Assembly: GCA_017936385.1 (NCBI GenBank)
Contig: JAGBFQ010000013.1
Location: 1 to 64,000 of the forward strand
DNA from: Rikenellaceae bacterium
Lineage (GTDB): Bacteria; Bacteroidota; Bacteroidia; Bacteroidales; Rikenellaceae
Length of the DNA stretch: 64,000 nt
Reading direction: 5' to 3'
Part shown: positions 1 to 64,000 of the stretch, in pieces
How positions within the stretch are numbered: the stretch's first letter is position 1
Layout: every line of letters starts with the position of its first letter
Translations under genes and position numbers: made by a program
The notes under the pieces: generated by a model
What the model was told of the DNA's origin: nothing
Database searches by the model: none
The model's input: only the letters and a program-made list of their open reading frames with translations

Positions 1-275
1 ATGTTCTTCACATAGTCGGCGTGACCCGGGCAGTCTACGTGAGCGTAGTGACGGGTTGCAGTCTGATACTCAACGTGCGAAGTGTTAATCGTGATACCAC
101 GCTCCTTCTCCTCGGGTGCGTTGTCGATTGAGTCGAACGAACGGAGCTCCGAAAGACCTGCCTTTGCAAGAACAGTGGTGATTGCTGCGGTAAGAGTGGT
201 CTTACCGTGGTCTACGTGACCGATAGTACCGATGTTTACGTGCGGTTTCGAACGGTCAAATTTTTCTTTTGCCAT
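1..275 (-). CDS. tuf: Elongation factor Tu, N-terminal part (runs off the left edge)
   Basis: The minus strand from the ATG at 273-275 encodes the start of EF-Tu, the GTPase that carries aminoacyl-tRNA to the ribosome. The visible about 91 residues include the N-terminal [20 protein letters not shown]-loop segment, the switch I region (ERGITI) and the DCPGHADY switch II segment, which are diagnostic of the family. The remaining three quarters lie outside the window. It is downstream of tRNA-Thr, tRNA-Tyr and tRNA-Gly on the same strand, the classic tRNA-tufB arrangement, so it is probably co-transcribed with them and read from the promoter near 726-757. The 146 bp between tRNA-Gly and the start codon shows no other gene. 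Confidence 0.97.
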
Positions 276-421
276 AGTGATATAAGTTTTTTAAATTATA
301 AAAGTACTTTCGTCCTTAAAGTTTTAAGTTTCCATTTTATCCGCAGATAAACGGGCAATCCGCCCCATCCAGCCAAATCTAACAGACTCGACTCAAGGCG
401 TATCGCTCGTCATCTTCGTTG

Positions 422-494
422 AGCGGAAGACGAGGCTCAAACTCGCGACCCTCAGCTTGGAAGGCTGATGCTCTATCAACTGAGCTACTTCCGC
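422..494 (-). tRNA. tRNA-Gly(TCC)
   Basis: A full cloverleaf reads on the minus strand. The acceptor GCGGAAG pairs with CTTCCGC, with a U discriminator. The anticodon stem TCAGC/GCTGA encloses the loop CTTCCAA, giving anticodon TCC (glycine GGA codons). The T-loop TTTGAGC is a slightly atypical TTCGAxx form. It is the third tRNA in the operon, directly upstream of tuf. Confidence 0.95.
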
Positions 495-531
495 AAAAAC
501 GACAGGCCATCTCTGACCGGTCGTAACTTCG

Positions 532-614
532 TGGGAGAAGATGGATTCGAACCACCGAAGACATAAGCCAGCAGATTTACAGTCTGCCCCATTTGGCCAC
601 TCTGGTATTCTCCC
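532..614 (-). tRNA. tRNA-Tyr(GTA)
   Basis: This minus-strand cloverleaf has an acceptor GGGAGAA/TTCTCCC and an anticodon stem GCAGA/TCTGC around loop CTGTAAA, giving anticodon GTA. The long variable arm and total of 83 nt fit the type II structure of bacterial tRNA-Tyr. The T-loop is TTCGAAT. It is the second tRNA of the Thr-Tyr-Gly-tuf operon. Confidence 0.96.
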
Positions 615-632
615 AAACCTTATCTCAAGTAG

Positions 633-706
633 AGCCGATGGAGGGATTCGAACCCCCGACCAGCTGATTACAAATCAGCTGCTCTGGCCAACTGAGCTAC
701 ATCGGC
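633..706 (-). tRNA. tRNA-Thr(TGT)
   Basis: This minus-strand cloverleaf has an acceptor GCCGATG/CATCGGC and an anticodon stem GCTGA/TCAGC around loop TTTGTAA, giving anticodon TGT. The T-arm GGGGG-TTCGAAT-CCCTC is typical. It is the first gene of the tRNA-tuf operon, starting about 20 nt downstream of a well-formed -7 box. Confidence 0.95.
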
Positions 707-725
707 ATTCCGTGATTTCGGAGTG

Positions 726-757
726 CAAATATATGCACTTTATTTTAAACCACCAAA
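726..757 (-). promoter_or_regulatory. Promoter of the tRNA-Thr/Tyr/Gly-tuf operon
   Basis: On the minus strand a -33 element TTTG (754-757) is followed after 20 nt by TATATTTG (726-733), matching the Bacteroidetes primary-sigma consensus TTTG-N19-20-TAnnTTTG. Transcription would begin near 719, just before tRNA-Thr at 706. Confidence 0.75.
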
Positions 758-848
758 TTCCGACATTATTTTTTGTCATTTTTTTGCGGATTAGTCGAAG
801 AACCACTGATTCACATCACACCACATAATGCAGGCGGCAAATCGACCA

Positions 849-878
849 CAAAAGTACAACTATTTTGCGGATTACAAA
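849..878 (-). promoter_or_regulatory. Possible second upstream promoter of the tRNA-tuf operon
   Basis: A minus-strand TACTTTTG (849-856) has TTTG 18 nt upstream (875-878). It lies about 120 bp further upstream than the first promoter, so the operon may have tandem promoters, as many stable-RNA operons do. The rest of 707-942 contains no gene. Confidence 0.4.
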
Positions 879-942
879 ATAATAGGCAACTTTTTTTTGC
901 AAAAAAACGCACATTTTGTCTCTTATCACTCTCTGTCTTCGC

Positions 943-2022
943 CTATTTGCGCTCCATAAGGCGGCGCTGACGTTCGGCAACAAAGCTTGCAAAGCGGTGA
1001 TACAGAGCGCGGTCTACCGCGTCAGGCGAATTTTTCATCTCCCACAACGCGCCCTCGTCTTGATAATAAGCTATCGGCCCATCGGCCATACCCGTTTCGG
1101 TGAACACCTCCATATAATCAATTAGGCGGTCGGCGCAGTAGGGGTCGGGATTCGAGGCTTTGACGGCGTGCATATCATACTCCAACTCCATGTACATATC
1201 GTGCTGTTTGGCAAACTTCACCGCATCGTACAATCGTTCGCGGTAGACCACTCGACGCGGGAAGGCATAGTTCGGTTGATAGTAAGCGGCGTCGAAACCC
1301 ATCTGTCGCCACTCTGCGGCACCGGCAGCTTTATAATAAGGTATCCAGATTGTCTTCATTCCGAGCGAGCGAATATGGGCAGTCAGTTCGGGCAACATCT
1401 TAAGTCCCGAGTTCTTGTCCTCGGCCAGCCAATAGAACCCCGCCAGCGACAGATTCTTGAACTTCTCCTCCTTGAAACGTTCACGAACCAAATCTATAAA
1501 CCAGCGACAAGCCTCGATTCTATCCTCCGTCGAGTGGAAGTCGAGTTCGCGGTCATTGATGGAGCCCCAATTTGTTTGGTCCTCGGTGGGCACCGGGATA
1601 AACATTATCACCTGGCGTTTATACTTGGGTCGGCCTATTTCGCGCGCCACTTCCGACAATGCGCGGTCGATATTTCGCACGGGCACCTGCAACATGGTGT
1701 CAAGAATCTGAATCCAATCTTGCTTGGTTGTTCCGATTTCGTTGCGTGGGTGCGTGGGACGGAATGCGGGTTCAAAAAAACGTCCCGTTCCGGTGTGGAG
1801 TTCCAACAGCAGGAAAGTATCGAACAAATAGTGGGTCTGTCCCGTAGTGTCGGTGTATGCCACGTGTGTTCGCGCCCAATCCTCATCCCAAGCGATGGAG
1901 CGATAGCGGCTGCCATAGTAAACAAGGTCGACATCATGCAGGTTTGCCACATCCCGAGGTCGTGCTGCCGATAACGGGAGCGCTACCAAGAGCATTAACA
2001 GAGCGAGTAATGAGCGTTTCAT
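943..2022 (-). CDS. Secreted DUF4855-family protein
   Basis: A predicted exported protein of about 359 aa. I chose the internal ATG (2020-2022), because it gives a normal signal peptide beginning MKRSLLALLMLLVALPLSA. The ATG three codons upstream is the alternative. The mature part matches what I recall of DUF4855 (PF16147), a Bacteroidetes/Firmicutes family of unknown function: an N-terminal 'VDLVYYGS' segment, a central region with DxTxxNWGSIN and a TIM-barrel-like C-terminal half with 'GFYWLAED' and 'YYQPNYAF'. That half resembles glycoside-hydrolase-like folds with acidic residues on strand ends. There is no lipobox, so it is probably periplasmic or secreted. It is a monocistronic gene with no clear promoter or terminator. 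The substrate is unknown. Confidence 0.8.
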   Translation of the reverse strand: MKRSLLALLMLLVALPLSAARPRDVANLHDVDLVYYGSRYRSIAWDEDWARTHVAYTDTTGQTHYLFDTFLLLELHTGTGRFFEPAFRPTHPRNEIGTTKQDWIQILDTMLQVPVRNIDRALSEVAREIGRPKYKRQVIMFIPVPTEDQTNWGSINDRELDFHSTEDRIEACRWFIDLVRERFKEEKFKNLSLAGFYWLAEDKNSGLKMLPELTAHIRSLGMKTIWIPYYKAAGAAEWRQMGFDAAYYQPNYAFPRRVVYRERLYDAVKFAKQHDMYMELEYDMHAVKASNPDPYCADRLIDYMEVFTETGMADGPIAYYQDEGALWEMKNSPDAVDRALYHRFASFVAERQRRLMERK

Positions 2023-2131
2023 ATTTTGCATATATATTTTAAAGGTATGATAATTTCGTATTTTATATTTGTGTAGCGAGTTGTTCGAGGTTGTTATTTC
2101 TCACAAATTTAAAACTTTTTTTGCATTTTCC

Positions 2132-2162
2132 TTGCATTGGAACAAAATAACCTCTACTTTTG
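2132..2162 (+). promoter_or_regulatory. Promoter of tRNA-Gln
   Basis: TTG (2132-2134), a 20-nt spacer and TACTTTTG (2155-2162) match the Bacteroidetes promoter consensus. The start site would fall a few nucleotides before the tRNA at 2172. Confidence 0.7.
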
Positions 2163-2171
2163 CATCCACAT

Positions 2172-2242
2172 TGAGCTATGGTGTAATGGTAACACAACAG
2201 TCTCTGGATCTGTTTTTCTTGGTTCGAGTCCAGGTAGCTCAA
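2172..2242 (+). tRNA. tRNA-Gln(CTG)
   Basis: The cloverleaf has an acceptor TGAGCTA/TAGCTCA, a D-stem GTGT/ACAC and a T-arm CTTGG-TTCGAGT-CCAGG. The anticodon arm is ACAGT-CTCTGGA-TCTGT, so the anticodon is CTG. The innermost anticodon-stem pair is T-T, a mismatch where Bacteroidetes relatives I recall have A-T. CCA is not encoded. It stands alone with its own promoter. Confidence 0.9.
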
Positions 2243-2253
2243 CACTCGAGTGG

Positions 2254-2290
2254 CCGTCGTAATAGTAATATTGCGACGGTTCTTTGTTTC
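2254..2290 (+). terminator. Terminator of tRNA-Gln
   Basis: CCGTCG (2254-2259) pairs with CGACGG (2274-2279), with an inner AATA/TATT extension, followed by TTCTTTGTTT. The position 12 nt after the tRNA fits rho-independent termination. Confidence 0.65.
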
Positions 2291-2379
2291 TAATGCCCCA
2301 CATTTTGAGATTGATATTCTACGGCGGGTTGACTACAGATGGGTCATCGTAATAGTAATATTGCGACGGCTCTTTGTTT
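2257..2379. repeat. Degenerate tandem duplication of the terminator region
   Basis: A segment of about 33 bp (TCGTAATAGTAATATTGCGA core, then CGG[T/C]TCTTTGTTT) occurs at 2257-2289 and again at 2347-2379, exactly 90 bp apart. The second copy has lost the left stem (CATCG instead of CGTCG), so only the first folds well. The remaining sequence up to 2499 shows nothing recognisable. Confidence 0.7.
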
Positions 2380-2499
2380 TGAAGTTGCACATTGACCATT
2401 TTTCAGTTGAAGTGATACCCGGGGTAGCGTCCGTTTTCTCTGCTTGCGAAGGTTTCCTACATAAAAAATACGTCCTGAGGTTGAACCTCTTTCGTTTTT

Positions 2500-3099
2500 T
2501 CATTTCACTCCAAATACTTCGGCATAAAACGTTGCTTTGGATTCGAGGCGCAAAGGATAGGCGCGGGACGACGAGGGCATACGCCAAAAACGCAACTCGC
2601 GGTCGGCAAAGTGACACGCAACCGACCCTCCAACAGCAGGACGTACACAATCCATCACACGACAGAGTGTTTCGGTCGCTTTTTCGCCCGTTGTCACTAT
2701 GGTGTGGCACTCGGGAAGGCGTTTGAGCAGGCCTGCGATATCGGTCTGTTCTACCACTTCGAGATGGGCATCCGAGGCGTTCCCGCGCAGACGACGAACA
2801 GCCACTGCCGTATCGTAGAGAGCCAAGCCCTCTTCACGGCAGAAACTTTCGACACGTTCACGGTCAAAACGTCGCTCGCCCGCAACCTCAAAGTAGTGTT
2901 TGTCGCCATAGAACAGCAGACCGCAAATTCGCCACATATCGTTTTGAAAATTTGGGTAGAAGAACTCCATCGACCAACGTACGCGCGGCGGCGGGAAGCT
3001 ACCCAACATCAGAATCTTTGCACCTTCGGGCAGGAAAGGCTCCAACGGATGACGTTCAATGTTCATCAGTTCGACACTCGGCTCTTTCGGACAACTCAT
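2500..3099 (-). CDS. Uracil-DNA glycosylase superfamily protein
   Basis: A 199-aa protein of the uracil-DNA glycosylase fold, a base-excision repair enzyme that removes deaminated bases from DNA. Near the N-terminus is LMLGSFPPPRVRW, the equivalent of the catalytic GxxPG/GSFPG motif, followed by FFYPNFQNDMWR, the usual aromatic-NxFW segment. Near the C-terminus MPSSSRA matches the HPSPLS/MPSTSxA-type loop. This pattern is closest to the HDG/MUG-like small glycosylases, but substrate (uracil, hypoxanthine or mismatched T) cannot be told from sequence. The ATG overlaps the stop codon of the upstream antiporter gene (ATGA at 3096-3099), indicating translational coupling. Confidence 0.8.
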   Translation of the reverse strand: MSCPKEPSVELMNIERHPLEPFLPEGAKILMLGSFPPPRVRWSMEFFYPNFQNDMWRICGLLFYGDKHYFEVAGERRFDRERVESFCREEGLALYDTAVAVRRLRGNASDAHLEVVEQTDIAGLLKRLPECHTIVTTGEKATETLCRVMDCVRPAVGGSVACHFADRELRFWRMPSSSRAYPLRLESKATFYAEVFGVK

Positions 3100-4394
3100 C
3101 GCTTGGGAAATTGAAAAACAATAGACGCTACAAGCATCACACCCAGCAGCATCGGATAGTACAAATGCGGAATTATCTCAATCGGGCTGACAGCCGCCAG
3201 ACCCGAGGCCATAAGCAGTTGAGCACCATAGGGAATCACGCCTTGTACCACACACGAGGCTATATCCATCAGCGAGGCTGTTTTACGCGGTGGGATGGTA
3301 TAACGTTGTGACAGATTGCGAGCTATGGAGCCCATCGTCAGAATTGCGATTGTATTGTTGGCCGTACAGAGATTGGTCAGTGCCGTAAGCAGTGACACCA
3401 CAGCCTCGGCACCTCGGCGTGATGCGATGCGCGACGTGAGCCGTTCTATCAGATAGTCGAAACCGCCCGCTTGTTTAACAATATTCATCACGCCCCCTGC
3501 CAACAATGTTACAAGAATCAGTTCGCACATCGAGCCCAAGCCGTCACCCGCAGCCGTCAACACACCCACACCATCCATTGCACCCGACGCGCACCCTATC
3601 ACATCGGTCAGCACCGTGCCAACCAACAGCACCACCAACACATTGACACCCAGCAGTGCCAACACAATAACCAGCAGATAGGGCAATGCCTTGTACCACT
3701 CCACGCTTTCGGCCACCGCCGACTGATGGAAGTTCACCTCGCCTCCCCACAAGTAAATTCCCAATGTCAGAAGTGCAGCAGGCAGGACTATTATAAAGTT
3801 GGTTCGGAATTTATCCTTCATGCGGCACCCTTGGCTTTGGGTTGCCGCGATGGTTGTGTCGGAGATAAACGAAAGGTTGTCACCAAAGAAAGCACCTCCG
3901 ACAACCGACGCCACAAGCCACGCCGTAGAACATCCGATTTGCGGTGCCAGAGCCGTAACCACAGGCGTGAGAGCCACAATCGTCCCCACAGAGGTACCAA
4001 TCGCCATCGAAATGAAGCATGTAGCAAGAAATATTCCCGCAGGCAGAAACTCTCCGGGGATAGCTTTCAGCGTCAGGGCCACCGTTGCATCCACCGCGCC
4101 CATAGCCTTGGCCGACGATGCAAAAACTCCCGCAAGGCAGAAAATCCACACCATATACATTATATCGGGATTTGCCGCGCCCGACGAAAACACCTCCACC
4201 CTCTCACGAAGTGACAATCCCCGGAGCATACACACACCATAGACGGCCGTCACGACGAAGGCCACCGAGATGGGGATACGATAGAAGTCGCCCGCCATGA
4301 GCGAGCTGGTCAGATAGACCGCCAACAATACCACAATAGGTGACAGAGCAAGCAATCCGCGAGTGTGCGGAATATGGTTTTTTGAACTTTTCAT
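3096..4394 (-). CDS. NhaC-family Na+/H+ antiporter
   Basis: A 432-aa polytopic membrane protein with about ten or more hydrophobic segments, of the NhaC/ion-transporter superfamily that exchanges Na+ (or organic anions) for protons. Characteristic stretches are AIGTSVGTIVALTPV, GGAFFGDNLSFISDTTIAA and LTNLCTANNTIAIL, the last two being conserved pore motifs with acidic and polar residues. An upstream in-frame ATG at 4445 is rejected: the extra 17 residues are encoded by the CACAAT repeat, while the ATG at 4392-4394 (MKSSKNHIPH) gives the normal start. It is followed by the glycosylase gene with a 4-nt overlap. It could also transport malate/lactate, as some NhaC relatives do. Confidence 0.88.
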   Translation of the reverse strand: MKSSKNHIPHTRGLLALSPIVVLLAVYLTSSLMAGDFYRIPISVAFVVTAVYGVCMLRGLSLRERVEVFSSGAANPDIMYMVWIFCLAGVFASSAKAMGAVDATVALTLKAIPGEFLPAGIFLATCFISMAIGTSVGTIVALTPVVTALAPQIGCSTAWLVASVVGGAFFGDNLSFISDTTIAATQSQGCRMKDKFRTNFIIVLPAALLTLGIYLWGGEVNFHQSAVAESVEWYKALPYLLVIVLALLGVNVLVVLLVGTVLTDVIGCASGAMDGVGVLTAAGDGLGSMCELILVTLLAGGVMNIVKQAGGFDYLIERLTSRIASRRGAEAVVSLLTALTNLCTANNTIAILTMGSIARNLSQRYTIPPRKTASLMDIASCVVQGVIPYGAQLLMASGLAAVSPIEIIPHLYYPMLLGVMLVASIVFQFPKR

Positions 4395-4417
4395 GGTCAC
4401 AAATATAACTTTTTTAA

Positions 4418-4499
4418 TGCACAATTCACAATGCACAATGCACAATTATATTTTTTTAAGACATATCAACAAGTAATTGTGAATTGTGAATTGTGAATT
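4418..4499. repeat. Octamer repeats forming a large inverted repeat
   Basis: The left arm (4418-4448) is four copies of (T/G)(T/G)CACAAT-like octamers. The right arm (4474-4499) is three copies of the complementary GAATTGTG. The arms are about 25 bp and nearly complementary, with a 25-nt A/T-rich loop. The element sits between divergent genes and abuts the promoter of the rightward gene. Confidence 0.8.
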
Positions 4500-4508
4500 T
4501 GAAATTCG

Positions 4509-4516
4509 TATCTTTG
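4509..4516 (+). promoter_or_regulatory. -7 box of the DMT permease gene
   Basis: TATCTTTG matches the Bacteroidetes -7 consensus, 23 nt before the ATG at 4539. No well-spaced -33 element is seen. TTG trinucleotides of the GAATTGTG repeat lie 15 and 22 nt upstream, so repeat copy number could affect promoter geometry. Confidence 0.45.
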
Positions 4517-4538
4517 CGGTCCCAAACTGATTCGGACT

Positions 4539-5438
4539 ATGTGGTTGTCGCTTGCATTTCTTTCGGCCCTGCTGTTGGGTTTCTATGACGTCGCAAAAAA
4601 ACGCGCTCTGGCCGGCAATGCCGTATTGCCCGTACTATGGCTCAACTCGGTGTTTGGCGCGTTGCTGTTTTCGCCCATGGTAGTGGCGTCGGTAAGTGGC
4701 GCTGGGTGGTTCGAAGGCTCGATTCTCGACATCCCTGCGGGAACACTTCACGACCATCTGCTCATCGTACTCAAGGCCTGCATCGTGCTGGGTTCGTGGA
4801 TGTGCGGCTACTTCGGCCTCAAGCACCTGCCACTGACTATCGTCGGTCCTATCAATGCCACACGCCCCGTGATGGTACTGTTGGGTGCGCTTTTGCTGTT
4901 TGGCGAAAGGCTCAACGCCCTGCAATGGGGCGGCGTAATAGTAGCCATGGTGTCGCTCTATCTGTTGGGACGCACCTCTCGACGCGAGGGAGTGGATTTC
5001 CGCAACAACAAGTGGATATGGTGCGTTGGAATGGCCGCTGTGCTGGGTGCCGCAAGCGGACTCTACGACAAATATGTGATGGGACGACTCGACTCGGTAT
5101 TCGTTCAGAGTTGGTTCAACCTCTACCAAGCGGTAATTATGACCGTAATTGCGGCGGTGCTGTGGTGGCCACGACGAAAACGCTCGCCCTTCCATTGGAG
5201 CTGGGCCATACCATTCATTACGCTGTTTGTTTCGGCGGCCGACTTCGCCTACTTCTACGCCTTGGGGTTGGAGGATTCACTGATTTCGGTGGTTTCGATG
5301 ATTCGCCGAGGCTCCGTGTTGGTTTCGTTTGCCTATGGCGCGATAGTGCTACGCGAGCACAACCTGCGGGGCAAAGCCTTCGACCTGCTGTTGATTCTGC
5401 TCGGAATGGTGCTACTCTACCTCGGAAGCCGCGCCTAA
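4539..5438 (+). CDS. EamA/DMT-family transporter
   Basis: A 299-aa inner-membrane protein with about ten hydrophobic segments arranged as two EamA repeats (residues about 1-140 and 150-298), the drug/metabolite transporter topology. Recognisable family features include GFYDVAKKRAL at the N-terminus, PLTIVGPINATRPVMVLLGALLLFGE at the end of the first repeat, and SLISVVSMIRRGSVLVSF with a following acidic REHN in the second repeat. The transported metabolite cannot be inferred. The 3' end overlaps the convergent lipid kinase gene by 27 bp, so no terminator lies between them. Confidence 0.85.
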   Translation: MWLSLAFLSALLLGFYDVAKKRALAGNAVLPVLWLNSVFGALLFSPMVVASVSGAGWFEGSILDIPAGTLHDHLLIVLKACIVLGSWMCGYFGLKHLPLTIVGPINATRPVMVLLGALLLFGERLNALQWGGVIVAMVSLYLLGRTSRREGVDFRNNKWIWCVGMAAVLGAASGLYDKYVMGRLDSVFVQSWFNLYQAVIMTVIAAVLWWPRRKRSPFHWSWAIPFITLFVSAADFAYFYALGLEDSLISVVSMIRRGSVLVSFAYGAIVLREHNLRGKAFDLLLILLGMVLLYLGSRA

Positions 5439-6341
5439 AGCCTGCTGACCCTCAGTAGGGACAATTACTCGCAGAGTTCCCGCAAGACACTCCACATCAA
5501 CGGGGAATGCAACGCCCGGCTGGCCATCCAAGTCGGTTGGTTCCTGCTCCGCGCTCTCGATGTAGAGTCTGCTGCAACGCATGTGCACAACATCCGACGG
5601 GGGATAGACACCCTCCATGCCCGACAAATAACGCATCACCGCATCGGCCGTAGCAAATGGTGACTCACCTTTGAGTATCAACACATCGAAAACCCCGTCA
5701 TCCAGCCGTGAGGTACGCGCCAAGGGGAAACTTCCCGCCGTTCGTCCGTTGAAAACCAACATCATAATGGCTCGTCCTTCATATACGCCCACATCCGAGC
5801 TGACGCGCAATTGCATATAATGCAACTTGACAATATCGCTTACGCCCTCCATAATGTAGGCCGCCTTACCCAGAATGTTCTTGAGTTTGGTTGGGGTACG
5901 CTGCGACACATTGGTGAACAAACCGAAACTGAACACATTGACAAAATATCTTCCGCCAGCCATACCCAAATCGACACGTCGTTCGACGCCCGTCAAGATT
6001 TGTCGACACGCCCGCAATGCCACCTTCGACATACCCAATGCAACGGCAAAATCGTTGGCCGTACCTGCGGGGATGATTCCCACAGGCAGGTCGACACCCG
6101 CACTACGCAAAACCTTAATCACGTAGTTGACCGAACCGTCGCCACCTGCAATCAGCACGTGGTGGTATCGTTCGGGAGTCAATCCTTCGAGTATTCGCTC
6201 GGGGCAGTCGTCACGGAAGTCCAGCAACACGGGTACAATCTCATAGCCATACTCGGCATACAGCTCAATGATACTTCCCACGGCACGAGTGATTCCACGC
6301 AAGCCAGCACGGGGGTTAAACACAAATTTTACTTTCTGCAT
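5412..6341 (-). CDS. YegS/BmrU-like lipid (diacylglycerol) kinase
   Basis: A 309-aa member of the DAGK_cat/YegS family, which phosphorylates lipid hydroxyls such as diacylglycerol using ATP at the membrane. Seen motifs are FVFNPRAGLRG at the start, the nucleotide-binding IAGGDGSVNYVI, and GIIPAGTANDFA, the family's GTxNDFA signature. The C-terminal domain has LDDGVFDVLILK and DLDGQPG (D-GE/Q motif). An in-frame GTG lies one codon upstream, and I chose the ATG at 6339-6341. It is convergent with and overlaps the DMT permease. Its lipid substrate is uncertain. Confidence 0.9.
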   Translation of the reverse strand: MQKVKFVFNPRAGLRGITRAVGSIIELYAEYGYEIVPVLLDFRDDCPERILEGLTPERYHHVLIAGGDGSVNYVIKVLRSAGVDLPVGIIPAGTANDFAVALGMSKVALRACRQILTGVERRVDLGMAGGRYFVNVFSFGLFTNVSQRTPTKLKNILGKAAYIMEGVSDIVKLHYMQLRVSSDVGVYEGRAIMMLVFNGRTAGSFPLARTSRLDDGVFDVLILKGESPFATADAVMRYLSGMEGVYPPSDVVHMRCSRLYIESAEQEPTDLDGQPGVAFPVDVECLAGTLRVIVPTEGQQALGAASEVE

Positions 6342-6426
6342 CACGGACGATTCTTCGTTTGTATTTCTACAAAATTACAACTATTTGGCTAAATTACAAA
6401 TATTTCGACACGGATTCGGAGCGTAA

Positions 6427-6458
6427 TTTGTAGGATTCTATCTAAAATAATAATTTTG
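6427..6458 (+). promoter_or_regulatory. Promoter of the small beta-barrel gene
   Basis: TTTG (6427-6430), a 20-nt spacer and TAATTTTG (6451-6458) match the consensus well. The ATG at 6500 follows with a short leader. Confidence 0.7.
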
Positions 6459-6499
6459 CACTCGGAATTTGCCTGCCGAGCGCACAAAATTCCAACCTT

Positions 6500-7123
6500 A
6501 TGACAAAACATATTGCGGCATGGTTCGTTATCCTTTTGACAACCACGCTATGTAACGCACAAACTCGTGAACACAAACGCATTGTAACGGGTTTTTCGGG
6601 AGGTGTCATGGTACACACCGGGTGGACCGCAGGCCATCAACCCGTGGGTTCGGGCTTTCGAGCCCGAGGAATGGTCTACGGTATTGGTGGTGCAGCAAGG
6701 CTCAATCTCGGACGCATCTTCCGAGTGGGGTTCGAGGGTTATGTGTCGAGCCAGCCGCAAGGACGAGGACGAGGACATGACCCCGGGAGTGTGTTGAGAA
6801 CCGGTTGGGGCGGCCTTTTGGCCGATGCTCATCTGCGCTTTGGACGGGTTGCTCCATACGTCGGAGTGACACTCGTCGGAGGTTCGCACAGCACGCTGTT
6901 GTTTCGGGGTGAGGATGATGGACGGCAGGCGGGTGTGGCACTATTGGCACGCGGCCCGTTCTTGGGACTCGACCCTTTCGTGGGGTGTGACGTTCACTTG
7001 ACCAACTTTCTGACGCTCACCTTCAAGGTGGACTGCCTGCAAGGCTGGGGAATAGGTAAAAGCTCGGGCACACGACTTCCAACGGGACCAAGGCTCTACA
7101 TCGGCGTGATGTTCAGCCGATAA
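6500..7123 (+). CDS. Predicted small outer-membrane beta-barrel protein
   Basis: A 207-aa exported protein with a cleavable signal peptide (residues 1-20, ending LCNA). The mature chain alternates hydrophobic and polar residues with many glycines and aromatics, in segments that look like eight amphipathic beta-strands: IVTGFSGGVMVHTG, GIGGAARLNLG, FRVGFEGYVS, LADAHLRFG, APYVGVTLVGG, and a terminal LYIGVMFSR ending close to the membrane-anchoring F/R pattern. I do not recognise the precise family, and it resembles generic 'outer membrane beta-barrel' proteins of Bacteroidetes. It is followed after 14 nt by the DUF454 gene, suggesting a two-gene operon. Confidence 0.6.
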   Translation: MTKHIAAWFVILLTTTLCNAQTREHKRIVTGFSGGVMVHTGWTAGHQPVGSGFRARGMVYGIGGAARLNLGRIFRVGFEGYVSSQPQGRGRGHDPGSVLRTGWGGLLADAHLRFGRVAPYVGVTLVGGSHSTLLFRGEDDGRQAGVALLARGPFLGLDPFVGCDVHLTNFLTLTFKVDCLQGWGIGKSSGTRLPTGPRLYIGVMFSR

Positions 7124-7137
7124 ACTATATTAGATTG

Positions 7138-7596
7138 ATGAAACCTATCGAACAGAAAATAGACACTGCCGAGGTAAAAAACGCCTCAACTCAAACCACA
7201 AACAACACCGCAAAACAGTCCACAACTCGCGGCCTTAAACGTTGGATATTCATCACTTTGGGATGTCTCTGCGTCGGGCTTGGTGCTTTGGGTGTTTTTG
7301 TCCCGGGGCTGCCATGCACACCGCTGTTGCTGTTGTCCTCGTGGCTGTTCTACAAGTCGTCACTCAGTATGCAGCAATGGTTATTGGATTCGCATCTGGG
7401 TGTCTACATACGCGAATACGAACGCCGAGGTGGAATGACTCTCCGTCAACGCCTTTGGGCGCTGGGACTTATGGCAACCATGGTAACGCTGTCATGCGTA
7501 TGTTTCATCTCGTCGGCCACCGTGCGCATTATAGTTGCTATTGCGGGTGCGATTGGTTGCGTGGTTGTTGGATTCATTGTCCCGAGCGCGAAATAA
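7138..7596 (+). CDS. DUF454 (YbaN-like) inner-membrane protein
   Basis: A 152-aa protein with a polar N-terminal extension of about 35 residues. The YbaN/DUF454 core follows: GLGALGVFVPGLPCTPLLLL, the SSWLFYKSS motif and HLGVYIREYERRGGM, then two further membrane helices. The GALGxxLPGLPTTPFxLL-type motif is the family hallmark. Function is unknown. A TTG codon precedes the ATG at 7138, which I take as the start. The gene ends just before a strong bidirectional terminator. Confidence 0.85.
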   Translation: MKPIEQKIDTAEVKNASTQTTNNTAKQSTTRGLKRWIFITLGCLCVGLGALGVFVPGLPCTPLLLLSSWLFYKSSLSMQQWLLDSHLGVYIREYERRGGMTLRQRLWALGLMATMVTLSCVCFISSATVRIIVAIAGAIGCVVVGFIVPSAK

Positions 7597-7612
7597 CCTA
7601 CCCTTATAACAA

Positions 7613-7651
7613 AAGAATGGCTGTTCAACGTGTGGTTGAACAGCCATTCTT
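7613..7651. terminator. Bidirectional terminator between DUF454 and the M60 array
   Basis: A perfect 16-bp stem (7613-7628 with 7636-7651, AAGAATGGCTGTTCAA) with a 7-nt loop, flanked by A-rich sequence on the left and TCTTATT on the right. It can stop both the rightward DUF454 transcript and the leftward M60-like array. Confidence 0.85.
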
Positions 7652-7667
7652 CTTATTGCATAATCCT

Positions 7668-10628
7668 CTATTTGGCCTGGTGCCATACACCATTGGCATC
7701 CACGCCATAGAATTTGGCACCATTCAGAGCGGGAGTATTAGACTCGGCCTTAGTTTTAAGGTTCTTGCCCACGGTCTTGTAGAACTCCGACGAGTTTTCA
7801 GACGATGTAGCACCGGCATCATTACCCCACATAAACTCGTTCCACTCGGTGAAGACAAATGCTTTTTGACCTGCATCACCTACACCATAGAGTTTACCAT
7901 CGGTACCTTCAACCAAATAAGCCACGCAGTTCTCCCAATTTTGGAAGTGGTACTTGGTGGTATTCTTTTGGTGAGCAACCTTACCAATCTTCACCTCGGC
8001 AGGCTCCTTGAACAAGTTAATATTGTTCTCGGTAATGAAATGGATGGGTTGGGTAGGCTTGGGATATTGCGCCATGTGCGCGCGAGCCTTGTCGATACGC
8101 TCCTTCGAGATGAAAATCTGACGGCGACCGTAATCGTTGAACCACACACCTTCAACGGGAGTCAAGAATCCCCAACGCTCAAAAAACTCGGTCATATCGA
8201 GTTTAACAACGTCACTCACCAGCTCACAGAAACGCAACATAGCCTCCTCGTCACTCATAGTGGCGCAGTCGGGATAGTTACGAACGGTGTGGTAGATAGT
8301 CGGATAGAAGTCGGTCATGCCCTTCACCTCGGTGAAGTAGAGGTACAACTGCCAGAAGGGAACAACCTTCAAGTAGTAAGCCTCGTCCCACGAACCAACC
8401 AGGATGTGAGAGCAACCACGCGACATAAGGTCGGCAAATGCACCCTCATAACCTACGTTCTTGGTGTTGGTACGCAACATTGTCTCGCCGTTGAGCTTAA
8501 ACTGAACGTATGCCGAGCAGATGTTGTTGGTTACCTCCGAGGTACCAATCCATTTCAGACCGTTACGCACTTGGTTGACGTGGCCCATCTCGTGAGCGAT
8601 ACCCCAGCAACCACGACGAGTGTGATAGTAGTCAAGAACGGTGAGTTGGCAATCCCAGCTCGACACATCATAACCCGTCTCATACGAACCTGCATACATG
8701 TACGAGCCGCCATAACGACCTACCATACGCATACGGTTGGCGTGAGCACCGGTATTGTAGAGGTGGTGACCCTGAAGTTGCTCCTCCAACCATACGATGC
8801 TATCCAGAACCTGTATCAACTCCATGGCGCGCTCGCCGTCACGGGTGTGTTGTTGAATCAGGTCCGAGCCAAAGGTCATCACAACCTCGGGGCTGCGCAT
8901 GTCGAAGTGGGGATACATTGAGAGTTCCTCGTTCTTCAGGGCGATTGATTTGTTCAGCAACTCTTCGAAACGCTCGGGTCCGTGCATCTCGGAATCCCAA
9001 TAGCCGTTCACCTCGCCATCCACAAAGTTTACCTTAATCTCGACTTTCGAATTTGAGAAGTACTCCAGGTAACACAGACCACCATAAAAACGTTCGTTCG
9101 AAGGAACGTTCGAAGGAATGGTAATTTGGTTGATACCCGTACGCAGGCTGTAGCTTTGGGAGCTGCAACCCCAGTGAGAATCATGGCGATTCGAGTAATC
9201 CTTATAACGCCACTTGTAGTTAGAAACCACCAAACGAGGGTTGACATCTTCACGACCGTCATCACTCACGCACACGGTATAGGTGCGACCCGGGTACATC
9301 AGAATACCGGTCACGTTGTCCAACTTGGTATAGGTCGAAGTGTGATACTTCTCGGCATCAATGTCGGGGTGTTGGTATGTGTGATAGGTAGCCACACGGA
9401 ACTCGTTATCCTCGGCCTTGCGGTTAAGCATAATTTTGGCAATCGAACGCAGCGTAGAGTCTTTGATTTTTGTCAGGTCAGCCTCCGAGAAATTCGGGTT
9501 CTTGAACACCGAACACGACTCATCCTCAAACAGTTCGATGGGTTTGTAGTAAACGTCGTCCGAATAGAAGAACTCTATCTCCGAAGCGCCAGCCAACAGA
9601 CCCTTGGATACCGAACGACCTTTGGCCGTCTTAACCTCAATCACCATCTCGGTAACGCCGATAAGCGACTCTTTGAAACGAGCTGTCTGTTTGCCATCCT
9701 TCATACCGAAGTCGAAATCGCCGAGTTCGATATAATCTTTCGAATCCTCGAGTTTATACTTAACCGAGAACTCACCCCATTGTCCATACTCGGGGCTGGG
9801 ATAGTAGTCCATGTAGTCGATACGGTAACGACCGTCGAAAGTGAAGGTCAGCACCGCATTCTCGTCGATACCTGAATTGGGGCACGACCAATAGGTTTCC
9901 AGATTGTTGTCCGCAACCATTTCAATGCCATAGCCGGGACGCGAGTCTTCGGTGTAAGTAACCTCGGTATAGGGCACAAAGCATGCTTGATTTTCGCGCA
10001 CACGCTCGGGTTTCTTGCCCGCAGCCTGCTCGACAACAATTTTGGCATTCAGTGCATAGTCGGTTTTGATTTCGATGGTCGCCTCGCGCTCTTCGGTTAC
10101 AGTGTTCTGGGCAACCTCCACGGTCAGTTGACCTTCGTTGTCGGTCACGGTAATCCACTCTGCCGAGTTAACAACATCGTACTCGACGTTGGTTGTAACC
10201 GACACTGTTTTTTGTCCGCCCTCAGCCTCAAACGACAACTCTTTGGGCTCGACAACCAGCGCGGGAGCAAAACCCAACTGAGTGACGGTCAACTCTGCCA
10301 TGGCCGTTTTACCCGACACATAAACCATGGTTTCGCGTGCCTGCTCGGCGGTGTTATCCTCCACCGAAACACGGATTGCAAATTGCTCCCCCACGAGGGT
10401 TTTCTCAACGGTCAGCCAATCGCCATCCAGAATTTGAACCTCCCAGCTATCGCAATTTTCGAGAGTTACAATCACATCCTGGGCCTCAGCTCCAACGGCT
10501 GCAAACGAGAGTGCTTCCGTAGACAAGGTTATTGCCTCGGGGGCATCCTTAGGCTCGTCTTCGGGCGGCGGCGTACAAGCGGCGAAGGCCGTCATAACCG
10601 CCAATAGGGTTAAAAGATACTTTTTCAT
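7668..10628 (-). CDS. M60-like metallopeptidase lipoprotein 1 (BACON x2, F5/8C, M60)
   Basis: A 986-aa predicted surface lipoprotein. The signal peptide ends at FAAC (C18), followed by a Pro/acid-rich linker. Two BACON-type Ig-like domains occupy about 33-205 (WLTVEKT, EWITVTDNEG). An F5/8 type C (CBM32-like) domain with DNNLETYWSCPN lies at about 213-350. The M60-like N-domain and catalytic domain follow from about 365. The zinc motif is H679-E680-M-G-H683, with E698 as probable third ligand (HExxH-x14-E). M60-like (PF13402) enzymes from gut Bacteroides such as BT4244 cleave mucin-type glycoproteins, and the substrate here is inferred only. It is the last gene of the seven-gene array, 45 nt after its neighbour and just before the terminator. 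Its chain is the most diverged of the short subfamily. Confidence 0.93.
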   Translation of the reverse strand: MKKYLLTLLAVMTAFAACTPPPEDEPKDAPEAITLSTEALSFAAVGAEAQDVIVTLENCDSWEVQILDGDWLTVEKTLVGEQFAIRVSVEDNTAEQARETMVYVSGKTAMAELTVTQLGFAPALVVEPKELSFEAEGGQKTVSVTTNVEYDVVNSAEWITVTDNEGQLTVEVAQNTVTEEREATIEIKTDYALNAKIVVEQAAGKKPERVRENQACFVPYTEVTYTEDSRPGYGIEMVADNNLETYWSCPNSGIDENAVLTFTFDGRYRIDYMDYYPSPEYGQWGEFSVKYKLEDSKDYIELGDFDFGMKDGKQTARFKESLIGVTEMVIEVKTAKGRSVSKGLLAGASEIEFFYSDDVYYKPIELFEDESCSVFKNPNFSEADLTKIKDSTLRSIAKIMLNRKAEDNEFRVATYHTYQHPDIDAEKYHTSTYTKLDNVTGILMYPGRTYTVCVSDDGREDVNPRLVVSNYKWRYKDYSNRHDSHWGCSSQSYSLRTGINQITIPSNVPSNERFYGGLCYLEYFSNSKVEIKVNFVDGEVNGYWDSEMHGPERFEELLNKSIALKNEELSMYPHFDMRSPEVVMTFGSDLIQQHTRDGERAMELIQVLDSIVWLEEQLQGHHLYNTGAHANRMRMVGRYGGSYMYAGSYETGYDVSSWDCQLTVLDYYHTRRGCWGIAHEMGHVNQVRNGLKWIGTSEVTNNICSAYVQFKLNGETMLRTNTKNVGYEGAFADLMSRGCSHILVGSWDEAYYLKVVPFWQLYLYFTEVKGMTDFYPTIYHTVRNYPDCATMSDEEAMLRFCELVSDVVKLDMTEFFERWGFLTPVEGVWFNDYGRRQIFISKERIDKARAHMAQYPKPTQPIHFITENNINLFKEPAEVKIGKVAHQKNTTKYHFQNWENCVAYLVEGTDGKLYGVGDAGQKAFVFTEWNEFMWGNDAGATSSENSSEFYKTVGKNLKTKAESNTPALNGAKFYGVDANGVWHQAK

Positions 10629-10673
10629 ACGTTTTTATTTAATCATTAAAAATATTGTATTCTACATCAATGT

Positions 10674-13625
10674 CTATTGCGCCTCGTAGAGTTTGCCATT
10701 TGCATCCACGCCATAGCATTTGGCACCCTTCAACGCGGGAAGGTTTGCCTCCGTAAACTCTTTCAGTGCTGTATTAACCGTGCGATAGTACGTTTTGGAG
10801 TTGATATGACCACCTTCAGGATTGACTTTACCATTGCTGTCACCCCATTGGTACTCGTTCCACGAGGTACTTACAAAAGCTGACGCTGTGTCCGAGATAC
10901 CGTACATTCTGCCATCGTTACCCACAACTATGAAAGCTACGCAGTTCTCCCAGTTCCTGAAGTGATATAGAACCTGACCGGCCGCATGGCTTACCGTACC
11001 AACCGTCACCTCAGCAGGCTCCTTAAACAGATGCATATTGCGCTCCGAGATGAAGTGAATCGGCTGCGTGGGTTTGGGATATTGAGCCATGTGCTTGCGG
11101 GCTTTGTCGATACGCTCCTGGCTGATGATGATATGTTGCGAGCCGTAGTCGTCAAACCAAACGTCTACGGGTGTCAGGAAACCCCAAAGTTCAAAGAACT
11201 CGGTCATATCAGTTTTGGTAACATCACTCACCAACTCACAGAAACGCAGCATAGCCTCTTCGTTGCTTACGGTCGCAGCGTCGGGATAGTTACGCGAAGT
11301 GTGGTAAATCGTAGGATAGAAATCGGTCATACCTTTCACCTCGGTAAAGTAGAGATACAGCTGCCAGAAGGGAACAACCTTCATATAATAAGCCGCATCC
11401 CACGAGCCTACCAACACATGTGAGCATCCGCGAGCCATGATATTCTTAAACGCAGCGTTGAAACCATGTGTCGAGTTTTGTTTACCCAGAACAGTGTAGT
11501 CATTCAACTTCCACTGAACGTACGCCGAGCAGATGTTGTTGGTTACCTCGGTTGTGCCGACCCATTTCAGAATGGGACGAACTTGGTTAACGTGACCAAA
11601 CTCGTGGGCAGGGCCCCAACAGCCTTCTCTCAGGCCATCGGGATTAACACAATCCGGGGCACGCAGAATGTTGTAACCCGTGTGGTACGAGGTTGCATAC
11701 ATGAACGAACCGCCATAGCGACCCACCATGTGCATACGGTTGGCATGACCGCCTGTATTAAATAGTTTGTGACCTTGAAGTTCCTCCTCCAGCTCAATGA
11801 TTTGGGCATAAAGGTCGATAACCTCTTTGGCGCGTTCACCGGTTTGGGTCTTCTGCTTGTAGAGGTACGATGGGAACGACATCACGATGCGCGAGTTACG
11901 CACATCCAAGTGTGCCGGAAAACCATATTCCTCTTCGATAGCGAACGAGTTGTTAAGGAACTCCTCGAAACGGTCGGGCGAGTGTACTTCGGTATCGTAG
12001 TAGCCATTCACCTCACCGTCAATGAAGTTAACCTTAACCGACAAATCGTCGCTCGACATCAGTTGAATGTAACACAAACCTCCGTAGTTATCAAACGACG
12101 TATCGTTCGGAAGGGTAATTGTGTTGATACCGGGACGCAGCACGTAATCGCGGATAGCCCAATCGTTTTCGGTTTCGTGCACCTTGCCGCTTACGATTTT
12201 GGGACTCTTGTAGTGAATGACGGTCAATTTGACTGTTATATCATCACGACCGTCGTCACTTACGCAGATAATGTTGGTACTACCTGGCAGCAACAACATA
12301 CCTGTAACGTTATCATATTTCGAGTAAGGAGCATTCAGATAGCGATTTGCATCAATCATCGGATTGGGATACGACTTGTAGGTAGCCACGCGGAATTCGT
12401 TATCCTCGGGGGTACGAATCAGCATAATTTCGGCAATATCGCGCTGCATATCATCCTTAACCTTACTCAAATCTTTGGACGAGAATTTCGGGTCTCTGAA
12501 CACCGAGCACGACTCGTCCTCAAACAGTTCAATTGCAGTGTAATAAACATCATTCGAATAGAAGAACTCAACCTCGGCAGCTCCGGCCAACAGACCTTGT
12601 GTTACCGAGCGACCTTTGGCCGTCTTGACCTCAATCACAAGTTCGACAACATTCATCAGCGACTCCTCGAAACGGATGGTTTGTTTGCCATCTTTCATTC
12701 CAAAGTCAAAATCGCCAACCTCAACATACTCCTTGGCATCGTCGGCTTTGTACCTAACCGAGAACTTACCCCATTGTCCATACTCGGGGCTGGGATAGTA
12801 ATCCATGTAGTCAATACGATAGCCACGGTCGAACTTAAAGGTCAGTACCGCATTCTCGTTGATACCCGCATTGGGGCACGACCAATAGGTCTCCAGATTG
12901 TTATCAAACATATTTTCGACACCATAGCCCGAACGCGAGTCATCCTCATAAATAACCTCCGAATATGGCACAAAGAATGCTTGGTTGTCGCGTACACGGT
13001 CGGGAATCACCACTTCTGCAGCCTCTTGAAGGACTTTGATTGTGGTGCCGACGGTGTAGTCGGTTCCAATTTTCACGACAGCCTCACGCTCCGTAGGTTC
13101 GGTATTCTCTGCTGCGACAATGGTAAGCCCCTCCTCACTTTCAGTTACGGTGAGCCATTCAGCCTCAAAGGTTATTTTCCACTCGACGTTAGCCGTAACA
13201 GCCACAGTACTTTGGCCACCTGCCGCCACAAACTTCACCTCCTTCGGGTCGACCGACAGCGTTGGGGCAAGACCCAACTGAGTAACGGTCAACTCGGCAA
13301 TAGCCGTGTTACCCGAAACATAAATTGTGGTTTCGCGCGACTCCTCGGCAGTATTATCCTCCACAGAGACGCGAATGGCGAGTTGTCCATCCACAATGGT
13401 TTTTTCAATGGTCAGCCAATCGCTGTCCAAGCTTGAGACATTCCACTCCACACAGTTTTCAAGCGTTACCACAACATCTTTAGGCTCGGCGTCAACCGCG
13501 TCGAACGAAATCGACTCCTCGGCCAAGATTACCTCCTCGGCTTTATCCTGCGGCTCTTCAGCAGGCGTGGTACAAGCGGCAAAAGCCACAACCACCGCCC
13601 AAAGTGTCATAAAATACTTTTTCAT
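10674..13625 (-). CDS. M60-like metallopeptidase lipoprotein 2 (BACON x2, F5/8C, M60)
   Basis: A 983-aa lipoprotein (lipobox cysteine C18, MKKYFMTLWAV...) with the same layout as its two short neighbours: two BACON domains at about 33-205, an F5/8 type C domain at about 213-350 (DNNLETYWSCPN), then the M60-like N- and catalytic domains. The active-site motif is H674-E675-F-G-H678 with E693 downstream in GTTEVTNN, so it is predicted active. Long blocks around the metal site (VNQVRPILKWVGTTEV) are identical with lipoprotein 3, indicating recent duplication, whereas the 430-560 region differs, with insertions. It is in an array of seven co-directional genes. Substrate specificity is unknown. Confidence 0.93.
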   Translation of the reverse strand: MKKYFMTLWAVVVAFAACTTPAEEPQDKAEEVILAEESISFDAVDAEPKDVVVTLENCVEWNVSSLDSDWLTIEKTIVDGQLAIRVSVEDNTAEESRETTIYVSGNTAIAELTVTQLGLAPTLSVDPKEVKFVAAGGQSTVAVTANVEWKITFEAEWLTVTESEEGLTIVAAENTEPTEREAVVKIGTDYTVGTTIKVLQEAAEVVIPDRVRDNQAFFVPYSEVIYEDDSRSGYGVENMFDNNLETYWSCPNAGINENAVLTFKFDRGYRIDYMDYYPSPEYGQWGKFSVRYKADDAKEYVEVGDFDFGMKDGKQTIRFEESLMNVVELVIEVKTAKGRSVTQGLLAGAAEVEFFYSNDVYYTAIELFEDESCSVFRDPKFSSKDLSKVKDDMQRDIAEIMLIRTPEDNEFRVATYKSYPNPMIDANRYLNAPYSKYDNVTGMLLLPGSTNIICVSDDGRDDITVKLTVIHYKSPKIVSGKVHETENDWAIRDYVLRPGINTITLPNDTSFDNYGGLCYIQLMSSDDLSVKVNFIDGEVNGYYDTEVHSPDRFEEFLNNSFAIEEEYGFPAHLDVRNSRIVMSFPSYLYKQKTQTGERAKEVIDLYAQIIELEEELQGHKLFNTGGHANRMHMVGRYGGSFMYATSYHTGYNILRAPDCVNPDGLREGCWGPAHEFGHVNQVRPILKWVGTTEVTNNICSAYVQWKLNDYTVLGKQNSTHGFNAAFKNIMARGCSHVLVGSWDAAYYMKVVPFWQLYLYFTEVKGMTDFYPTIYHTSRNYPDAATVSNEEAMLRFCELVSDVTKTDMTEFFELWGFLTPVDVWFDDYGSQHIIISQERIDKARKHMAQYPKPTQPIHFISERNMHLFKEPAEVTVGTVSHAAGQVLYHFRNWENCVAFIVVGNDGRMYGISDTASAFVSTSWNEYQWGDSNGKVNPEGGHINSKTYYRTVNTALKEFTEANLPALKGAKCYGVDANGKLYEAQ

Positions 13626-13658
13626 TTATTGGTCTTCTATTCTTTTGTATTTCACACG

Positions 13659-13690
13659 CGTTGGTTGTCAGCCTCAACCGACAACCAACG
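13659..13690 (-). other. Intercistronic stem-loop (lipoproteins 3/2)
   Basis: A perfect 11-bp stem (13659-13669 with 13680-13690, CGTTGGTTGTC) with a 10-nt loop in the 86-bp spacer. On the transcribed strand it is not followed by a T-run, so it is more likely an RNA-stability or partial-attenuation element than a full terminator. Confidence 0.6.
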
Positions 13691-13711
13691 TCATGCGAAT
13701 CTTAGAGTCAA

Positions 13712-16663
13712 CTATTTAAACTCGTGGAATTTACCATTTGCATCCACGCCATAGAATTTAGCGCCTTTCAGTGCGGGAGTGTTAGCCTCCACTTTGTTCA
13801 CCTGCTTGCTACCAACGGTGCAGTAGTAGGTTTTCGAGTTCTCGCCTGTGGGGCTGATATTTCCATCGCTATCACCCCATTGGAACTCATGCCAATAGGT
13901 ATTGACATAGGCACTCGAAGCATCGGTAATACCATACCATTTACCATCCGTACCCTCAACAATGTAAGCCACGCAGTTCTGCCAGTTTTGGAAGTGATAC
14001 TTGGTAGTACCCGAGGTGTGAGCAACGCGACCAACCTTAACCTCGGCAGGCTCCTTGAACAGGTGCAAATTGTACTCCGAGATGAAGTGGATAGGTTGAG
14101 TGGGTTTGGGGTATTGAGCCATGTGTTTGCGAGCCTTGTCGATACGCTCTTGAGTGATATAAATTTGGCGCGAACCGTAGTCGCTGAACCATATACCGTC
14201 AACAGGTGTCAGGAAGCCCCAACGCTCGAAGAACTCGGTCATGTCTGTTTTGGTAACATCACTCACCAACTCACAGAAACGCAGCATAGCCTCCTCGTCG
14301 CTTACGGTCGCAGCGTCGGGATAGTTACGCGAAGTGTGGTAAATCGTAGGATAGAAGTCGGTCATGCCTTTCACCTCGGTGAAATAGAGATACAACTGCC
14401 AGAAGGGAACAACCTTCAGGTAGTAAGCTGCATCCCACGAACCAACCAACACGTGCGAGCAACCGCGAGCCATACAATCCATCAGCGCAGCATTGAAACC
14501 GTGCGACGATGTCTTTTGGCCCAACACAGTGAAGTTGTTAAACTTCCACATAACGTACGCCGAGCAGATGTTGTTGGTAACCTCGGTGGTACCAACCCAT
14601 TTCAAAATCGGGCGAACCTGGTTGACGTGTCCTATCTCGTGAGCAACACCCCAACAACTTTCACGCTGACCATCGGGGTCAAGTACACCGGGAGCAGCCA
14701 GGATGTTGTAACCTGTATGATACGAGGTTGCATACATATACGAACCACCATAGCGTCCTACCATGTGCATATGGTTACGGTGGCCGCCGGTATTGTACAG
14801 AACGTGACCTTGAATCTCCTCTTCGAGTTCTACAATCTCTTTGAAGTGGTTTATCAGAGTTACGGCACGCTCACCGGTTTTGGTGCGCTGCTTATAGAGG
14901 TACGACGGGAACGACATCACGATGCGCGAGTTACGCATATCGAAGTGGGCGGGGAAGCCATATTTCTCCTCCAGTGCCAACGACTTATTCAACAACTCCT
15001 CCCAACGGTCGGGCGAGTGCTTGTCAACATCAAAGAAACCGTTCACCTCACCGTCAAGGAAGTTTACCTTAATGGTAATATCTTGGGTCGAGAAGAATTG
15101 GATGTAACACAAACCGCCATAGTGAGTATTACCGTTATTGGCAGGAATCTTAATCTCGTTGTAACCGGTACGCAATTGGTAATCGCGTTGACTCCAGTTG
15201 AACTCGGTGGTACTAACTTTGCCGTCAACCGTTTTGGGGGTTTTGTAATTAATGACTGTCAGTTTGGGTGCCATGTCATCGCGGCCATCGTCAGCAACAC
15301 AGATTCTATAGGTATTGCCCGGCAACAGCAACATACCCGTTACGTTGTCGTACTTGGTGTAGGGCGCATTCAAGAAACGGTCAGCATCCAAATCGGGGTT
15401 GGGATACGATTTGACAGTAGCCACGCGGAACTCATTATCCTCGGGAGTACGAGCCAACATAATCTCAGCAATCTCGCGCAGTTGCTCGTCCTTAACTTTG
15501 GTCAGGTCCTCGGTCGAGAAGTTCGGGTCTTTGAACACCGAGCACGACTCATCCTCAAACAGCTCGATGGCGCTGTAGTAAGCGTTGTTCGAATAGAAGA
15601 ACTCAACCTCGGCGGCTCCGGCCAACAGACCTTTGGTTACCGAACGGCCTTTGGCAGTCTTAACCTCGATTACAATCTCCTCAACCTCAGTCAGCGACTG
15701 TGCAAACTTCACGGTACTCTTGCCGTCTTTCATCTTGAAGTCATACGAGCCAACCTCGGTGTAGTCGCGGTCACCTTTGCTCTTGTAGCGAATATCAAAC
15801 TCGCCCCATTGACCATACTCGGGGCTTGCATAGTAGTCCATGTAGTCGATACGATATTTACCGTCAAACACGAAGGTCAGCACAGCATTATCGTCGATAC
15901 CAGCATTGGGGCACGACCAATAGGTGTCAAGTTTGTTGTCAAACATATTCTCGACGCCATAGCCCGAGCGCGAGTCATCCTCATAAATAATCTCCGAGTA
16001 GGGAACAAAGTGGTTCTCGGTGTCGCGTACGCGGTCGGGAATCACCTCCTCGGCAGCCTCTTGAGAAACTTTAATAATAGCGCTGATGGAGTAGTCGGTT
16101 TCAAGTTTCACGGTAGCCTCACGTTTCGAAGTTACAGTGTTCTCCGTAGCAGCGATGGTGATTCCACCCTCGGTCTCGGTTACGGTAAGCCACTCAGCCT
16201 CGGTGGTTGCTTCCCACTCGACGTTAGCCGTTACGGCTACGGTACTTTCGCCACCGGCGGTTTCGAACTTGATTTCTTTCGGGTCTGCCGACAGTGCGGG
16301 AGCAAAGCCCAGCTGGGTGACGGTCAACTCAGCCATTGCTGTGTTACCCGAAACATAAACGGTTGTTTCGCGCGACTCCTCGGCGGTGTTATCCTCCACC
16401 GAAACGCGGATGGCAATTTGTTCGTCGGTCTCGATTTTCTCAACCGTCAGCCACTCACCTTCCATAATTGCCACATCCCAAGCCTCGCAGTTGTCGGCCA
16501 TAACATCAATTACTTGAGCCTCGGCGCCAACAGCTTGGAACGAAATACTCTCTTCCGAGAGTGTGATTGCCTCCGGTTTTTGCGGTTCTTTCTCCACAGG
16601 AGGCGGTGTGCAAGCCAGCACAGATGCCGAAATTGCCACCAACATTGATAAGATTTTTTTCAT
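13712..16663 (-). CDS. M60-like metallopeptidase lipoprotein 3 (BACON x2, F5/8C, M60)
   Basis: A 983-aa lipoprotein whose signal peptide ends VLAC (C18). Two BACON domains (WLTVEKIETD, EWLTVTETEG) span about 33-208. The F5/8 type C domain at about 217-355 carries DNKLDTYWSCPN. The M60-like region starts near 365, with H675-E676-I-G-H679 and E694 as metal ligands. It is the third member of the short subfamily and the closest relative of lipoprotein 2. An antisense frame is open for nearly the whole gene (13724-16648), which I attribute to codon bias. It is flanked by stem-loop-containing spacers of 86 and 91 bp. Confidence 0.93.
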   Translation of the reverse strand: MKKILSMLVAISASVLACTPPPVEKEPQKPEAITLSEESISFQAVGAEAQVIDVMADNCEAWDVAIMEGEWLTVEKIETDEQIAIRVSVEDNTAEESRETTVYVSGNTAMAELTVTQLGFAPALSADPKEIKFETAGGESTVAVTANVEWEATTEAEWLTVTETEGGITIAATENTVTSKREATVKLETDYSISAIIKVSQEAAEEVIPDRVRDTENHFVPYSEIIYEDDSRSGYGVENMFDNKLDTYWSCPNAGIDDNAVLTFVFDGKYRIDYMDYYASPEYGQWGEFDIRYKSKGDRDYTEVGSYDFKMKDGKSTVKFAQSLTEVEEIVIEVKTAKGRSVTKGLLAGAAEVEFFYSNNAYYSAIELFEDESCSVFKDPNFSTEDLTKVKDEQLREIAEIMLARTPEDNEFRVATVKSYPNPDLDADRFLNAPYTKYDNVTGMLLLPGNTYRICVADDGRDDMAPKLTVINYKTPKTVDGKVSTTEFNWSQRDYQLRTGYNEIKIPANNGNTHYGGLCYIQFFSTQDITIKVNFLDGEVNGFFDVDKHSPDRWEELLNKSLALEEKYGFPAHFDMRNSRIVMSFPSYLYKQRTKTGERAVTLINHFKEIVELEEEIQGHVLYNTGGHRNHMHMVGRYGGSYMYATSYHTGYNILAAPGVLDPDGQRESCWGVAHEIGHVNQVRPILKWVGTTEVTNNICSAYVMWKFNNFTVLGQKTSSHGFNAALMDCMARGCSHVLVGSWDAAYYLKVVPFWQLYLYFTEVKGMTDFYPTIYHTSRNYPDAATVSDEEAMLRFCELVSDVTKTDMTEFFERWGFLTPVDGIWFSDYGSRQIYITQERIDKARKHMAQYPKPTQPIHFISEYNLHLFKEPAEVKVGRVAHTSGTTKYHFQNWQNCVAYIVEGTDGKWYGITDASSAYVNTYWHEFQWGDSDGNISPTGENSKTYYCTVGSKQVNKVEANTPALKGAKFYGVDANGKFHEFK

Positions 16664-16699
16664 AAATGTATTAGGTTAAAATTAATTTATTTTCCCTAC

Positions 16700-16748
16700 A
16701 AGTGCATTGAGGGTGGAAAAGTTTTCGGGCTCACCCACCCTCGCACTT
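16700..16748 (-). other. Intercistronic stem-loop (lipoproteins 4/3)
   Basis: AAGTGC (16700-16705) plus GAGGGTGG (16709-16716) pair with CCACCCTC (16735-16742) plus GCACTT (16743-16748), a 14-bp stem with a 3-nt bulge. The downstream transcript is A/T-rich (AAAATAAATT), so partial termination is possible. Confidence 0.65.
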
Positions 16749-16754
16749 CAATCA

Positions 16755-19700
16755 TTATTTGTTACTTTGGCTTGCGTAACGTTTGCCATAAGCATCCACA
16801 GCGTAGAGTTGCAGACCTTTGGCGTACTCATAGTCAGCACCTTCCACGGCTTGGAGGGCACGCGAGGTTCCCACCTTCTTGTCGGTACCATCCGAGTAGA
16901 AGTAGTCTGTGAAGTCGCCTTCTGCTTTGGGCATATAGCGCGACTCACGAAGACCATATTGGAAACCGCCGTTCAAAGCGTCATCCCACTTCTTGATTGC
17001 TACCACACGGCCTTGCTCGCCGGTGCGGAGGTCTTTCTTGGCAGGGTCAACCAGCACCCAGGCCACTACATTTTGCCAGCCGCTAACCGTAAAGTTACCC
17101 TGGTCATCCACCGAGTGAGTTCCTGCGATGACTGCTTGCGGGTTGCGATACAGGTCAAGGTTCAGGTCGTGGATGTACAGCGGGTTCAACTTGGGTTTCG
17201 GGTACTTCTGACAAGCGGCAACCGATGCGGCAACCTGCTCTTTCGATGTGGTGATAAAGTTTTGACCATAGTGGTTAACTTTCACGCCCTTATTGACACC
17301 TTTGGGGCTGTTAATTCCGGGCAGACCCCACGCTTGAGCAAAGTCGCTAAGGTCCTCGCCGGCAGCCTCCGAAATCGACTTCATATACTCCAGAGTCATC
17401 GCCGAGTTGAACTCATCGGTGGTAGCATAGTTCTCCGAACGCACGTCTTTGGTACGGCACAACTCATAGAAGTCGGGGTAGAAATCGGTCTTACCCAGCA
17501 CCACGTGGTAGTAGAGATACAACTGCCAGAAGGGCATCAACTGCGAAGTGGGGTCGGTACCTTCCGAGAAGTTGCGGTAACACGGGGTGTTCACCGACTC
17601 GCAGTGGGTGAGCGGACGCTCGAAATAGTTACCCTCATCGTCGAAGTCCCAAATCACACGAGTTGCGATGTCAATCATGCTACGGTTGAAGTGGTCGTTG
17701 AAACGCATTGTAGTGTTACCCTCGCCATAGAAAATCCATTGGGTGATGGCACACATCAGGTTGTTGGTAACCTCCGTCAGACCTCTCCACTTAAACATCT
17801 CGGTTTGGTTGGTGTGGCCCAGCTCGTGCGCCAGACCCCAAATCGAGCCCACAACATCATTATTGTAATGGGTTACATTCTTTTTCCATTGTTCGGTGGG
17901 GTCGACGATGGTTTTACCCATACTACCCACATTGTAGTAGGTACGATACGCCGACGAAGCACCATAGTACGAGGTGTAGGTTCCGTGGAACAGCGCGCGG
18001 TTGCGGTGAACACGTTGTTTGCCCAAGGCCTTGTATTTGTAATGACCTTGAATATCCTCTTGGATGTACATCACAGTATCGAACAGGTGCAACAGCTCCT
18101 CAACGCGGTGGGTGTTGGCACTGTTCTTTTTGAACGTACCCTCATAGAACATCGCTTTGGGGAAGTTTATCAGAGCCTTGTGCGACATCATATCGAAGTG
18201 AGGTTCGGTGTTGCCACCCTTGCGCAGTAACTCATAAGCACGGCTCATATCGGTCTTACCCAACTCAATGTAACCATTCACCTCGCCGGTCAGGAAGTGG
18301 GCCGTCATCTCGGGAATGTTTGCATAGTCGTCGGTGTGGCACATGATGTACATCAAACCGCGAGTCAACGGAACAATCTCGTTGTAGCCCTGACGGAGCG
18401 AGTGGGTATGATTCACATATTGGTAGTTGCCATTAACCTTTACGTAAGCTCTGTTGGCGGTGCTGGCCGAGAAACTCTCGTAATTAACCCAGTCAATCAC
18501 ACGCACCGAAACATTCTGTCCGTGAGTGTCGTCCAAGAAGATACGGATGGTATCACCCGGCTCGGCAACGTACATACCCGTCACATTGTCAAGCAGTGTG
18601 TAGGTATTGGTGCGGAAAAGCTTGGCATCAACATCGGGGTGCGGGAACGCCTTGAACTTACAGATACGGAACTCACCGTCATACACACCATAGTAGAGTT
18701 GCTCGGCAACAGTGCGATACAAGTCAACGGGCATTGCCTCGATTTGTTCCAGAGTTACCTCGGGACGAAGCTCGCTAAGCGACCAGTCAGTAAACACTGA
18801 CAGAGGCTCGAACGTGGTATCCTTCTTGTAGAATTTAACATCCATCAAACCTGCATACAGACGCTCGGCGGCGGCAGTACCTGGAGTATTGCTATTGTAC
18901 GAAGAGAGAACGTTGAAACGAATCGACTTCACGCCTTTGAGCGGTTGCTCGAAAGTAATGGTTACAGGATTAATCGTTTGATTAAAATCATACGACATCA
19001 ATTTGGTTTCAGTTCCTGCGTCATCGGTAACATAGATATCAACCTCATCCCATACGCCATTCGATTTGGATGTATAAGGCAGATAAGGATATACCACCAT
19101 ATAGTCGATTTGGTCGTACTTCGCGGGGTTGAATTCAATCGAAATCCACGGCTCCTTATCGGTAGAATAGCTCGACTCCCAATAGGTATTGAGGTCGCCA
19201 TCAATCGCCTTCAAAGCGCCATATTGAGTGTATCTATTGGACGAAGCCTTAGCATTAGAAGGTTTAATCTCGGTGTCGCTGGGGAACTCCATTTGGGTCA
19301 CATCGCCAAACTCTTTCATGGCATCTTGCGACACTTTAATCTCCACGTTCTCGTCACCACACGAAATGGTCAGGGTTGCATTACGTGCCTCGGCTACCTC
19401 GTTGTCTGCGACGCTTACAATCAGGGTGTCGGTAATCACACCCTTCTTGACCTCCCAATTAATCCATTCGGCCGTAGTCGAAGGCAACCAATCTCCATTT
19501 GCCATCAGAGTCACACACGTCGGCTCGTTTTTCATAAACGAGTAGTGTTGCTCCTCGGCATTGTCGACAAACAATTTCTGGCTGCCCCATTGCATAACAC
19601 GCACCGAGGTCGAAGTTTTTTCGCTCGCAAAGGTAATCACACCATAGCGGGGCTGTTTGTCATACGACTGCGAAACGTAGATATTCTCGCATATCTCGTT

Positions 19701-20222
19701 CTCCTTCTCAACCTGCTCCTCATAGCTCAGCCATCCCACTGACGATGTCACGGTGTACTCACCATCCGCAACCACGGGGATTGACAGCAACTCCTCAACC
19801 TTGTTTTGAACAACATAAAGGCTATCCGAGGGGACAATCACACTTGCATCGACATGGGTATCGGCAACCTGAACCACCACAAGTTTGGCTTGCAGTTCCT
19901 GATTGTGTACCCACACGGTGGTTTCGCGTGTTGCGTCGCCCTTATTCTCGGCTACTGTGATATTAAGCAAGCCGTTAATCATATCAAACGACTGCTCAAC
20001 CTCAATCCAATCGGCATCCGTCGAGTAGGTCCATTCATTGTCCGATGCATAGACAGCCACAGACTCCGGTTCGGCAGTTCCGAGAGCCGAAACCCACAGT
20101 GTGTCCTGCCCCAAACTGAGGAAAGATTTGGTCGGATTCTTCTCTTCGGGACCGTCGGCACAACCGACCAACGACGAAGCAAACAGAGCGACTGCGCTTA
20201 ATAAATATACTAACTTTTTCAT
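16755..20222 (-). CDS. M60-like metallopeptidase lipoprotein 4 (BACON-like x3, F5/8C, M60)
   Basis: A 1,155-aa lipoprotein of the long subfamily. I chose the ATG at 20220-20222, since the apparent upstream start is a TTG two codons earlier. The signal peptide ends LVGC (C21). Three BACON-like repeats fill about 35-315 (DWIEVEQSF, GWLSYEEQV, EWINWEVKK). An F5/8 type C domain follows (about 317-450, DGDLNTYWESS), then the M60-like N-domain from about 470. The zinc site is H799-E800-L-G-H803 with E817 (HExxH-x13-E, one residue shorter than in the short subfamily). The C-terminal 18 residues (QLYAVDAYGKRYASQSNK) are identical to lipoprotein 5. Confidence 0.93.
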   Translation of the reverse strand: MKKLVYLLSAVALFASSLVGCADGPEEKNPTKSFLSLGQDTLWVSALGTAEPESVAVYASDNEWTYSTDADWIEVEQSFDMINGLLNITVAENKGDATRETTVWVHNQELQAKLVVVQVADTHVDASVIVPSDSLYVVQNKVEELLSIPVVADGEYTVTSSVGWLSYEEQVEKENEICENIYVSQSYDKQPRYGVITFASEKTSTSVRVMQWGSQKLFVDNAEEQHYSFMKNEPTCVTLMANGDWLPSTTAEWINWEVKKGVITDTLIVSVADNEVAEARNATLTISCGDENVEIKVSQDAMKEFGDVTQMEFPSDTEIKPSNAKASSNRYTQYGALKAIDGDLNTYWESSYSTDKEPWISIEFNPAKYDQIDYMVVYPYLPYTSKSNGVWDEVDIYVTDDAGTETKLMSYDFNQTINPVTITFEQPLKGVKSIRFNVLSSYNSNTPGTAAAERLYAGLMDVKFYKKDTTFEPLSVFTDWSLSELRPEVTLEQIEAMPVDLYRTVAEQLYYGVYDGEFRICKFKAFPHPDVDAKLFRTNTYTLLDNVTGMYVAEPGDTIRIFLDDTHGQNVSVRVIDWVNYESFSASTANRAYVKVNGNYQYVNHTHSLRQGYNEIVPLTRGLMYIMCHTDDYANIPEMTAHFLTGEVNGYIELGKTDMSRAYELLRKGGNTEPHFDMMSHKALINFPKAMFYEGTFKKNSANTHRVEELLHLFDTVMYIQEDIQGHYKYKALGKQRVHRNRALFHGTYTSYYGASSAYRTYYNVGSMGKTIVDPTEQWKKNVTHYNNDVVGSIWGLAHELGHTNQTEMFKWRGLTEVTNNLMCAITQWIFYGEGNTTMRFNDHFNRSMIDIATRVIWDFDDEGNYFERPLTHCESVNTPCYRNFSEGTDPTSQLMPFWQLYLYYHVVLGKTDFYPDFYELCRTKDVRSENYATTDEFNSAMTLEYMKSISEAAGEDLSDFAQAWGLPGINSPKGVNKGVKVNHYGQNFITTSKEQVAASVAACQKYPKPKLNPLYIHDLNLDLYRNPQAVIAGTHSVDDQGNFTVSGWQNVVAWVLVDPAKKDLRTGEQGRVVAIKKWDDALNGGFQYGLRESRYMPKAEGDFTDYFYSDGTDKKVGTSRALQAVEGADYEYAKGLQLYAVDAYGKRYASQSNK

Positions 20223-20277
20223 TCCCAATGCTTTTTATCGCACACCTCAAGGATATGCGGATTTATACTTTAGAGTA

Positions 20278-20318
20278 CAACGATGCCGCAGGCTGCTCTT
20301 CAGCCTACGGCACCGTTG
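20278..20318 (-). other. Intercistronic stem-loop (lipoproteins 5/4)
   Basis: CAACG-TGCCG-AGGCTG pairs with CAGCCT-CGGCA-CGTTG across 20278-20318, with a 5-nt loop and two single mismatches, giving about 16 pairs. It lies in the 105-bp spacer upstream of lipoprotein 4. The T-run on the transcribed strand is weak. Confidence 0.65.
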
Positions 20319-20327
20319 GGTTAGGTA

Positions 20328-23300
20328 TTACTTATTGCTTTGGCTTGCGTAACGCTTACCGTAAGCGTCAACAGCGTAAAGTTGCAGAGTCTTGGTGTAT
20401 GCGTGGTCGGCCGAAACTCTCTCCAGCGAACGCATGGTACCCTTGTCATTCGAAGCGTACGACGAACCGTTGTTGTACTTGTAGTCGGTACCGGCGTCGT
20501 TAATCATATAACGTGACTCATAGTGATTGTAGGTGAAGCTACCGCCGCCGTTTTGGTTGTTGCACTCGATAACGGCAACATCACGGCCCTTCTCGCCATT
20601 CTCATTAACCTTGTTGGGGTCGTGCAGCACCCAAGCCACAACATTTGCCCAACCGGTCATAGTGAATTTACCTCGGTCATCCACGGTGTGAGTACCTGCG
20701 GTAACAGGTTGCGGGTTGCGATACAAATCCAAGTTATCGTCGTGGATGTACAGCGGGTTCATCTTGGGTTTGGGGAATTTTTGACAAGCAGCAACCGAAG
20801 CCTCAACTTGCTCTTTGGTAGTCATAAAGAATGCTTGACCGTAGTGGTTAACTTTGGTACCGGGGTTGATACCCATTGCGGGGTTCACACCAGGGATACC
20901 CCACTCACAAGCGAAGTCGCTCAAGTCCTCACCGGCAGCCTCCGAAATCGATTTCATATACTCCAGAGCAATAGCCGATTGGAACTCATCGTGGTTCGGA
21001 TACGCCGCACGAAGAGCCGGATATTTAACACGGCACAACTCATAGAAGTCGGGATAGAAGTCATTGTTACCCAATACTACGTGGTAGTACAAGAACAGTT
21101 GGTAGAAAGGCATCAGCTGAGTGGTGGGGTCAACACCGCCATCGATATTACCTGCGCTGGGGTTATTAACCGACTCGTGGTGAGTCATCGGACGCTCATA
21201 AGGTTTACCATCCTTGTCGAAGTCCCAAACCCAACGTTTTGCCATATCGCGCATACCTTTGTTGAAGTGGTCGTTGTAGTTCATGGTGGTACGGCCCAGA
21301 CCCAAACCATAAACGTAGTTTTGGGTGATGGCACACATCAGGTTGTTCGAAACCTCGGCCATACCTTGCCATGTGAACAGGTCGGTTTGCGACGAGTGAC
21401 CCAACTCATGGGCGATACCCCAAATGGCACCTACCACGCCGTTATTCCATACGGTAGTCTTCTTGTTCCACAGTTTGGTGGGGTTCACAACGTCAGCCGA
21501 CATTGCAGCCGAGTAGCCGGTGTGGTACCACGACGAGTAGCCGAACGCGTCACTATACGAACCCATAAACAACATACGGTTGCGGTGGGTACGTTGCAGA
21601 CCTTGGGCTGCGTATTTGTAGTGACCTTGGATACGCTCTTGAATCTTGGTTACCGAGTCGTAAACCTCCATCAGGTCGAATGCGCGTTGTGCATTGTCGC
21701 GGGGGTTACCGTTGAAAGTAGCCTTCAAGTATTGAGCTTTTTCGAAGTTCAGGATGAAGTCATCTCCAATCATATCGAAACGAGGCTCTTTGGTCGAAGG
21801 TGCGAGCATAAAGATACGATGAACATCCTCTACGGTGTGTTTGTTGTAGTCCAGATAACCGTTCACGCCCGAGTTCACGAAGTGAGCCTTCATGGGAGGA
21901 ATCTTGTCATAGTTCTCGTCATCGAATGCCAGGATGTACATTTGGCCACGGTAAGCGGGAACAATCACGTTACGACCTTTTTGGATTTTATAGTCGTATC
22001 TGTGCGAGTCGGGACCGGTACCCATCGGGTTAGCGGTAGTTTCGTAGTTTGCTTGGTCGCACACACGAACATAAATCTCCAAGCCGTAGTCCTCATCCAG
22101 GTAGATGTATTGAGGAGTGTTGGCTTTCTCGACATACATACCGGTTACGTTGTCAAGCACGGAGAAAGGTTTGTCGCGGAAAATCTCGTAGTCACGCTCG
22201 GGACGGGGATAAGCCTTGAACTCGCATACGCGGAACTCGTCATCGTAAGTGCCGTAGAAAATTTGCTCGGCCAGAGTACGATAGAACGGGTCTTTGATTG
22301 CCATCACGTCGCTCAGGGTGATACTCTCTTTGAGTTCCGACAACGACCAATCAGTAAAGTAGTCCAGAGCTTGGAACATCTCGGGGTTGTATTGGTAGAA
22401 ACCAGCCTCCGAAGCCGATGCTACGTTCTTATACTCAGTACCTTTCGAGTCAACATACGAAGTCGAGCTGTTAATCACGATACGGAATTTGCTCACTGTG
22501 TTGGGCAGTGCAGGGTCGAACTCAACGGTTTGGTCGGTACCCTTCTCTTCGAAGTCATAGCTGCCGTATTTGGTCTCGGTGCCGTCAACGGTGTAATACA
22601 AATCAATCTTACCCCAGCGACCCCACAGGTTGTTACCATCATTAGTTGTCACGGGAACATACTTAAAGTAGTTGATGCAATCCAACTCCGAAGCATCAAT
22701 CTCGAATACCAACTCGGGAGCGTTCTCGTTTTGTTTGATGTTCGAGTACCATTTCGAGATGGTGTTGCCATCATACAGACGTGTAATACCGCTACCAGCC
22801 GAGTTTTGGCCGTTGCTCGAGGTCACGTTGGTATATTTAACGTACAAATCTTCTTTGAACTCATCACCTTCGGGCATCTCTGCATTCGAAACTTGCACCT
22901 GTGTGATGGTCATCGATTTGGTCGAGGTCGAAGTCTTAACGGTTACAACCGCCTCACGCGATTTATCCTCAGCGTTCTCCGAATAGTCGAAGTAAACCCA
23001 ACCATCGGCCGAAGCCTCCGACAGACTCTTGTTATAGGTCAGCCAGCCATCAGCAGCCTCAACGCTTACGGTATATTCGCTCGGCGAGGTTACCTGGATA
23101 CTGTCACGACCGGCAACATAGCCAATCAACAGTTCCGATTTGCTCAGACGAAGGTCATCTTTACCCCATTGTTTGATGCTTACATCAACACTGGCGTTCA
23201 AACTCTTGAGTGTAACAACAACGCTACGCTCGTCATTTCCGAAGTTCTCCGAAATATACAGAGCCTCCTCATACAGACCCTCACCCTTCTCGGTGCGGCC

Positions 23301-23816
23301 GTCCGAGCTTACCCAGTTGCAATCCTCGGGTACAACGACCTCATAGCCACCGTTTGCTTCAACAGCGAGTTTGAGAGTGGTGCTGGGACGCTCCAACACA
23401 TACTCCGTGGTCTCGAGTTTGATTTCGGTTGCGGGGGTTACCTCGTTGTAGCTTTGTTTAACAACAAATTGGTCGGCCAAATCGCCATTAGTTACGGTTA
23501 CAACCAATTCGCGGTCGGCGCCGGTATTGTTTGCAGTAACTGTTACACTGATATATCCACCACCTTGCGAAGGTACAGGAGTCAGCGAGCACCAATCGTT
23601 CTCTGCGGCACTGCAATCCCACATAATGCTGTGGGTATTAACCAAAAAGGTCACATCTTCATTAGCTTCATAACCCAGGTACAGGGTATCGGCCTCCACC
23701 TCCAAATATGGAGTTTCATCACCTCCCTGGGTTTTCTCCTCGGGAGTACACGACACTGACATACCGATGAATGCGGCAACGGTCAGCATCAAGCCAAAAA
23801 ATTTGTTAAGTTTCAT
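20328..23816 (-). CDS. M60-like metallopeptidase lipoprotein 5 (BACON-like x3, F5/8C, M60)
   Basis: A 1,162-aa lipoprotein (lipobox SVSC, C23). Three BACON-like repeats lie in about 38-315 (DWCSLTPVPSQGG, the 'NWVSSDG' repeat, GWLTYNKSL). An F5/8 type C-like domain spans about 322-480 (LYDGNTISKWYS), followed by the M60-like region from about 482. The metal site is H803-E804-L-G-H807 with E821 (AEVSNN). Compared with its neighbours the sugar-binding-domain loop around the DGNxxxxW motif is altered (KWYS rather than YWxS), so the lectin specificity may differ. An antisense ORF of more than 1,000 codons is treated as a shadow. Confidence 0.93.
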   Translation of the reverse strand: MKLNKFFGLMLTVAAFIGMSVSCTPEEKTQGGDETPYLEVEADTLYLGYEANEDVTFLVNTHSIMWDCSAAENDWCSLTPVPSQGGGYISVTVTANNTGADRELVVTVTNGDLADQFVVKQSYNEVTPATEIKLETTEYVLERPSTTLKLAVEANGGYEVVVPEDCNWVSSDGRTEKGEGLYEEALYISENFGNDERSVVVTLKSLNASVDVSIKQWGKDDLRLSKSELLIGYVAGRDSIQVTSPSEYTVSVEAADGWLTYNKSLSEASADGWVYFDYSENAEDKSREAVVTVKTSTSTKSMTITQVQVSNAEMPEGDEFKEDLYVKYTNVTSSNGQNSAGSGITRLYDGNTISKWYSNIKQNENAPELVFEIDASELDCINYFKYVPVTTNDGNNLWGRWGKIDLYYTVDGTETKYGSYDFEEKGTDQTVEFDPALPNTVSKFRIVINSSTSYVDSKGTEYKNVASASEAGFYQYNPEMFQALDYFTDWSLSELKESITLSDVMAIKDPFYRTLAEQIFYGTYDDEFRVCEFKAYPRPERDYEIFRDKPFSVLDNVTGMYVEKANTPQYIYLDEDYGLEIYVRVCDQANYETTANPMGTGPDSHRYDYKIQKGRNVIVPAYRGQMYILAFDDENYDKIPPMKAHFVNSGVNGYLDYNKHTVEDVHRIFMLAPSTKEPRFDMIGDDFILNFEKAQYLKATFNGNPRDNAQRAFDLMEVYDSVTKIQERIQGHYKYAAQGLQRTHRNRMLFMGSYSDAFGYSSWYHTGYSAAMSADVVNPTKLWNKKTTVWNNGVVGAIWGIAHELGHSSQTDLFTWQGMAEVSNNLMCAITQNYVYGLGLGRTTMNYNDHFNKGMRDMAKRWVWDFDKDGKPYERPMTHHESVNNPSAGNIDGGVDPTTQLMPFYQLFLYYHVVLGNNDFYPDFYELCRVKYPALRAAYPNHDEFQSAIALEYMKSISEAAGEDLSDFACEWGIPGVNPAMGINPGTKVNHYGQAFFMTTKEQVEASVAACQKFPKPKMNPLYIHDDNLDLYRNPQPVTAGTHTVDDRGKFTMTGWANVVAWVLHDPNKVNENGEKGRDVAVIECNNQNGGGSFTYNHYESRYMINDAGTDYKYNNGSSYASNDKGTMRSLERVSADHAYTKTLQLYAVDAYGKRYASQSNK

Positions 23817-23860
23817 GTCGTTTTGTTAATATTTAATTAGTTATTTGGTTTTCATCTTTG

Positions 23861-23908
23861 GCACCACCGCGCCCACAAGAGTTGAATCTCTCTTGTGGGC
23901 GTGGGTGC
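23861..23908 (-). other. Intercistronic stem-loop (lipoproteins 6/5)
   Basis: GCACC-CGCGCCCACAAGAG pairs with CTCTTGTGGGCG-GGTGC (23861-23908), more than 15 pairs with a small 2-nt internal loop. It lies within the 98-bp spacer and is the strongest of the intercistronic stems. On the transcribed strand the following bases are AAAGATGAAAACC, not a T-run. Confidence 0.7.
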
Positions 23909-23914
23909 ATTACT

Positions 23915-26900
23915 CTATTTCGAAGGGTTCGACAGACTCGGCACTCGGCTGCCATCGGGGTGGATAGCATACAGCAACAGGTCGTCGCGGAAAATCGGGC
24001 CTACGTTCTCGGTCGAACGTCCGTAGCCATCTTTACAATATTGGTAGCGAGTACCCTCGGGGTTGGTTGCGCCATCGGGCAACAGGATGTACTTGCAGGT
24101 GTACTCCTTGTAGCTGAACGATGTGAAACGACCCTCGAAGCAGGCTACGTCGCGCTTCTTAACGGGGTCATACAGAACCCAAGCGGCAACGTTTTGCCAA
24201 CCATCAACAGTCACACGCACGGCACCATTTTTATTTTCAACGGTGTGCTTACCTTGAACGATGGTTTTGGGGTTACGATACAGTTCCAGGTTCGAGTCGC
24301 AGATGTAGAACGGATTGAGGCGCGGTTTGGGGAACTTACGGCACTCGGCAACAGCCTTATCAATCATTTCTTGCGAAGTGTTGATAATATTTTGACCATA
24401 AACCGACACACGCATATTCTCATTCACGCCGGGGATACCCCAGTGCAATGCCCAATCACTCAGGTCCTCGCCTGCAGCCATCGAAATCTTAATCATATAG
24501 TCGGTCATAGCCCACGATTGGTCGTTGTTCGACTTGTCGAACAGCTCGCGGTTACCGCTCCAACCTCTGAAGTCCCAGCCGTGGTCGAACAGAATATCGC
24601 CACGCAGACGACATTGCTCAAAGAAGTCGGGATAGAAGTCCGTGTTACCCATTGCATAGTGGTAGTACAAGAACAACTGCCAGAAGGGAACCAGCGTTGC
24701 TGCGGGGTCGATACCGCCCGAGCTACCTGCGGCGGGGGTATTGGCTGCCTCAGCCAGAGTCATACGACGCTCAACCTCATTGCTATTTGCATCGAAGTCG
24801 GTGATGTAGCGGTGACCTATATCGCGCCATGCCTCGTTATATTTCATCTTGAAGTGCAGAGTGGTTTTACCCTCGCCAAACAGAGCAGCTTGAGTACCCA
24901 CGCACATCAGGTTGTTGGTAACCTCCGTCAGACCACGCCATGCAAACGGACGGCATTGGTTCGAGTGGCCAATCTCGTGAGCCACACCCCAAATGGTACC
25001 GATAGTGTTGTTGGCAGCAACGTCGGGACCCAGGTCACGTGCATCGGCATCGGTAGTTCCCGAACCGCCGAGCAGAGTGGTATTCGGGTTCCACATCTTG
25101 ATGGGGTCGGTTACATCTTGGAGAATCGAGTTGATACCATAGCCGGTACGATACCAGCCCGAACCTGCAACGGCATTACCATACAGGGTGAAGAAGGGTG
25201 CACGGTTGCGGTGACCACGCGATTTGGTCGGGTCGTCTTTAACCACATCAGCGTACACTTTACTATACTTGTCGTGACCTTGCCAGCGCTCTTGTTGGCG
25301 AACAACGCTATCGAAGATAGCCACCAGGCGGGCACCGTCTGCCGAGTTGTCGCCATTACGACGCAGTGTACGGTTATAGATGGTCTCCTTGGGGAAGTTC
25401 ATGATAACCTTATCCGAGAGCATATCGAAGTGCGGCTCGGTGTTGCCACCCATGCGCAACAGACGATAGAAGTCCTCGGGCTTGTCGCGGTCCAGATAGA
25501 AGTAGCCATTCACATGACCCGTGGCAAAGTTAATCTTGATAGGCGGGAATTTGGCGTAATCGGGGGTGTGCCAAATAATGTACATCAGACCACGATATTG
25601 GGGAATAATCATGTTTTTGCCCTTATAGATGCGATAGTCCGACTCGCAACGACCGACAACACGTTCGGCCAGACCCTCGTCGCCAACCATATCGCACACA
25701 CGCAGATACATCTCCTGACCGTAATCCTCCTCTACAAAAAGATAGATGGGGTCTCCAACTTCGGCCACGTACATACCCGTTACGTTATCGAGCAGGGTGT
25801 GAGGAGGTGTGAAGAATATCTTGGCATCAACATCGGGGTGAGGATACGCCTTAACTTCGCACACGCGGTATTTATTCCAATCTCCGTTGTAGATTTGCTC
25901 GGCCATAGAGCGGTAGAACGGGTCGCGGATAGCCAAAATATCCTCATAAGTCACTTCGGGCAACAGTTCCGAGCACGAAGCGTCGGTGAAGTACTCCCTA
26001 ACAGGGAAGTTATCGGGGTTATATTGGCAGAACTCAATACCGGCAGCCGAAGCAACGTTGGTAGTGGTTTCATTGAACGGCTTGGCAGTCAGAATCTTGA
26101 ATGTAGCCTTTCTGATGTTGACGGGCAGTGGCTCATCAAACTCAACGGTACGAGGCGTGTCGGCCATCTCGAAGTCATAGGTAGCAAAGAGTTTCTCTTC
26201 GGCCTCATCCTTGTACTGAACGTAGACCTCTACCTTACCCCAGTTACCCCACGATATACCGCGAGCGGGGCAATAACGGAAGTAGTCGATTTGGGTCATC
26301 TCCTGCTCTTCGGCAAACTCAAAACTGATGAACACCGTGCCCTCTTGATTCTTGGCAGTGGTGCTCCAATACGACAGGTCGTTGCCATCATAAGCAGCCT
26401 TCATGGCACCACGGCTGTTCGAAAATTGCGACGAAGCCTCGGCTTTGGCAACTTTCAAAATCAGGTCTGCCTGTTGTTTATCGCTCACAAGTGCATCATA
26501 CTCTTTGGGGGCGACTTGGTCGATTTCGAGGGTTACTTTGGTCGAGCCTGCCGACACAACGAGGTCTGCACTACGAGGCTCCTCACCCGAGTTTTCGTCA
26601 TAGACCAGCACCAAAGTATCTATCGTAGAGGCGGTCACATCCTGACGAACCCAGTCAGACTCGGTTTGAACCACACACTTCTGGTCGAGCCACATCTCTA
26701 CGGGGATTCTCAGACTACCCGCTTTGTGCGACAAGGTGTAGGCCGTTTTTTCAATCGAGAACTCCTGCGAACCAACTTGTACGAAGGTCACTGTGGCCTC
26801 GGCGAATTCGCTGCGGAACACAACTTCGGTCGAGCGGGGTTGCTCACCAAAGTATTGGTCATAAAGGAATTTGCCATCCTCCCAATTAAGCCAGCTGGCA

Positions 26901-27403
26901 TCCTCCGGAATCTCAACTTCATAAACTCCGTTGGCGATAACCTCGAATGCACTCTCGCCAAACTCCTTGCTTACAATCTTCATACTGTCGCACTCGATGC
27001 TTGTGGCATCCTCCTCGTCGGCAGCAACTTGAGCAATCTGAATTCCTACGCTATAAGTATCATAATATATAGTAAGGTAGGTTTCGCGGCCCTCGGTTGC
27101 GGTATTGGCCTCGGCTGTAATCGACAGCGCTTTCTTGGCATTCTCGTCAATTGTGGTAGCCACGTGCAACCACTCAAGCGACTCCTCTTCTTGTTGAATC
27201 TGCCACTCGTTGTCGGTTGCAAACACAGGGATTATCTCGGCTTCTTCCGCCGAAATACCCTCAGCAGGAATATACAGCTCCGTCACGTCGGGCAGTATAA
27301 ACTTTTTTGAATCTTGTTCTACGGGGTCGTTGTTGCACGATACTGCAAGTACCGACAACATAACCACTGCGACAATTCGCATGTTTCGTAATAATTTGTT
27401 CAT
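23915..27403 (-). CDS. M60-like metallopeptidase lipoprotein 6 (BACON-like x3, F5/8C, M60)
   Basis: A 1,162-aa lipoprotein (AVSC, C23). BACON-like repeats occupy about 35-305 (EWLHVATTID, SWLNWEDGK, DWVRQDVTA), F5/8 type C about 311-464 (YDGNDLSYWSTT), and the M60-like region runs from about 471. The catalytic motif is H809-E810-I-G-H813 with E827. Insertions relative to lipoproteins 4 and 5 occur just before the metal site (a GGSGTTDADARDLG-type loop) and near the C-terminus. The tail (LYAIHPDGSRVPSLSNPSK) is a diverged version of the family ending. It resembles lipoprotein 7 most in the BACON and F5/8 domains. Confidence 0.93.
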   Translation of the reverse strand: MNKLLRNMRIVAVVMLSVLAVSCNNDPVEQDSKKFILPDVTELYIPAEGISAEEAEIIPVFATDNEWQIQQEEESLEWLHVATTIDENAKKALSITAEANTATEGRETYLTIYYDTYSVGIQIAQVAADEEDATSIECDSMKIVSKEFGESAFEVIANGVYEVEIPEDASWLNWEDGKFLYDQYFGEQPRSTEVVFRSEFAEATVTFVQVGSQEFSIEKTAYTLSHKAGSLRIPVEMWLDQKCVVQTESDWVRQDVTASTIDTLVLVYDENSGEEPRSADLVVSAGSTKVTLEIDQVAPKEYDALVSDKQQADLILKVAKAEASSQFSNSRGAMKAAYDGNDLSYWSTTAKNQEGTVFISFEFAEEQEMTQIDYFRYCPARGISWGNWGKVEVYVQYKDEAEEKLFATYDFEMADTPRTVEFDEPLPVNIRKATFKILTAKPFNETTTNVASAAGIEFCQYNPDNFPVREYFTDASCSELLPEVTYEDILAIRDPFYRSMAEQIYNGDWNKYRVCEVKAYPHPDVDAKIFFTPPHTLLDNVTGMYVAEVGDPIYLFVEEDYGQEMYLRVCDMVGDEGLAERVVGRCESDYRIYKGKNMIIPQYRGLMYIIWHTPDYAKFPPIKINFATGHVNGYFYLDRDKPEDFYRLLRMGGNTEPHFDMLSDKVIMNFPKETIYNRTLRRNGDNSADGARLVAIFDSVVRQQERWQGHDKYSKVYADVVKDDPTKSRGHRNRAPFFTLYGNAVAGSGWYRTGYGINSILQDVTDPIKMWNPNTTLLGGSGTTDADARDLGPDVAANNTIGTIWGVAHEIGHSNQCRPFAWRGLTEVTNNLMCVGTQAALFGEGKTTLHFKMKYNEAWRDIGHRYITDFDANSNEVERRMTLAEAANTPAAGSSGGIDPAATLVPFWQLFLYYHYAMGNTDFYPDFFEQCRLRGDILFDHGWDFRGWSGNRELFDKSNNDQSWAMTDYMIKISMAAGEDLSDWALHWGIPGVNENMRVSVYGQNIINTSQEMIDKAVAECRKFPKPRLNPFYICDSNLELYRNPKTIVQGKHTVENKNGAVRVTVDGWQNVAAWVLYDPVKKRDVACFEGRFTSFSYKEYTCKYILLPDGATNPEGTRYQYCKDGYGRSTENVGPIFRDDLLLYAIHPDGSRVPSLSNPSK

Positions 27404-27445
27404 AGTTTTAAGGTCTTTATATTATTATCTTTCTTTTCATATTGT

Positions 27446-27477
27446 TGCTTTGCAGGCACATTCAAGTCTGCAAAGCA
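27446..27477 (-). other. Intercistronic stem-loop (lipoproteins 7/6)
   Basis: A perfect 10-bp stem TGCTTTGCAG (27446-27455) with CTGCAAAGCA (27468-27477) and a 12-nt loop, in the 87-bp spacer upstream of lipoprotein 6. On the transcribed strand it is followed by the moderately T-poor ACAATATGAAAAGAAAG. Confidence 0.6.
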
Positions 27478-27490
27478 TTATAATTCAACG

Positions 27491-30400
27491 CTACTCAACT
27501 CGTTTTCCCTCATGGTACTGACCCCACACATCCACACCGTAGAGTTTCAAATCGGTGCGAATAACGCCCGGGCCAATCAGCATAAAGCGTTGATAACCAT
27601 TATTGTGAGTCAAGTAAGGCGAATCCTCGGGGCAACCTTGACCGCGATAGCCATGTTTCTCAGGGTCGTACGCCTCGTAAATAGAGGTGTAATAGCGGTA
27701 CTTGATTTGAGCATCCGCACCCTGATAGATACCCATCACGCGCTCGGTTTCGGGGTCAACAAGCGCCCAAGCCGCAACACCCGACCAATCACCGTTCATC
27801 TTATAAACGCCATCCTCCGAGACGGTATAACTGCCGGCCGTAAGCATTGCACGTTGACGATACAGGTCGATATTCAGGTCGTTGATATACAACGGATTCA
27901 TCTCGGGTTTGGGGAATTTGTTACATACTGCCACACGTTTGTCAATTTCCTCCTGTGTGGTGGTAATCACACTTTGGCCATAGTGCGAGCAGAGCATGCG
28001 GTTATTGATACCGGGCAGGTGCCAATCGTTACAGAAACCGCTCAAGTCCTCGCCGGCGGCCGTCGAAGCCTTAACCATAAATTCATACATTGCGTACTCT
28101 TGGTCGGCACTCGACTCCATACCTCCGCTGAGGAACCAATCTCTAAATTTGATGGGACGGTCCAAACGACACAGTTCATAGAAGTCGGGGTAGAAATCCG
28201 TTTTCTCCAACACGCGGTGATAGTAGAGGTACAACTGCCAGAAGGGCATCAACTGCGTGGTCGGGTCAACCATAGGTTGGTGGTTGGGGTCCGAAGTGGT
28301 ACGGCTGACACCGTATTGGGGTGTATTGACACTCTCGCAATAAGTCAAGTGGCGTTCTGTTCCGTCTGGGTCTACTACCCAACGAGTAACCATATCGGCC
28401 ATACAGCGGTTGAAGTGGTTGTTGAAACGCATGGTGGTGTTACCCTCGCCAAAGAAGGTGGTTTGGGTGATGGCACCCATCAGGTTGTTCGACACCTCGC
28501 CCAAACCTCTCCAGCCGAAGTGGTTGGTTTGGTTGTTGTGACCGAGTTCATGAGCCAAGCCCCAGCAGTGACCCACCTTGCCATTGTCGAGTTTGGCGGG
28601 GTCGAAGTTCTCGGGCCACATGTGGTCGGGGTCAAGAATATCGTGAGCCATGTTGCGGTTACCATACACCGTAGCGTAAGCACCTGCACCTCCGAAGCAG
28701 TCGCCATAGGCGGCATAGAACGGAGCACGGTTGTGATACACACGCTCGCGACCCAACGCAGCATACTTATCAAAACCTTGAATGATTTGTTGGATACGTG
28801 TTACGGTATCGAAAATCATGATGGTTCGCATGGCGCGTTTGTAGAGTGCGGGGTTCTTTTGGAACGAGAACTCGCGCAGGGTCGATTTAGTGAAATTCAT
28901 TATCACGTTGTCGGTGATAATATCAAAGTGAGGCTCGGGCGACAGACCGGCCTGCATCATCGTAGGATAGAAATCCTCGGGGGCATCGGTTTCGGCGTTG
29001 AAATAGCCGTTGACACCAGCGTTGGCAAAGTTGATGCGAATACGCGGAAGCGTAGCGTAATCCTCTGTGTGCCAGAAGATATACATCAAACCGCGCAAAC
29101 TGGGAGTTATCACGTTACGACCCTTCTTGAGGCGGTAGTTTACGGCGCGTTCATGCTCTAACACACGGCCTGCCATACCCTCGTCGTTCACCCAATCGAT
29201 GACTCGCAGGAAGATATCCTGACCATAGTCCTCGTCCAGGAAGATGTATTGAGGGTCACCCGCTTTGGCAACGTACATACCTGTCACACCGTCAAGCAGG
29301 GTTTTGGGTGAGTTTTGGAAGATTTCGGCATCTTTGTCGGGGTGGCGATAGGCTTGGGCCAAGTGGCGACGGAAGCGGTTGTAATCGCCATTGAATATCT
29401 GTTCGGCCATATTGCGATAGAACGGGTCGCTGATGGCTTGGATATCCTCCCATGTTATCTCGGGGCGCAATTCCCAGCACGACAGGTCGGTAAAGTAGTC
29501 CAGCGTGGGAAAGTTGTCGGGATTGTATTGATAAAAACCGAATTCGCCGGCACTTGCCGCACATTTCACCGTTTCGCTGAAAGGGGTCGAACTCAAAATC
29601 TTGACGGTAACCTTCTCCAGGCCCACTATCGACAAAGGTTCATCGAACGACACGATGCTCGGGGTACTCACCTTGCGGAAGTCGTACTTACCCAGCAGTT
29701 CTTCCACGCCATTTCGGGTCAGATAGACCTCTATCTCACCCCAATTACCCCAACTGATACTCTCCGAAGGGACATATCTCATGTAGTCGACTTGGCTCAG
29801 TTCCTGCTCGGCGGCAAATTCATAGCTCAACCAGCACTCCTCCTGCTCCGACATCACGTCGGTACCCCACCACGACATTTCATTGCGGTCGTAAGCTTTA
29901 TTGGCGTTACGGCTGGTACTGAACACCGACGATGCCGACGCTTTTTCGACTGCCAACATCAGGTCGGCTTTCTGTTGGTCGTTTTTGACCTCGGCGTACT
30001 CCGAAACGGGGTTTTGTCGCACCGTAGCAACAATCTCCGTATCAGCCACTTTGATTTTTACCGCAGCCAAACGTTCCTCTTTCGATTCATTGGCCGTGAA
30101 GTCAAAATGCAGGTTGTCGTCGCTCGACTCTGCGGCTTTATAACTCAACCAATCGGCCTGCTCGGTTACGCTAACCTCGGCACCTTGAGTCCATATTTCG
30201 ACGGGTATGTTCACGCAACCCTCCTTGTAAGGAACGGTATAGACCTCGCGTTCGATTTGTGCATCGAGCTTACCCACCTGCATGATGGTCATCTCGGCCG
30301 ATGCATATTCGCTGCGGATGGTAACGGTCACGGTACGCGGCTTATCCTCGTAGTAGGTGCTGTAATAGAGCATGCCCTCCTCATAGCTGAGCCAATTACA

Positions 30401-30907
30401 CTCCTCGGGAACAACAATCTCATAGCTGCCATTAGCCTTGATTGCGGGAGTAAACTCACCCATGGTACGCGGCACACTGACCAGCGAGTCACACTCGATG
30501 CTGGTTGCAGCCTCCGCCTCGGCAGCAAGTTGCACAACCACAAGGTCGGCTTGATAGGTATCATAGTAGAGTGTGAGGATTGACACGCGCTCCTCGCCCG
30601 AATTCGCCGTCACACCAACGAGCAACGACTTACGGTTATACTCATCCACGCCTGTGGCCACTTCGCACCACGGTTTAGACTCATCATCCTGCAACAGTTT
30701 CCACTCATTGTCCGTTGCAAAGACGCCGACCATTTCGGGCTCTACCGAAGCCGCACTTTTAAAGTACAACGTATCGCGGTCGATTTGGATATACTTCGAC
30801 TTGTCCGAACCTTGTTCGTCAGGGCCATTTTCGCAAGACCACAATGCAACCGTCATAGTCAGCAGCACAAAGGCCACCGACCACGCCGATTTCAAAATTA
30901 TTTTCAT
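27491..30907 (-). CDS. M60-like metallopeptidase lipoprotein 7 (BACON-like x3, F5/8C, M60)
   Basis: The promoter-proximal member of the array, 1,138 aa from the ATG at 30905-30907. An ATG four codons upstream is possible, but the chosen start puts K2 at the head of the signal peptide, which ends LWSC (C25). BACON-like repeats cover about 35-300 (PWCEVATGVD, NWLSYEEGM, DWLSYKAAE), F5/8 type C about 312-455 (YDRNEMSWWGTD), and the M60-like region starts near 469. The zinc motif is H786-E787-L-G-H790 with E804. It starts 89 bp after the gyrB stop codon. I see no convincing -7 box in that gap, so read-through from ftsE-gyrB or an unrecognised promoter must drive it. Confidence 0.93.
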   Translation of the reverse strand: MKIILKSAWSVAFVLLTMTVALWSCENGPDEQGSDKSKYIQIDRDTLYFKSAASVEPEMVGVFATDNEWKLLQDDESKPWCEVATGVDEYNRKSLLVGVTANSGEERVSILTLYYDTYQADLVVVQLAAEAEAATSIECDSLVSVPRTMGEFTPAIKANGSYEIVVPEECNWLSYEEGMLYYSTYYEDKPRTVTVTIRSEYASAEMTIMQVGKLDAQIEREVYTVPYKEGCVNIPVEIWTQGAEVSVTEQADWLSYKAAESSDDNLHFDFTANESKEERLAAVKIKVADTEIVATVRQNPVSEYAEVKNDQQKADLMLAVEKASASSVFSTSRNANKAYDRNEMSWWGTDVMSEQEECWLSYEFAAEQELSQVDYMRYVPSESISWGNWGEIEVYLTRNGVEELLGKYDFRKVSTPSIVSFDEPLSIVGLEKVTVKILSSTPFSETVKCAASAGEFGFYQYNPDNFPTLDYFTDLSCWELRPEITWEDIQAISDPFYRNMAEQIFNGDYNRFRRHLAQAYRHPDKDAEIFQNSPKTLLDGVTGMYVAKAGDPQYIFLDEDYGQDIFLRVIDWVNDEGMAGRVLEHERAVNYRLKKGRNVITPSLRGLMYIFWHTEDYATLPRIRINFANAGVNGYFNAETDAPEDFYPTMMQAGLSPEPHFDIITDNVIMNFTKSTLREFSFQKNPALYKRAMRTIMIFDTVTRIQQIIQGFDKYAALGRERVYHNRAPFYAAYGDCFGGAGAYATVYGNRNMAHDILDPDHMWPENFDPAKLDNGKVGHCWGLAHELGHNNQTNHFGWRGLGEVSNNLMGAITQTTFFGEGNTTMRFNNHFNRCMADMVTRWVVDPDGTERHLTYCESVNTPQYGVSRTTSDPNHQPMVDPTTQLMPFWQLYLYYHRVLEKTDFYPDFYELCRLDRPIKFRDWFLSGGMESSADQEYAMYEFMVKASTAAGEDLSGFCNDWHLPGINNRMLCSHYGQSVITTTQEEIDKRVAVCNKFPKPEMNPLYINDLNIDLYRQRAMLTAGSYTVSEDGVYKMNGDWSGVAAWALVDPETERVMGIYQGADAQIKYRYYTSIYEAYDPEKHGYRGQGCPEDSPYLTHNNGYQRFMLIGPGVIRTDLKLYGVDVWGQYHEGKRVE

Positions 30908-30995
30908 AAAAGTTATCATAGTAGTTGTTATAGTTTTGTCATTTCCAATCTCAATATCCTATTCTCATACCTATTATATATAGGGGCACTCAATC

Positions 30996-32945
<1,950 letters not shown>

Positions 32946-32985
32946 TTATGCGTTAATTTATCTTATTTTCTTCTTTTTTCTCTCT

Positions 32986-33726
32986 TTAATTCATTGCCAA
33001 GATGGCCTCGATATCAATCTCTTCTGCCTTACCTCCCGCAAAGCGCACCGTGCGCGAGGGAAACTGTCCGATATTTGCGATATTGTGAGTAGACATCACA
33101 ATCGAACATCCGCCCTCGACTATGCCGCGAAACAGCGTCATAATTTCATCCGCCGCCGTGGGGTCGAGATTACCCGTCGGCTCGTCGGCCAAAATCACCT
33201 CGGGACTATTAATCAGAGCCCGCGCAATGGCCAATTTCTGCTGTTGTCCGCCTGACAGCTCGTAGGGCATTTTATAAGCCTTGTTCTGAAGTCCCGTGAT
33301 GGTAAGCACTTCGTCAATACGTTTGCGCATATCATCTTCACGCTTCCACCCCGTAGCCTCCATTACAAAGTGCAGATTATCGAACACATTGCGGTCGGTC
33401 AGCAGTCGGTAGTTCTGAAACACGATTCCCAAACGACGACGCAACATGGGGATTTGTCTGCGTTTAATCGTCGCGAGGTCAAACCCTGCAACAAGCGCCT
33501 CACCCTCCAACAACGGCATCTCGGCATAGAGCGTACGCAACAGCGAACTCTTACCACTACCCACACGTCCGATGAAGTAGACCATCTCGCCCTTGCCCAC
33601 CGAAAGATTGACATCACTGAGCACCAACTCGCCACGGCGGCGGTAGTTGCCCGAATTGAGCACCGTCACTGCGCCATGCGGCTGATAAATCGAAACGCCT
33701 TTCAGCTCTATAACATTCTGACTCAT
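32986..33726 (-). CDS. ftsE: FtsE-like ABC ATPase (cell division)
   Basis: A 246-aa ABC ATP-binding protein most like FtsE, which with FtsX controls septal peptidoglycan hydrolases. Walker A is GRVGSGKS (53-60), the Q-loop is VFQNYRLL, the signature is [16 protein letters not shown], and Walker B is [23 protein letters not shown] is typical of FtsE. A 10-15 residue insertion ([14 protein letters not shown]) precedes Walker A compared with the Proteobacterial protein. ftsX is not adjacent in this window, as is common in Bacteroidetes. A LolD-type ATPase is the alternative. Confidence 0.85.
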
Positions 33727-33829
33727 TGTTGTTTATTTCCGTATTCGGTCTGTTTGTTCATTTTAGTCCAACGCCCTCTCACATCTCCCCATCCCATCCA
33801 AACAGGCACATGAGGGCATATTAACCGTA

Positions 33830-33837
33830 CAAAGATA
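33830..33837 (-). promoter_or_regulatory. -7 box of ftsE-gyrB
   Basis: The minus strand reads TATCTTTG here, about 105 nt upstream of the ftsE start. A good -33 element at the usual distance is not seen. The surrounding spacer 33727-33969 has no gene, and I could not find a convincing promoter for the divergent serine hydrolase. Confidence 0.5.
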
Positions 33838-33969
33838 CGAATTTTTGCCGTAAAACATGGGATTTATTAAATTAAAATTTAATAGTCGGCAAAAAGTTTA
33901 TTTTTTCGAACGGCGAATGTCACATTTTTTGCAACACATTTTCCTCCCACAAAAAAAATTTAACATTTT

Positions 33970-35040
33970 ATGAAAATTTCCACTCTCGCCACCCTCCTTG
34001 CCACCGCCTTGTTATGCCAAGCCTGCACCGCCGCACGCATGATAGCTTTCAACACCCCCACAACGCACGATTCCGAGCTATTTCTAAACGCCATACTCCC
34101 CGCTGCCGACACACCCTTCGAGCCCTCCTGCCGCGTACACTACAACGCCTGCCCGACCATTGACTCGTTGTTCGAAGACGACTACACAACGGGCATCATC
34201 ATACTGCGCGGCGACAGCATCATTTATAGTCGTTTCGAAGGCCGTCACACCATCGACACGCCTGCAGACCTCTTTTCGCTGAGCAAATCTTTTGTCGGGG
34301 CTCTCGTCGGCATCGCCATCAGCCAAGGATACATCAGTTCGCCACACGACCCGGTGTCAAAATACCTGCCCCAATGCGCCGAAATTCTCAGCGACTCGAC
34401 TTGCGTGTGCGACCTGCTAAACATGCGCTCCGGGGTCCACGAAACCCATTGGCAAATGGCACACATGTACTACACCCCCAACCTCGACCGCACAACCCCT
34501 CGCACCATACGACGCGTGCCTCACGGAGAGTACCATTACGCCAACCTCTCGACACAACTTTTAGCCTGCCTGATTGAGCAAGCTACGGGGCGCCCACTGA
34601 CCGACTATTTCATTGATAATTATTGGATTCCGACAGCCCCACGGAGCGAAGGATACTGGAGCGTCGACTCCCGACGGAACCTCAACCCTCGAGCCTTTTG
34701 CGGGCTTTCAATCACCCCCATCGATGTATTGAAACTCGGCATGATTTACCGCGACGGCGGCATACTCAACGGACGACAAATAGTACCTGCCGAGTGGGTT
34801 CACTACACGGTCAATCCACCCTACACGAGTGCCGACCGCGGAGGTGCAACCTACCACTGCCAATGGTACATTCTGGAGCCCGACACTGAGTTTATGGGGC
34901 AGGGCTTGATGGGACAGATTTTGTACATCAACCGCACAACCGACACCATTGTCGCCCGTTTCGGAATTCGCCGCGGCAAAACGGATTGGACCGCCGAACT
35001 GCGCCGCATCTCCGCCCTTTCCGACCGCTATTTTCGATAA
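33970..35040 (+). CDS. Serine hydrolase, beta-lactamase/PBP fold (class C-like)
   Basis: A 356-aa exported protein, probably a lipoprotein (signal peptide ending CQAC, C19). It has the two first motifs of the serine beta-lactamase/DD-peptidase fold: S103-L-S-K106 (SxxK) and Y190-A-N192 (YxN). The family-typical DPVSKYLPQ, LLNMRSG and KLGMIYRDGGILNGRQIVPAEWV segments are present. This group comprises esterases, DD-peptidases and a few true lactamases, so antibiotic resistance should not be assumed. The third motif (K/HTG) is not obvious, and the region GQGLMGQILYIN is the likely equivalent. It is a single gene, divergent from ftsE and convergent with the pseudouridine synthase. Confidence 0.85.
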   Translation: MKISTLATLLATALLCQACTAARMIAFNTPTTHDSELFLNAILPAADTPFEPSCRVHYNACPTIDSLFEDDYTTGIIILRGDSIIYSRFEGRHTIDTPADLFSLSKSFVGALVGIAISQGYISSPHDPVSKYLPQCAEILSDSTCVCDLLNMRSGVHETHWQMAHMYYTPNLDRTTPRTIRRVPHGEYHYANLSTQLLACLIEQATGRPLTDYFIDNYWIPTAPRSEGYWSVDSRRNLNPRAFCGLSITPIDVLKLGMIYRDGGILNGRQIVPAEWVHYTVNPPYTSADRGGATYHCQWYILEPDTEFMGQGLMGQILYINRTTDTIVARFGIRRGKTDWTAELRRISALSDRYFR

Positions 35041-35047
35041 AAAAAAA

Positions 35048-35073
35048 GGCTGTTTGACACAAATCAAACAGCC
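35048..35073 (-). terminator. Terminator of the rlmD-rluA-like operon
   Basis: GGCTGTTTGA (35048-35057) pairs perfectly with TCAAACAGCC (35064-35073). On the minus strand the stem is followed by a run of nine T, so it terminates the leftward operon. It may also block rightward transcription. Confidence 0.85.
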
Positions 35074-35097
35074 CTATCATAAACTCTATTCGGCACA

Positions 35098-35799
35098 TTA
35101 CTCTTCGGCGTGAACTGCCGAATCAAAAAACTCCCACAGATTGTCATTCGCAGGCACCGGCGCAACCACCGTCATAGGCTCCTTGCGCACGGGGTGAACA
35201 AACGACAGAGAGCGCGAGTGCAACATAATACCACCATCGGGATTGCTGCGACGGGCACCATACTTAAGGTCACCCTTGATGGGGCAACCAATCTTCGAAA
35301 GTTGGCAACGAATCTGATGATGACGACCCGTAAACAGCTTCACTTCAAGCAGATAGCAGTTATTACTTCCCGCAATCATCTTGTACTCCAAGCGCGCCTC
35401 TTTCGAATCCTTTTTGGGCGAGACATGAGCACGCGAGCGATTGGTTTTGCCATCGCGCACGATATGGTGAACCAGCACGTCGTGTTCCACCTCGGGAAGT
35501 TCCTCAACCACCGCCCAATAGCGTTTATCAATTTCGCCCGAGCGCAACATCTCGTTGAGTCGGGTGAGGGCCTTGCTCGTCTTGGCAAACATCACAGCTC
35601 CGCTCACCGGGCGGTCGATACGGTGCACCACACCTAAATAAACAGCTCCCGGTTTGGAGTCACGACGTTTGATAAAATCCTTAATCTCATTCTCGAGAGC
35701 CGACTGTCCTTCGGTATCGGGTTGGACCAGGTCGCCGGCACGCTTATTTACCACAATGATGTGGTTGTCTTCATAAAGTATGTCAGTGGGTTTGAACAT
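35098..35799 (-). CDS. RluA-family pseudouridine synthase
   Basis: A 233-aa RNA pseudouridine synthase that isomerises uridine in rRNA or tRNA. The catalytic-loop motif is VVHRIDRPVSG, a variant of HRLDRxTSG with the catalytic aspartate intact. GRHHQIRCQLSKIGCPIKGDLKYGA is the second conserved block (GRTHQIRxHL). There is no S4 domain, so it is of the short RluA/TruC type. Target position is unknown. It is the last gene of the four-gene minus-strand operon, 23 nt after cytidine deaminase, and is followed by a terminator. Confidence 0.9.
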   Translation of the reverse strand: MFKPTDILYEDNHIIVVNKRAGDLVQPDTEGQSALENEIKDFIKRRDSKPGAVYLGVVHRIDRPVSGAVMFAKTSKALTRLNEMLRSGEIDKRYWAVVEELPEVEHDVLVHHIVRDGKTNRSRAHVSPKKDSKEARLEYKMIAGSNNCYLLEVKLFTGRHHQIRCQLSKIGCPIKGDLKYGARRSNPDGGIMLHSRSLSFVHPVRKEPMTVVAPVPANDNLWEFFDSAVHAEE

Positions 35800-35822
35800 A
35801 TATTTTCGTTTTGCAATTTTAT

Positions 35823-36347
35823 TTACTTTTTCAGTTCCGCCTCACTCGGCAGTTCAAATCCGAAGGGCAACAGACAAGCCGCCGACGGCACCTCGGTAAT
35901 GGTGGTTCGACTGCACATCAGCACCCTAATCGGTCGGCCCTGACGACGTTCGGTATCGAGCAACACCTGACGGCACGCGCCACACGGCGGACACTCCCCC
36001 GCTCCATCGGCCGAAGCTACCGCAATCACCTCTATCGGCTCCTCAGAAAGTCGCGTCTGACAGCCATACAACAGCACTCGCTCGGCACACATTCCCGACG
36101 GAAACACCTCACTCTCTTGGTTGGTTGCCCACTCCATGCGGCCACTCACAAGACGCACCGCGGCACCCACGCCAAAGCCCGAATGGGGAGCATACGCTCT
36201 CTCGGCAGCCTCAAAAGCAAGTGCCACCAAAGCCGCATCCTCGGCCGAGAGTTCCGACACGCTCTCGTGCCGCGTATATTCAAATTCGTATCGCACCGTA
36301 AATGTTGTATTATTCCGCAGCAGCCGCAGCAGCCATCCGCGCACCAT
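35823..36347 (-). CDS. cdd: Cytidine deaminase
   Basis: Homotetrameric-type cytidine deaminase, which converts cytidine and deoxycytidine to uridine in pyrimidine salvage. Zinc-site motifs are both present: MCAERV (CAE with the proton-shuttling glutamate) and PPCGACRQVL (PCxxC). YAPHSGFGVGAAV is the substrate-loop signature. From the first ATG the product is 174 aa and overlaps the SIMPL gene by 38 nt. A GTG at 36294-36296 would give about 157 aa with no overlap and matches the usual family length better, so the true start is uncertain. Confidence 0.9.
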   Translation of the reverse strand: MVRGWLLRLLRNNTTFTVRYEFEYTRHESVSELSAEDAALVALAFEAAERAYAPHSGFGVGAAVRLVSGRMEWATNQESEVFPSGMCAERVLLYGCQTRLSEEPIEVIAVASADGAGECPPCGACRQVLLDTERRQGRPIRVLMCSRTTITEVPSAACLLPFGFELPSEAELKK

Positions 36348-37038
36348 AGCCCTTGCGATTCATACTGTAAGTCACATTCACCGAGGCCGAGAGTTTAATA
36401 TCACGCACCTCCAAATTGAGTTCCGAAAGACTCTCCTCGACAGCCACATCCGCACTTGCCGACTTGAAGTTCATCGTGCGCATCACGCCATACGAAACCC
36501 TCGCAGCGGGCATCTCAATCACCAGCGGCACAATCACCTCCATCCCCGCAGCTTCGGCCAAAACATCAGCCACCTTACGGGCATTGCACACCGCCTCGGC
36601 CAACAGTTCTTGTTCCACCTCCTTTTGGCGGCTATAAGTCGATTCGGCCAGATAAGCCTGACGCACACCCGCCGCAGCAAAAGCATCAAAAGCACGGGTC
36701 ACAGCCTCAAAGCTCTCAAGTTTAAGCTGATAGGTTATGGTTGTACGGGTGTCTTTTCGTTTATATTGGCTATTACCCAAGTCATCGGCTTTGAGTGCCG
36801 AGGGGTCAATTTCAACCGCACGCAGAGCCGCAACCAGTTTTTTATGTTTATCGGCGATGGTCAGGCGGTCGGTCTTGGTCTCGTTCTCGCGCAGAGTGAC
36901 ATTAATGGTAAAGCGGTCGGGGGTTACACTTCGCTCGGCCTCGCCCTTAACAGCCACAACGGGTTGATTGAACGTTTGTTGTGCCACAGCGCCCAGCGAA
37001 ATGAGCGCAAACACGGCAGCCAAAATAATTCGTTTCAT
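36310..37038 (-). CDS. SIMPL-domain (DUF541) periplasmic protein
   Basis: A 242-aa exported protein of the SIMPL/DUF541 family (BP26/OMP28-like), which forms oligomeric rings or channels in the periplasm and whose role is poorly known. I used the ATG at 37036-37038 because it starts the signal peptide MKRIILAAVFALISLGAVAQ. The family signature is VVAVKGEAERSVTPDRFTINV, with the later YQLKLESFEAVTRAFDAF and a typical Ala-rich helix. It lies between rlmD (43 nt upstream) and cdd. Confidence 0.88.
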   Translation of the reverse strand: MKRIILAAVFALISLGAVAQQTFNQPVVAVKGEAERSVTPDRFTINVTLRENETKTDRLTIADKHKKLVAALRAVEIDPSALKADDLGNSQYKRKDTRTTITYQLKLESFEAVTRAFDAFAAAGVRQAYLAESTYSRQKEVEQELLAEAVCNARKVADVLAEAAGMEVIVPLVIEMPAARVSYGVMRTMNFKSASADVAVEESLSELNLEVRDIKLSASVNVTYSMNRKGYGARMAAAAAAE

Positions 37039-37081
37039 AGCTTTTCGAGTTTTTCGGTTAAACTTACACAACGCTCAACGG

Positions 37082-38491
37082 TTAGCGTCGCACTAATTTA
37101 ACGACATTTTCGACGTGATGAGTATGTGGAAACATATCAACGGGTTGAACCGCCACCACACGATACTGCTCGTCCATCAGCGCCAAATCGCGTGCCTGAG
37201 TTGCAGGGTTACAGCTTACATAGACAATTCTATCGGGCGCGGCAGCCAAAATCACATCAATGACGGGAGCATCGACACCTGCACGTGGCGGGTCAAGGAT
37301 AATCACATCGGGGTGGCCGTTAGCCTCGACAAACTCCTCGGTCAGAACGTTTTTCATATCGCCGGCATAGAACACCGTGTTGTCGATTCCATTGAGTGCC
37401 GAGTTGACTTTTGCATCCTCAATCGCCTCGGGGACATACTCCACACCCACCACCTTCGAGGCACTGCGAGCCACAAAGTTGGCAATTGTTCCCGTACCCG
37501 TATAGAGGTCATAGACCACCTCCGATCCACTCAAGTCGGCGAACTCACGCGCCACCTTATAGAGGTTGTAGGCTTGGGCCGAATTGGTTTGGTAGAACGA
37601 TTTGGGGCCCACCTTGAAGTTAAGTCCCTCCATACTCTCGACGATATGGTCACGGCCGGCCCACAGCACGGGCGATTGGTCAGACAGCGAGTCATTGAGT
37701 TTCTCGTTGACAATATAGAACAGCGAGGTAATCTGCGGGAACTTCTCTTGCAGGAAACCCATAACCTTCTGAATAGACTCCTTATCCTCGGCCGCGAACA
37801 CCACAATCACCATCAAATCACCCGTCGAGGCGGTGCGAATCACCACGCCGCGCATCAGACCATCGTGGTTACGGATATCATAGAACGGCAGCCCCTCGGC
37901 CACGCAGAACTCCTTGAGCGAGTTACGAATCCCGTTTGACGGGTCGGCCTGCAACCAGCACTTGTCTATATCCAAAATCTTGTCAAACATATTAGGGATA
38001 TGGAAACCCAGCGCAGGGGCGGGTTCGAGTGCAGCACCCGATGCCACCTCCTCGTAGGTATACCAGCGTTTGGGCGCAAAGGTAAATTCGAGTTTATTGC
38101 GATAGAAAGTTGTCTGCTCCGAGCCAAGCGTAGGTTGCACTTCGGGCAGGCTGACCTTTGCAATGCGTGTCAACTGGTCCTCAACCTGCTGGCGTTTGAA
38201 TCGGAGTTGCTCGGCATAGGGCAGATTTTGCCACTTACAGCCGCCACACACACCAAAATGTTCACAGAAAGGCTCTTCGCGCAGGGGCGAGCGTCGCACA
38301 AAGTTCACCACCGACGCCTCCATAAAGCGGCGGCGTTTGTTGCGCACCTGCACATCGACAACATCTCCGGGAACGGTCATCGGCACGAACACCACAACGC
38401 CGTTATGAAAACCCATAGCTTTGCCCTCGGCCGCCAGGGTAGTTATTTCGAGTCCCTCAATCAGAGGAAGTTCTTTACGTTTTCTTGCCAT
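37082..38491 (-). CDS. rlmD: 23S rRNA (uracil-C5)-methyltransferase, RlmD/RumA type
   Basis: A 469-aa SAM-dependent methyltransferase of the TrmA/RlmD family making m5U in 23S rRNA. An N-terminal TRAM-like domain (about 10-65) is followed by iron-sulphur ligands C76, C82 and C85 (CEHFGVCGGCKW), with a later DKCWLQ cysteine as the fourth. The SAM-binding site is YDLYTGTGTIANF, and the nucleophile is C427 in YVSCNPAT after DPPRAGVD. The RlmC/RlmCD alternatives cannot be excluded, because Bacteroidetes enzymes may modify two positions. It is the first gene of the rlmD-SIMPL-cdd-rluA-like operon. Confidence 0.92.
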   Translation of the reverse strand: MARKRKELPLIEGLEITTLAAEGKAMGFHNGVVVFVPMTVPGDVVDVQVRNKRRRFMEASVVNFVRRSPLREEPFCEHFGVCGGCKWQNLPYAEQLRFKRQQVEDQLTRIAKVSLPEVQPTLGSEQTTFYRNKLEFTFAPKRWYTYEEVASGAALEPAPALGFHIPNMFDKILDIDKCWLQADPSNGIRNSLKEFCVAEGLPFYDIRNHDGLMRGVVIRTASTGDLMVIVVFAAEDKESIQKVMGFLQEKFPQITSLFYIVNEKLNDSLSDQSPVLWAGRDHIVESMEGLNFKVGPKSFYQTNSAQAYNLYKVAREFADLSGSEVVYDLYTGTGTIANFVARSASKVVGVEYVPEAIEDAKVNSALNGIDNTVFYAGDMKNVLTEEFVEANGHPDVIILDPPRAGVDAPVIDVILAAAPDRIVYVSCNPATQARDLALMDEQYRVVAVQPVDMFPHTHHVENVVKLVRR

Positions 38492-38508
38492 AATTCAAAA
38501 GATTCCCA

Positions 38509-38516
38509 CAAAGATA
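38509..38516 (-). promoter_or_regulatory. -7 box of the rlmD operon
   Basis: The minus strand reads TATCTTTG, ending 18 nt before the rlmD ATG, which implies a very short leader. No clear -33 TTTG is seen. Confidence 0.5.
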
Positions 38517-38587
38517 CTCTTTTTGTGCGAAATTCACACCTTTCCGCCACAAAAAACTCCCCTATCGACGCTTTTAACCATGTGACG

Positions 38588-38618
38588 TTGCGGAATTAAT
38601 GGGAAATTCGTACTTTTG
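38588..38618 (+). promoter_or_regulatory. Promoter of the MBL-fkbM-trmD operon
   Basis: TTG (38588-38590), a 20-nt spacer and TACTTTTG (38611-38618) match the consensus, 33 nt before the ATG at 38652. Confidence 0.7.
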
Positions 38619-38651
38619 TACGTTTAATGACTAATGACAATCCTGTAAGTT

Positions 38652-39317
38652 ATGATTAAGATAGCAAGATTCACGTTCAACCCCCTGGGCGAGAACACAT
38701 ACGTCCTTTGGGACGAAACCGGCGAATGTATCATCGTAGACGCCGGAAACGCCACCCCGCGAGAGAATGACGCACTCGACACGCTGATTGCCGACAACAA
38801 CTTGCGACCCGTCATGGCACTCAACACACACGGACACTTCGACCACGCGCTGGGCGTCGCCCACCTCAAAGAGAAATACGGAGTGCCCTGGGCTCTGCAC
38901 AGCGACGACAATTTTTTAGTGGAATCGGCCCCTCTGAGTGCCTCCATCTTCGGTGTAAACGCCGGCAACATCCCCACTCCCGACATCGACATCAAGGGTC
39001 AAGCAACCATTTCGTTTGGCAACTCGACACTCGAACTCATCCACACACCCGGACACACACCCGGTCACGTGTGCATCTACGACCGCCAGGGAGGAGCTCT
39101 GCTGACGGGTGACACACTTTTCCGCGAGAGCATCGGACGCACCGACCTGCCGGGTGGCGATTACAGCTGGATTATGCGTAGCATTATCGACAAAATCATC
39201 CCGCTGGGCGACGAAGTGAGCATACTGCCCGGCCACGGTGAGTCGAGCAACATAGGCCATGAAAGTATGTACAACCCCTTCGTTGTGGAGGTTATCAACG
39301 GCGAAATCAACTGCTAA
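38652..39317 (+). CDS. MBL-fold metallo-hydrolase (glyoxalase II-like)
   Basis: A 221-aa metallo-beta-lactamase-fold hydrolase. The metal-binding motif is TH60-G-H62-F-D64-H65. Later ligands are in LIHTPGHTPGH and LLTGDTLF (the bridging Asp), and the final His is in ILPGHG. This short form resembles hydroxyacylglutathione-hydrolase-like proteins with unknown thioester substrate. It opens a three-gene operon with fkbM-like and trmD, 6 nt before the next gene. Confidence 0.88.
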   Translation: MIKIARFTFNPLGENTYVLWDETGECIIVDAGNATPRENDALDTLIADNNLRPVMALNTHGHFDHALGVAHLKEKYGVPWALHSDDNFLVESAPLSASIFGVNAGNIPTPDIDIKGQATISFGNSTLELIHTPGHTPGHVCIYDRQGGALLTGDTLFRESIGRTDLPGGDYSWIMRSIIDKIIPLGDEVSILPGHGESSNIGHESMYNPFVVEVINGEINC

Positions 39318-39323
39318 CAGCCT

Positions 39324-40112
39324 ATGTCACTTGCACAATCCATAAAACGTCTGCTGTACAGACACCTCTCGTTGGAGAACTACCTCAAGACTTTGAGTTG
39401 GGGTTTCTTTGCGGGCTTCCGCTTGGGGTTTGCTCCGCGCAGTGCCGCCTATGAGTACCCCCACTTCTTGAAACGACTCGTCACGAAGGGCGATACCGTG
39501 CTCGACATCGGAGCCAACCTGGGTTACTACTCCCGCATATTGTCACGTCTGGTGGGCAGCACCGGCCGCGTCTTTGCCGTGGAGCCCGTAGCTCCCATTC
39601 TGGGTGTTCTGCGCCACAACCTGCGCCGATGTCACAACGTCGAAATCATGAACTACGCCCTCGGAGCCGAGAACAAGCCCATACGCATGGGTAACGACTC
39701 GAGCCGCTACACGGGTTACATGGGCACGGGACAAAACTTTGTGATGGACGCCGAAAACACCACCGAGGAACATGCCACACAGGAGTTCACCGCCACAATG
39801 CGACGAGGAAGCGAACTCTTTGAGCGATTGCCGAGGTTGGATTTCATCAAGTGCGACATCGAGGGCTACGAAGTGGTGGTGATGAACGAGATGCGACCCG
39901 TATTGGAGCGCCACCTGCCCACCGTGCTTATCGAAACGGGTGACGAGAAGCGCGTGCGCATCGCAGAGTTGTTCGAGGAGTTGGGCTATGCGGCCTTCAC
40001 CCTCGCAGACGGACGACTCACCCCTCTCACCCCGGAGAGCACCAAAGACATAGTATTCATTCACGCGACCAAGTTGCCGCGTTACACTCATCTCACACAG
40101 CAATGCGAATAG
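39324..40112 (+). CDS. FkbM-family methyltransferase
   Basis: A 262-aa SAM-dependent methyltransferase of the FkbM type. The SAM-binding loop is [18 protein letters not shown] with the acidic strand [21 protein letters not shown] matches the family's D(V/I)EGxE motif, and [10 protein letters not shown] is the later conserved strand. FkbM enzymes O-methylate sugars or other small molecules, and the substrate is unknown. Its 3' end overlaps trmD by 10 nt, suggesting translational coupling rather than functional linkage. Confidence 0.87.
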
Positions 40113-40780
40113 ACATCCTGACCGTACTGCCCGAATTGCTCACCTCACCCCTTGGCGAGAGCATCGTAAAGCGTGCCCAAAACGCCGGACACGCCGAGAT
40201 TCACATACACAACCTGCGCGACTACACCGACGACCGACGACGCACCACGGATGATTATCCGTTTGGAGGCGAGGCCGGCATGGTGATGAAAATCGAACCC
40301 GTCTATCGCGCCATCGAGAAGCTCAAAAGTGAACGCCACTACGACGAGATTATCTACACCTCGCCCGACGGCATAACCTACAACCAACACGAGGCCAACC
40401 GTCTGTCGACTCTCGAAAACATCATCATTCTGTGCGGCCACTACAAGGGTATCGACCACCGCATCCGCGAGCACCTCATCACGCGCGAAATCAGCATTGG
40501 CGACTACGTGCTGACGGGTGGCGAATTGGCCGCAGCGGTGATTGTGGATAGTGTAGTGAGGATTATTCCGGGCGCCATTGGCGACGAGGAGTCGGCCTTG
40601 ACGGATTGTTTCCAAGACAACCTGCTGGCACCGCCCGTATATACACGCCCTGCGGAGTTCAACGGCTGGCGAGTACCCGACGTGCTGTTGTCGGGCAACT
40701 TTGCCGAGATTGAGAAGTGGAAAGAGAGCCAAGCCTACGAGCGCACCAAAGCGTTACGCCCCGACTTGTTAGAGGAATAG
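40103..40780 (+). CDS. trmD: tRNA (guanine37-N1)-methyltransferase TrmD
   Basis: A 225-aa SPOUT-class TrmD that methylates G37 next to the anticodon to prevent frameshifting. Family motifs present include [13 protein letters not shown] at the N-terminus, [27 protein letters not shown] and the trefoil-knot [14 protein letters not shown]. The C-terminal domain has [19 protein letters not shown] and the closing [10 protein letters not shown]. It is a full-length protein with an overlap with the methyltransferase gene upstream and a hairpin immediately downstream. Confidence 0.97.
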
Positions 40781-40783
40781 ACT

Positions 40784-40809
40784 GTTCTTTTTGAGTCATC
40801 AAAAAGAAC
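40784..40809 (+). terminator. Terminator-like hairpin after trmD
   Basis: GTTCTTTTTGA (40784-40794) pairs perfectly with TCAAAAAGAAC (40799-40809) around a 4-nt loop, 4 nt after the trmD stop. The stem is A/T-rich and lacks a following T-run. Confidence 0.5.
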
Positions 40810-40837
40810 CAAAAAATGACCCGCAGACCGGGGGATT

Positions 40838-40878
40838 AACTCCTCTGTATATTCCACGCGGGAATACACAGAGGAGTT
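40838..40878. terminator. Second hairpin in the trmD-lpxB spacer
   Basis: AACTCCTCTGT-TATTCC pairs with GGAATA-ACAGAGGAGTT (40838-40878) around a 4-8 nt loop, with one mismatch, followed by ATAAAATTCC. It is a long stem in the 200-bp spacer, and this or the preceding hairpin probably ends the trmD transcript. No promoter for lpxB was recognised with confidence. Confidence 0.5.
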
Positions 40879-40980
40879 ATAAAATTCCGCGACTGCTGTT
40901 CACTTTGATTCATTGACGAAGCAAACAGAGCAACATTATATTTATCTAAAAGCCAATGGCGAACAGCCAAAAGCCTAATT

Positions 40981-42114
40981 ATGAAATACTACTTGATTGC
41001 GGGTGAGCCGAGTGGCGATTTGCACGGAGCAAACCTGATGCGCGGAATACTTAAATATGACCCCGAGGCGGAGTTCCGTTTCTGGGGCGGCGACAAGATG
41101 GCCGAGGTCGGAGGTGCACAGAATTTGGTTAAGCACTACCGCGAAACCTCGTTCTTCGGTGTGGTGCAGGTCATTGCCAACGTGCGAACCATCTTCCGTC
41201 AGTTGGACGAGTGCCAAAGCGACCTTTTGCAGTGGGCACCCGACGTGGTGATTCACATCGACTACCCCGGGTTCAACTTCAAGGTGGCAAAGTTCGCCCA
41301 CAGCCACGGAATTCGCACCTTCTACTACATCGCCCCCAAGGTGTGGGCGTGGAAAGAGCACCGCGTGAAATTGATTCAACGATACGTCAACCGACTGTTC
41401 ACCATCTTCCCGTTCGAGAGCGAATACTTCCGCAAGTGGAACATCGAACCAATCTTCTGTGGCAACCCGCTGGTGGATGCCATCGAGGAGCGAATTTCGG
41501 AGTACCCCACGCGCGAGGATTTCACAAAAGAGTGCGGATTGGATGAACGACCCATCATCGCCCTTGTGGCGGGCAGTCGTCGCAGCGAAATCAACAAGAA
41601 CCTGCCGCTTATGGCCAAAGTTGCACGCTCGTTTGGGGATTATCAGTTTGTGGTGTCGGGCGTGAAGTGGCTGGATAAAGAGCTGTACGATAAGCACTTG
41701 GAGGGCACCGACATACGCATCGTGTTCGACAAGACCGACGCACTGCTCAAACACTCCGTGGCGGCCATCGTAACCTCGGGCACGGCTACACTCGAAGCGG
41801 CGTTAATTGGTGTTCCCGAAGTGGTGGTTTATCGTACCGATATAGTGCTGAACACATTGAAACACATAGGCTTGCACTCCTACATCTCACTGGTGAACAT
41901 CAACCTGCAACGCGAATGTGTGGCCGAAATCATACAATCGTCGATGGATTCGCGCCGTGTGGAGAGTGAGTTGCGCCGTATCCTACCCGGAGGCGACCGC
42001 AGGGAGGCTATGCTCCGCGACTTTGATGGGCTCCGAAAACTTATTGGCGGCAGCGGCTCGTCGGAGCGCACGGCCTGCGAAATGGTTAAACTGCTAAAAG
42101 AGAACACACAATGA
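40981..42114 (+). CDS. lpxB: Lipid-A-disaccharide synthase
   Basis: A 377-aa LpxB, the GT19 glycosyltransferase that joins UDP-diacylglucosamine and lipid X into the lipid A disaccharide at the inner membrane. Family motifs visible are LIAGEPSGDLHGANLM at the N-terminus, VIHIDYPGFNFKVAKFAH, the YYIAPKVWAWKEHRVK block and SGTATLEAALIGVPEVVVYR. It is full length. It overlaps the next gene by 4 nt (ATGA), so the FAH-family and Maf proteins are probably co-translated in the same operon. Confidence 0.97.
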   Translation: MKYYLIAGEPSGDLHGANLMRGILKYDPEAEFRFWGGDKMAEVGGAQNLVKHYRETSFFGVVQVIANVRTIFRQLDECQSDLLQWAPDVVIHIDYPGFNFKVAKFAHSHGIRTFYYIAPKVWAWKEHRVKLIQRYVNRLFTIFPFESEYFRKWNIEPIFCGNPLVDAIEERISEYPTREDFTKECGLDERPIIALVAGSRRSEINKNLPLMAKVARSFGDYQFVVSGVKWLDKELYDKHLEGTDIRIVFDKTDALLKHSVAAIVTSGTATLEAALIGVPEVVVYRTDIVLNTLKHIGLHSYISLVNINLQRECVAEIIQSSMDSRRVESELRRILPGGDRREAMLRDFDGLRKLIGGSGSSERTACEMVKLLKENTQ

Positions 42115-42734
42115 AAATCATCTGTATAGGACGCAACTACCGCGCCCACATCGTTGAGTTGGACCACACGGACCAAATTCCGACGGCTCCCCAATTCTTT
42201 TTGAAACCCGACACGGCGCTACTGCGCAACAACGACCCGTTCTACGTTCCCGATTTCAGCAATCAGGTGGACTACGAAACCGAACTTGTGGTGCGCATCA
42301 ACCGTGTGGGTAAGTGCATTGACCGCCGTTTTGCCCCGCGCTACTACTCGGAGGTGGGACTCGGTATCGACTTCACGGCGCGTGACCTGCAACGCGAGGC
42401 CATAGCCCGAGGTCTGCCGTGGGAGATGTGCAAGGGTTTTGACCGTTCGGCCGGTTTGTCGCCCGAGTTTGTGTCGCTGGAGGAGTTGGGTGGCGACGTT
42501 CAGAACCTGCACTTCGAGATGACGCTCAACGGCGAGGTACGCCAGAGCGGCTGGACGGGCGACATGATTTTCACGGTGGACGAGATTATTGCCCACGTGT
42601 CGCGTTTCATGACTCTCAAAATGGGCGACCTGATTTATACGGGAACACCCGTGGGAGTGGGTCCCGTAGCCTCGGGCGACAGACTCATTGCAAGGCTCGA
42701 AGGGCGAACTTTGTTGGATTTTGACATCAGATAG
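42111..42734 (+). CDS. Fumarylacetoacetate hydrolase (FAH) family protein
   Basis: A 207-aa FAH-domain hydrolase. It begins KIICIGRNYRAH, has FFLKPDTAL and DYETELVVRI (metal-binding acidic residues), GIDFTARDLQ, the KGFDRSAGLSPEF segment and a C-terminal GDLIYTGTPVGVGPV. These match acylpyruvase/oxaloacetate tautomerase-like members that cleave or tautomerise 2,4-dioxo acids with Mg2+. Exact substrate is undetermined. The start codon overlaps the lpxB stop. Confidence 0.9.
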   Translation: MKIICIGRNYRAHIVELDHTDQIPTAPQFFLKPDTALLRNNDPFYVPDFSNQVDYETELVVRINRVGKCIDRRFAPRYYSEVGLGIDFTARDLQREAIARGLPWEMCKGFDRSAGLSPEFVSLEELGGDVQNLHFEMTLNGEVRQSGWTGDMIFTVDEIIAHVSRFMTLKMGDLIYTGTPVGVGPVASGDRLIARLEGRTLLDFDIR

Positions 42735-42739
42735 AATAT

Positions 42740-43330
42740 ATGTTGTTACACGAAGCTCTCAAAAACAGACGAATCATTTTGGCCAGCCGCTCGCCCCGAC
42801 GACGAGAATTGCTGGGCGACTGCGACCTGCCGTTCGAAGTGGCCGACAGCTATGAGGTGGAGGAGGTTTACCCCGAGGAGTTGCCTGCCGACGAGGTGGC
42901 CGAATATCTGTCACGACTCAAAGCCGACGGTTATCCTTGGCCGCTCGCCCAGGGCGACATCCTCATCACGGCCGACACGGTGGTAATCAACGACGACCGT
43001 ATCTTGGGTAAGCCCGCCGACCGCACCCAAGCCATCGAGATGATTCGCTCACTGGCGGGTCACACACATAGGGTGGTTACGGGTGTTACGATACGTTCGG
43101 CCGAGCGCAGCGTATCGTTCTCGTCGTCGTCCGAGGTGCGTTTCCGAGAGCTGGAGCCCGACGAAATTGAGTACTACATCGACACCTACCGCCCATACGA
43201 CAAGGCGGGAGCTTACGGGATTCAGGAGTGGATAGGATGCACGGCTATTGAATCCATCAGCGGCTCGTTCTACAACGTTATGGGCCTGCCCGTAGCCGCG
43301 CTCTACTCCCGACTCAAAGACTTTGCATAA
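42740..43330 (+). CDS. maf: Maf-family nucleotide pyrophosphatase
   Basis: A 196-aa Maf protein, a house-cleaning nucleoside triphosphate pyrophosphatase (dTTP/UTP or modified nucleotides). Motifs are ILASRSPRRRELLGD at the N-terminus, DILITADTVVINDDRILGKPAD, RSLAGHTHRVVTGV and YDKAGAYGIQEW near the C-terminus. It is 5 nt after the FAH gene and 21 nt before the peptidase gene, all in one direction. Confidence 0.93.
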   Translation: MLLHEALKNRRIILASRSPRRRELLGDCDLPFEVADSYEVEEVYPEELPADEVAEYLSRLKADGYPWPLAQGDILITADTVVINDDRILGKPADRTQAIEMIRSLAGHTHRVVTGVTIRSAERSVSFSSSSEVRFRELEPDEIEYYIDTYRPYDKAGAYGIQEWIGCTAIESISGSFYNVMGLPVAALYSRLKDFA

Positions 43331-43351
43331 TCACAAAAAAAGCGTAATACT

Positions 43352-45391
43352 ATGAAAAAACTACTACTCTCGCTGCTTTTTGCAGCAACCTCGCTCGGTC
43401 TTTCGGCCGACGAAGGCATGTGGCTGCCCAACCAAATCGGTCAGCGTATCAAAGACATGAAGGCCAAAGGCTTTAAACTTTCGGCCGAGGACATCTACAA
43501 CGAGAACGGAACTTCGCTCAAAGACGCCATTGTGCTGTTTGGCACGGGCTGTACGGGTGAGATGGTTTCGCCCGACGGCCTGCTGCTGACCAACCACCAC
43601 TGCGGCTACGGAGCAATCCAACAACACAGCAGTGTTGAGCACGACTACCTGACCAACGGTTTCTGGGCTATGAGCCGTGATGAGGAGTTACCCAACCCGG
43701 GACTGACCGTCACCTTCTTGGAGCGCATGGAGGATGTTACAGCACGTGTCGAGGCCGGTGAGAAACCTGCCGACATAGCCAAACAAGCCAGCCAGGGCGG
43801 AAAATACAGCGTTCGCGTCGAGCCGCTCTACTACGGCAACCAATACATGATGTACGTGTCGAAGGTCTATAAGGATGTTCGTCTGGTAGGCGCACCCCCT
43901 TCGGCTGTAGGTAAGTTCGGCGGCGACACCGACAACTGGATGTGGCCCCGCCATACGGGTGATTTTTCGGTATTCCGCGTCTATGCCGACGCCAATGGCG
44001 AACCCGCCGAGTACTCCAAGGACAACGTTCCCTTGAAGCCCAAGCGTTACTTTGCAATCTCGACCCGAGGAGCCGACGAGGGTGACTTCACGTTCGTTTA
44101 CGGTTTTCCAGGCACCACTCAGGAGTATCTGATTTCGGACGCCGTGGCCTACACCCTCAACCGCTCGAACCCTGCCAAAATCGCGCTGCGTACTATGCGC
44201 CTTGACGTAATCAAAGAGGCTTCGGAGGCTGACCGCGGTGTGCGCATCCAATACGCTGCCAAACAGGCTCGCATTGCCAACGCTTGGAAAAAGTGGCAAG
44301 GCGAAAGTCTGGGACTTGCACGTCTGGGTACCATTGCTTCGAAAAAGGCTTACGAGGCCGAATTCCAACGTTGGGCCGACAGCAAACCCGAATACGCCCA
44401 CTTGTTGGACAGTATGCGTGCCGCCTATGCCCGCCACGAGGATGACTTTTTCCGCCGCGAGTTTACGTCTGAGAGCATCTTTGCCATCGAGATTGTGAAC
44501 TTTGCTCGTTGGTGCTCGAGTCGCGTGGGCAAAGAGCTGAAGGCCGCCGATAGCGACTACATCGACGCTTTCTACAAAGACTATGTGCCTGACATCGACC
44601 GCCAAACCGCCAAGTTGATGATTGCCGAGTATCTCAAAAACATCGCCGATGCACCCGCCGAGTGGGCTACCGAAGTTCGCACCGCAGGTGTGGAGCGTTG
44701 GGTGGATGCTCTCTACGACAACAGCGCACTGCTCGACCCCTCGAAAGTTGAGAAACTGCTGGCCGACAAAGAGGCTTTCAACGCCGACGTTACTGTGAAG
44801 TTTATGCAAACATTCAACACCGATTACTATCGCTCAAAGGGTAGCCTTATCAGCCGCCTGCCCGACATCGCTCGTTGGTACAAGCCCTACCTGAAAGCCC
44901 TGCGCGAGTGGGACACCGAGCGTGCCTTCTATCCCGACGCAAATCTGACGCTGCGTGTGGCTTACGGCAAGGTTGCGGGCTATCACTACGCCGACGGTGT
45001 TTATCACCGCCCCTACACCACGCTCGACGGAATCATCGAAAAGGACAACCCCGAAATCTACGACTACAACGTACCACAAGCCCTGCGCGACGCCTATGCC
45101 GCCAAGGATTACGGTCGTTGGGCACGTCAGATGTATGGCCGCACAACCGTACCCGTGGCATTCCTTGCAGCCAACCACACCACGGGCGGCAACTCGGGAA
45201 GTCCCATTCTCAACGCCAAAGGTGAATTGCTGGGTCTGAACTTCGACCGCACCTGGCTCAGCACCATGAGCGATATTCAGTACGACCCCGAAGTTTGCCG
45301 CAACATCTCGGTTGACATTCGTTATGTGCTGTTCTTCATCGACAAGATTGGCGGTGCGGGCTACCTGCTCGACGAGATGACTCTGAAATAA
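43352..45391 (+). CDS. S46 dipeptidyl peptidase, DPP11-type (Asp/Glu-specific)
   Basis: A 679-aa periplasmic serine exopeptidase of family S46 with signal peptide ending SLGLSA. Catalytic elements are His82/83 in LTNHHCGY, a candidate Asp204 in PRHTGDFS, and Ser615 in GGNSGSP. Exactly 18 residues after the serine there is an arginine (R633 in LNFDR). In characterised S46 enzymes, arginine at this place (Arg673 in Porphyromonas DPP11) selects acidic P1 residues, whereas DPP7 has glycine. It therefore likely removes N-terminal X-Asp/X-Glu dipeptides from peptides imported into the periplasm. It is last in the lpxB operon, with a terminator following. Confidence 0.93.
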   Translation: MKKLLLSLLFAATSLGLSADEGMWLPNQIGQRIKDMKAKGFKLSAEDIYNENGTSLKDAIVLFGTGCTGEMVSPDGLLLTNHHCGYGAIQQHSSVEHDYLTNGFWAMSRDEELPNPGLTVTFLERMEDVTARVEAGEKPADIAKQASQGGKYSVRVEPLYYGNQYMMYVSKVYKDVRLVGAPPSAVGKFGGDTDNWMWPRHTGDFSVFRVYADANGEPAEYSKDNVPLKPKRYFAISTRGADEGDFTFVYGFPGTTQEYLISDAVAYTLNRSNPAKIALRTMRLDVIKEASEADRGVRIQYAAKQARIANAWKKWQGESLGLARLGTIASKKAYEAEFQRWADSKPEYAHLLDSMRAAYARHEDDFFRREFTSESIFAIEIVNFARWCSSRVGKELKAADSDYIDAFYKDYVPDIDRQTAKLMIAEYLKNIADAPAEWATEVRTAGVERWVDALYDNSALLDPSKVEKLLADKEAFNADVTVKFMQTFNTDYYRSKGSLISRLPDIARWYKPYLKALREWDTERAFYPDANLTLRVAYGKVAGYHYADGVYHRPYTTLDGIIEKDNPEIYDYNVPQALRDAYAAKDYGRWARQMYGRTTVPVAFLAANHTTGGNSGSPILNAKGELLGLNFDRTWLSTMSDIQYDPEVCRNISVDIRYVLFFIDKIGGAGYLLDEMTLK

Positions 45392-45423
45392 AAGTTGAGG
45401 GGTTCCCCCCCACCACAAAAAGT

Positions 45424-45459
45424 TAGAGGTTGTGACCGTTTGCAAAGTCACAACCTCTA
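45424..45459. terminator. Terminator after the S46 peptidase gene
   Basis: TAGAGGTTGTGAC (45424-45436) pairs with GTCACAACCTCTA (45447-45459), followed by TTGTTTTT. The stem is perfect and lies between convergent genes, so it probably works in both directions. Confidence 0.85.
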
Positions 45460-45500
45460 TTGTTTTTGACGTATGTCGTCGGGAGTTTCCCTCTCCGCAA

Positions 45501-45677
45501 CTATTTGATGCGGTCGCGGAGCAGGAAGTAGTAAATGGCAAGGCCAATCCACGAGCAGCTCAGCAGGACAACCGAGATAACGATTTTCCACAGAACATCA
45601 ATCTGTTTGGTGGTGAAAAGGTCGTAAACGCACCACAATGCACAGGCCAAACCTGCAAGATAAAGAATAGTTCCCAT
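45501..45677 (-). CDS. 58-aa membrane protein, PLDc_N-like
   Basis: A short minus-strand ORF begins with ATG at 45675-45677 and stops at 45501. The product is MGTILYLAGLACALWCVYDL... with two hydrophobic helices (about 3-17 and 31-50) separated by a charged TTKQIDVLWK segment, and ends LLRDRIK. The pattern 'helix - DxFxxKxxxxxKxxW - helix - GxxxYYFLLRxR' matches the phospholipase-D-nuclease N-terminal (PLDc_N) type small membrane proteins frequent in Bacteroidetes. It lies 43 nt after the DEAD-box helicase on the same strand, so is probably its operon partner. Function is unknown. Confidence 0.75.
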   Translation of the reverse strand: MGTILYLAGLACALWCVYDLFTTKQIDVLWKIVISVVLLSCSWIGLAIYYFLLRDRIK

Positions 45678-45720
45678 GACTAAAGTTTTTTTGAGTTAAA
45701 GTTTATGTTTATTAAATGAA

Positions 45721-47532
45721 CTAACGATTGCGACGGCGTTGCTCTTTCTGCTCGCGGCGGCTTAATTTACGCGAAGCAGGCTTGGCCGGTTTCGACGCCT
45801 TGTCGCGTCCCTTTTTAGGCGCCTTGTACTCCGAACTGTGACTACCCTCGGCTTGGCGTTTACCAGCCGAGCGAGCCTTACGGTCGGTCTTTGTCACGGC
45901 CTTCTCCTGCGACTTGGCTATACGACGCGAATTACGTGCGGCACGACCCTGTTTGGTACCGCGCACCTGCTCGCGAATCTCGGCAATAGGTCCCTGGTCC
46001 GACAAACCATTGAGCATTTGCACAACATCGCGGGCGCGCTCAAAAGGAATCGTGGCCGTCGAGTAATCCTCCATCACCTTGACATGGTTGATTTCGGGGT
46101 CGGCGAGTCCACATTCACGCTTGAGCAGTTTGACCAATCGTCGGCAATCGTAGCCGTCGCGGGCACCAATGGCCATCACGATGCACGACTTACCTTTGCG
46201 GTCGACGTTGATACTTCGTATCTCGGGATAGTTACTCTCGCTCAACTCGTTATTGAAAGCCAAGCGGAGCAGTGCACTCAACACCACCTCGGGCGAGTAG
46301 CTCTCCAACAACTCTTCGGCCATCGGAGCACACTCGGTGTAGGTTTCGCTTTGGACGATTTGGAAGAGGTCCTCCTTGATTTTGTTGCGTTTGATAGCCA
46401 CCACATCGGCAGGCGTAGGCAGTGTTTCGAGTTTGATGTCGGCCTTGATGTCGCGGCGCAGGAACCCGAATTGGCGCATCTCGGAGGGCGAAATGAAGGT
46501 TATGGCCGTACCCTGTTGTCCTGCGCGACCGGTTCGTCCGATTCGGTGGACATAGCTTTCGCTGTCCTGCGGCAACGAGTAGTTAATGACGTGTGTCAGA
46601 TTGCTGATATCAATTCCTCGCGCAGCCACATCGGTGGCTACCAGTATATTGACCGTTCGTGCGCGGAACTTGCCGAGAATCTTCTCGCGCACGCTCTGCG
46701 AAATGTCACCATGCAAACCCTCAGCCGAATAGCCTCGTTCGGTAAGGCGAGAGGTGATTTCGTCGACACCCACCTTCGTACGGCTGAACACGATGCCGTA
46801 AAAATCCGGTTCGACGTCGATAATACGTGTCAGCGCATCGAGTTTGTCACCCTCACGCACCTCGAAATATATCTGATTGGTAAGTTCCGTTGTGAGTGTC
46901 TGCGACTCCACCTTGAGATGCTCAACATCGTGCATAAAGCCCTCAGCCAAGGCACGTATGCGGTCGGGCATGGTAGCCGAAAAAAGCAGCACGCGGTGGG
47001 GCGAGGTCATGGCACTCATGATAGACTCTATATCCTCGATGAAACCCATATTGAGCATTTCGTCGGCCTCGTCAAGCACCAAGTGCGAAATCTGCGACAG
47101 GTCGAGCGAAGTTCGGCGAATATGGTCGAGTACACGTCCGGGCGTACCCACAACAACATCCACACCACGGCGCAAACGACGCAGTTGCTCCTCAATCGAG
47201 GCGCCTCCATAGATAGGCGCAATGGCCAATTCCGAGGTATTGAACGACTGCAACTCCTGGGTAACTTGCAGAGCCAACTCGCGCGTAGGCACCAACACAA
47301 TGGCTTGCGGAACGGTTCTTCGTGCACTGAGCAGTTGCACCAAGGGGAGTCCAAAAGCAGCCGTTTTGCCGGTTCCGGTCTGTGCCTGTGCGATGATATC
47401 GCACTCCTCCGAAAGTAGGTGGGGGATTGTAAGTCGTTGTATGGCCGAAGGTGTTTCGAACCCTTTGCGGGCGATGGCTTCGAGGATGTCGTCCGACAGT
47501 CCGAGTGCTTTGAATTCGTCGAGGTTGCTCAT
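45721..47532 (-). CDS. DEAD-box ATP-dependent RNA helicase (DeaD/CsdA-like)
   Basis: A 603-aa DEAD-box helicase that unwinds RNA, probably in ribosome assembly or mRNA decay. I chose the ATG at 47530-47532 (MSNLDEFKALGL), because the longer start at 47556 would lie inside the probable -7 box. Motifs are Q motif GFETPSAIQ, motif I AQTGTGKTA, motif II DEAD (VLDEADEMLNMGF), motif III SAT and motif VI HRIGRTGRAG. A DbpA-type RNA-binding domain (about 440-515) and a strongly basic Lys/Arg/Ser tail follow, which places it with CsdA/DeaD or DbpA rather than RhlE. Confidence 0.93.
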   Translation of the reverse strand: MSNLDEFKALGLSDDILEAIARKGFETPSAIQRLTIPHLLSEECDIIAQAQTGTGKTAAFGLPLVQLLSARRTVPQAIVLVPTRELALQVTQELQSFNTSELAIAPIYGGASIEEQLRRLRRGVDVVVGTPGRVLDHIRRTSLDLSQISHLVLDEADEMLNMGFIEDIESIMSAMTSPHRVLLFSATMPDRIRALAEGFMHDVEHLKVESQTLTTELTNQIYFEVREGDKLDALTRIIDVEPDFYGIVFSRTKVGVDEITSRLTERGYSAEGLHGDISQSVREKILGKFRARTVNILVATDVAARGIDISNLTHVINYSLPQDSESYVHRIGRTGRAGQQGTAITFISPSEMRQFGFLRRDIKADIKLETLPTPADVVAIKRNKIKEDLFQIVQSETYTECAPMAEELLESYSPEVVLSALLRLAFNNELSESNYPEIRSINVDRKGKSCIVMAIGARDGYDCRRLVKLLKRECGLADPEINHVKVMEDYSTATIPFERARDVVQMLNGLSDQGPIAEIREQVRGTKQGRAARNSRRIAKSQEKAVTKTDRKARSAGKRQAEGSHSSEYKAPKKGRDKASKPAKPASRKLSRREQKEQRRRNR

Positions 47533-47553
47533 CGGGGTTGTGTTAATCACCGA

Positions 47554-47583
47554 CAAAGTTACTATTTTTTTTGTATCGACAAA
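47554..47583 (-). promoter_or_regulatory. Promoter of the DEAD-box helicase gene
   Basis: The minus strand reads TTTG (47580-47583), an 18-nt spacer and TAACTTTG (47554-47561). The predicted start site lies between 47547 and the ATG at 47532, which argues against the longer ORF start. Confidence 0.6.
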
Positions 47584-47739
47584 AGATGTGGCATGTTACT
47601 GTTTTTATTCGGTTGCGTATTTTTCGCCACTTAATCCTCAAACTCACCACCCCCGAAAACCGATGGGTATAAATACGTAAAATGGGGACGTTTCGATAGT
47701 TAGGGATGTAAAAGTGAATGGTCGTTTGATGTTTTTTTA

Positions 47740-47747
47740 TACATTTG
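47740..47747 (+). promoter_or_regulatory. -7 box of the DUF819-Omp85 operon
   Basis: TACATTTG fits the -7 consensus, 45 nt upstream of the ATG at 47793. A correctly spaced -33 element is not evident (the nearest TTTG is only 11 nt away). Confidence 0.45.
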
Positions 47748-47792
47748 TGACTAAATAGAGTATCAATTGTAAAAAAACCCTAAACAGTTAAA

Positions 47793-48968
47793 ATGCCTAT
47801 GACAATTCTCAACTATGTATTGTTGACAATTATGTTTTGTGTGATTCCGGCGGGTGTGTTATGGTTGTGCAGAAGATTTACGCTGCTTGGCAAAATAGGC
47901 CCCATCATGATTCTCTACGCCGTCGGACTCGTTATCGGCAATATCCCCATGCCCGACGAAATCAAAACATTCCAAGACATTCTTCCCAACATTATGGTAC
48001 CGCTGGCCATCCCGATGATGCTGTTCGGCTGCACGTTCAAACTGAGCGAGGCCAAACTGCAACTCAAAGTGGTAACAAGCGGCGTAATCTCGGTTTCGGT
48101 AGCCACCGTCGGCGGATACCTGCTCTTCGGACGCGACCTACCCAACGGCCCCGAAATCGGAGGTATGATTGCCGGCAAATGCACGGGTGGTACGCTCAAC
48201 ATGGCCGCCTTGCAGGTTATGCTCGGAGTGGACAACGAGACCTACATCATGCTCAACTCCTACGACATCATCATCTGCTTCCTCTATTTCGTATTCCTGC
48301 TCAGCGTGGGTATCAAGATGTTCCGACGTCTGTACCGCGAAAAACGAAGTAGTGAACTCTCGGCCGAGGACCAAGCCGAAATCGAACGCCAAGTGGCTCT
48401 GACAAAAGTGAATCCCTACAAGGGCATCTTCTCGAAAGAGGGATGGATGCAAATCGGCAAAACACTGCTCGCAACACTCATTATCGTGGCTATCTCGGCA
48501 GGCATCGCACATCTCACCGCACCCGAGGGATGGTTTACGGTGGTGTTTATCCTGATGCTCACCACGTTGGGCATTGTAGGCACCTTCCTTAAACCCGTAC
48601 GCGCACTCACCCGCAGCTACGACATCGGAATGTATCTCATCTACATTTTCAGTTTGGTAATCGCCTCGATGGCCGACCTTTCGGAGTTGAATATCGCCGG
48701 CGGATTGTACCAAATCGGATTCATGTCGTTTGCGATTTTTGTGTCGCTGGCAATTCATGCGCTCATTTGCCGACTGATGAAGGTTGACGCCGACTCGATG
48801 GTCATCTCGTCGGTGGCATTCATCAACTCGCCGCCCTTCGTGCCCATGATTTCGGCCGCCATGCGCAACAAAAACACCCTCGTCACGGGACTTAGCGCAG
48901 GATTGATTGGTTATGCCGTCGGTAACTATCTGGGCTTTATAATGAAAGAATTATTATCCATACTTTAA
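47793..48968 (+). CDS. DUF819-family membrane protein
   Basis: A 391-aa inner-membrane protein with about ten to twelve hydrophobic helices, matching the DUF819 (YjcL-like) family of presumed transporters. Conserved blocks are IGPIMILYAVGLVIGN, the VPLAIPMMLFGC segment, AGKCTGGTLNMAAL (a Gly-Thr-rich re-entrant-like loop found near the middle of the family) and SVAFINSPPFVPMI near the end. The transported substrate is unknown. A second ATG lies two codons downstream. It is followed after 10 nt by the Omp85-like gene, presumably an operon. Confidence 0.85.
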   Translation: MPMTILNYVLLTIMFCVIPAGVLWLCRRFTLLGKIGPIMILYAVGLVIGNIPMPDEIKTFQDILPNIMVPLAIPMMLFGCTFKLSEAKLQLKVVTSGVISVSVATVGGYLLFGRDLPNGPEIGGMIAGKCTGGTLNMAALQVMLGVDNETYIMLNSYDIIICFLYFVFLLSVGIKMFRRLYREKRSSELSAEDQAEIERQVALTKVNPYKGIFSKEGWMQIGKTLLATLIIVAISAGIAHLTAPEGWFTVVFILMLTTLGIVGTFLKPVRALTRSYDIGMYLIYIFSLVIASMADLSELNIAGGLYQIGFMSFAIFVSLAIHALICRLMKVDADSMVISSVAFINSPPFVPMISAAMRNKNTLVTGLSAGLIGYAVGNYLGFIMKELLSIL

Positions 48969-48978
48969 TAAGTCGATT

Positions 48979-50421
48979 ATGCGTAAATTATTTATATTGG
49001 TGCTGACACTCGCAGTGTTGTCAGCACCCGACATGTCGGGTCAAACTCGTAAAAACGAGAAAAAAACAGCAGACAAAAACACAACAGCTCAACAGACCTC
49101 CAAGAAAGAGACCATCAAAACGGGTTGGAACGTGGCTCCCTTCCCCTCGGTAGCCTACAACAGCGACACGGGTTTCCAAATGGGTGCTCTGTGCGAACTT
49201 TTCTACTACGGCGACGGCTCGACCTACCCGGGCTACATGCACAAATTCAATGTAGACCTCTCGTACAGCACCGGCGGACAGGTCAAACTGCACTTCTTCT
49301 ACGACTCGAAGTACCTCATCCCCAAAGTGCGACTCACGGCCGCGGCAACCTACCTGCTCAATACCATGTATCCGTTCTATGGCTACAACGGCAACATGTC
49401 GCCCGTCAACATGGACTACAACAGCAATCGTGACACGCGTACCTCGTTCTACAACATCCGCCGCGATATGTTGCGCGTGCTGGCCGACTTCCAGGGCAAC
49501 ATCTACAAGGATTCGTTCCGCTGGGCTGCCGGCGTATCGTATTGGTACTACAAGGTGCAAGATATCACAGGCAGCAAACTCGTCGGACCCAAAGGTAAAT
49601 ATGACCTGGTTGGCAACCAAACCCTCACCAACAACGGCATCGGCTGCGGTTCACTCTACCAACTCTATCAAAAGGCCGGTTTGATTAAGCCCGAGGAGGC
49701 AGGCGGTGGCTCGCACATCGAACTTAAAGCGGGCGTGGTATTCGACAACCGTGAACACGAGGCCGACCCCACACGCGGTATCTGGACCGAGGTTTATGCC
49801 TATGGCTCGCCCGACATTTTCCAGGGTCGCAACCACTATCTGAAACTCGCCGCGCACTTCCGCCACTACGTTCCCCTGTGGCAAGACAAGATTGTGTTTG
49901 CCTATCACGCAGCCTATCAAGGACGTCTGGCAGGCGACGCACCATTCTACACGTTGCAGAACATCTCGACACTCTACCTGCGTCAGATTGTGTCGGATGG
50001 CATTGGTAGCATCAACACCGTGCGTGGAATGAACTACAACCGCGTTGTCGGCGACAGCTACGCTTGGGCCAACCTCGAAATGCGTTTCAAGTTGGTTTCG
50101 TTCAAGTTTATCAAACAGAATTGGTACTTGGCAACCAACCCCTTCTTTGATATGGGCGCGTGCGTTCAACCTTATCGCCTGGACGCGATGAAGAAGATTC
50201 GCGAAACCCGCAGTTCGCTCGATGGCAAAACGCCATTGACCCAATCCGAGATTGACCTTATTTATACGGGCGAGAAGGAGAAACTTCACATGAGTGCCGG
50301 ATTCGGAGTCAAGTTGGTTATGAACCGCAACTTCATTCTGTCGGCCGAGTTCGCCTTCCCGTTCCTGCGCGAGCAAGACGGCAAATTCGGCACCAACATC
50401 GGTCTGAACTACATTTTCTAA
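48979..50421 (+). CDS. Omp85/BamA-like outer-membrane beta-barrel without POTRA domains
   Basis: A 480-aa exported protein (signal peptide ending in the APDMSGQ region) with a Lys-rich linker (30-55). The barrel of the surface-antigen/Omp85 type has NTVRGMNYNRVVGDSYAWANLEMRF matching the conserved VRG(Y/F)...G...N.E.R motif, an internal DNREHEADPTRG segment (the common 'D.R.......P..G' strand) and a C-terminal FGTNIGLNYIF ending in phenylalanine, as expected for barrel proteins. There is no room for POTRA domains, so it is not a complete BamA. It may be a secretion or lipid-handling barrel like patatin-associated ones. A strong terminator follows. Confidence 0.75.
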   Translation: MRKLFILVLTLAVLSAPDMSGQTRKNEKKTADKNTTAQQTSKKETIKTGWNVAPFPSVAYNSDTGFQMGALCELFYYGDGSTYPGYMHKFNVDLSYSTGGQVKLHFFYDSKYLIPKVRLTAAATYLLNTMYPFYGYNGNMSPVNMDYNSNRDTRTSFYNIRRDMLRVLADFQGNIYKDSFRWAAGVSYWYYKVQDITGSKLVGPKGKYDLVGNQTLTNNGIGCGSLYQLYQKAGLIKPEEAGGGSHIELKAGVVFDNREHEADPTRGIWTEVYAYGSPDIFQGRNHYLKLAAHFRHYVPLWQDKIVFAYHAAYQGRLAGDAPFYTLQNISTLYLRQIVSDGIGSINTVRGMNYNRVVGDSYAWANLEMRFKLVSFKFIKQNWYLATNPFFDMGACVQPYRLDAMKKIRETRSSLDGKTPLTQSEIDLIYTGEKEKLHMSAGFGVKLVMNRNFILSAEFAFPFLREQDGKFGTNIGLNYIF

Positions 50422-50438
50422 CCTCCGAGGGTATCCAC

Positions 50439-50480
50439 AAAAAGAGCCTGCCTAATATTTTCGTTAGGCAGGCTCTTTTT
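50439..50480 (+). terminator. Terminator of the DUF819-Omp85 operon
   Basis: AAAAAGAGCCTGCCTAA (50439-50455) pairs perfectly with TTAGGCAGGCTCTTTTT (50464-50480) with an 8-nt loop. The symmetry of A and T tracts makes it bidirectional, also serving the leftward phoBR transcript. Confidence 0.92.
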
Positions 50481-50496
50481 GTGTGCCACATCGTGC

Positions 50497-50517
50497 CAGA
50501 CTATCGAACGTTCATAG
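50497..50517. repeat. 21-bp direct repeat, left copy (flanks the pho/pst locus)
   Basis: The segment is identical to 57409-57429 and contains the 8-bp palindrome GAACGTTC. Sequence immediately upstream (GCTCTTTTTGTG, the terminator's right arm) is also similar in both places, so each copy is preceded by a terminator tail. The repeats are 6.9 kb apart and bracket phoBR, porin and pstSCAB. Confidence 0.8.
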
Positions 50518-50555
50518 CACCGAGGACGCAAATAAAGGTAATGCTCGTTGCTAAA

Positions 50556-51842
50556 TTATTTATTTAGGGTGAACTCAAACCTAAGGCCGCCATTGGGGCG
50601 GTTTGTAACGGCGATAGTACCACCGTGGAACTGTACAGCATGTTTAACGATGGCAAGACCGAGACCTGTGCCTCCTTTTTGACGGGAACGGCCTTTGTCC
50701 ACGCGGTAGAATCGCTCAAATAGGTGTGGCATATGTTTCAACTCAACACCCTTACCATCATCCTCAAAGCGGATGCGGCACAGTTTCTCATTGTTTTCAA
50801 GCAACGATATATAGATATTTTTACCCTCGGAGTAGGCCATGGCATTTTCGGTTAGGTTGCGAAAGATAGAACCAATCAACGAAGGGTTGCCTTCGACTAC
50901 AACCTCTTCCACAAAATCCGCATGGAGCATCATGCGTTCCTCGTCGGGCATCACCGCCAACTCCTCGGCAACCTCATCTATTATCTGGTTGATTACCACC
51001 TTTTCGCGGTTAATAAGTGCGCTACCATCCTCCATTCGGGTAATAAGCGACACATCGTTAAGCAGTCGGCGAAGGCGGTCGTTGTGTGCATAGCAACGCT
51101 CGATGAGTTCCTGACGCTTCTCCTCGCTCAACGCAATTCCCGACAGCAATGTTTCAAGGCAGACCTGAATGGATGCAACGGGGGTTTTCAGTTCGTGGTT
51201 TATGTTGTTTGTGAGCTGTCGTTTCAGACGGTTGCGCTCCTGCTCGGCCTCGTAACGATTAACACGCTCAATATCCTTACCCAGACGGCGAGTTGTGAAG
51301 TATGCCACCACACTCATGGCAAGACTAATAGAAATCATCACCACAAGAAACGACCAATCGGCTTCGAGTAGGTCTTGCAAGGTGCTTGAATATGGAATGG
51401 CTGTGCGAACAACAACTCGTTCGCCCCGTGTTGCCGAGTAGAAATATTCTCGTCCATCGCTTGCTGATTGTCGGCTGATATTATATCCCTCACCCTTTGC
51501 CAAAGCATCTGCGACCTCAGGGCGACCTCGGTGATTATCGAGCGAGTCAAGCGATATAGCATTATCGTAGACCACTGCTCCCGAGAGCGTGATAATCGAG
51601 ATTCGCAGTTCTTCAAAGGGCTTGTCGTGGGTGGCGATGTAATCCTCATACGGCAGTCCCTCCTCAACGGTGTCAAGCAAATGGCGGTTGTATTGTTGGA
51701 GTTGTGTATTTAGGAACTCCGGTTTATACTCCTTTTCGCGCAGATATTGGAATCCGATAAAGCAGAGTACGATTGCCCACGAAAATGCGAGCAACATCAG
51801 AAACAGCCGTTTGTGAAACGATATATTAGTCTCGAAAGCCAT
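50556..51842 (-). CDS. phoR: Sensor histidine kinase, PhoR-like
   Basis: A 428-aa membrane histidine kinase. The ATG at 51840-51842 is used, because two codons upstream the longer frame begins with TTG. TM1 (about 12-32), an extracytoplasmic sensor region (35-160) and TM2 (about 165-185) are followed by HisKA with phosphoacceptor H216 (NINHELKTPVASIQ). The HATPase domain follows with N-box RNLTENAMAYSEG, DDGKGVE, FERFYRVDK and GTGLGLAI. It overlaps the response-regulator gene by 17 nt. Adjacent pst genes make a phosphate-starvation sensor likely. Confidence 0.85.
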   Translation of the reverse strand: MAFETNISFHKRLFLMLLAFSWAIVLCFIGFQYLREKEYKPEFLNTQLQQYNRHLLDTVEEGLPYEDYIATHDKPFEELRISIITLSGAVVYDNAISLDSLDNHRGRPEVADALAKGEGYNISRQSASDGREYFYSATRGERVVVRTAIPYSSTLQDLLEADWSFLVVMISISLAMSVVAYFTTRRLGKDIERVNRYEAEQERNRLKRQLTNNINHELKTPVASIQVCLETLLSGIALSEEKRQELIERCYAHNDRLRRLLNDVSLITRMEDGSALINREKVVINQIIDEVAEELAVMPDEERMMLHADFVEEVVVEGNPSLIGSIFRNLTENAMAYSEGKNIYISLLENNEKLCRIRFEDDGKGVELKHMPHLFERFYRVDKGRSRQKGGTGLGLAIVKHAVQFHGGTIAVTNRPNGGLRFEFTLNK

Positions 51843-52527
51843 AACCAAAGCCCGAACGGGTTACTATATAGGAGCCGTATGCTCCAATCTTAGAGCGCAG
51901 GCGGGTGATATTGACATCAATGGTACGGTCGAGCACGACAACCTCATCGCTCCAAACACGACTCAGTATCTGTTCGCGCGAACAGATTTTCCCACGATGT
52001 TGAATCAGGTAGGCAAGCAACTCAAACTCTTTTCGGGCGAGCTTTACCTCCTGGCCATCGACCGTGCAACGCTTAAACTCCAAATCGAGGCACAGGCCAT
52101 CAACCACCAATCGGTTGGGTTTCTCGGCCGCGCTGTTGTTGGTGTTCTTATGGCTGGTTGTGCGGCGTAGAACACTCCTGACACGGGCTACCACATTACG
52201 CACGGTATATGGTTTCATAATATAGTCATCGGCACCGAGATTGAGCCCCATAATCATATCATCCTCCGTGTCGCGTGCCGTGCAGAATATGATGGGTATA
52301 TCGGCTGTTGCAACATCGCTTTTAAGCATTTTGGCCATCTTTATTCCGCTGATTTCGCCCATCATAATATCGAGCAGAATAAGCGAATACTCCGTCAGAT
52401 TATAGCCAAGAGCCTGCTCGGCACTGAATGCCGTATCGACATCATACCCTTCATTTTCGAGATTCAGTTTTAGTACCTCACACAGGGTCTCCTCATCATC
52501 CACTATCAATATACGATTTGTTGCCAT
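51826..52527 (-). CDS. phoB: OmpR/PhoB-family response regulator
   Basis: A 233-aa two-component regulator. The receiver domain has the acidic pair D10-D11, phosphoacceptor D53 (LILLDIMMG), the T/S (FCTARD) and the conserved lysine in MKPYT. The C-terminal OmpR-type winged helix ends with DRTIDVNITRLRSKIG and TRSGFGYGF, the recognition and wing segments. It is transcribed divergently from porin-pstSCAB and with phoR downstream. The placement between kinase and Pst genes is the reason for the PhoB name. Confidence 0.88.
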   Translation of the reverse strand: MATNRILIVDDEETLCEVLKLNLENEGYDVDTAFSAEQALGYNLTEYSLILLDIMMGEISGIKMAKMLKSDVATADIPIIFCTARDTEDDMIMGLNLGADDYIMKPYTVRNVVARVRSVLRRTTSHKNTNNSAAEKPNRLVVDGLCLDLEFKRCTVDGQEVKLARKEFELLAYLIQHRGKICSREQILSRVWSDEVVVLDRTIDVNITRLRSKIGAYGSYIVTRSGFGYGFRD

Positions 52528-52552
52528 ATACTTAATTCATAAGATTGCAATG

Positions 52553-52560
52553 CAAAATTA
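52553..52560 (-). promoter_or_regulatory. -7 box of phoBR
   Basis: The minus strand reads TAATTTTG, 26 nt from the phoB ATG. A properly spaced -33 element is not obvious. Confidence 0.45.
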
Positions 52561-52655
52561 CAGCGTTTTGGCGAATGGCGTAACGTCCCAAACAAGATTT
52601 AATAAAAATGTAATATTTTGCTCACGCTCAGCATTTCACGAAAGCCTAACTTTTT

Positions 52656-52690
52656 TGAAACATTTATGAAACCTATTGCCGATACTTTTG
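52656..52690 (+). promoter_or_regulatory. Candidate Pho box and -7 box of porin-pstSCAB
   Basis: Two TGAAAC hexamers, at 52656-52661 and 52667-52672, are spaced 11 bp centre to centre, the phasing used by PhoB/OmpR dimers. The second ends 10 nt before TACTTTTG (52683-52690), occupying the place where a -33 element would be. This is the geometry of the E. coli pho box at -35. The role is inferred. Confidence 0.5.
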
Positions 52691-52718
52691 CAGTGTCAAA
52701 TTAACAGAACAAAAGAGT

Positions 52719-53699
52719 ATGAAAACAAAAGTAATCTTGGCAGGTCTTTTAGCCTGCATCGGTATCACTGCACAGGCGCAGGATACCCAACCCGAGGAGC
52801 CTAAAGGTAAGGCGATTGTTCAGGTGTTTGGAAATTTCCACACCGGTTTTGGAGCAGAGAAAGACAACCGAGGCTTCGAGTTGGAGCGTAGCTATTTCGG
52901 TTACGAATACAACTTTGGTAACGGACTCTCGGCAAAGGCTGTAATGGATATTGGCAAGTCGAGTGATGTTTCGGATTATCAGCGTATCGCCTACATCAAA
53001 AATGCGATGGTATCGTGGAAAAAGGGCGGCTTGACGCTCAATGGAGGTCTGATTTCAACCACACAGTTCAACTTTCAGGAGAAGTTCTGGGGCTATCGTT
53101 ATATAATGAAGTCGTTCCAAGACCAATACAAGTTTGGTAGCAGTGCCGATTTAGGTATCTCTGCGGCTTTCAAGTTTGCTGATTGGGTGTCTGCCGATGC
53201 AATTATCGTCAATGGCGAGGGCTACAAGAAGATTCAGAAAAGAGATGGACTCAATTACGGTTTGGGCGTAACGCTAACACCCGTCAAGGGCTTCCAGATT
53301 CGCCTATATGGTGGTTTGAACGAGAGTGGCGAAAAGGGTAAGGCGAACACTGTGAATATGGCAGCGTTTGCCGGTTACAAGCACGAGAAGTTTACGATTG
53401 GAGCTGAGTATAACCATATGCTAAACGCTTCCTATACAAAGGGCAACGACCAATTAGGTTATTCGGCTTTTGTTTCGGCGAAGGTTGCAAAGTTCGCCGA
53501 CCTCTATGCTCGATTTGATGACTTATATTCAAAGGGTGATTGGAACATTGCAAAAGATGAGCAAGCTGCGATTTTCGGTGCGCAGTTCAAACTCGGCAAG
53601 TACGTGAAAATTGCCCCTAATTTTAGGATGACAATGCCAAAGGCTGATGGCGCAAAGAGTGGCTACTACGCCTATGTAAATTGTTACTTCGGATTCTAA
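52719..53699 (+). CDS. Outer-membrane porin of the phosphate locus
   Basis: A 326-aa exported beta-barrel protein with signal peptide MKTKVILAGLLACIGITAQA. The mature chain has many amphipathic strands (IVQVFGNFHTGFG, GFELERSYFGYEYNFG, LSAKAVMDIG, QIRLYGGLN, KFTIGAEYNHM) and ends in YCYFGF-like KGSYYAYVNCYFGF, with a terminal phenylalanine typical of barrels. It resembles OprP/phosphate-selective-porin-like proteins in general pattern. It is the first gene of the pst operon, 33 nt upstream of pstS, so it probably takes phosphate across the outer membrane. Specificity is inferred from position. Confidence 0.72.
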   Translation: MKTKVILAGLLACIGITAQAQDTQPEEPKGKAIVQVFGNFHTGFGAEKDNRGFELERSYFGYEYNFGNGLSAKAVMDIGKSSDVSDYQRIAYIKNAMVSWKKGGLTLNGGLISTTQFNFQEKFWGYRYIMKSFQDQYKFGSSADLGISAAFKFADWVSADAIIVNGEGYKKIQKRDGLNYGLGVTLTPVKGFQIRLYGGLNESGEKGKANTVNMAAFAGYKHEKFTIGAEYNHMLNASYTKGNDQLGYSAFVSAKVAKFADLYARFDDLYSKGDWNIAKDEQAAIFGAQFKLGKYVKIAPNFRMTMPKADGAKSGYYAYVNCYFGF

Positions 53700-53732
53700 A
53701 AAAAAGTATAACCATTTAACTATTCGACAAGT

Positions 53733-54794
53733 ATGAAAAAGATTCTAAAGTCTGTTATGACATTGGCTACCACACTTGCATTTGTGGCTTGTGGTGGCAA
53801 CGCAAAAAATGGTGGTCGTGAACCGCAGGAACTTTCGGGTGCAGGTGCAACATTTCCGTTGCCTTTCTACAATGTGGTTTTCGAGCAGTTCGGACAAGTG
53901 AAGGGCGACCAAGTGGCCTACGGTGGTATTGGCTCGGGTGGCGGTGTACGCAACCTTCGTGACAAGATTGTCGATTTTGCAGGTAGCGATGCGTTCCTTT
54001 CTGATAAGGAGATGGCAGAGATGGACGCCGTGGTACATATCCCGACCTGTATGGGTGCTGTGGTTGTTGCCTACAACCTCGATGGAGTTAAGGAGTTGAA
54101 ACTCTCGGGCGAAGTTGTTGCCGACATCTTTGCAGGCAATATCAAGATGTGGAACGATGAGCGTTTGGCGGCACTTAATCCCGATGCGAAACTTCCTGCG
54201 GAGGCTATCATCCCCGTATATCGTTCTGACGGCTCGGGTACAACATTCGTATTCACTGACTATTTGACAAAGGTTAGTCCGATGTGGCGTGAGAAATTTG
54301 GTGCGGGCAAATCCGTAAACTTCCCTACGGGACAGGCAGCAAAGGGCAATCCGGGTGTGGCAGGAGTGATTAAGCAGACAAAGAATACAATCGGCTATGT
54401 AGGTTCGGAGTACGCCTTTGCCCAGAATATACCTTATGCACGCATCCAAAACCCGAAAGGACATTTTGTATTGCCTTCATCGGCAACAATCTCGGCCGCA
54501 GCATCGGGCGAAATCCCGGCCGATACTCGCTGCTCCATTACAAACTCGGATGCCGCAGGCGCATATCCCATCTCGACATTCACTTGGATGATTATCTACA
54601 AGGAGCAGAACTACTCCGACCGCTCGAAAGAGCAGGCCGTGGCAACGCTCGAACTGTTGAAATATATTCTTTCGGATGAGGCGCAACACATAACATCTGA
54701 GGTGCATTACGCTCCACTTCCGACAAAAGCCAAAGAGTTGAGCCTGACAAACCTCAAAACCGTAACCTTTGACGGAATCTCAATTCTGCAATAA
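53733..54794 (+). CDS. pstS: Phosphate-binding protein PstS
   Basis: A 353-aa phosphate-binding lipoprotein. The signal peptide MKKILKSVMTLATTLAFVAC ends at the lipidated Cys20. The ligand-site motifs are GAGATFPLPFYNVVF, GSDAFLS, and YRSDGSGTTFVFTDYL with the phosphate-coordinating Ser/Asp/Gly/Thr. It delivers Pi to the PstCA permease. It is the second gene of the operon, followed 9 nt later by pstC. Full-length. Confidence 0.95.
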   Translation: MKKILKSVMTLATTLAFVACGGNAKNGGREPQELSGAGATFPLPFYNVVFEQFGQVKGDQVAYGGIGSGGGVRNLRDKIVDFAGSDAFLSDKEMAEMDAVVHIPTCMGAVVVAYNLDGVKELKLSGEVVADIFAGNIKMWNDERLAALNPDAKLPAEAIIPVYRSDGSGTTFVFTDYLTKVSPMWREKFGAGKSVNFPTGQAAKGNPGVAGVIKQTKNTIGYVGSEYAFAQNIPYARIQNPKGHFVLPSSATISAAASGEIPADTRCSITNSDAAGAYPISTFTWMIIYKEQNYSDRSKEQAVATLELLKYILSDEAQHITSEVHYAPLPTKAKELSLTNLKTVTFDGISILQ

Positions 54795-54803
54795 CAAAAC
54801 GCT

Positions 54804-55661
54804 ATGAACGATAAGTTATATAAGGTCCTATTGTTCGCAGCAGCATTGATAATGCCGATAGTGTGCGGGGGCGTGGTCTACGCCCTCGTCACTGACGCTT
54901 ATGAGGCATTCGAACACTTTGGATTTTTTAAGTTCCTAACCTCGTCGGAGTGGAGCTATACCGAGGGTGCGGAGCAATACGGTGCGTTGCCTTTTATTAC
55001 GGGTACGTTGATGACAACCCTTTTGGCCCTTATCTTTTGCATCCCCTTTTCACTGCCCGTCGCATTGTTCGTGGGCGAGTATTTCAAGGGAACAAAGGTG
55101 GCAGCCGTGTTGAGTACCGTAACCGACCTGTTGGCGGGTATTCCCTCAATCATTTATGGCTTGTGGGGCTTCTACACCTTGCGACCAATCATTATGGCTC
55201 TCAATATCTCACCGCAAGGTTCAGGCGTATTGACCGCCTCGTTGGTGCTGGCGATTATGATTGTACCATACGCGGCCTCGCTGAGTGCCGAGTTTATCAA
55301 GATGGTGCCCAACGACCTCAAAGAGGGTGCATATAGCCTTGGAGCAACGCGTGCCGAGGTTATCCGCAAAGTGGTATTTCCCGTTGCGGGTTCGGGTATC
55401 TTCTCTTCGTATATCCTGGCCATAGGTCGTGCCCTGGGCGAGACAATGACCGTAACGATGCTTATCGGCAACACCAACAACATCCCCGATTCAATCACCT
55501 CCACAGGTAACTCGATGGCCTCAATCATTGCCAACCAATTCGGCGAGGCTGATGATTTGCGGCTCTCTTCACTGATTGCCATCGGTTTGATACTCTTTCT
55601 GATTACGGCATTTATCAATCTGATAGGCAAAATAATGATTAAACGAGCAAGAATAGCATAA
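54804..55661 (+). CDS. pstC: Phosphate ABC transporter permease PstC
   Basis: A 285-aa inner-membrane permease with six predicted helices. It shows PFSLPVALFVGEY, the LLAGIPSIIYGLWGFY segment and the coupling-helix EAA-like block AYSLGATRAEVIRKVVFP followed by GIFSSYILAIGRALGETMTV, all characteristic of PstC. It pairs with PstA to form the channel energised by PstB. The stop codon and the pstA start are 2 nt apart. Confidence 0.95.
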   Translation: MNDKLYKVLLFAAALIMPIVCGGVVYALVTDAYEAFEHFGFFKFLTSSEWSYTEGAEQYGALPFITGTLMTTLLALIFCIPFSLPVALFVGEYFKGTKVAAVLSTVTDLLAGIPSIIYGLWGFYTLRPIIMALNISPQGSGVLTASLVLAIMIVPYAASLSAEFIKMVPNDLKEGAYSLGATRAEVIRKVVFPVAGSGIFSSYILAIGRALGETMTVTMLIGNTNNIPDSITSTGNSMASIIANQFGEADDLRLSSLIAIGLILFLITAFINLIGKIMIKRARIA

Positions 55662-55663
55662 CT

Positions 55664-56530
55664 ATGAATAAGTTGAAAATAAGAAATCGTTTGGCAAAGG
55701 ATAAGGCGTTGCTGTGGGTCGTGTGTTTATTGGCCGCACTTACGGCTGTCCCGCTGTTTGCCATCTTGGGGGAGGTGTTTCTGCGTGGTTACGACCAGCT
55801 TTCATGGTCGTTCTTTACCGAGCCTACTCCCACGGCTTATAAAGCGATGAAAGCAATCGAGGCAGGCGAACCAATCCCGGGCGGCATAGCAAATGGTATT
55901 GTGGGTACAATGTTGATGCTCGGTATGGCTGCTGTTGTGGCAGTGCCAATCGGTATCCTTTGCGGTGCATATTTGGCAGAGAATCCCAAAAACAGATTCG
56001 CTCAAACGGTGAGTTATCTTACCGACCTGCTGCAAGGAACACCCTCGGTTATTATAGGTATCGTGGTCTATATATGGGTGGTCGTACCGATGAAAAGCTA
56101 CTCGGCCATTGCTGGCAGCGTGGCACTCTTTATTATGATGTTGCCGCTTATTATCCGTTCAACCGAGGAGACTCTTAAAATCCTCCCAGCATCGCTCAAA
56201 GAGGCTGGTTTGGCTCTCGGCGGTAATCGTGCCCGCGTAATGCTGAAAGTGCAACTTCCAGCCGCCTTTGGAGGTATCTTTACGGGTGTCCTGCTGGCTA
56301 TCTCGCGTGTGATTGGCGAGACTGCACCGCTGATGTTTACCGCACTCGGCTGCTCGTTCATCCGTTTTGCCGTTGACAAACCTATATCGGCCGTACCTCT
56401 GCTTATCTGGGAGTTCTTCAACGACCCCAATCTCCAAGAGCTGATTTGGGGCGCATCGCTCTTCCTCTTGTTATTCGTACTTACATTAAACCTCACCGCT
56501 AAATATCTTGCAAAGAAATGGAATCAGTAA
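55664..56530 (+). CDS. pstA: Phosphate ABC transporter permease PstA
   Basis: A 288-aa permease with six helices. It shows IPGGIANGIVGTMLMLG (the PstA GGI.N.I.GT motif), GAYLAENPKN, YLTDLLQGTPSVIIGIVVY and the EAA block LKEAGLALGGNRARVMLKVQLP with GIFTGVLLAISRVIGETAPLMF. It overlaps pstB by 13 nt, implying tight translational coupling. Confidence 0.95.
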   Translation: MNKLKIRNRLAKDKALLWVVCLLAALTAVPLFAILGEVFLRGYDQLSWSFFTEPTPTAYKAMKAIEAGEPIPGGIANGIVGTMLMLGMAAVVAVPIGILCGAYLAENPKNRFAQTVSYLTDLLQGTPSVIIGIVVYIWVVVPMKSYSAIAGSVALFIMMLPLIIRSTEETLKILPASLKEAGLALGGNRARVMLKVQLPAAFGGIFTGVLLAISRVIGETAPLMFTALGCSFIRFAVDKPISAVPLLIWEFFNDPNLQELIWGASLFLLLFVLTLNLTAKYLAKKWNQ

Positions 56531-57285
56531 AACCTATACTTGAATTTAATAAGACTTGTGTATCATATACCAAGCAAACGATGGCCGTAAAATATGTATC
56601 GGCAGCCATCGAACGAAATACCATTACAGCCATTATGGGGCCCTCGGGTTGCGGTAAATCGACACTTCTGCGTGCCGTAAACCTAATGCATAACCTCTAT
56701 CCAAATATCCGTGTTGATGGCGAGATATTGCTCAATGGCGAAAACATCCTCTCGATGGAGCCTATTGATGTGCGCCGCCGCGTGGGTATGGTATTTCAGC
56801 GCCCTGCGCCATTCCCTACGATGAGCATCTACGATAATGTGCTTTCGGGCTATGCGCTCAATGGCATCCGCTTGTCGAAAACCGAGAAAGACGAAACAGT
56901 TGAACGCTGCCTACGAAGTGTTGCGCTGTGGGATGAGGTTAAGGATGTGCTCAATAAGAAGGGTACATTCCTCTCGGGTGGTCAGCAGCAGCGTTTGTGT
57001 ATTGCCCGCGCCTTGGCTATGAAACCCGATATATTGCTGATGGATGAGCCGACCTCGGCACTTGACCCTATCGCAACGGCCCATATCGAGGAGTTGATGC
57101 AGGAACTTCAAAATGAGGTAACCATCTTGATTGTCACCCACAATATGGGACAGGCAATGCGAATATCCTCGAAGTCGATGTTTATGTACCTCGGTGAGTT
57201 GGTTGAGTATGGCGACACCGCCACGATGTTCTCCAGCCCCTCAGACGAACGCACCAAAGCCTACCTTACAGGCAAGATGGGCTAA
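56518..57285 (+). CDS. pstB: Phosphate ABC transporter ATPase PstB
   Basis: A 255-aa PstB ATPase. Walker A is GPSGCGKS (41-48), followed by TLLRAVNLMHNL. The Q-loop is MVFQRPAPFPTMSIYDNV (a PstB hallmark), the signature is LSGGQQQRLCIARALA, Walker B is ILLMDEPTSALDPIA, and H-loop VTHNMGQAMRIS is also present. It is the last gene of the operon. No phoU follows: the next 480 bp contain only terminators and a repeat. Confidence 0.97.
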   Translation: MESVKPILEFNKTCVSYTKQTMAVKYVSAAIERNTITAIMGPSGCGKSTLLRAVNLMHNLYPNIRVDGEILLNGENILSMEPIDVRRRVGMVFQRPAPFPTMSIYDNVLSGYALNGIRLSKTEKDETVERCLRSVALWDEVKDVLNKKGTFLSGGQQQRLCIARALAMKPDILLMDEPTSALDPIATAHIEELMQELQNEVTILIVTHNMGQAMRISSKSMFMYLGELVEYGDTATMFSSPSDERTKAYLTGKMG

Positions 57286-57367
57286 CCACCTCTCTTTTCA
57301 TACAAGCTACCCCTCAATGTAGGTTAAAGAGAATACCAACACCATTACGATTGAGGTACAAAAGAAT

Positions 57368-57388
57368 GAGCAGTTCGTATGACTGCTC
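57368..57388 (+). terminator. Terminator of the pst operon
   Basis: GAGCAGT (57368-57374) pairs with ACTGCTC (57382-57388) followed by six T. Flanking GAGGTAC.../...GTGCCTC extends the pairing imperfectly. Confidence 0.8.
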
Positions 57389-57408
57389 TTTTTTGTGCCT
57401 CGGCCTGA

Positions 57409-57429
57409 CAGACTATCGAACGTTCATAG
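57409..57429. repeat. 21-bp direct repeat, right copy
   Basis: Identical to 50497-50517, with the same orientation and the same GAACGTTC core, placed about 20 nt after the pst terminator just as the left copy follows the Omp85 terminator. Between here and 57706 I see no gene: a 79-codon frame starting at 57351 overlaps the terminator and is rejected. Confidence 0.8.
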
Positions 57430-57706
57430 ATGACTACTTGAAGATATTGGCTTTCATCGAGTGGTTAAAGGTCGCATATCCCGAAAAAGCAGCGCTCCTC
57501 ACAAAAAAATCTATTAATATATCATATGTATACAACATTTATCATACTCTATTGATTGCACACCAATGTACAGTAGATTGGTGCTTTTAGAACTTTGCGA
57601 TTTGCTACTCAAAAATCTCAACATTAACAGCACCCACAAACAACTAATTGCTATTCAATTATTTCATCCTATCTAAGCTAAGTTACACCTTTGATATAAT
57701 AACCCA

Positions 57707-57737
57707 AACGGAGCTATCCACGCGGGACAGCTCCGTT
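57707..57737. terminator. Terminator at the end of the fimbrillin operon
   Basis: AACGGAGCT (57707-57715) pairs with AGCTCCGTT (57729-57737). A run of six T lies on the plus strand and a weaker TTTGGGTTATT on the minus strand. It sits 27 bp beyond the stop of the leftward fimbrillin gene and can close both sides. Confidence 0.7.
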
Positions 57738-57764
57738 TTTTGATTGATGGAAGTTGTGGCGAGG

Positions 57765-58655
57765 TTATTGCCAGTCGCCGACATCGCCGTCGATAGAAAT
57801 TTCAATTTTTTCTTGGTCGGGCGAGGTGTTGAGTGTTACAGAAACCGTATATTGATATCCTGGTTGGAACGACATACTGTAATCAAGCAGATATGCAATA
57901 CCCTCCATCGTGATTTCAATAAGCGGTGTTTTGCGTTCAATATTTTGAGGAACAATAATCGCATCGAACGTATCATTACTGAGTTTTCTCATCGAGATAG
58001 TTTTGCTACCGTATGAGGGGTCTTTCTCGAGTGTGCCGTTTTTGAGACTAACCATAGCTGTTGTTGCGGTGTTGTAAACGTGAACTGTCACATCTTCGGG
58101 CAACTCACCTTCGAACTCGGGACCTCTGACGATGTTCACAATAAGTCTCGACATCATATGGTTGAATGCGAGTTTTACGGTACCATCACTTTTCGCCACC
58201 TTTGTCGATTTGGCCCACATCAAATCAGAAGCCTCATAACCGCTGAGGGTTTCAGCAGTTTCTGCACTATCTTGGTCGGTGCGGATAGTGAACGGGAACT
58301 CCTCTACCGAGTTTGGCTCGATAGCGGGATATACGGCATAGAAATCGCACGGGTTCTGACTCCAATAAAGAGTACGTTGCGGGTCCCAACCAGCACCATC
58401 GTATGTGATTAGTTCGTTATTGATGTAGTTTCCACTGATTTGTAGCGGTGCAACCTCATCGCCATTGTATTCTACTGCCCAGAGCGAGAATTTGTCACCA
58501 TTTTCAAATTGCGATAATGTAGCTCTAGTGGCTGGTAATTTTGCGTCAAGGACAATGACATTGCTATCCTTCTCGAGGATTTCATTAGATTGGTCTTGAC
58601 AAGCATTTGCGAGTAGTGCAAATGCAGCTATTGCTATTAATTTATATGTTTTCAT
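57765..58655 (-). CDS. Fimbrillin-family lipoprotein
   Basis: A 296-aa lipoprotein (signal peptide ending ANAC, C19) of the Mfa-like/fimbrillin family, surface proteins that polymerise into type V pili or act as tip/anchor subunits. Family features are GDKFSLWAVEYNG, YWSQNPCDFYAVYP (the YW(P)...FFAYYP motif), DLMWAKSTKV and the paired FNHMMSRLIVNIV strand, with a C-terminal domain ending IDGDVGDWQ. It is the last gene in the four-gene operon, 13 bp after the M64 fusion gene. Specific role (stalk or tip) cannot be told. Confidence 0.85.
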   Translation of the reverse strand: MKTYKLIAIAAFALLANACQDQSNEILEKDSNVIVLDAKLPATRATLSQFENGDKFSLWAVEYNGDEVAPLQISGNYINNELITYDGAGWDPQRTLYWSQNPCDFYAVYPAIEPNSVEEFPFTIRTDQDSAETAETLSGYEASDLMWAKSTKVAKSDGTVKLAFNHMMSRLIVNIVRGPEFEGELPEDVTVHVYNTATTAMVSLKNGTLEKDPSYGSKTISMRKLSNDTFDAIIVPQNIERKTPLIEITMEGIAYLLDYSMSFQPGYQYTVSVTLNTSPDQEKIEISIDGDVGDWQ

Positions 58656-58668
58656 AATATTTCGGTTA

Positions 58669-61600
58669 TTAGAAGTTTAACTCTGGAGCTACGCCCATTA
58701 CTACGGGTTCGTAATGTTCTACTGCTTTTTCTACAAAGTTTGAGCGAGTTGCTGCGCCACCTGTGAGAGAGCCGTTTACATCACGCACGTCCTTTTGATA
58801 GAATTGCTCTTGGTCGAATACACCGCCACCGCACTCCATAATGCGTTTTACGATAGTTTCGCGTGAGATAGCCGAGAAATAAGGAATGTATGTACCCATA
58901 CAGCTTACGTCCTCACTACGATAAATGCCGTGCGAGTAGCCATATCCACCTTCGAAGATGTCAACTTGGTCTTTGTATTTGGGATGTACCATAAAGTGTT
59001 TCCAAGCGACCTCCGACATATTACCCGAGAGTGCAATATTCTTGTTCCAGCCAAGTTTTTCGTGGTCTTTGAAATTCTGTTTGTGTTTTTTGTTTTTGGA
59101 CGAATTGGAGTTAATATTTGCCGATTGCGAGATATTCTCATCTCCAAGTTTCGCAAAAGCGTGTCCACAAGCCTCGTGTTGAATTGTACCTCGGAAATCG
59201 TAGGGATAATCACCGTTGCGAGTGGGGCAAATTGCGATGTTCGAACCATCTTCCCACATATAGGTAATACCCTCGTATTCGTCGCTATTGACAACGATTA
59301 CGATAAGCGATTTTTTGATATCCTCTTTGGAGATACCTGCTTTTTGAGCATACTTAAACACCACTTGTTCTTTGATTTTCAGACCCTTTCCTGGAATGTA
59401 TTGAATTCCGAAAGTTGTAGTTTTGTGATTGTGTTCGCTGCTCACGCCTGCTTGTTTCGAGATAGCTACCACGGTATAAACATCAAACCAACCTTTGTAA
59501 GTTTTGAACGGTTCTACATCAAACATATGTCCGATAGCGGTGTTGATGTCGTTGGTGTATTTGCCATTGTCGACATCGCTTGCGTCATATCCTTCGCCAA
59601 GGAATACCACTTTGACACCATTACCTTCGGTGTGTTCGTAATTAGTGATTACATCACCATCTGCCACAACCTCGCCTTGTGCATCAACAATGTCGTATTG
59701 CTCTGCGGTGATTGAGGCCAATGCGGTCTCTTCGTTATCGAGTTTGAAGGTCACTACACCGGTTCTGTCGCCACTGCCTGCTGCGAGCTCTTTAAGTGTC
59801 AAGGTAAGAGTTGTCGCGCCTGTTCCGGAGGTCGGAGTTACCTCAACCCAATCCGGAGAGCTCACCATCGTCCACGCATCATTATCGAATGCCGAGAGTT
59901 GAATTGTGTGCTCGGTCGAAGCATTCTCGCTACGCACCATATTGTTATCAACATTGAATGCGTAGTACGGTTGAATGTTCTTGAAGTTTTTCCAACCCGT
60001 TGCAACTTGATACTTCACAATCGACTGTGCCGGGACATAAAGAGTGGCGTTCTCATAAGCTTCAGATGCAAATACGGCATAACCTGTATTTTCCACAAGG
60101 GTCGGAGGAATTATAGCCTCGCATATTACGGTTTTCAGGTTTGGTGAATTGTAGAACGCAAGTTCTTCAATTACTTCCAAATCAGTAGGCAGATGAAGAT
60201 ATTCGAGACTTTTTTGATATTGGAAAGCAGAATTGCCGATAGACCTCAACGATGCAGGTAAAATCAATTTAGTTAAAGGATTTGGTTCTGCATTCCATCC
60301 GCTTGTTCCTTCAAAACCACATTGGTCTATACGTACGATATCATCATGAAGTATAATATTATTAAATCTATTTCTAAAAAACGCTTCTTTATTTATGCGA
60401 GTGATTTGATTAGGGATAACTAATTCACCGGTGAAAGGGATGCCATAAAAAGCACTCCTACCGATTTCTTTTAGGCTATTAGGCAGTTCCAATGAGCCAT
60501 TGAATTTGCAATCGCGAAATGCATATTCACCTATTTTGGTAACACCTTCGTGTAGAACCAATTTGCCTGTAAGTCCTTTGCAACCATAAAAACAATGGTC
60601 TGGTATCTCGGTCAACTTTTCGGGCAATACAAGGGAGTTGGCAGTAAGTCCCACACAACCATAAAAGCAGCCGCTTCCTATGCTCTCCAAACCTTCGGGG
60701 AGCATCAATTGTCCGGTAAGCAGGTTACAATCATGGAATACATCCTGTCCTAAAGATTTCAGACCCGTGGGCAATTGAAGAGATGTTATTGAAGTGGCAT
60801 AAAAAGCATGATTCTCAACACATTCAACATCACTGGGGATAATCAAGGCTCCCAACAGCATTGTTTTATAAAAAGCATATGCTCCAATCTTTACGACCTT
60901 CTCGGGGAACACAAAATTAACAAGTGTTTCTTTATCTCTGAACGCACAGGCCGGTATTGCATCTTCTATATTACCATAGGTGTAACCGCTACCATAATAA
61001 TTCTCTGAGAAAATTTCATCATTGTCTTTGTCGCCAATATAGTTAGAGTATCCACTACGATAGCGGCTGGCTTTAGTGCTGGCTATGATTTTACACTCCT
61101 TAAGGTTGACTGATTGAAGAATCTCCATAGAGTCACGCATATAGAAAAATTCACAACCGTCGATAATACCCGAAATCTTCAAGTTCTTGATTTTGTCGGG
61201 ATTCTTCTTGTCGGCACGAATCTTTGCACCAAGAGTACCTGCCTGCTCAAGGTGAACACAATAGTATTGACGAGCCTCGCCCCCGTGGGTGTCGAGGTCG
61301 GCAATCCAAGGCACAATCTCGCAATCCTCAAGCGACAACTCATAATCGCCCGACGGACTCTTCTTGTTAATCTCGATAGTGAATTTGGCTTGACTGCCCG
61401 ACTCATAAGCAAAAGCATTGAGGTTATCATCGTCATCTTTATATTTGAAGCGATACACTACACCATCTATGGTAATCGAGAAGAGAGCTGCACCCGACTC
61501 AACAATTTGCGGAACAACAATCGCACGATACCCCTCGGCATTATGTTTCATCACGATACCTTCGCCCGTGAACGTGCCTGTTGCCGAAACCTCGCCCGTT

Positions 61601-62256
61601 GCAAGGTCGATGGTTGCAGTTCGTGTTGTGTTCATTGCTAAAACACTCTTGTCAAGTGCGTCAAACTCACCGTCACCAAAGCCTTCGCCCTCAACAAGCA
61701 CCACATTTGCACAAGCCATACGGTGGTCAAACTTGATGCGAACTTTCGCTTCACTCGGGGTTACATTCTCTACTTTACCCCACAAGAAGTCCGACAGAGC
61801 ATAGCCATCCATAGAGTTTGCACCCGATTGGTCTTGTTGTACCTCAAACGGGTATTCACTTACGCTATTCACCGCGGCATAAGGATAGTAGGCGTAGAGG
61901 TCGATATTGGTTTTTGCGTCTTTGTAGAACACGCCACCAGGCGACACCCATTTATTTTGACTCTCGTCGTAGGTGTAGCGGGCGTTGTCAACTTGGTTGC
62001 CCTCGTCAACAAGTGTTCCCTTAACCGTATTTTTGTCGGTATAGTTCACACCAAATAGACCTACCTGGTCGTCTTGGCAGAATCCACCGTCATCGACACG
62101 GGTAGTATACTGTTGATTGATTGCGCCATCGATTTGAATGGCCAATACCCTACTATCATTCGGCATTTGAGAGCCGCCAAGTTCGTTAGGGTCTTTTGTG
62201 CAACTCGACAGCACCATTGCCGAAAGAGCCGCGAAAAGGTAAAATTTACGTTTCAT
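58669..62256 (-). CDS. Fimbrillin / LRR_5 / BACON / M64-peptidase fusion lipoprotein
   Basis: A 1,195-aa lipoprotein (VLSSC, C19) with four different modules. Residues about 30-330 are fimbrillin-like (VGLFGVNYTD, DLYAYYPYAAV, SDFLWGKVENV, KFDHRMACANVVL). About 430-770 hold BspA-like LRR_5 repeats (IGAYAFYKTML, IGSGCFYGCVGL, IPDHCFYGCKGL, IGRSAFYGIP). About 795-885 form a BACON-like domain (SSPDWVEVTP). From about 890 to the end is an M64-type peptidase with GTIQHEACGHAFAKLGDEN, HE at 1027-1028, His at 1032 and LGDE after. M64 includes an IgA protease of Clostridium ramosum. The HE-x3-H spacing is one residue longer than HExxH, as I recall for Bacteroidetes members. Substrate unknown. Confidence 0.9.
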   Translation of the reverse strand: MKRKFYLFAALSAMVLSSCTKDPNELGGSQMPNDSRVLAIQIDGAINQQYTTRVDDGGFCQDDQVGLFGVNYTDKNTVKGTLVDEGNQVDNARYTYDESQNKWVSPGGVFYKDAKTNIDLYAYYPYAAVNSVSEYPFEVQQDQSGANSMDGYALSDFLWGKVENVTPSEAKVRIKFDHRMACANVVLVEGEGFGDGEFDALDKSVLAMNTTRTATIDLATGEVSATGTFTGEGIVMKHNAEGYRAIVVPQIVESGAALFSITIDGVVYRFKYKDDDDNLNAFAYESGSQAKFTIEINKKSPSGDYELSLEDCEIVPWIADLDTHGGEARQYYCVHLEQAGTLGAKIRADKKNPDKIKNLKISGIIDGCEFFYMRDSMEILQSVNLKECKIIASTKASRYRSGYSNYIGDKDNDEIFSENYYGSGYTYGNIEDAIPACAFRDKETLVNFVFPEKVVKIGAYAFYKTMLLGALIIPSDVECVENHAFYATSITSLQLPTGLKSLGQDVFHDCNLLTGQLMLPEGLESIGSGCFYGCVGLTANSLVLPEKLTEIPDHCFYGCKGLTGKLVLHEGVTKIGEYAFRDCKFNGSLELPNSLKEIGRSAFYGIPFTGELVIPNQITRINKEAFFRNRFNNIILHDDIVRIDQCGFEGTSGWNAEPNPLTKLILPASLRSIGNSAFQYQKSLEYLHLPTDLEVIEELAFYNSPNLKTVICEAIIPPTLVENTGYAVFASEAYENATLYVPAQSIVKYQVATGWKNFKNIQPYYAFNVDNNMVRSENASTEHTIQLSAFDNDAWTMVSSPDWVEVTPTSGTGATTLTLTLKELAAGSGDRTGVVTFKLDNEETALASITAEQYDIVDAQGEVVADGDVITNYEHTEGNGVKVVFLGEGYDASDVDNGKYTNDINTAIGHMFDVEPFKTYKGWFDVYTVVAISKQAGVSSEHNHKTTTFGIQYIPGKGLKIKEQVVFKYAQKAGISKEDIKKSLIVIVVNSDEYEGITYMWEDGSNIAICPTRNGDYPYDFRGTIQHEACGHAFAKLGDENISQSANINSNSSKNKKHKQNFKDHEKLGWNKNIALSGNMSEVAWKHFMVHPKYKDQVDIFEGGYGYSHGIYRSEDVSCMGTYIPYFSAISRETIVKRIMECGGGVFDQEQFYQKDVRDVNGSLTGGAATRSNFVEKAVEHYEPVVMGVAPELNF

Positions 62257-62279
62257 ATTATTGTGTTTTTAAGTTCTTA

Positions 62280-63230
62280 TTATTCTGCTGCGCCACTATG
62301 TTCGACACCATTATTATTCCAACCATTAACACCCATAGCCGTTGAGGCATCAGTGATACTCAACTCACGGATAAGGCGTTTATACTTGTTGCGCTCAAAT
62401 GTTAGGCTCTTATCAACAGTGAACGTCTGCTCGCCACCATAGTATCCCGAAACCTTAACGGAAATACCTTGTGAATAGGTGGCAGGGGGGATAACAATCC
62501 AAAAATCGGTAGCCGTTTGCTCTGTCGTTCCAATCTGGACAGATTCAACACAATTGAGAGTAACAGAAGAAGTAGCGCCTGTCATCTCAAGGGTAGGATA
62601 ACCGCCATACACAGGCGTAATCTTGCAAGTTCCCGCGACAGGCTCTCCTGCATTGGTTGTGAGTGTCACAGAACCAACAGTCTGCTCGACGCCCCATAGG
62701 CGAACCAACAAAAAGCTACACGCATTACGGAACAACAAATCAAAATCTTCCAAATCAGCAGTAACAGCAACCATCACATTCGCGCCTCGACCGACCGAAC
62801 TTTCGGCATAAGTTTGAGTCGCAGGGAGTGTGAACTGAATGTAATCCGCGACATTATCATATTTATATTTGGTCGTGGATGCATAGGGATAAAGTGCATA
62901 ATATCGGTCGAGGTCGTTACCCGTACCGAAACCAGCCTTTACAAACTCAAAATCGCCGGCATTGTCACCATCCTCGCCCATAAACTTATATTGTTTATTG
63001 CGAGTTGTTCCTTCGAATAGCGTAATTCGGTCGTCTGCATTCCAATGCAGGCGAACTTTCTCGTCGAGGAAAACACGACTGCCGTCCTCTTCAGCAATAA
63101 TTCCACGGAACACAAGCTCCGAAGGTGTGTCCGGAACCTCGGGTGAAGGTGTGGGTGTGGACAGTTGGTCATCACCTCCCGCTTGACACGACACCATTAG
63201 CACCGCAAGGGCAAAAATAAAACTCTTCAT
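62280..63230 (-). CDS. Fimbrillin-family lipoprotein
   Basis: A 316-aa lipoprotein; the ATG at 63228-63230 starts the signal peptide MKSFIFALAVLMVSC (C15). The longer frame with 19 additional codons overlaps the 39-aa gene and is unlikely. A Pro/Thr-rich linker (TPTPSPEVPDTPSE) precedes the fimbrillin-like domain: DRITLFEGTTRNK, YYALYPYAST, ANVMVAVTADLEDFDLLFRNACSFLLVRL, and a closing segment FERNKYKRLIREL. These match the Mfa-like N- and C-terminal domains. The placement before the M64 fusion gene and after the small protein suggests a joint surface assembly. Confidence 0.82.
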   Translation of the reverse strand: MKSFIFALAVLMVSCQAGGDDQLSTPTPSPEVPDTPSELVFRGIIAEEDGSRVFLDEKVRLHWNADDRITLFEGTTRNKQYKFMGEDGDNAGDFEFVKAGFGTGNDLDRYYALYPYASTTKYKYDNVADYIQFTLPATQTYAESSVGRGANVMVAVTADLEDFDLLFRNACSFLLVRLWGVEQTVGSVTLTTNAGEPVAGTCKITPVYGGYPTLEMTGATSSVTLNCVESVQIGTTEQTATDFWIVIPPATYSQGISVKVSGYYGGEQTFTVDKSLTFERNKYKRLIRELSITDASTAMGVNGWNNNGVEHSGAAE

Positions 63231-63240
63231 AGCCATTGAA

Positions 63241-63360
63241 TTAAATATCCCCATCAAACTCTGGATTCTCGAGAGTCGAGCCCTCAAAACCTCGCTCTAC
63301 TTGGATTTGTGTTATCTCGATTTCTGGCACGAGATAAATAGCCTTGTTGTCTTTTTTCAT
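63241..63360 (-). CDS. 39-aa small protein at the head of the fimbrillin operon
   Basis: ATG at 63358-63360, stop TAA at 63241. The product begins MKKDNKAIYLVPEIEITQIQ and ends FEGSTLENPEFDGDI. The pattern MKK...YxxPEIEIxxI followed by a Gly/Ser/Asp/Glu-rich tail matches a class of very small proteins common in Bacteroidetes, often encoded beside surface-protein genes and with no known function. The stop is 10 nt before the fimbrillin ATG, so they are translationally linked. Confidence 0.7.
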   Translation of the reverse strand: MKKDNKAIYLVPEIEITQIQVERGFEGSTLENPEFDGDI

Positions 63361-63641
63361 AGTAATCTATTTTAGTTAAATATTTGCCGTCTAAAATCAA
63401 ATTACTATCCGCACCCCGATAGTGGTATGTTAATTGGTAGCAAAAAGAAAGCGTGGTGCCGGAAACTTATTTTAGTTAAGCAGGCTCTGGATTACCTTCG
63501 AGATAAAATAAGCAACAGCCCCACGCCACACCCTTGTAGGTATGACGCAGGAAGATGTTCGCTTATCCCCTCTCTTTGAATTTTCCAGATTCGCTTAACG
63601 AGAATAAACTTACACTTTCCGCGTAAAACAATATGTTGCTA
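63361..63641 (-). ncRNA. Long structured 5' leader of the fimbrillin operon (candidate)
   Basis: From the predicted start near 63635 to the ATG at 63360 there are about 275 nt without a gene. GCGTGG (63451-63456) pairs with CCACGC (63521-63526), enclosing CTTATTTTA (63466-63474) pairing with TAAAATAAG (63504-63512), a two-part long hairpin. The motif TATTTTAGTTAA occurs twice, near 63368 and 63469. No riboswitch family was recognised. Confidence 0.4.
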
Positions 63642-63649
63642 CAAAGATA
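63642..63649 (-). promoter_or_regulatory. -7 box of the fimbrillin operon
   Basis: The minus strand reads TATCTTTG, the best -7 match upstream of the operon. No TTTG at the expected -33 distance is seen, so an activator or different positioning may be needed. Between here and 63946 the sequence is A/T-rich with no recognisable gene. Confidence 0.5.
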
Positions 63650-63946
63650 GCTAACTTTTTTCGGAAAAGTATTGCTACAGAACATATTTTTGTTTACATA
63701 TCACAGAAGCACAATAAAATCCCCAACTGATTAGTTAGCAATCTGCTAAATGAATTCAAAAACTCACATAAATACAGCAAGCTCTAAAATTTAGGAAGTT
63801 AAAAAACAGCCCAATACTATAAATTATCCAAAATTGTTGTACACCCATAAAGCATTAATAAAAATTAGCAGACAATTATCGAACCTTTGATAAAAACAAG
63901 GCTCTGCTTATAATGGGTAGACTACCAGAGAGTTACAGGAATAAAA

Positions 63947-63976
63947 AAGAGGAAAATTCTTTCGAAAATTCCTCTT
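63947..63976 (-). terminator. Terminator of a gene beyond the right edge
   Basis: AAGAGGAA (63947-63954) pairs with TTCCTCTT (63969-63976). Read on the minus strand it is followed by a T-run (CTTTTTTATT), so it should end a leftward gene that lies outside the window. Confidence 0.55.
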
Positions 63977-64000
63977 CGGTAAATTTGTGCGGATAAAGGG

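Follow-up and report, generated by a model that had tools for sequence, protein, structure and literature searches.

A gyrB-linked tandem array of seven M60-like metallopeptidase lipoprotein genes in a Rikenellaceae genome

The window analysed here, a 64,000-nt stretch of a Rikenellaceae genome, carries on its minus strand a row of seven co-directional genes (7668-30919) that lies directly behind gyrB. That these form an array of M60-like metallopeptidase genes, as proposed in the initial annotation, is confirmed by PF13402 matches above the curated cut-off of 25.8 bits in all seven (61-122 bits, E-values from 1.5e-16 to 6e-35), the scores being modest in genes 5-7. The features are, in the direction of transcription:

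30996..32945, minus strand: gyrB, directly upstream of the array (Pfam)
27491..30919, minus strand: gene 7 (transcribed first), long-subfamily M60-like lipoprotein, 1142 aa, H790/H794/E808; PF13402 80 bits
27404..27490, minus strand: intercistronic stem-loop, gene 7 to 6, -15.5 kcal/mol, z -3.4, without a U tract
23915..27403, minus strand: gene 6, long-subfamily M60-like lipoprotein, 1162 aa, H809/H813/E827; PF13402 61 bits
23817..23914, minus strand: intercistronic stem-loop, gene 6 to 5, -32.1 kcal/mol, z -6.1
20328..23816, minus strand: gene 5, long-subfamily M60-like lipoprotein, 1162 aa, H803/H807/E821; PF13402 74 bits
20223..20327, minus strand: intercistronic stem-loops, gene 5 to 4, -48.7 kcal/mol, z -7.2
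16755..20228, minus strand: gene 4, long-subfamily M60-like lipoprotein, 1157 aa, H801/H805/E819; PF13402 94 bits
16664..16754, minus strand: intercistronic stem-loop, gene 4 to 3, -29.8 kcal/mol, z -4.7
13712..16663, minus strand: gene 3, short-subfamily M60-like lipoprotein, 983 aa, H675/H679/E694; PF13402 113 bits
13626..13711, minus strand: intercistronic stem-loop, gene 3 to 2, -33.3 kcal/mol, z -6.2
10674..13625, minus strand: gene 2, short-subfamily M60-like lipoprotein, 983 aa, H674/H678/E693; PF13402 121 bits
7668..10628, minus strand: gene 1 (transcribed last), short-subfamily M60-like lipoprotein, 986 aa, H679/H683/E698; PF13402 116 bits
7597..7667, no strand assigned: long stem-loop flanked by U-rich sequence, between gene 1 and a plus-strand gene (7135-7596) that converges on it

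Residues of genes 4 and 7 are numbered on the 1157- and 1142-aa forms; if translation starts at the ATG at 20222 or 30907, these proteins have 1155 and 1138 aa, respectively. The spacer between genes 5 and 4 is mirrored in genome G010, where it likewise contains two strong stem-loops (-49.8 kcal/mol, z -7.3). The stem-loop at 7597..7667 folds on both strands (z -7.0 on the minus strand) and is probably a shared terminator that closes the array. Integron-like attC hairpins were considered for the spacers and rejected: inspection by eye gave a single partial core-motif match and none in the other spacers. A dipeptidyl-peptidase-type S46 gene is also present near the array.

The seven proteins fall into two subfamilies, one (genes 1-3) with two BACON domains and the other (genes 4-7) with an extra third Ig-like repeat, that share 27-33% identity in the catalytic part. 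Pfam finds BACON in every protein, including two copies in gene 1 and a match in gene 2. An F5/8 type C domain had been ascribed to all seven; it exceeds the Pfam cut-off in gene 2 (29.6 bits) and gene 4 (45 bits), falls below it in genes 1, 3 and 6, and escapes detection in genes 5 and 7. All seven proteins align across this region, and in the structure models of genes 2 and 4 it matches a solved CBM32 (7blg) with a TM of 0.85-0.86. A search of the array with PF17291 (M60-like_N) gave no match above the cut-off, the only hit being to gene 4 (21.0 versus 23 bits), and an NCBIfam search returned weak sub-threshold matches only. Each protein has a lipobox-type Cys followed by nearby acidic residues (7/7), which may act as a lipoprotein export signal (compare PMC5080379).

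The catalytic machinery appears intact throughout, as had been claimed: HExGH and the third zinc ligand are kept in all seven, the Glu following the second His by 15 residues in genes 1-3 and by 14 in genes 4-7. In the alignment the motif WG.AHE.GH, the third-ligand Glu and an Asn are invariant. The structures modelled for genes 2 and 4 (pLDDT 87 and 86.5) both have BT4244, ZmpB and AM0627 as best PDB folds, with a TM of 0.73-0.87 by target length against BT4244 and AM0627; by sequence, the nearest PDB entries to gene 2 are BcM60C/K/F. These closest solved proteins are all mucin O-glycopeptidases. In the fold alignments, the catalytic parts share a low 20-26% identity with characterised enzymes. 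The equivalents of the GalNAc-contact residues Trp321 and Asn347, which are critical for the activity of AM0627 (PMC9325726), are kept in 7/7; the Trp is lost in a tenth homologue located outside the window. At the position of BcM60K F629, which borders the G2'' subsite (PMC13355702), genes 1-7 have Y/F/Y/Y/F/V/F, mostly fixed across species; the Val of gene 6, in place of Phe/Tyr, recurs in 3/3 species. More generally, active-site residues differ between ortholog groups and are mostly fixed within each, a pattern that enzymes with individual glycan or peptide preferences would be expected to show, although the residues that govern glycan choice are known only in part and specificity is thus not readable from sequence.

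The host genome encodes ten full-length homologues (nine of them detected by Pfam): besides the array, one at C31:111331-114792 on the same contig and two on C17, where an invertible promoter beside the integrase-linked pair was considered and dropped, the inverted repeats being unconvincing. Two sister species have an array at the same position, with 7 and 9 genes, and each of the three array-bearing genomes has 10 full-length homologues; gyrB is the anchor in 3/3. Chance and assembly error are ruled out, because two independent assemblies also carry the array behind gyrB. An apparent 2175-aa "double peptidase" in G004 is the product of a scaffold gap (a run of unknown bases) and not a fusion. 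No genome beyond these three has more than four PF13402 matches among 268 Rikenellaceae genomes, and no run of more than two M60 genes was seen in 391 other Bacteroidales genomes. The supposition that such an array is unusual is thereby borne out, equally large arrays having been looked for in related genomes and found not to be common there; we also found no published account of a PUL-free row of 7-9 M60 genes. The accompanying remark that gut Bacteroides carry single or few copies has to be abandoned, as the B. caccae genome encodes 16, all but one of which lie in PULs (PMC13355702, PMC3267712).

Trees of the catalytic part contain one clade per paralog, each spanning species (gene 3, for example, groups with G010_C49_35658, support 80/59). 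A recent origin of the array is rejected by these trees; judged from them, the expansion is older than the split of the three species, and the proposed tandem expansion of M60-like genes is supported. Orthologs in G010 and G004 share, respectively, 94% and 72% catalytic-part identity with gene 1, 96% and 75% with gene 5, and 96% and 76% with gene 7; the paralogs in the window share 27-76%, genes 2 and 3 being the 76% pair. The ortholog groups are under purifying selection, with a dN/dS of 0.01-0.16 in the M60 core. The BACON stalks are only 51-65% identical where the catalytic cores are 86-99% identical; synonymous change in them is saturated, orthology is rejected for several, and some BACON regions have been replaced or homogenised within one genome. 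The stalks thus evolve apart from the catalytic domains, and the genes are mosaics. As for conversion between paralogs, the BACON parts in this genome contain no exact tract of at least 30 nt; a few such tracts lie outside them, mainly in genes 2/3.

No SusC/SusD pair lies beside the array, and SusD is absent from its contig and from the Pfam-scanned genes of the window, the matches (PF07980) being confined to contigs C18, C4 and C36. In the three array-bearing genomes (MAGs, 83-91% complete), PF13088 sialidase, GH20 and GH29 have no match; gene content was asked by single-family searches, so that this absence covers these three Pfam families, and GH2-type matches are present. The absence of a PUL and of matches to these three families suggests harvesting of the peptide backbone.

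We think it likely that the array is a co-transcribed battery of surface O-glycopeptidases with divergent pockets that opens mucin-like glycoproteins, the products being used as peptides. The genes and their domains, the catalytic and GalNAc-contact residues, the mosaic stalks and the array's age, conservation and rarity are shown by sequence; we infer that the proteins are exposed at the surface, are active and divide substrates among themselves, that the genes are co-transcribed and that the cells feed on peptides. The seven genes, probably co-transcribed, would encode surface lipoproteins, each predicted to be a zinc O-glycopeptidase whose stalk comprises two or three BACON/Ig-like repeats and a CBM32-like domain. 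Each enzyme would cleave the peptide bond preceding a GalNAc-bearing Ser/Thr of mucin-like glycoproteins, and paralog pockets that read the sugar and adjacent peptide differently could jointly open sites beyond the reach of any single enzyme. The cells would probably consume the peptides and not the sugars of the products, and other microbes would do most of the glycan trimming. The original idea that the expansion serves different targets thus gains indirect support, from paralogs whose catalytic parts share 27-76% identity and from group-specific active-site residues. A wider scenario, which we offer tentatively, is that a Rikenellaceae lineage with small genomes retains ten M60 proteases (7-9 in the gyrB-linked array) and little sugar-stripping machinery, feeding on the O-glycoprotein backbone once others have trimmed the glycans, while recombination reshuffles stalks but spares catalytic specificity.

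Alternatively, the seven genes might all do the same job, copy number simply raising the amount of surface mucinase. The co-directional array, the conserved copy number and the persisting 76% identity of genes 2/3 would suit such a dosage effect, but we consider it unlikely, given that most paralogs are 27-64% identical, that each ortholog group is ancient and conserved on its own, and that the groups differ in active-site residues. The targets could also be O-glycosylated bacterial, protist or dietary proteins of the herbivore gut and not host mucin. A roe deer colon is indeed the source of one sister genome, ruminant guts have yielded related arrays of two or three genes, and the genomes have no matches to the mucin exoglycosidase families searched; against this, the GalNAc-contact Trp and Asn are retained in 7/7 and the cited characterised relatives act on mucin-type O-glycans, which makes non-mucin targets quite improbable. 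Finally, the divergence of BACON regions, far beyond that of the catalytic cores, and their occasional replacement or homogenisation could point to a display role, in which fast-changing stalks and carbohydrate binding serve adhesion or evasion and proteolysis is secondary. This appears very improbable, however, as conservation and purifying selection are both strongest in the catalytic core rather than in the stalk.

The field has yet to explain why mucin degraders keep many M60 proteases (PMC13355702). Seven paralogs, each with a close-sister ortholog (core up to 99% identical), offer a panel for relating residues of the pocket to the glycans and peptides preferred. The exoglycosidase gap, if real, would define a niche based on cross-feeding, with one species opening a mucin backbone deglycosylated by others.

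Among known systems, the set of 16 BcM60 proteins of Bacteroides caccae (PMC13355702) is comparable in comprising many paralogous M60 O-glycopeptidases that carry accessory domains, and BcM60C/K/F are the closest of these to genes 1-3 by sequence; even closely related M60 enzymes there vary in selectivity (PMC13355702). However, 15/16 of those genes are PUL-associated, in a genome rich in host-glycan glycosidases, whereas the array is PUL-free and behind gyrB. BT4244 of B. thetaiotaomicron (PDB 5KD2/5KD5/5KD8), the top fold match of both models, is likewise a lipoprotein with BACON, CBM32 and M60 domains, its CBM32 binding Gal/GalNAc and its BACON binding no sugars (PMC11992087). It differs in that its gene stands alone within a complete PUL that includes SusC/D and glycosidases, and in having one N-terminal BACON where the array proteins have two or three (PMC11992087). 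AM0627 of Akkermansia muciniphila (7SCI, 7YX8) shares the catalytic fold and the GalNAc-binding Trp and Asn, but its solved form lacks a BACON/CBM32 stalk, and at the position equivalent to its Asp318 (G1' site) the array proteins have residues other than Asp. Alistipes and Rikenellaceae from ruminant guts (L054-L058), members of the same bacterial family, also have M60 genes of this kind in tandem; their arrays comprise only 2-3 genes and fall in a separate clade of the tree, and have therefore probably expanded independently.

The array (7668-30919, minus strand) consists of seven ORFs of 983-1162 codons each, lying directly behind gyrB and separated by spacers of 45-105 nt. The initial annotation of these as seven M60-like genes with an intact catalytic motif was borne out: in a Pfam search all seven proteins scored well above the Peptidase_M60 cut-off and contained BACON domains, and each has a lipobox-type signal at its N-terminus and keeps both HExGH and the third-ligand Glu. 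Numbered by rising coordinate, so that gene 7 is transcribed first, genes 1-3 make up a shorter subfamily of 983-986 aa with two BACONs, and genes 4-7 a longer one of 1142-1162 aa, for which the gene 4 model shows an additional, third Ig-like repeat; across the subfamilies the catalytic parts are 27-33% identical. AlphaFold gave confident models for genes 2 and 4 (mean pLDDT 87.0 and 86.5); in a fold comparison their top solved structures were the O-glycopeptidases BT4244, ZmpB and AM0627, and their middle domain resembles the CBM32 of BT3015. Opposite the M60 genes there are plus-strand ORFs, probably a codon-usage effect:

13724-16648, plus strand, antisense ORF of 974 codons
20523-23759, plus strand, antisense ORF of 1078 codons
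23858-27310, plus strand, antisense ORF of 1150 codons

Ten full-length homologues are encoded in the source genome (G000; 1.84 Mb, 36 contigs, 90.5% complete): the array's seven, one farther along the same contig (C31:111331) and a pair on contig C17. In two further congeneric species the array likewise lies at this site behind gyrB, with seven genes in G010 (roe deer colon MAG RGIG4262) and nine in G004 (MAG SIG167), and each of these genomes also totals ten. In each of eight other congeners PF13402 matches once or not at all, and none of the six array-less congeners whose gyrB surroundings were examined has an M60 gene after gyrB. Any PF13402 match is confined to 38 of 268 Rikenellaceae genomes, with more than four only in the three array-bearing ones, and to 26 of 392 Bacteroidales genomes (source genome included), where the biggest other set among the matches listed is six, scattered apart from one pair. 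The suggestion that so large an array is unusual is upheld: among the genomes searched, a comparable one was seen only in the two sister species.

A tyrosine recombinase of the phage integrase family (L048:9690-10895, part of G000 C17) lies about 200 bp upstream of the C17 pair and divergent from it; no convincing inverted repeats were found near them. By eye, the 667-nt spacer between genes 6 and 7 in G004 (C17:50531-51197; L039:531-1197) holds a uridine-kinase-like ORF, and a uridine-kinase-family gene also adjoins the dispersed C31 copy in G000. Elsewhere in the window (58669-62256), a 1195-aa protein combines fimbrillin-like, BspA leucine-rich repeat, BACON and IgA-peptidase M64 domains.

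In the catalytic tree every window gene groups with its counterparts from other species: for genes 1, 4, 5, 6 and 7 the group spans all three species, and genes 2 and 3 each join a gene of G010, with support of 98/94 for gene 2 and a weak 80/59 for gene 3. The expansion is therefore older than these three species. The M60 cores of G000 and G010 are 86-99% identical (dN/dS 0.01-0.16), and the GalNAc-contact Trp and Asn are retained in all seven proteins. In genes 1-7 the position equivalent to F629 of BcM60K, another solved O-glycopeptidase, is occupied by Y, F, Y, Y, F, V and F in turn, and for the most part it does not vary between species. F629 borders the G2'' sugar subsite, where the Tyr/Phe difference somewhat influences the preference for core 2 over sialyl core 1 (PMC13355702). 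Of the sequence evidence, this pattern speaks most strongly for diverged selectivity, though it falls short of proof. In the tenth homologue, the GalNAc-binding Trp before HELGH has given way to Lys or Arg in each of the three species, and this is possibly a re-targeted M60 enzyme:

L048:14576-18016 (G000 C17:29576-33016), tenth homologue
L044:3504-6941, tenth homologue
L105:4423-7842, tenth homologue

The N-terminal stalks tell a different story from the cores. In the G000-G010 orthologous pairs of genes 1-7 the BACON region is just 51-65% identical, with a dS of 1.25-2.85 versus 0.16-1.16 for the M60 core; genes flanking the array have a dS of 0.22-1.64. Sliding windows reveal gene-specific steps, such as those near residue 260 (gene 4), residue 490 (gene 5) and residues 420 and 840 (gene 1). 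AU tests on the N-termini rejected the orthologous grouping for genes 2 and 3 and the three dispersed copies (p 7e-4 or less), whose catalytic parts do follow it, and did not reject it for gene 1 (p 0.097); the groups tested were ortholog pairs of the catalytic tree and the N-terminal tree had been seen beforehand, so these p-values may be optimistic. The N-termini of the dispersed copies cluster by genome, not by ortholog. Together these conflicts indicate that the array-family genes are mosaics, in which recombination or within-genome homogenisation has acted separately on stalk and core. Several near-array genes (window 2500-6344 and 33970-35040) are 71-83% identical between sister species where the housekeeping neighbours reach 90-99%, a hint that the region recombines.

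A search of the array spacers found no Bacteroidota-type promoter motif, whereas such a motif does precede the dispersed copy at C31:111331. Stable stem-loops (z -3.4 to -7.2) lacking U tracts occur in five of the six internal spacers. The four G010 spacers examined fold too (z -2.4 to -7.3), with different sequences, and at the end of gene 1, the last of the array, there is a stem-loop flanked by a U-rich stretch. Other strong stem-loops in the window are mostly at transcription-unit ends, not between co-directional genes, in what is a small control set. Most simply, the array would be read as a single transcript carrying sites of processing or partial termination.

No SusC/D genes adjoin the array, and each array-bearing genome has three or four SusD genes. 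The three families searched, PF13088 sialidase, GH20 and GH29, gave no match in the three array-bearing genomes; GH20 is present in all four array-less congeners searched. Incompleteness of the MAGs is an unlikely cause, because all three agree. A Peptidase S46 gene of the dipeptidyl peptidase type (window 43352-45391) would fit the use of peptides.

The family, fold and probable chemistry of these proteins were already known. Nor is their number new by itself: the initial annotation took gut Bacteroides to carry M60-like genes as single or few copies, but B. caccae has 16 (PMC3267712, PMC13355702). Ruminant-gut Alistipes and relatives have M60 arrays as well, but of two or three genes and forming a separate clade. 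The BT3013-BT3015 PUL, in which an M60 protease is predicted and CAZymes are absent (PMC11992087), is a precedent for proteolysis without trimming of its own. Searches of open-access literature turned up no account of an array like the present one. What is new is one conserved, PUL-free row of seven to nine genes in genomes short of exoglycosidases (as searched through PF13088, GH20 and GH29), together with the separate evolutionary courses of stalk and core.

Follow-up and report, generated by a model that had tools for sequence, protein, structure and literature searches.

A pilin-LRR-protease fusion in a conserved three-gene set of gut Bacteroidales

A conserved set of three genes that includes a pilin-LRR-protease fusion, apparently undescribed, is present in many gut Bacteroidales. 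In the window, by which we mean the whole 64,000-nucleotide stretch of Rikenellaceae DNA analysed, the fusion is encoded at 58669..62256 (-) in a single uninterrupted frame of 1195 aa. We tentatively consider it a type V pilin-like surface lipoprotein to whose C-terminus a binding region of LRRs and BACON and a zinc peptidase have been added; it would be trimmed at Arg53 and act as a tip-like subunit, a reading that comes close to an even chance in our estimation without reaching it.

Domains, fold and distribution of the fusion

The initial annotation had described one polypeptide with a pilin-type domain, about 12 LRR_5 repeats, a BACON domain and an M64 peptidase, and this description was upheld by the intact ORF, Pfam, the alignment and an AlphaFold model with its structure matches. 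The lipoprotein begins with a signal peptide and lipobox, read from the sequence (lipobox Cys19), followed by a fimbrillin fold (residues 33-318, with Arg53 and Trp317 inside), an LRR cap with about 12 BspA-type LRRs, counted by eye (residues 332-765), a BACON domain (residues ~770-860) and an M64-type peptidase (residues 865-1157) containing H1027, E1028, H1032 and D1039. The Pfam search gave matches above the curated cut-offs for Mfa_like_1 (52-317, 8e-52), LRR_5 (starting at 434, 6e-55), BACON (798-853, 4e-6) and Peptidase_M64 (880-1063, 3e-14; 53.5 bits vs a cut-off of 26). No match to PF16217 (M64_N) was found in the fusion by this search, and the BACON domain occupies that place.

The AlphaFold model, computed with 41 aligned homologues as input, had a mean pLDDT of 80 but a pTM of 0.45, so that the individual predicted domains are reliable and their relative placement is left open. 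As the pilin-type assignment had proposed, residues 33-318 of the model do fold as a fimbrillin, matching 4k4k (Z 20.1), FimA 4q98 (Z 12.0) and Mfa3 (Z 11.9). Residues 332-765 match BspA-type LRR proteins (4fs7, Z 29.3), so that both the LRR_5 repeats and their fold are present, and share with these surface proteins the LRR solenoid and its cap; unlike in them, the LRRs are flanked by a pilin fold and a peptidase. The BACON part matches the BACON-bearing xyloglucanase 3zmr (Z 12.8 over 88 residues), and residues 865-1146 match the M64 peptidases BF3526 (Z 21.1) and the IgA protease of T. ramosa (Z ~19).

An assembly join or a frameshift between separate genes is excluded, since the identical domain order recurs in dozens of genomes: it was found in 41 full-length relatives and, when genome_contigs was scanned with an alignment of 21 rows, which gave at least 518 relatives, the complete fimbrillin-LRR-BACON-M64 order was present in 70 of the best 80 loci. 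Altogether, 91 distinct homologues with this order were collected from several Bacteroidales families, including the cultured species Mediterranea massiliensis, Butyricimonas synergistica, Bacteroides ndongoniae, Phocaeicola coprophilus, Phocaeicola faecicola and Marseilla massiliensis. Full-length relatives at 47-51% identity are numerous in genomes of the same GTDB family; within the genus of the window the fusion is present in this genome only (1/11 genomes), and its distribution is therefore patchy. A scan of genome_contigs with the C-terminus of the window copy alone as query found no relative, the strong divergence of this copy being the probable reason, and among the matches listed from the plasmid collection, which were LRR matches, there was no full-length relative. 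The architecture had been noted as lacking a described precedent, and our literature search for the pilin-LRR-BACON-M64 combination likewise found no paper describing it.

The cassette, its fimbrillins and a small upstream peptide

The fusion gene had been placed between two fimbrillin genes, which holds for the downstream neighbor by Pfam and for the upstream one by predicted fold. The downstream gene (57765..58655 (-)) encodes a fimbrillin lipoprotein of 296 aa that ends one residue past its Trp, without a tail, and is followed on its 3' side by a terminator-like stem-loop of 14 pairs (57706..57738 (-)). The upstream gene (62280..63230 (-)) encodes a lipoprotein of 316 aa that matched no family in the Pfam search; its predicted fold is that of a fimbrillin (3t2l, Z 14.1), and after Trp304 it carries the C-terminal tail GWNNNGVEHSGAAE. 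The gaps between the genes are 23 bp and 13 bp, which suggests that the three are carried on one transcript, and all three proteins have lipoboxes. Contig C8 of this genome carries a second full cassette, with canonical active-site residues (L004 3303-8868).

The arrangement is conserved, with a fimbrillin immediately downstream in 86/91 distinct fusions and immediately upstream in 51/91, some of the fusions that lack a fimbrillin neighbor being at contig ends; the median gap is 31 bp on the upstream side and 16 bp on the downstream side. In a quick tree built from 28 complete cassettes, supported by SH-aLRT only, the fusion slot and the downstream slot each formed one clade, while the upstream slot held more than one fimbrillin type and the upstream protein of the window stood on a long branch. 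Even across these differing types, a C-terminal tail past the invariant Trp, unstructured in the predicted model, was present in 28/28 upstream proteins; downstream proteins mostly terminate one or two residues past their Trp.

Several variants of the cassette slots were observed. At five loci (L091, L092, L093, L099 and L181) the downstream fimbrillins are ~640-650 aa long, and their extra C-terminal half, to which no family is assigned, ends in or near SVRC.(K/R)E. Very long upstream-slot proteins with collagen-like stretches and the same conserved tail occur at L072 (8108-11635 (-)), where the protein additionally has DUF4988 and BACON, and at L069 (9880-12060 (-)). Past the end of the window, contig C31 (L003 2747-4309) encodes on the opposite strand a fimbrillin-LRR protein of 520 aa adjoining the cassette.

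A small ORF for a signal-less peptide of 39 aa (63241..63360 (-)) ends 10 bp before the start of the upstream fimbrillin gene. Similar peptides, with the pattern YxxPExxxxxxxVExGFxxS, are encoded ahead of fimbrillin-type genes in several places in the genome and in many cassettes, and in three of the closest peptide pairs the differences are mostly at third codon positions. In cassettes that lack the upstream fimbrillin the peptide often carries the same terminal tail, such as IGGWEDGGEYGGDAE. Pfam and NCBIfam matched no family to the four peptides searched, and a literature search for such small peptides found nothing. Signal-less peptides of 35-55 aa just 5' of fimbrillin-type genes were also seen as a family beyond the window ORF, at L003 2590, L191, L198 and L204 4396, and several of them have the C-terminal tail of the cassettes' upstream fimbrillins.

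Pilin features and the proposed place of the fusion

In P. gingivalis, the type V pilins Mfa1, Mfa3 and Mfa4 have an Arg that is cut by Rgp in the loop past the first strand, the anchor Mfa2 is devoid of it, and a conserved Trp stands ahead of the last C-terminal residues (PMC5789003). The fusions share with the type V (FimA/Mfa1) fimbrillins of Porphyromonas and Bacteroides the fold, the lipobox, the Arg of the first loop and the conserved Trp near the C-terminal end of the domain: the lipobox Cys19 and Arg53 were found in 41/41 aligned fusions, Trp317 is invariant among them, and some distant members have Lys at the trimming position. Arg53 lies within a low-confidence loop following the first strand of the model. 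This conservation of the lipobox Cys and of a putative trimming-site Arg supports a surface protease that would be either type V pilus-related (tip-like) or anchored.

Unlike the FimA/Mfa1 fimbrillins, the fusion, known here from genes and models, adds ~870 residues of LRR, BACON and peptidase past the Trp. It thus lacks the free C-terminal tail that acts as donor strand in shaft subunits, and as the chain runs into LRRs we do not class it as a shaft pilin; because the fused domains stand where shaft pilins have the tail to donate, we infer a tip-like place. A close parallel in P. gingivalis is Mfa5, a vWA tip protein (PMC7835359), which is also large and multidomain and equips a type V fimbrial system with a further functional domain; Mfa5, however, is devoid of the classical type V fold, is type IX-exported and has no peptidase, whereas the fusion is a lipoprotein with a fimbrillin fold.

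The proposed sequence of events is as follows. After export as a lipoprotein, the fusion would be cut behind Arg53 by a protease specific for Arg, and its fimbrillin domain would join the partner fimbrillins with the fusion as tip-like subunit. A protein or glycoprotein bound by the LRRs as ligand would then be trimmed by the peptidase. A search for peptidase C25 found none in the genome, the control genomes being equally silent; the genome has 15 Mfa_like_1 matches and one clostripain-type (C11) peptidase, and we can only guess that the latter may be the trimming protease.

No shaft- or anchor-type gene was recognized within the cassette, all three of its proteins have lipoboxes, and several further long proteins of this genome have a fimbrillin domain at the N-terminus, as if it were a generic module. 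These observations fit a protease anchored at the surface, in which the fimbrillin fold is a lipid-anchored pedestal or docking domain of a three-lipoprotein complex and no fiber is formed. We consider this possible but doubtful: an Arg or Lys kept at the trimming position would be needless in a fixed anchor, as Mfa2 illustrates (PMC5789003), and the upstream proteins have kept their tails. The placement of the fusion as a tip-like subunit is favored by its fimbrillin fold, by the conserved Cys19, Arg53 and Trp317, by the recurrence of the cassette with its tailed upstream proteins, by the retained zinc ligands described below and by the single C11 peptidase of the genome; it is weakened by an extra residue in the zinc motif, by the divergence of the peptidase in the window copy, by the low pTM and by the missing assignment of an anchor or shaft gene.

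The peptidase: zinc motif, divergence and substrate

The zinc motif of the fusions is HEXXGH (HEACGH in the window), which has one residue more than HEXXH, the motif of canonical M64 peptidases. In the window the active-site stretch HEACGHAFAKLGDEN (59134..59178 (-), coordinates computed from residue numbers; residues 1027-1041) comprises this hexapeptide, D1039 and Asn1041. A motif scan found HEXXGH in all fusions caught and HEXXH in standalone M64 proteins, and the two types formed separate clades in a quick tree (support 100). Other modular surface M64 proteins (L100, L102, L103 and L104) also have HEXXGH; that of L100 (1554-5108 (-)), from a genome of the same genus, is a fusion of Big_2, a calcineurin-type phosphoesterase and M64.

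In a survey of the family, HEXXHXXXGXXD is retained by the M64 clusters whose catalytic residues are intact, and the catalytic residues of BF3526 are H311, E312, H315, D322 and Tyr324 (PMC12402451). As the fusions depart from this signature and retain the M64 fold and profile, we class their peptidase as M64-like and not as canonical M64. Equivalents of the BF3526 catalytic residues are retained in the fusion family, with the zinc ligands and general base in 40/41 aligned sequences and the Tyr after the Asp-Glu pair (Y324 of BF3526) in 37/41, the C8 paralogue included. Thus the fusion shares with the Bacteroides M64 proteins BF3526 and BACOVA_00663 the catalytic-domain fold (Z ~21), the zinc ligands and the general base, but differs from them in the hexapeptide, in M64_N not being found, in the different cysteines of the second metal site, in its fused surface modules and, for the window copy, in the loss of the active-site Tyr.

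The extra residue means that activity is not transferable from canonical M64. In M49, which includes dipeptidyl peptidase III, hexapeptide and pentapeptide forms coexist with the zinc site little changed (PMC5805324), so activity of the HEXXGH fusions is possible by analogy; the likeness is confined to the motif, and M49 is another family whose third zinc ligand is the Glu of a second motif. A hexapeptide zinc motif within the M64 fold parallels this split and raises the question of activity.

We compared the window copy with 16 close relatives domain by domain. The fimbrillin domain is as similar to the relatives as they are among themselves (65% vs 66% identity), whereas the LRRs (44% vs 55%), BACON (33% vs 60%) and M64 (45% vs 77%) have diverged. 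The window copy has 21/89 near-invariant M64 positions altered, Tyr1041, which holds the scissile carbonyl, replaced by Asn, and a Cys-rich loop lost, against 1/86 positions altered in the C8 paralogue. By these comparisons the C8 copy is the canonical one, and the window copy is a fast-evolving duplicate with probably altered or reduced catalysis. Its divergence is most simply read as a relaxed constraint or a new specificity that followed the duplication. Three tandem-array members in other genomes have 24 to 25 near-invariant positions altered, and in one of them two zinc ligands are affected. At L076 12134-15607 (-), the third copy in a tandem array, the M64 domain is devoid of two zinc ligands (His1032 to Ile and Asp1039 to Pro in window numbering).

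These changes would also suit a protease part turned into a pseudo-enzyme or a re-purposed domain, such as an adhesin or decoy, on a pilus or on an anchored protein alike. We regard this as well possible, if short of probable: H1027, E1028, H1032 and D1039 are kept and the ORF is open, and rapid change can also reflect a new specificity. Loss of the zinc site was rejected, all four residues being intact. That the window protease had been swapped in from another known lineage is unsupported, as identity was at most 48% among the matches listed and in the tree it stands by itself below the other fusions.

The initial annotation had envisaged a protease placed on or at the base of a pilus-like structure, close to host IgA or matrix proteins. 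Its first part is supported insofar as the peptidase-type domain shares a chain with a fimbrillin module that has the lipobox Cys, loop Arg and conserved Trp, in a conserved cassette; IgA as the target is unsupported. A pilus-displayed IgA protease would accord with the Pfam family name and with the fold likeness to the IgA protease of T. ramosa (ThomasA/IgAse), likewise an M64-fold multidomain surface enzyme. The latter is, however, more distant in sequence, with HEXXH and other accessory domains, and the fusion is nearer to BF3526, the closest characterized Bacteroidales M64, which trims pre-digested proteins at their N-termini and does not cleave intact IgA (PMC12402451). M64_N was not found by Pfam, and the complete cassette is present in a genome from a bioreactor inoculum (L118). 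We therefore consider an IgA protease highly improbable.

Elsewhere in the window, at about 7668-30919 (-), there is a tandem array of seven large ORFs, and the five of them that were scanned consist of BACON and Peptidase_M60, some with F5/8 type C domains. M60 enzymes are glycoprotein and mucin peptidases. Given this array, host or dietary glycoproteins are the more natural guess for the substrate of the fusion.

In its most elaborate form, which we consider unlikely, the proposal would be a pilus-borne peptidase system, in which a zinc peptidase of a new HEXXGH subfamily, guided by LRRs, is held on tips with two dedicated fimbrillins and is controlled or completed by the signal-less peptide that shares the tail of the upstream fimbrillin. 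For the fusion itself we infer trimming, assembly, tip position, ligand and activity from the features described, and its function would be directly testable in the cultured Mediterranea, Butyricimonas, Bacteroides, Phocaeicola and Marseilla that carry the cassette. Type V pili are widespread in gut Bacteroidales and the functions of their tips are little known; a peptidase built onto a pilin-type protein in a conserved cassette bears on this tip function.
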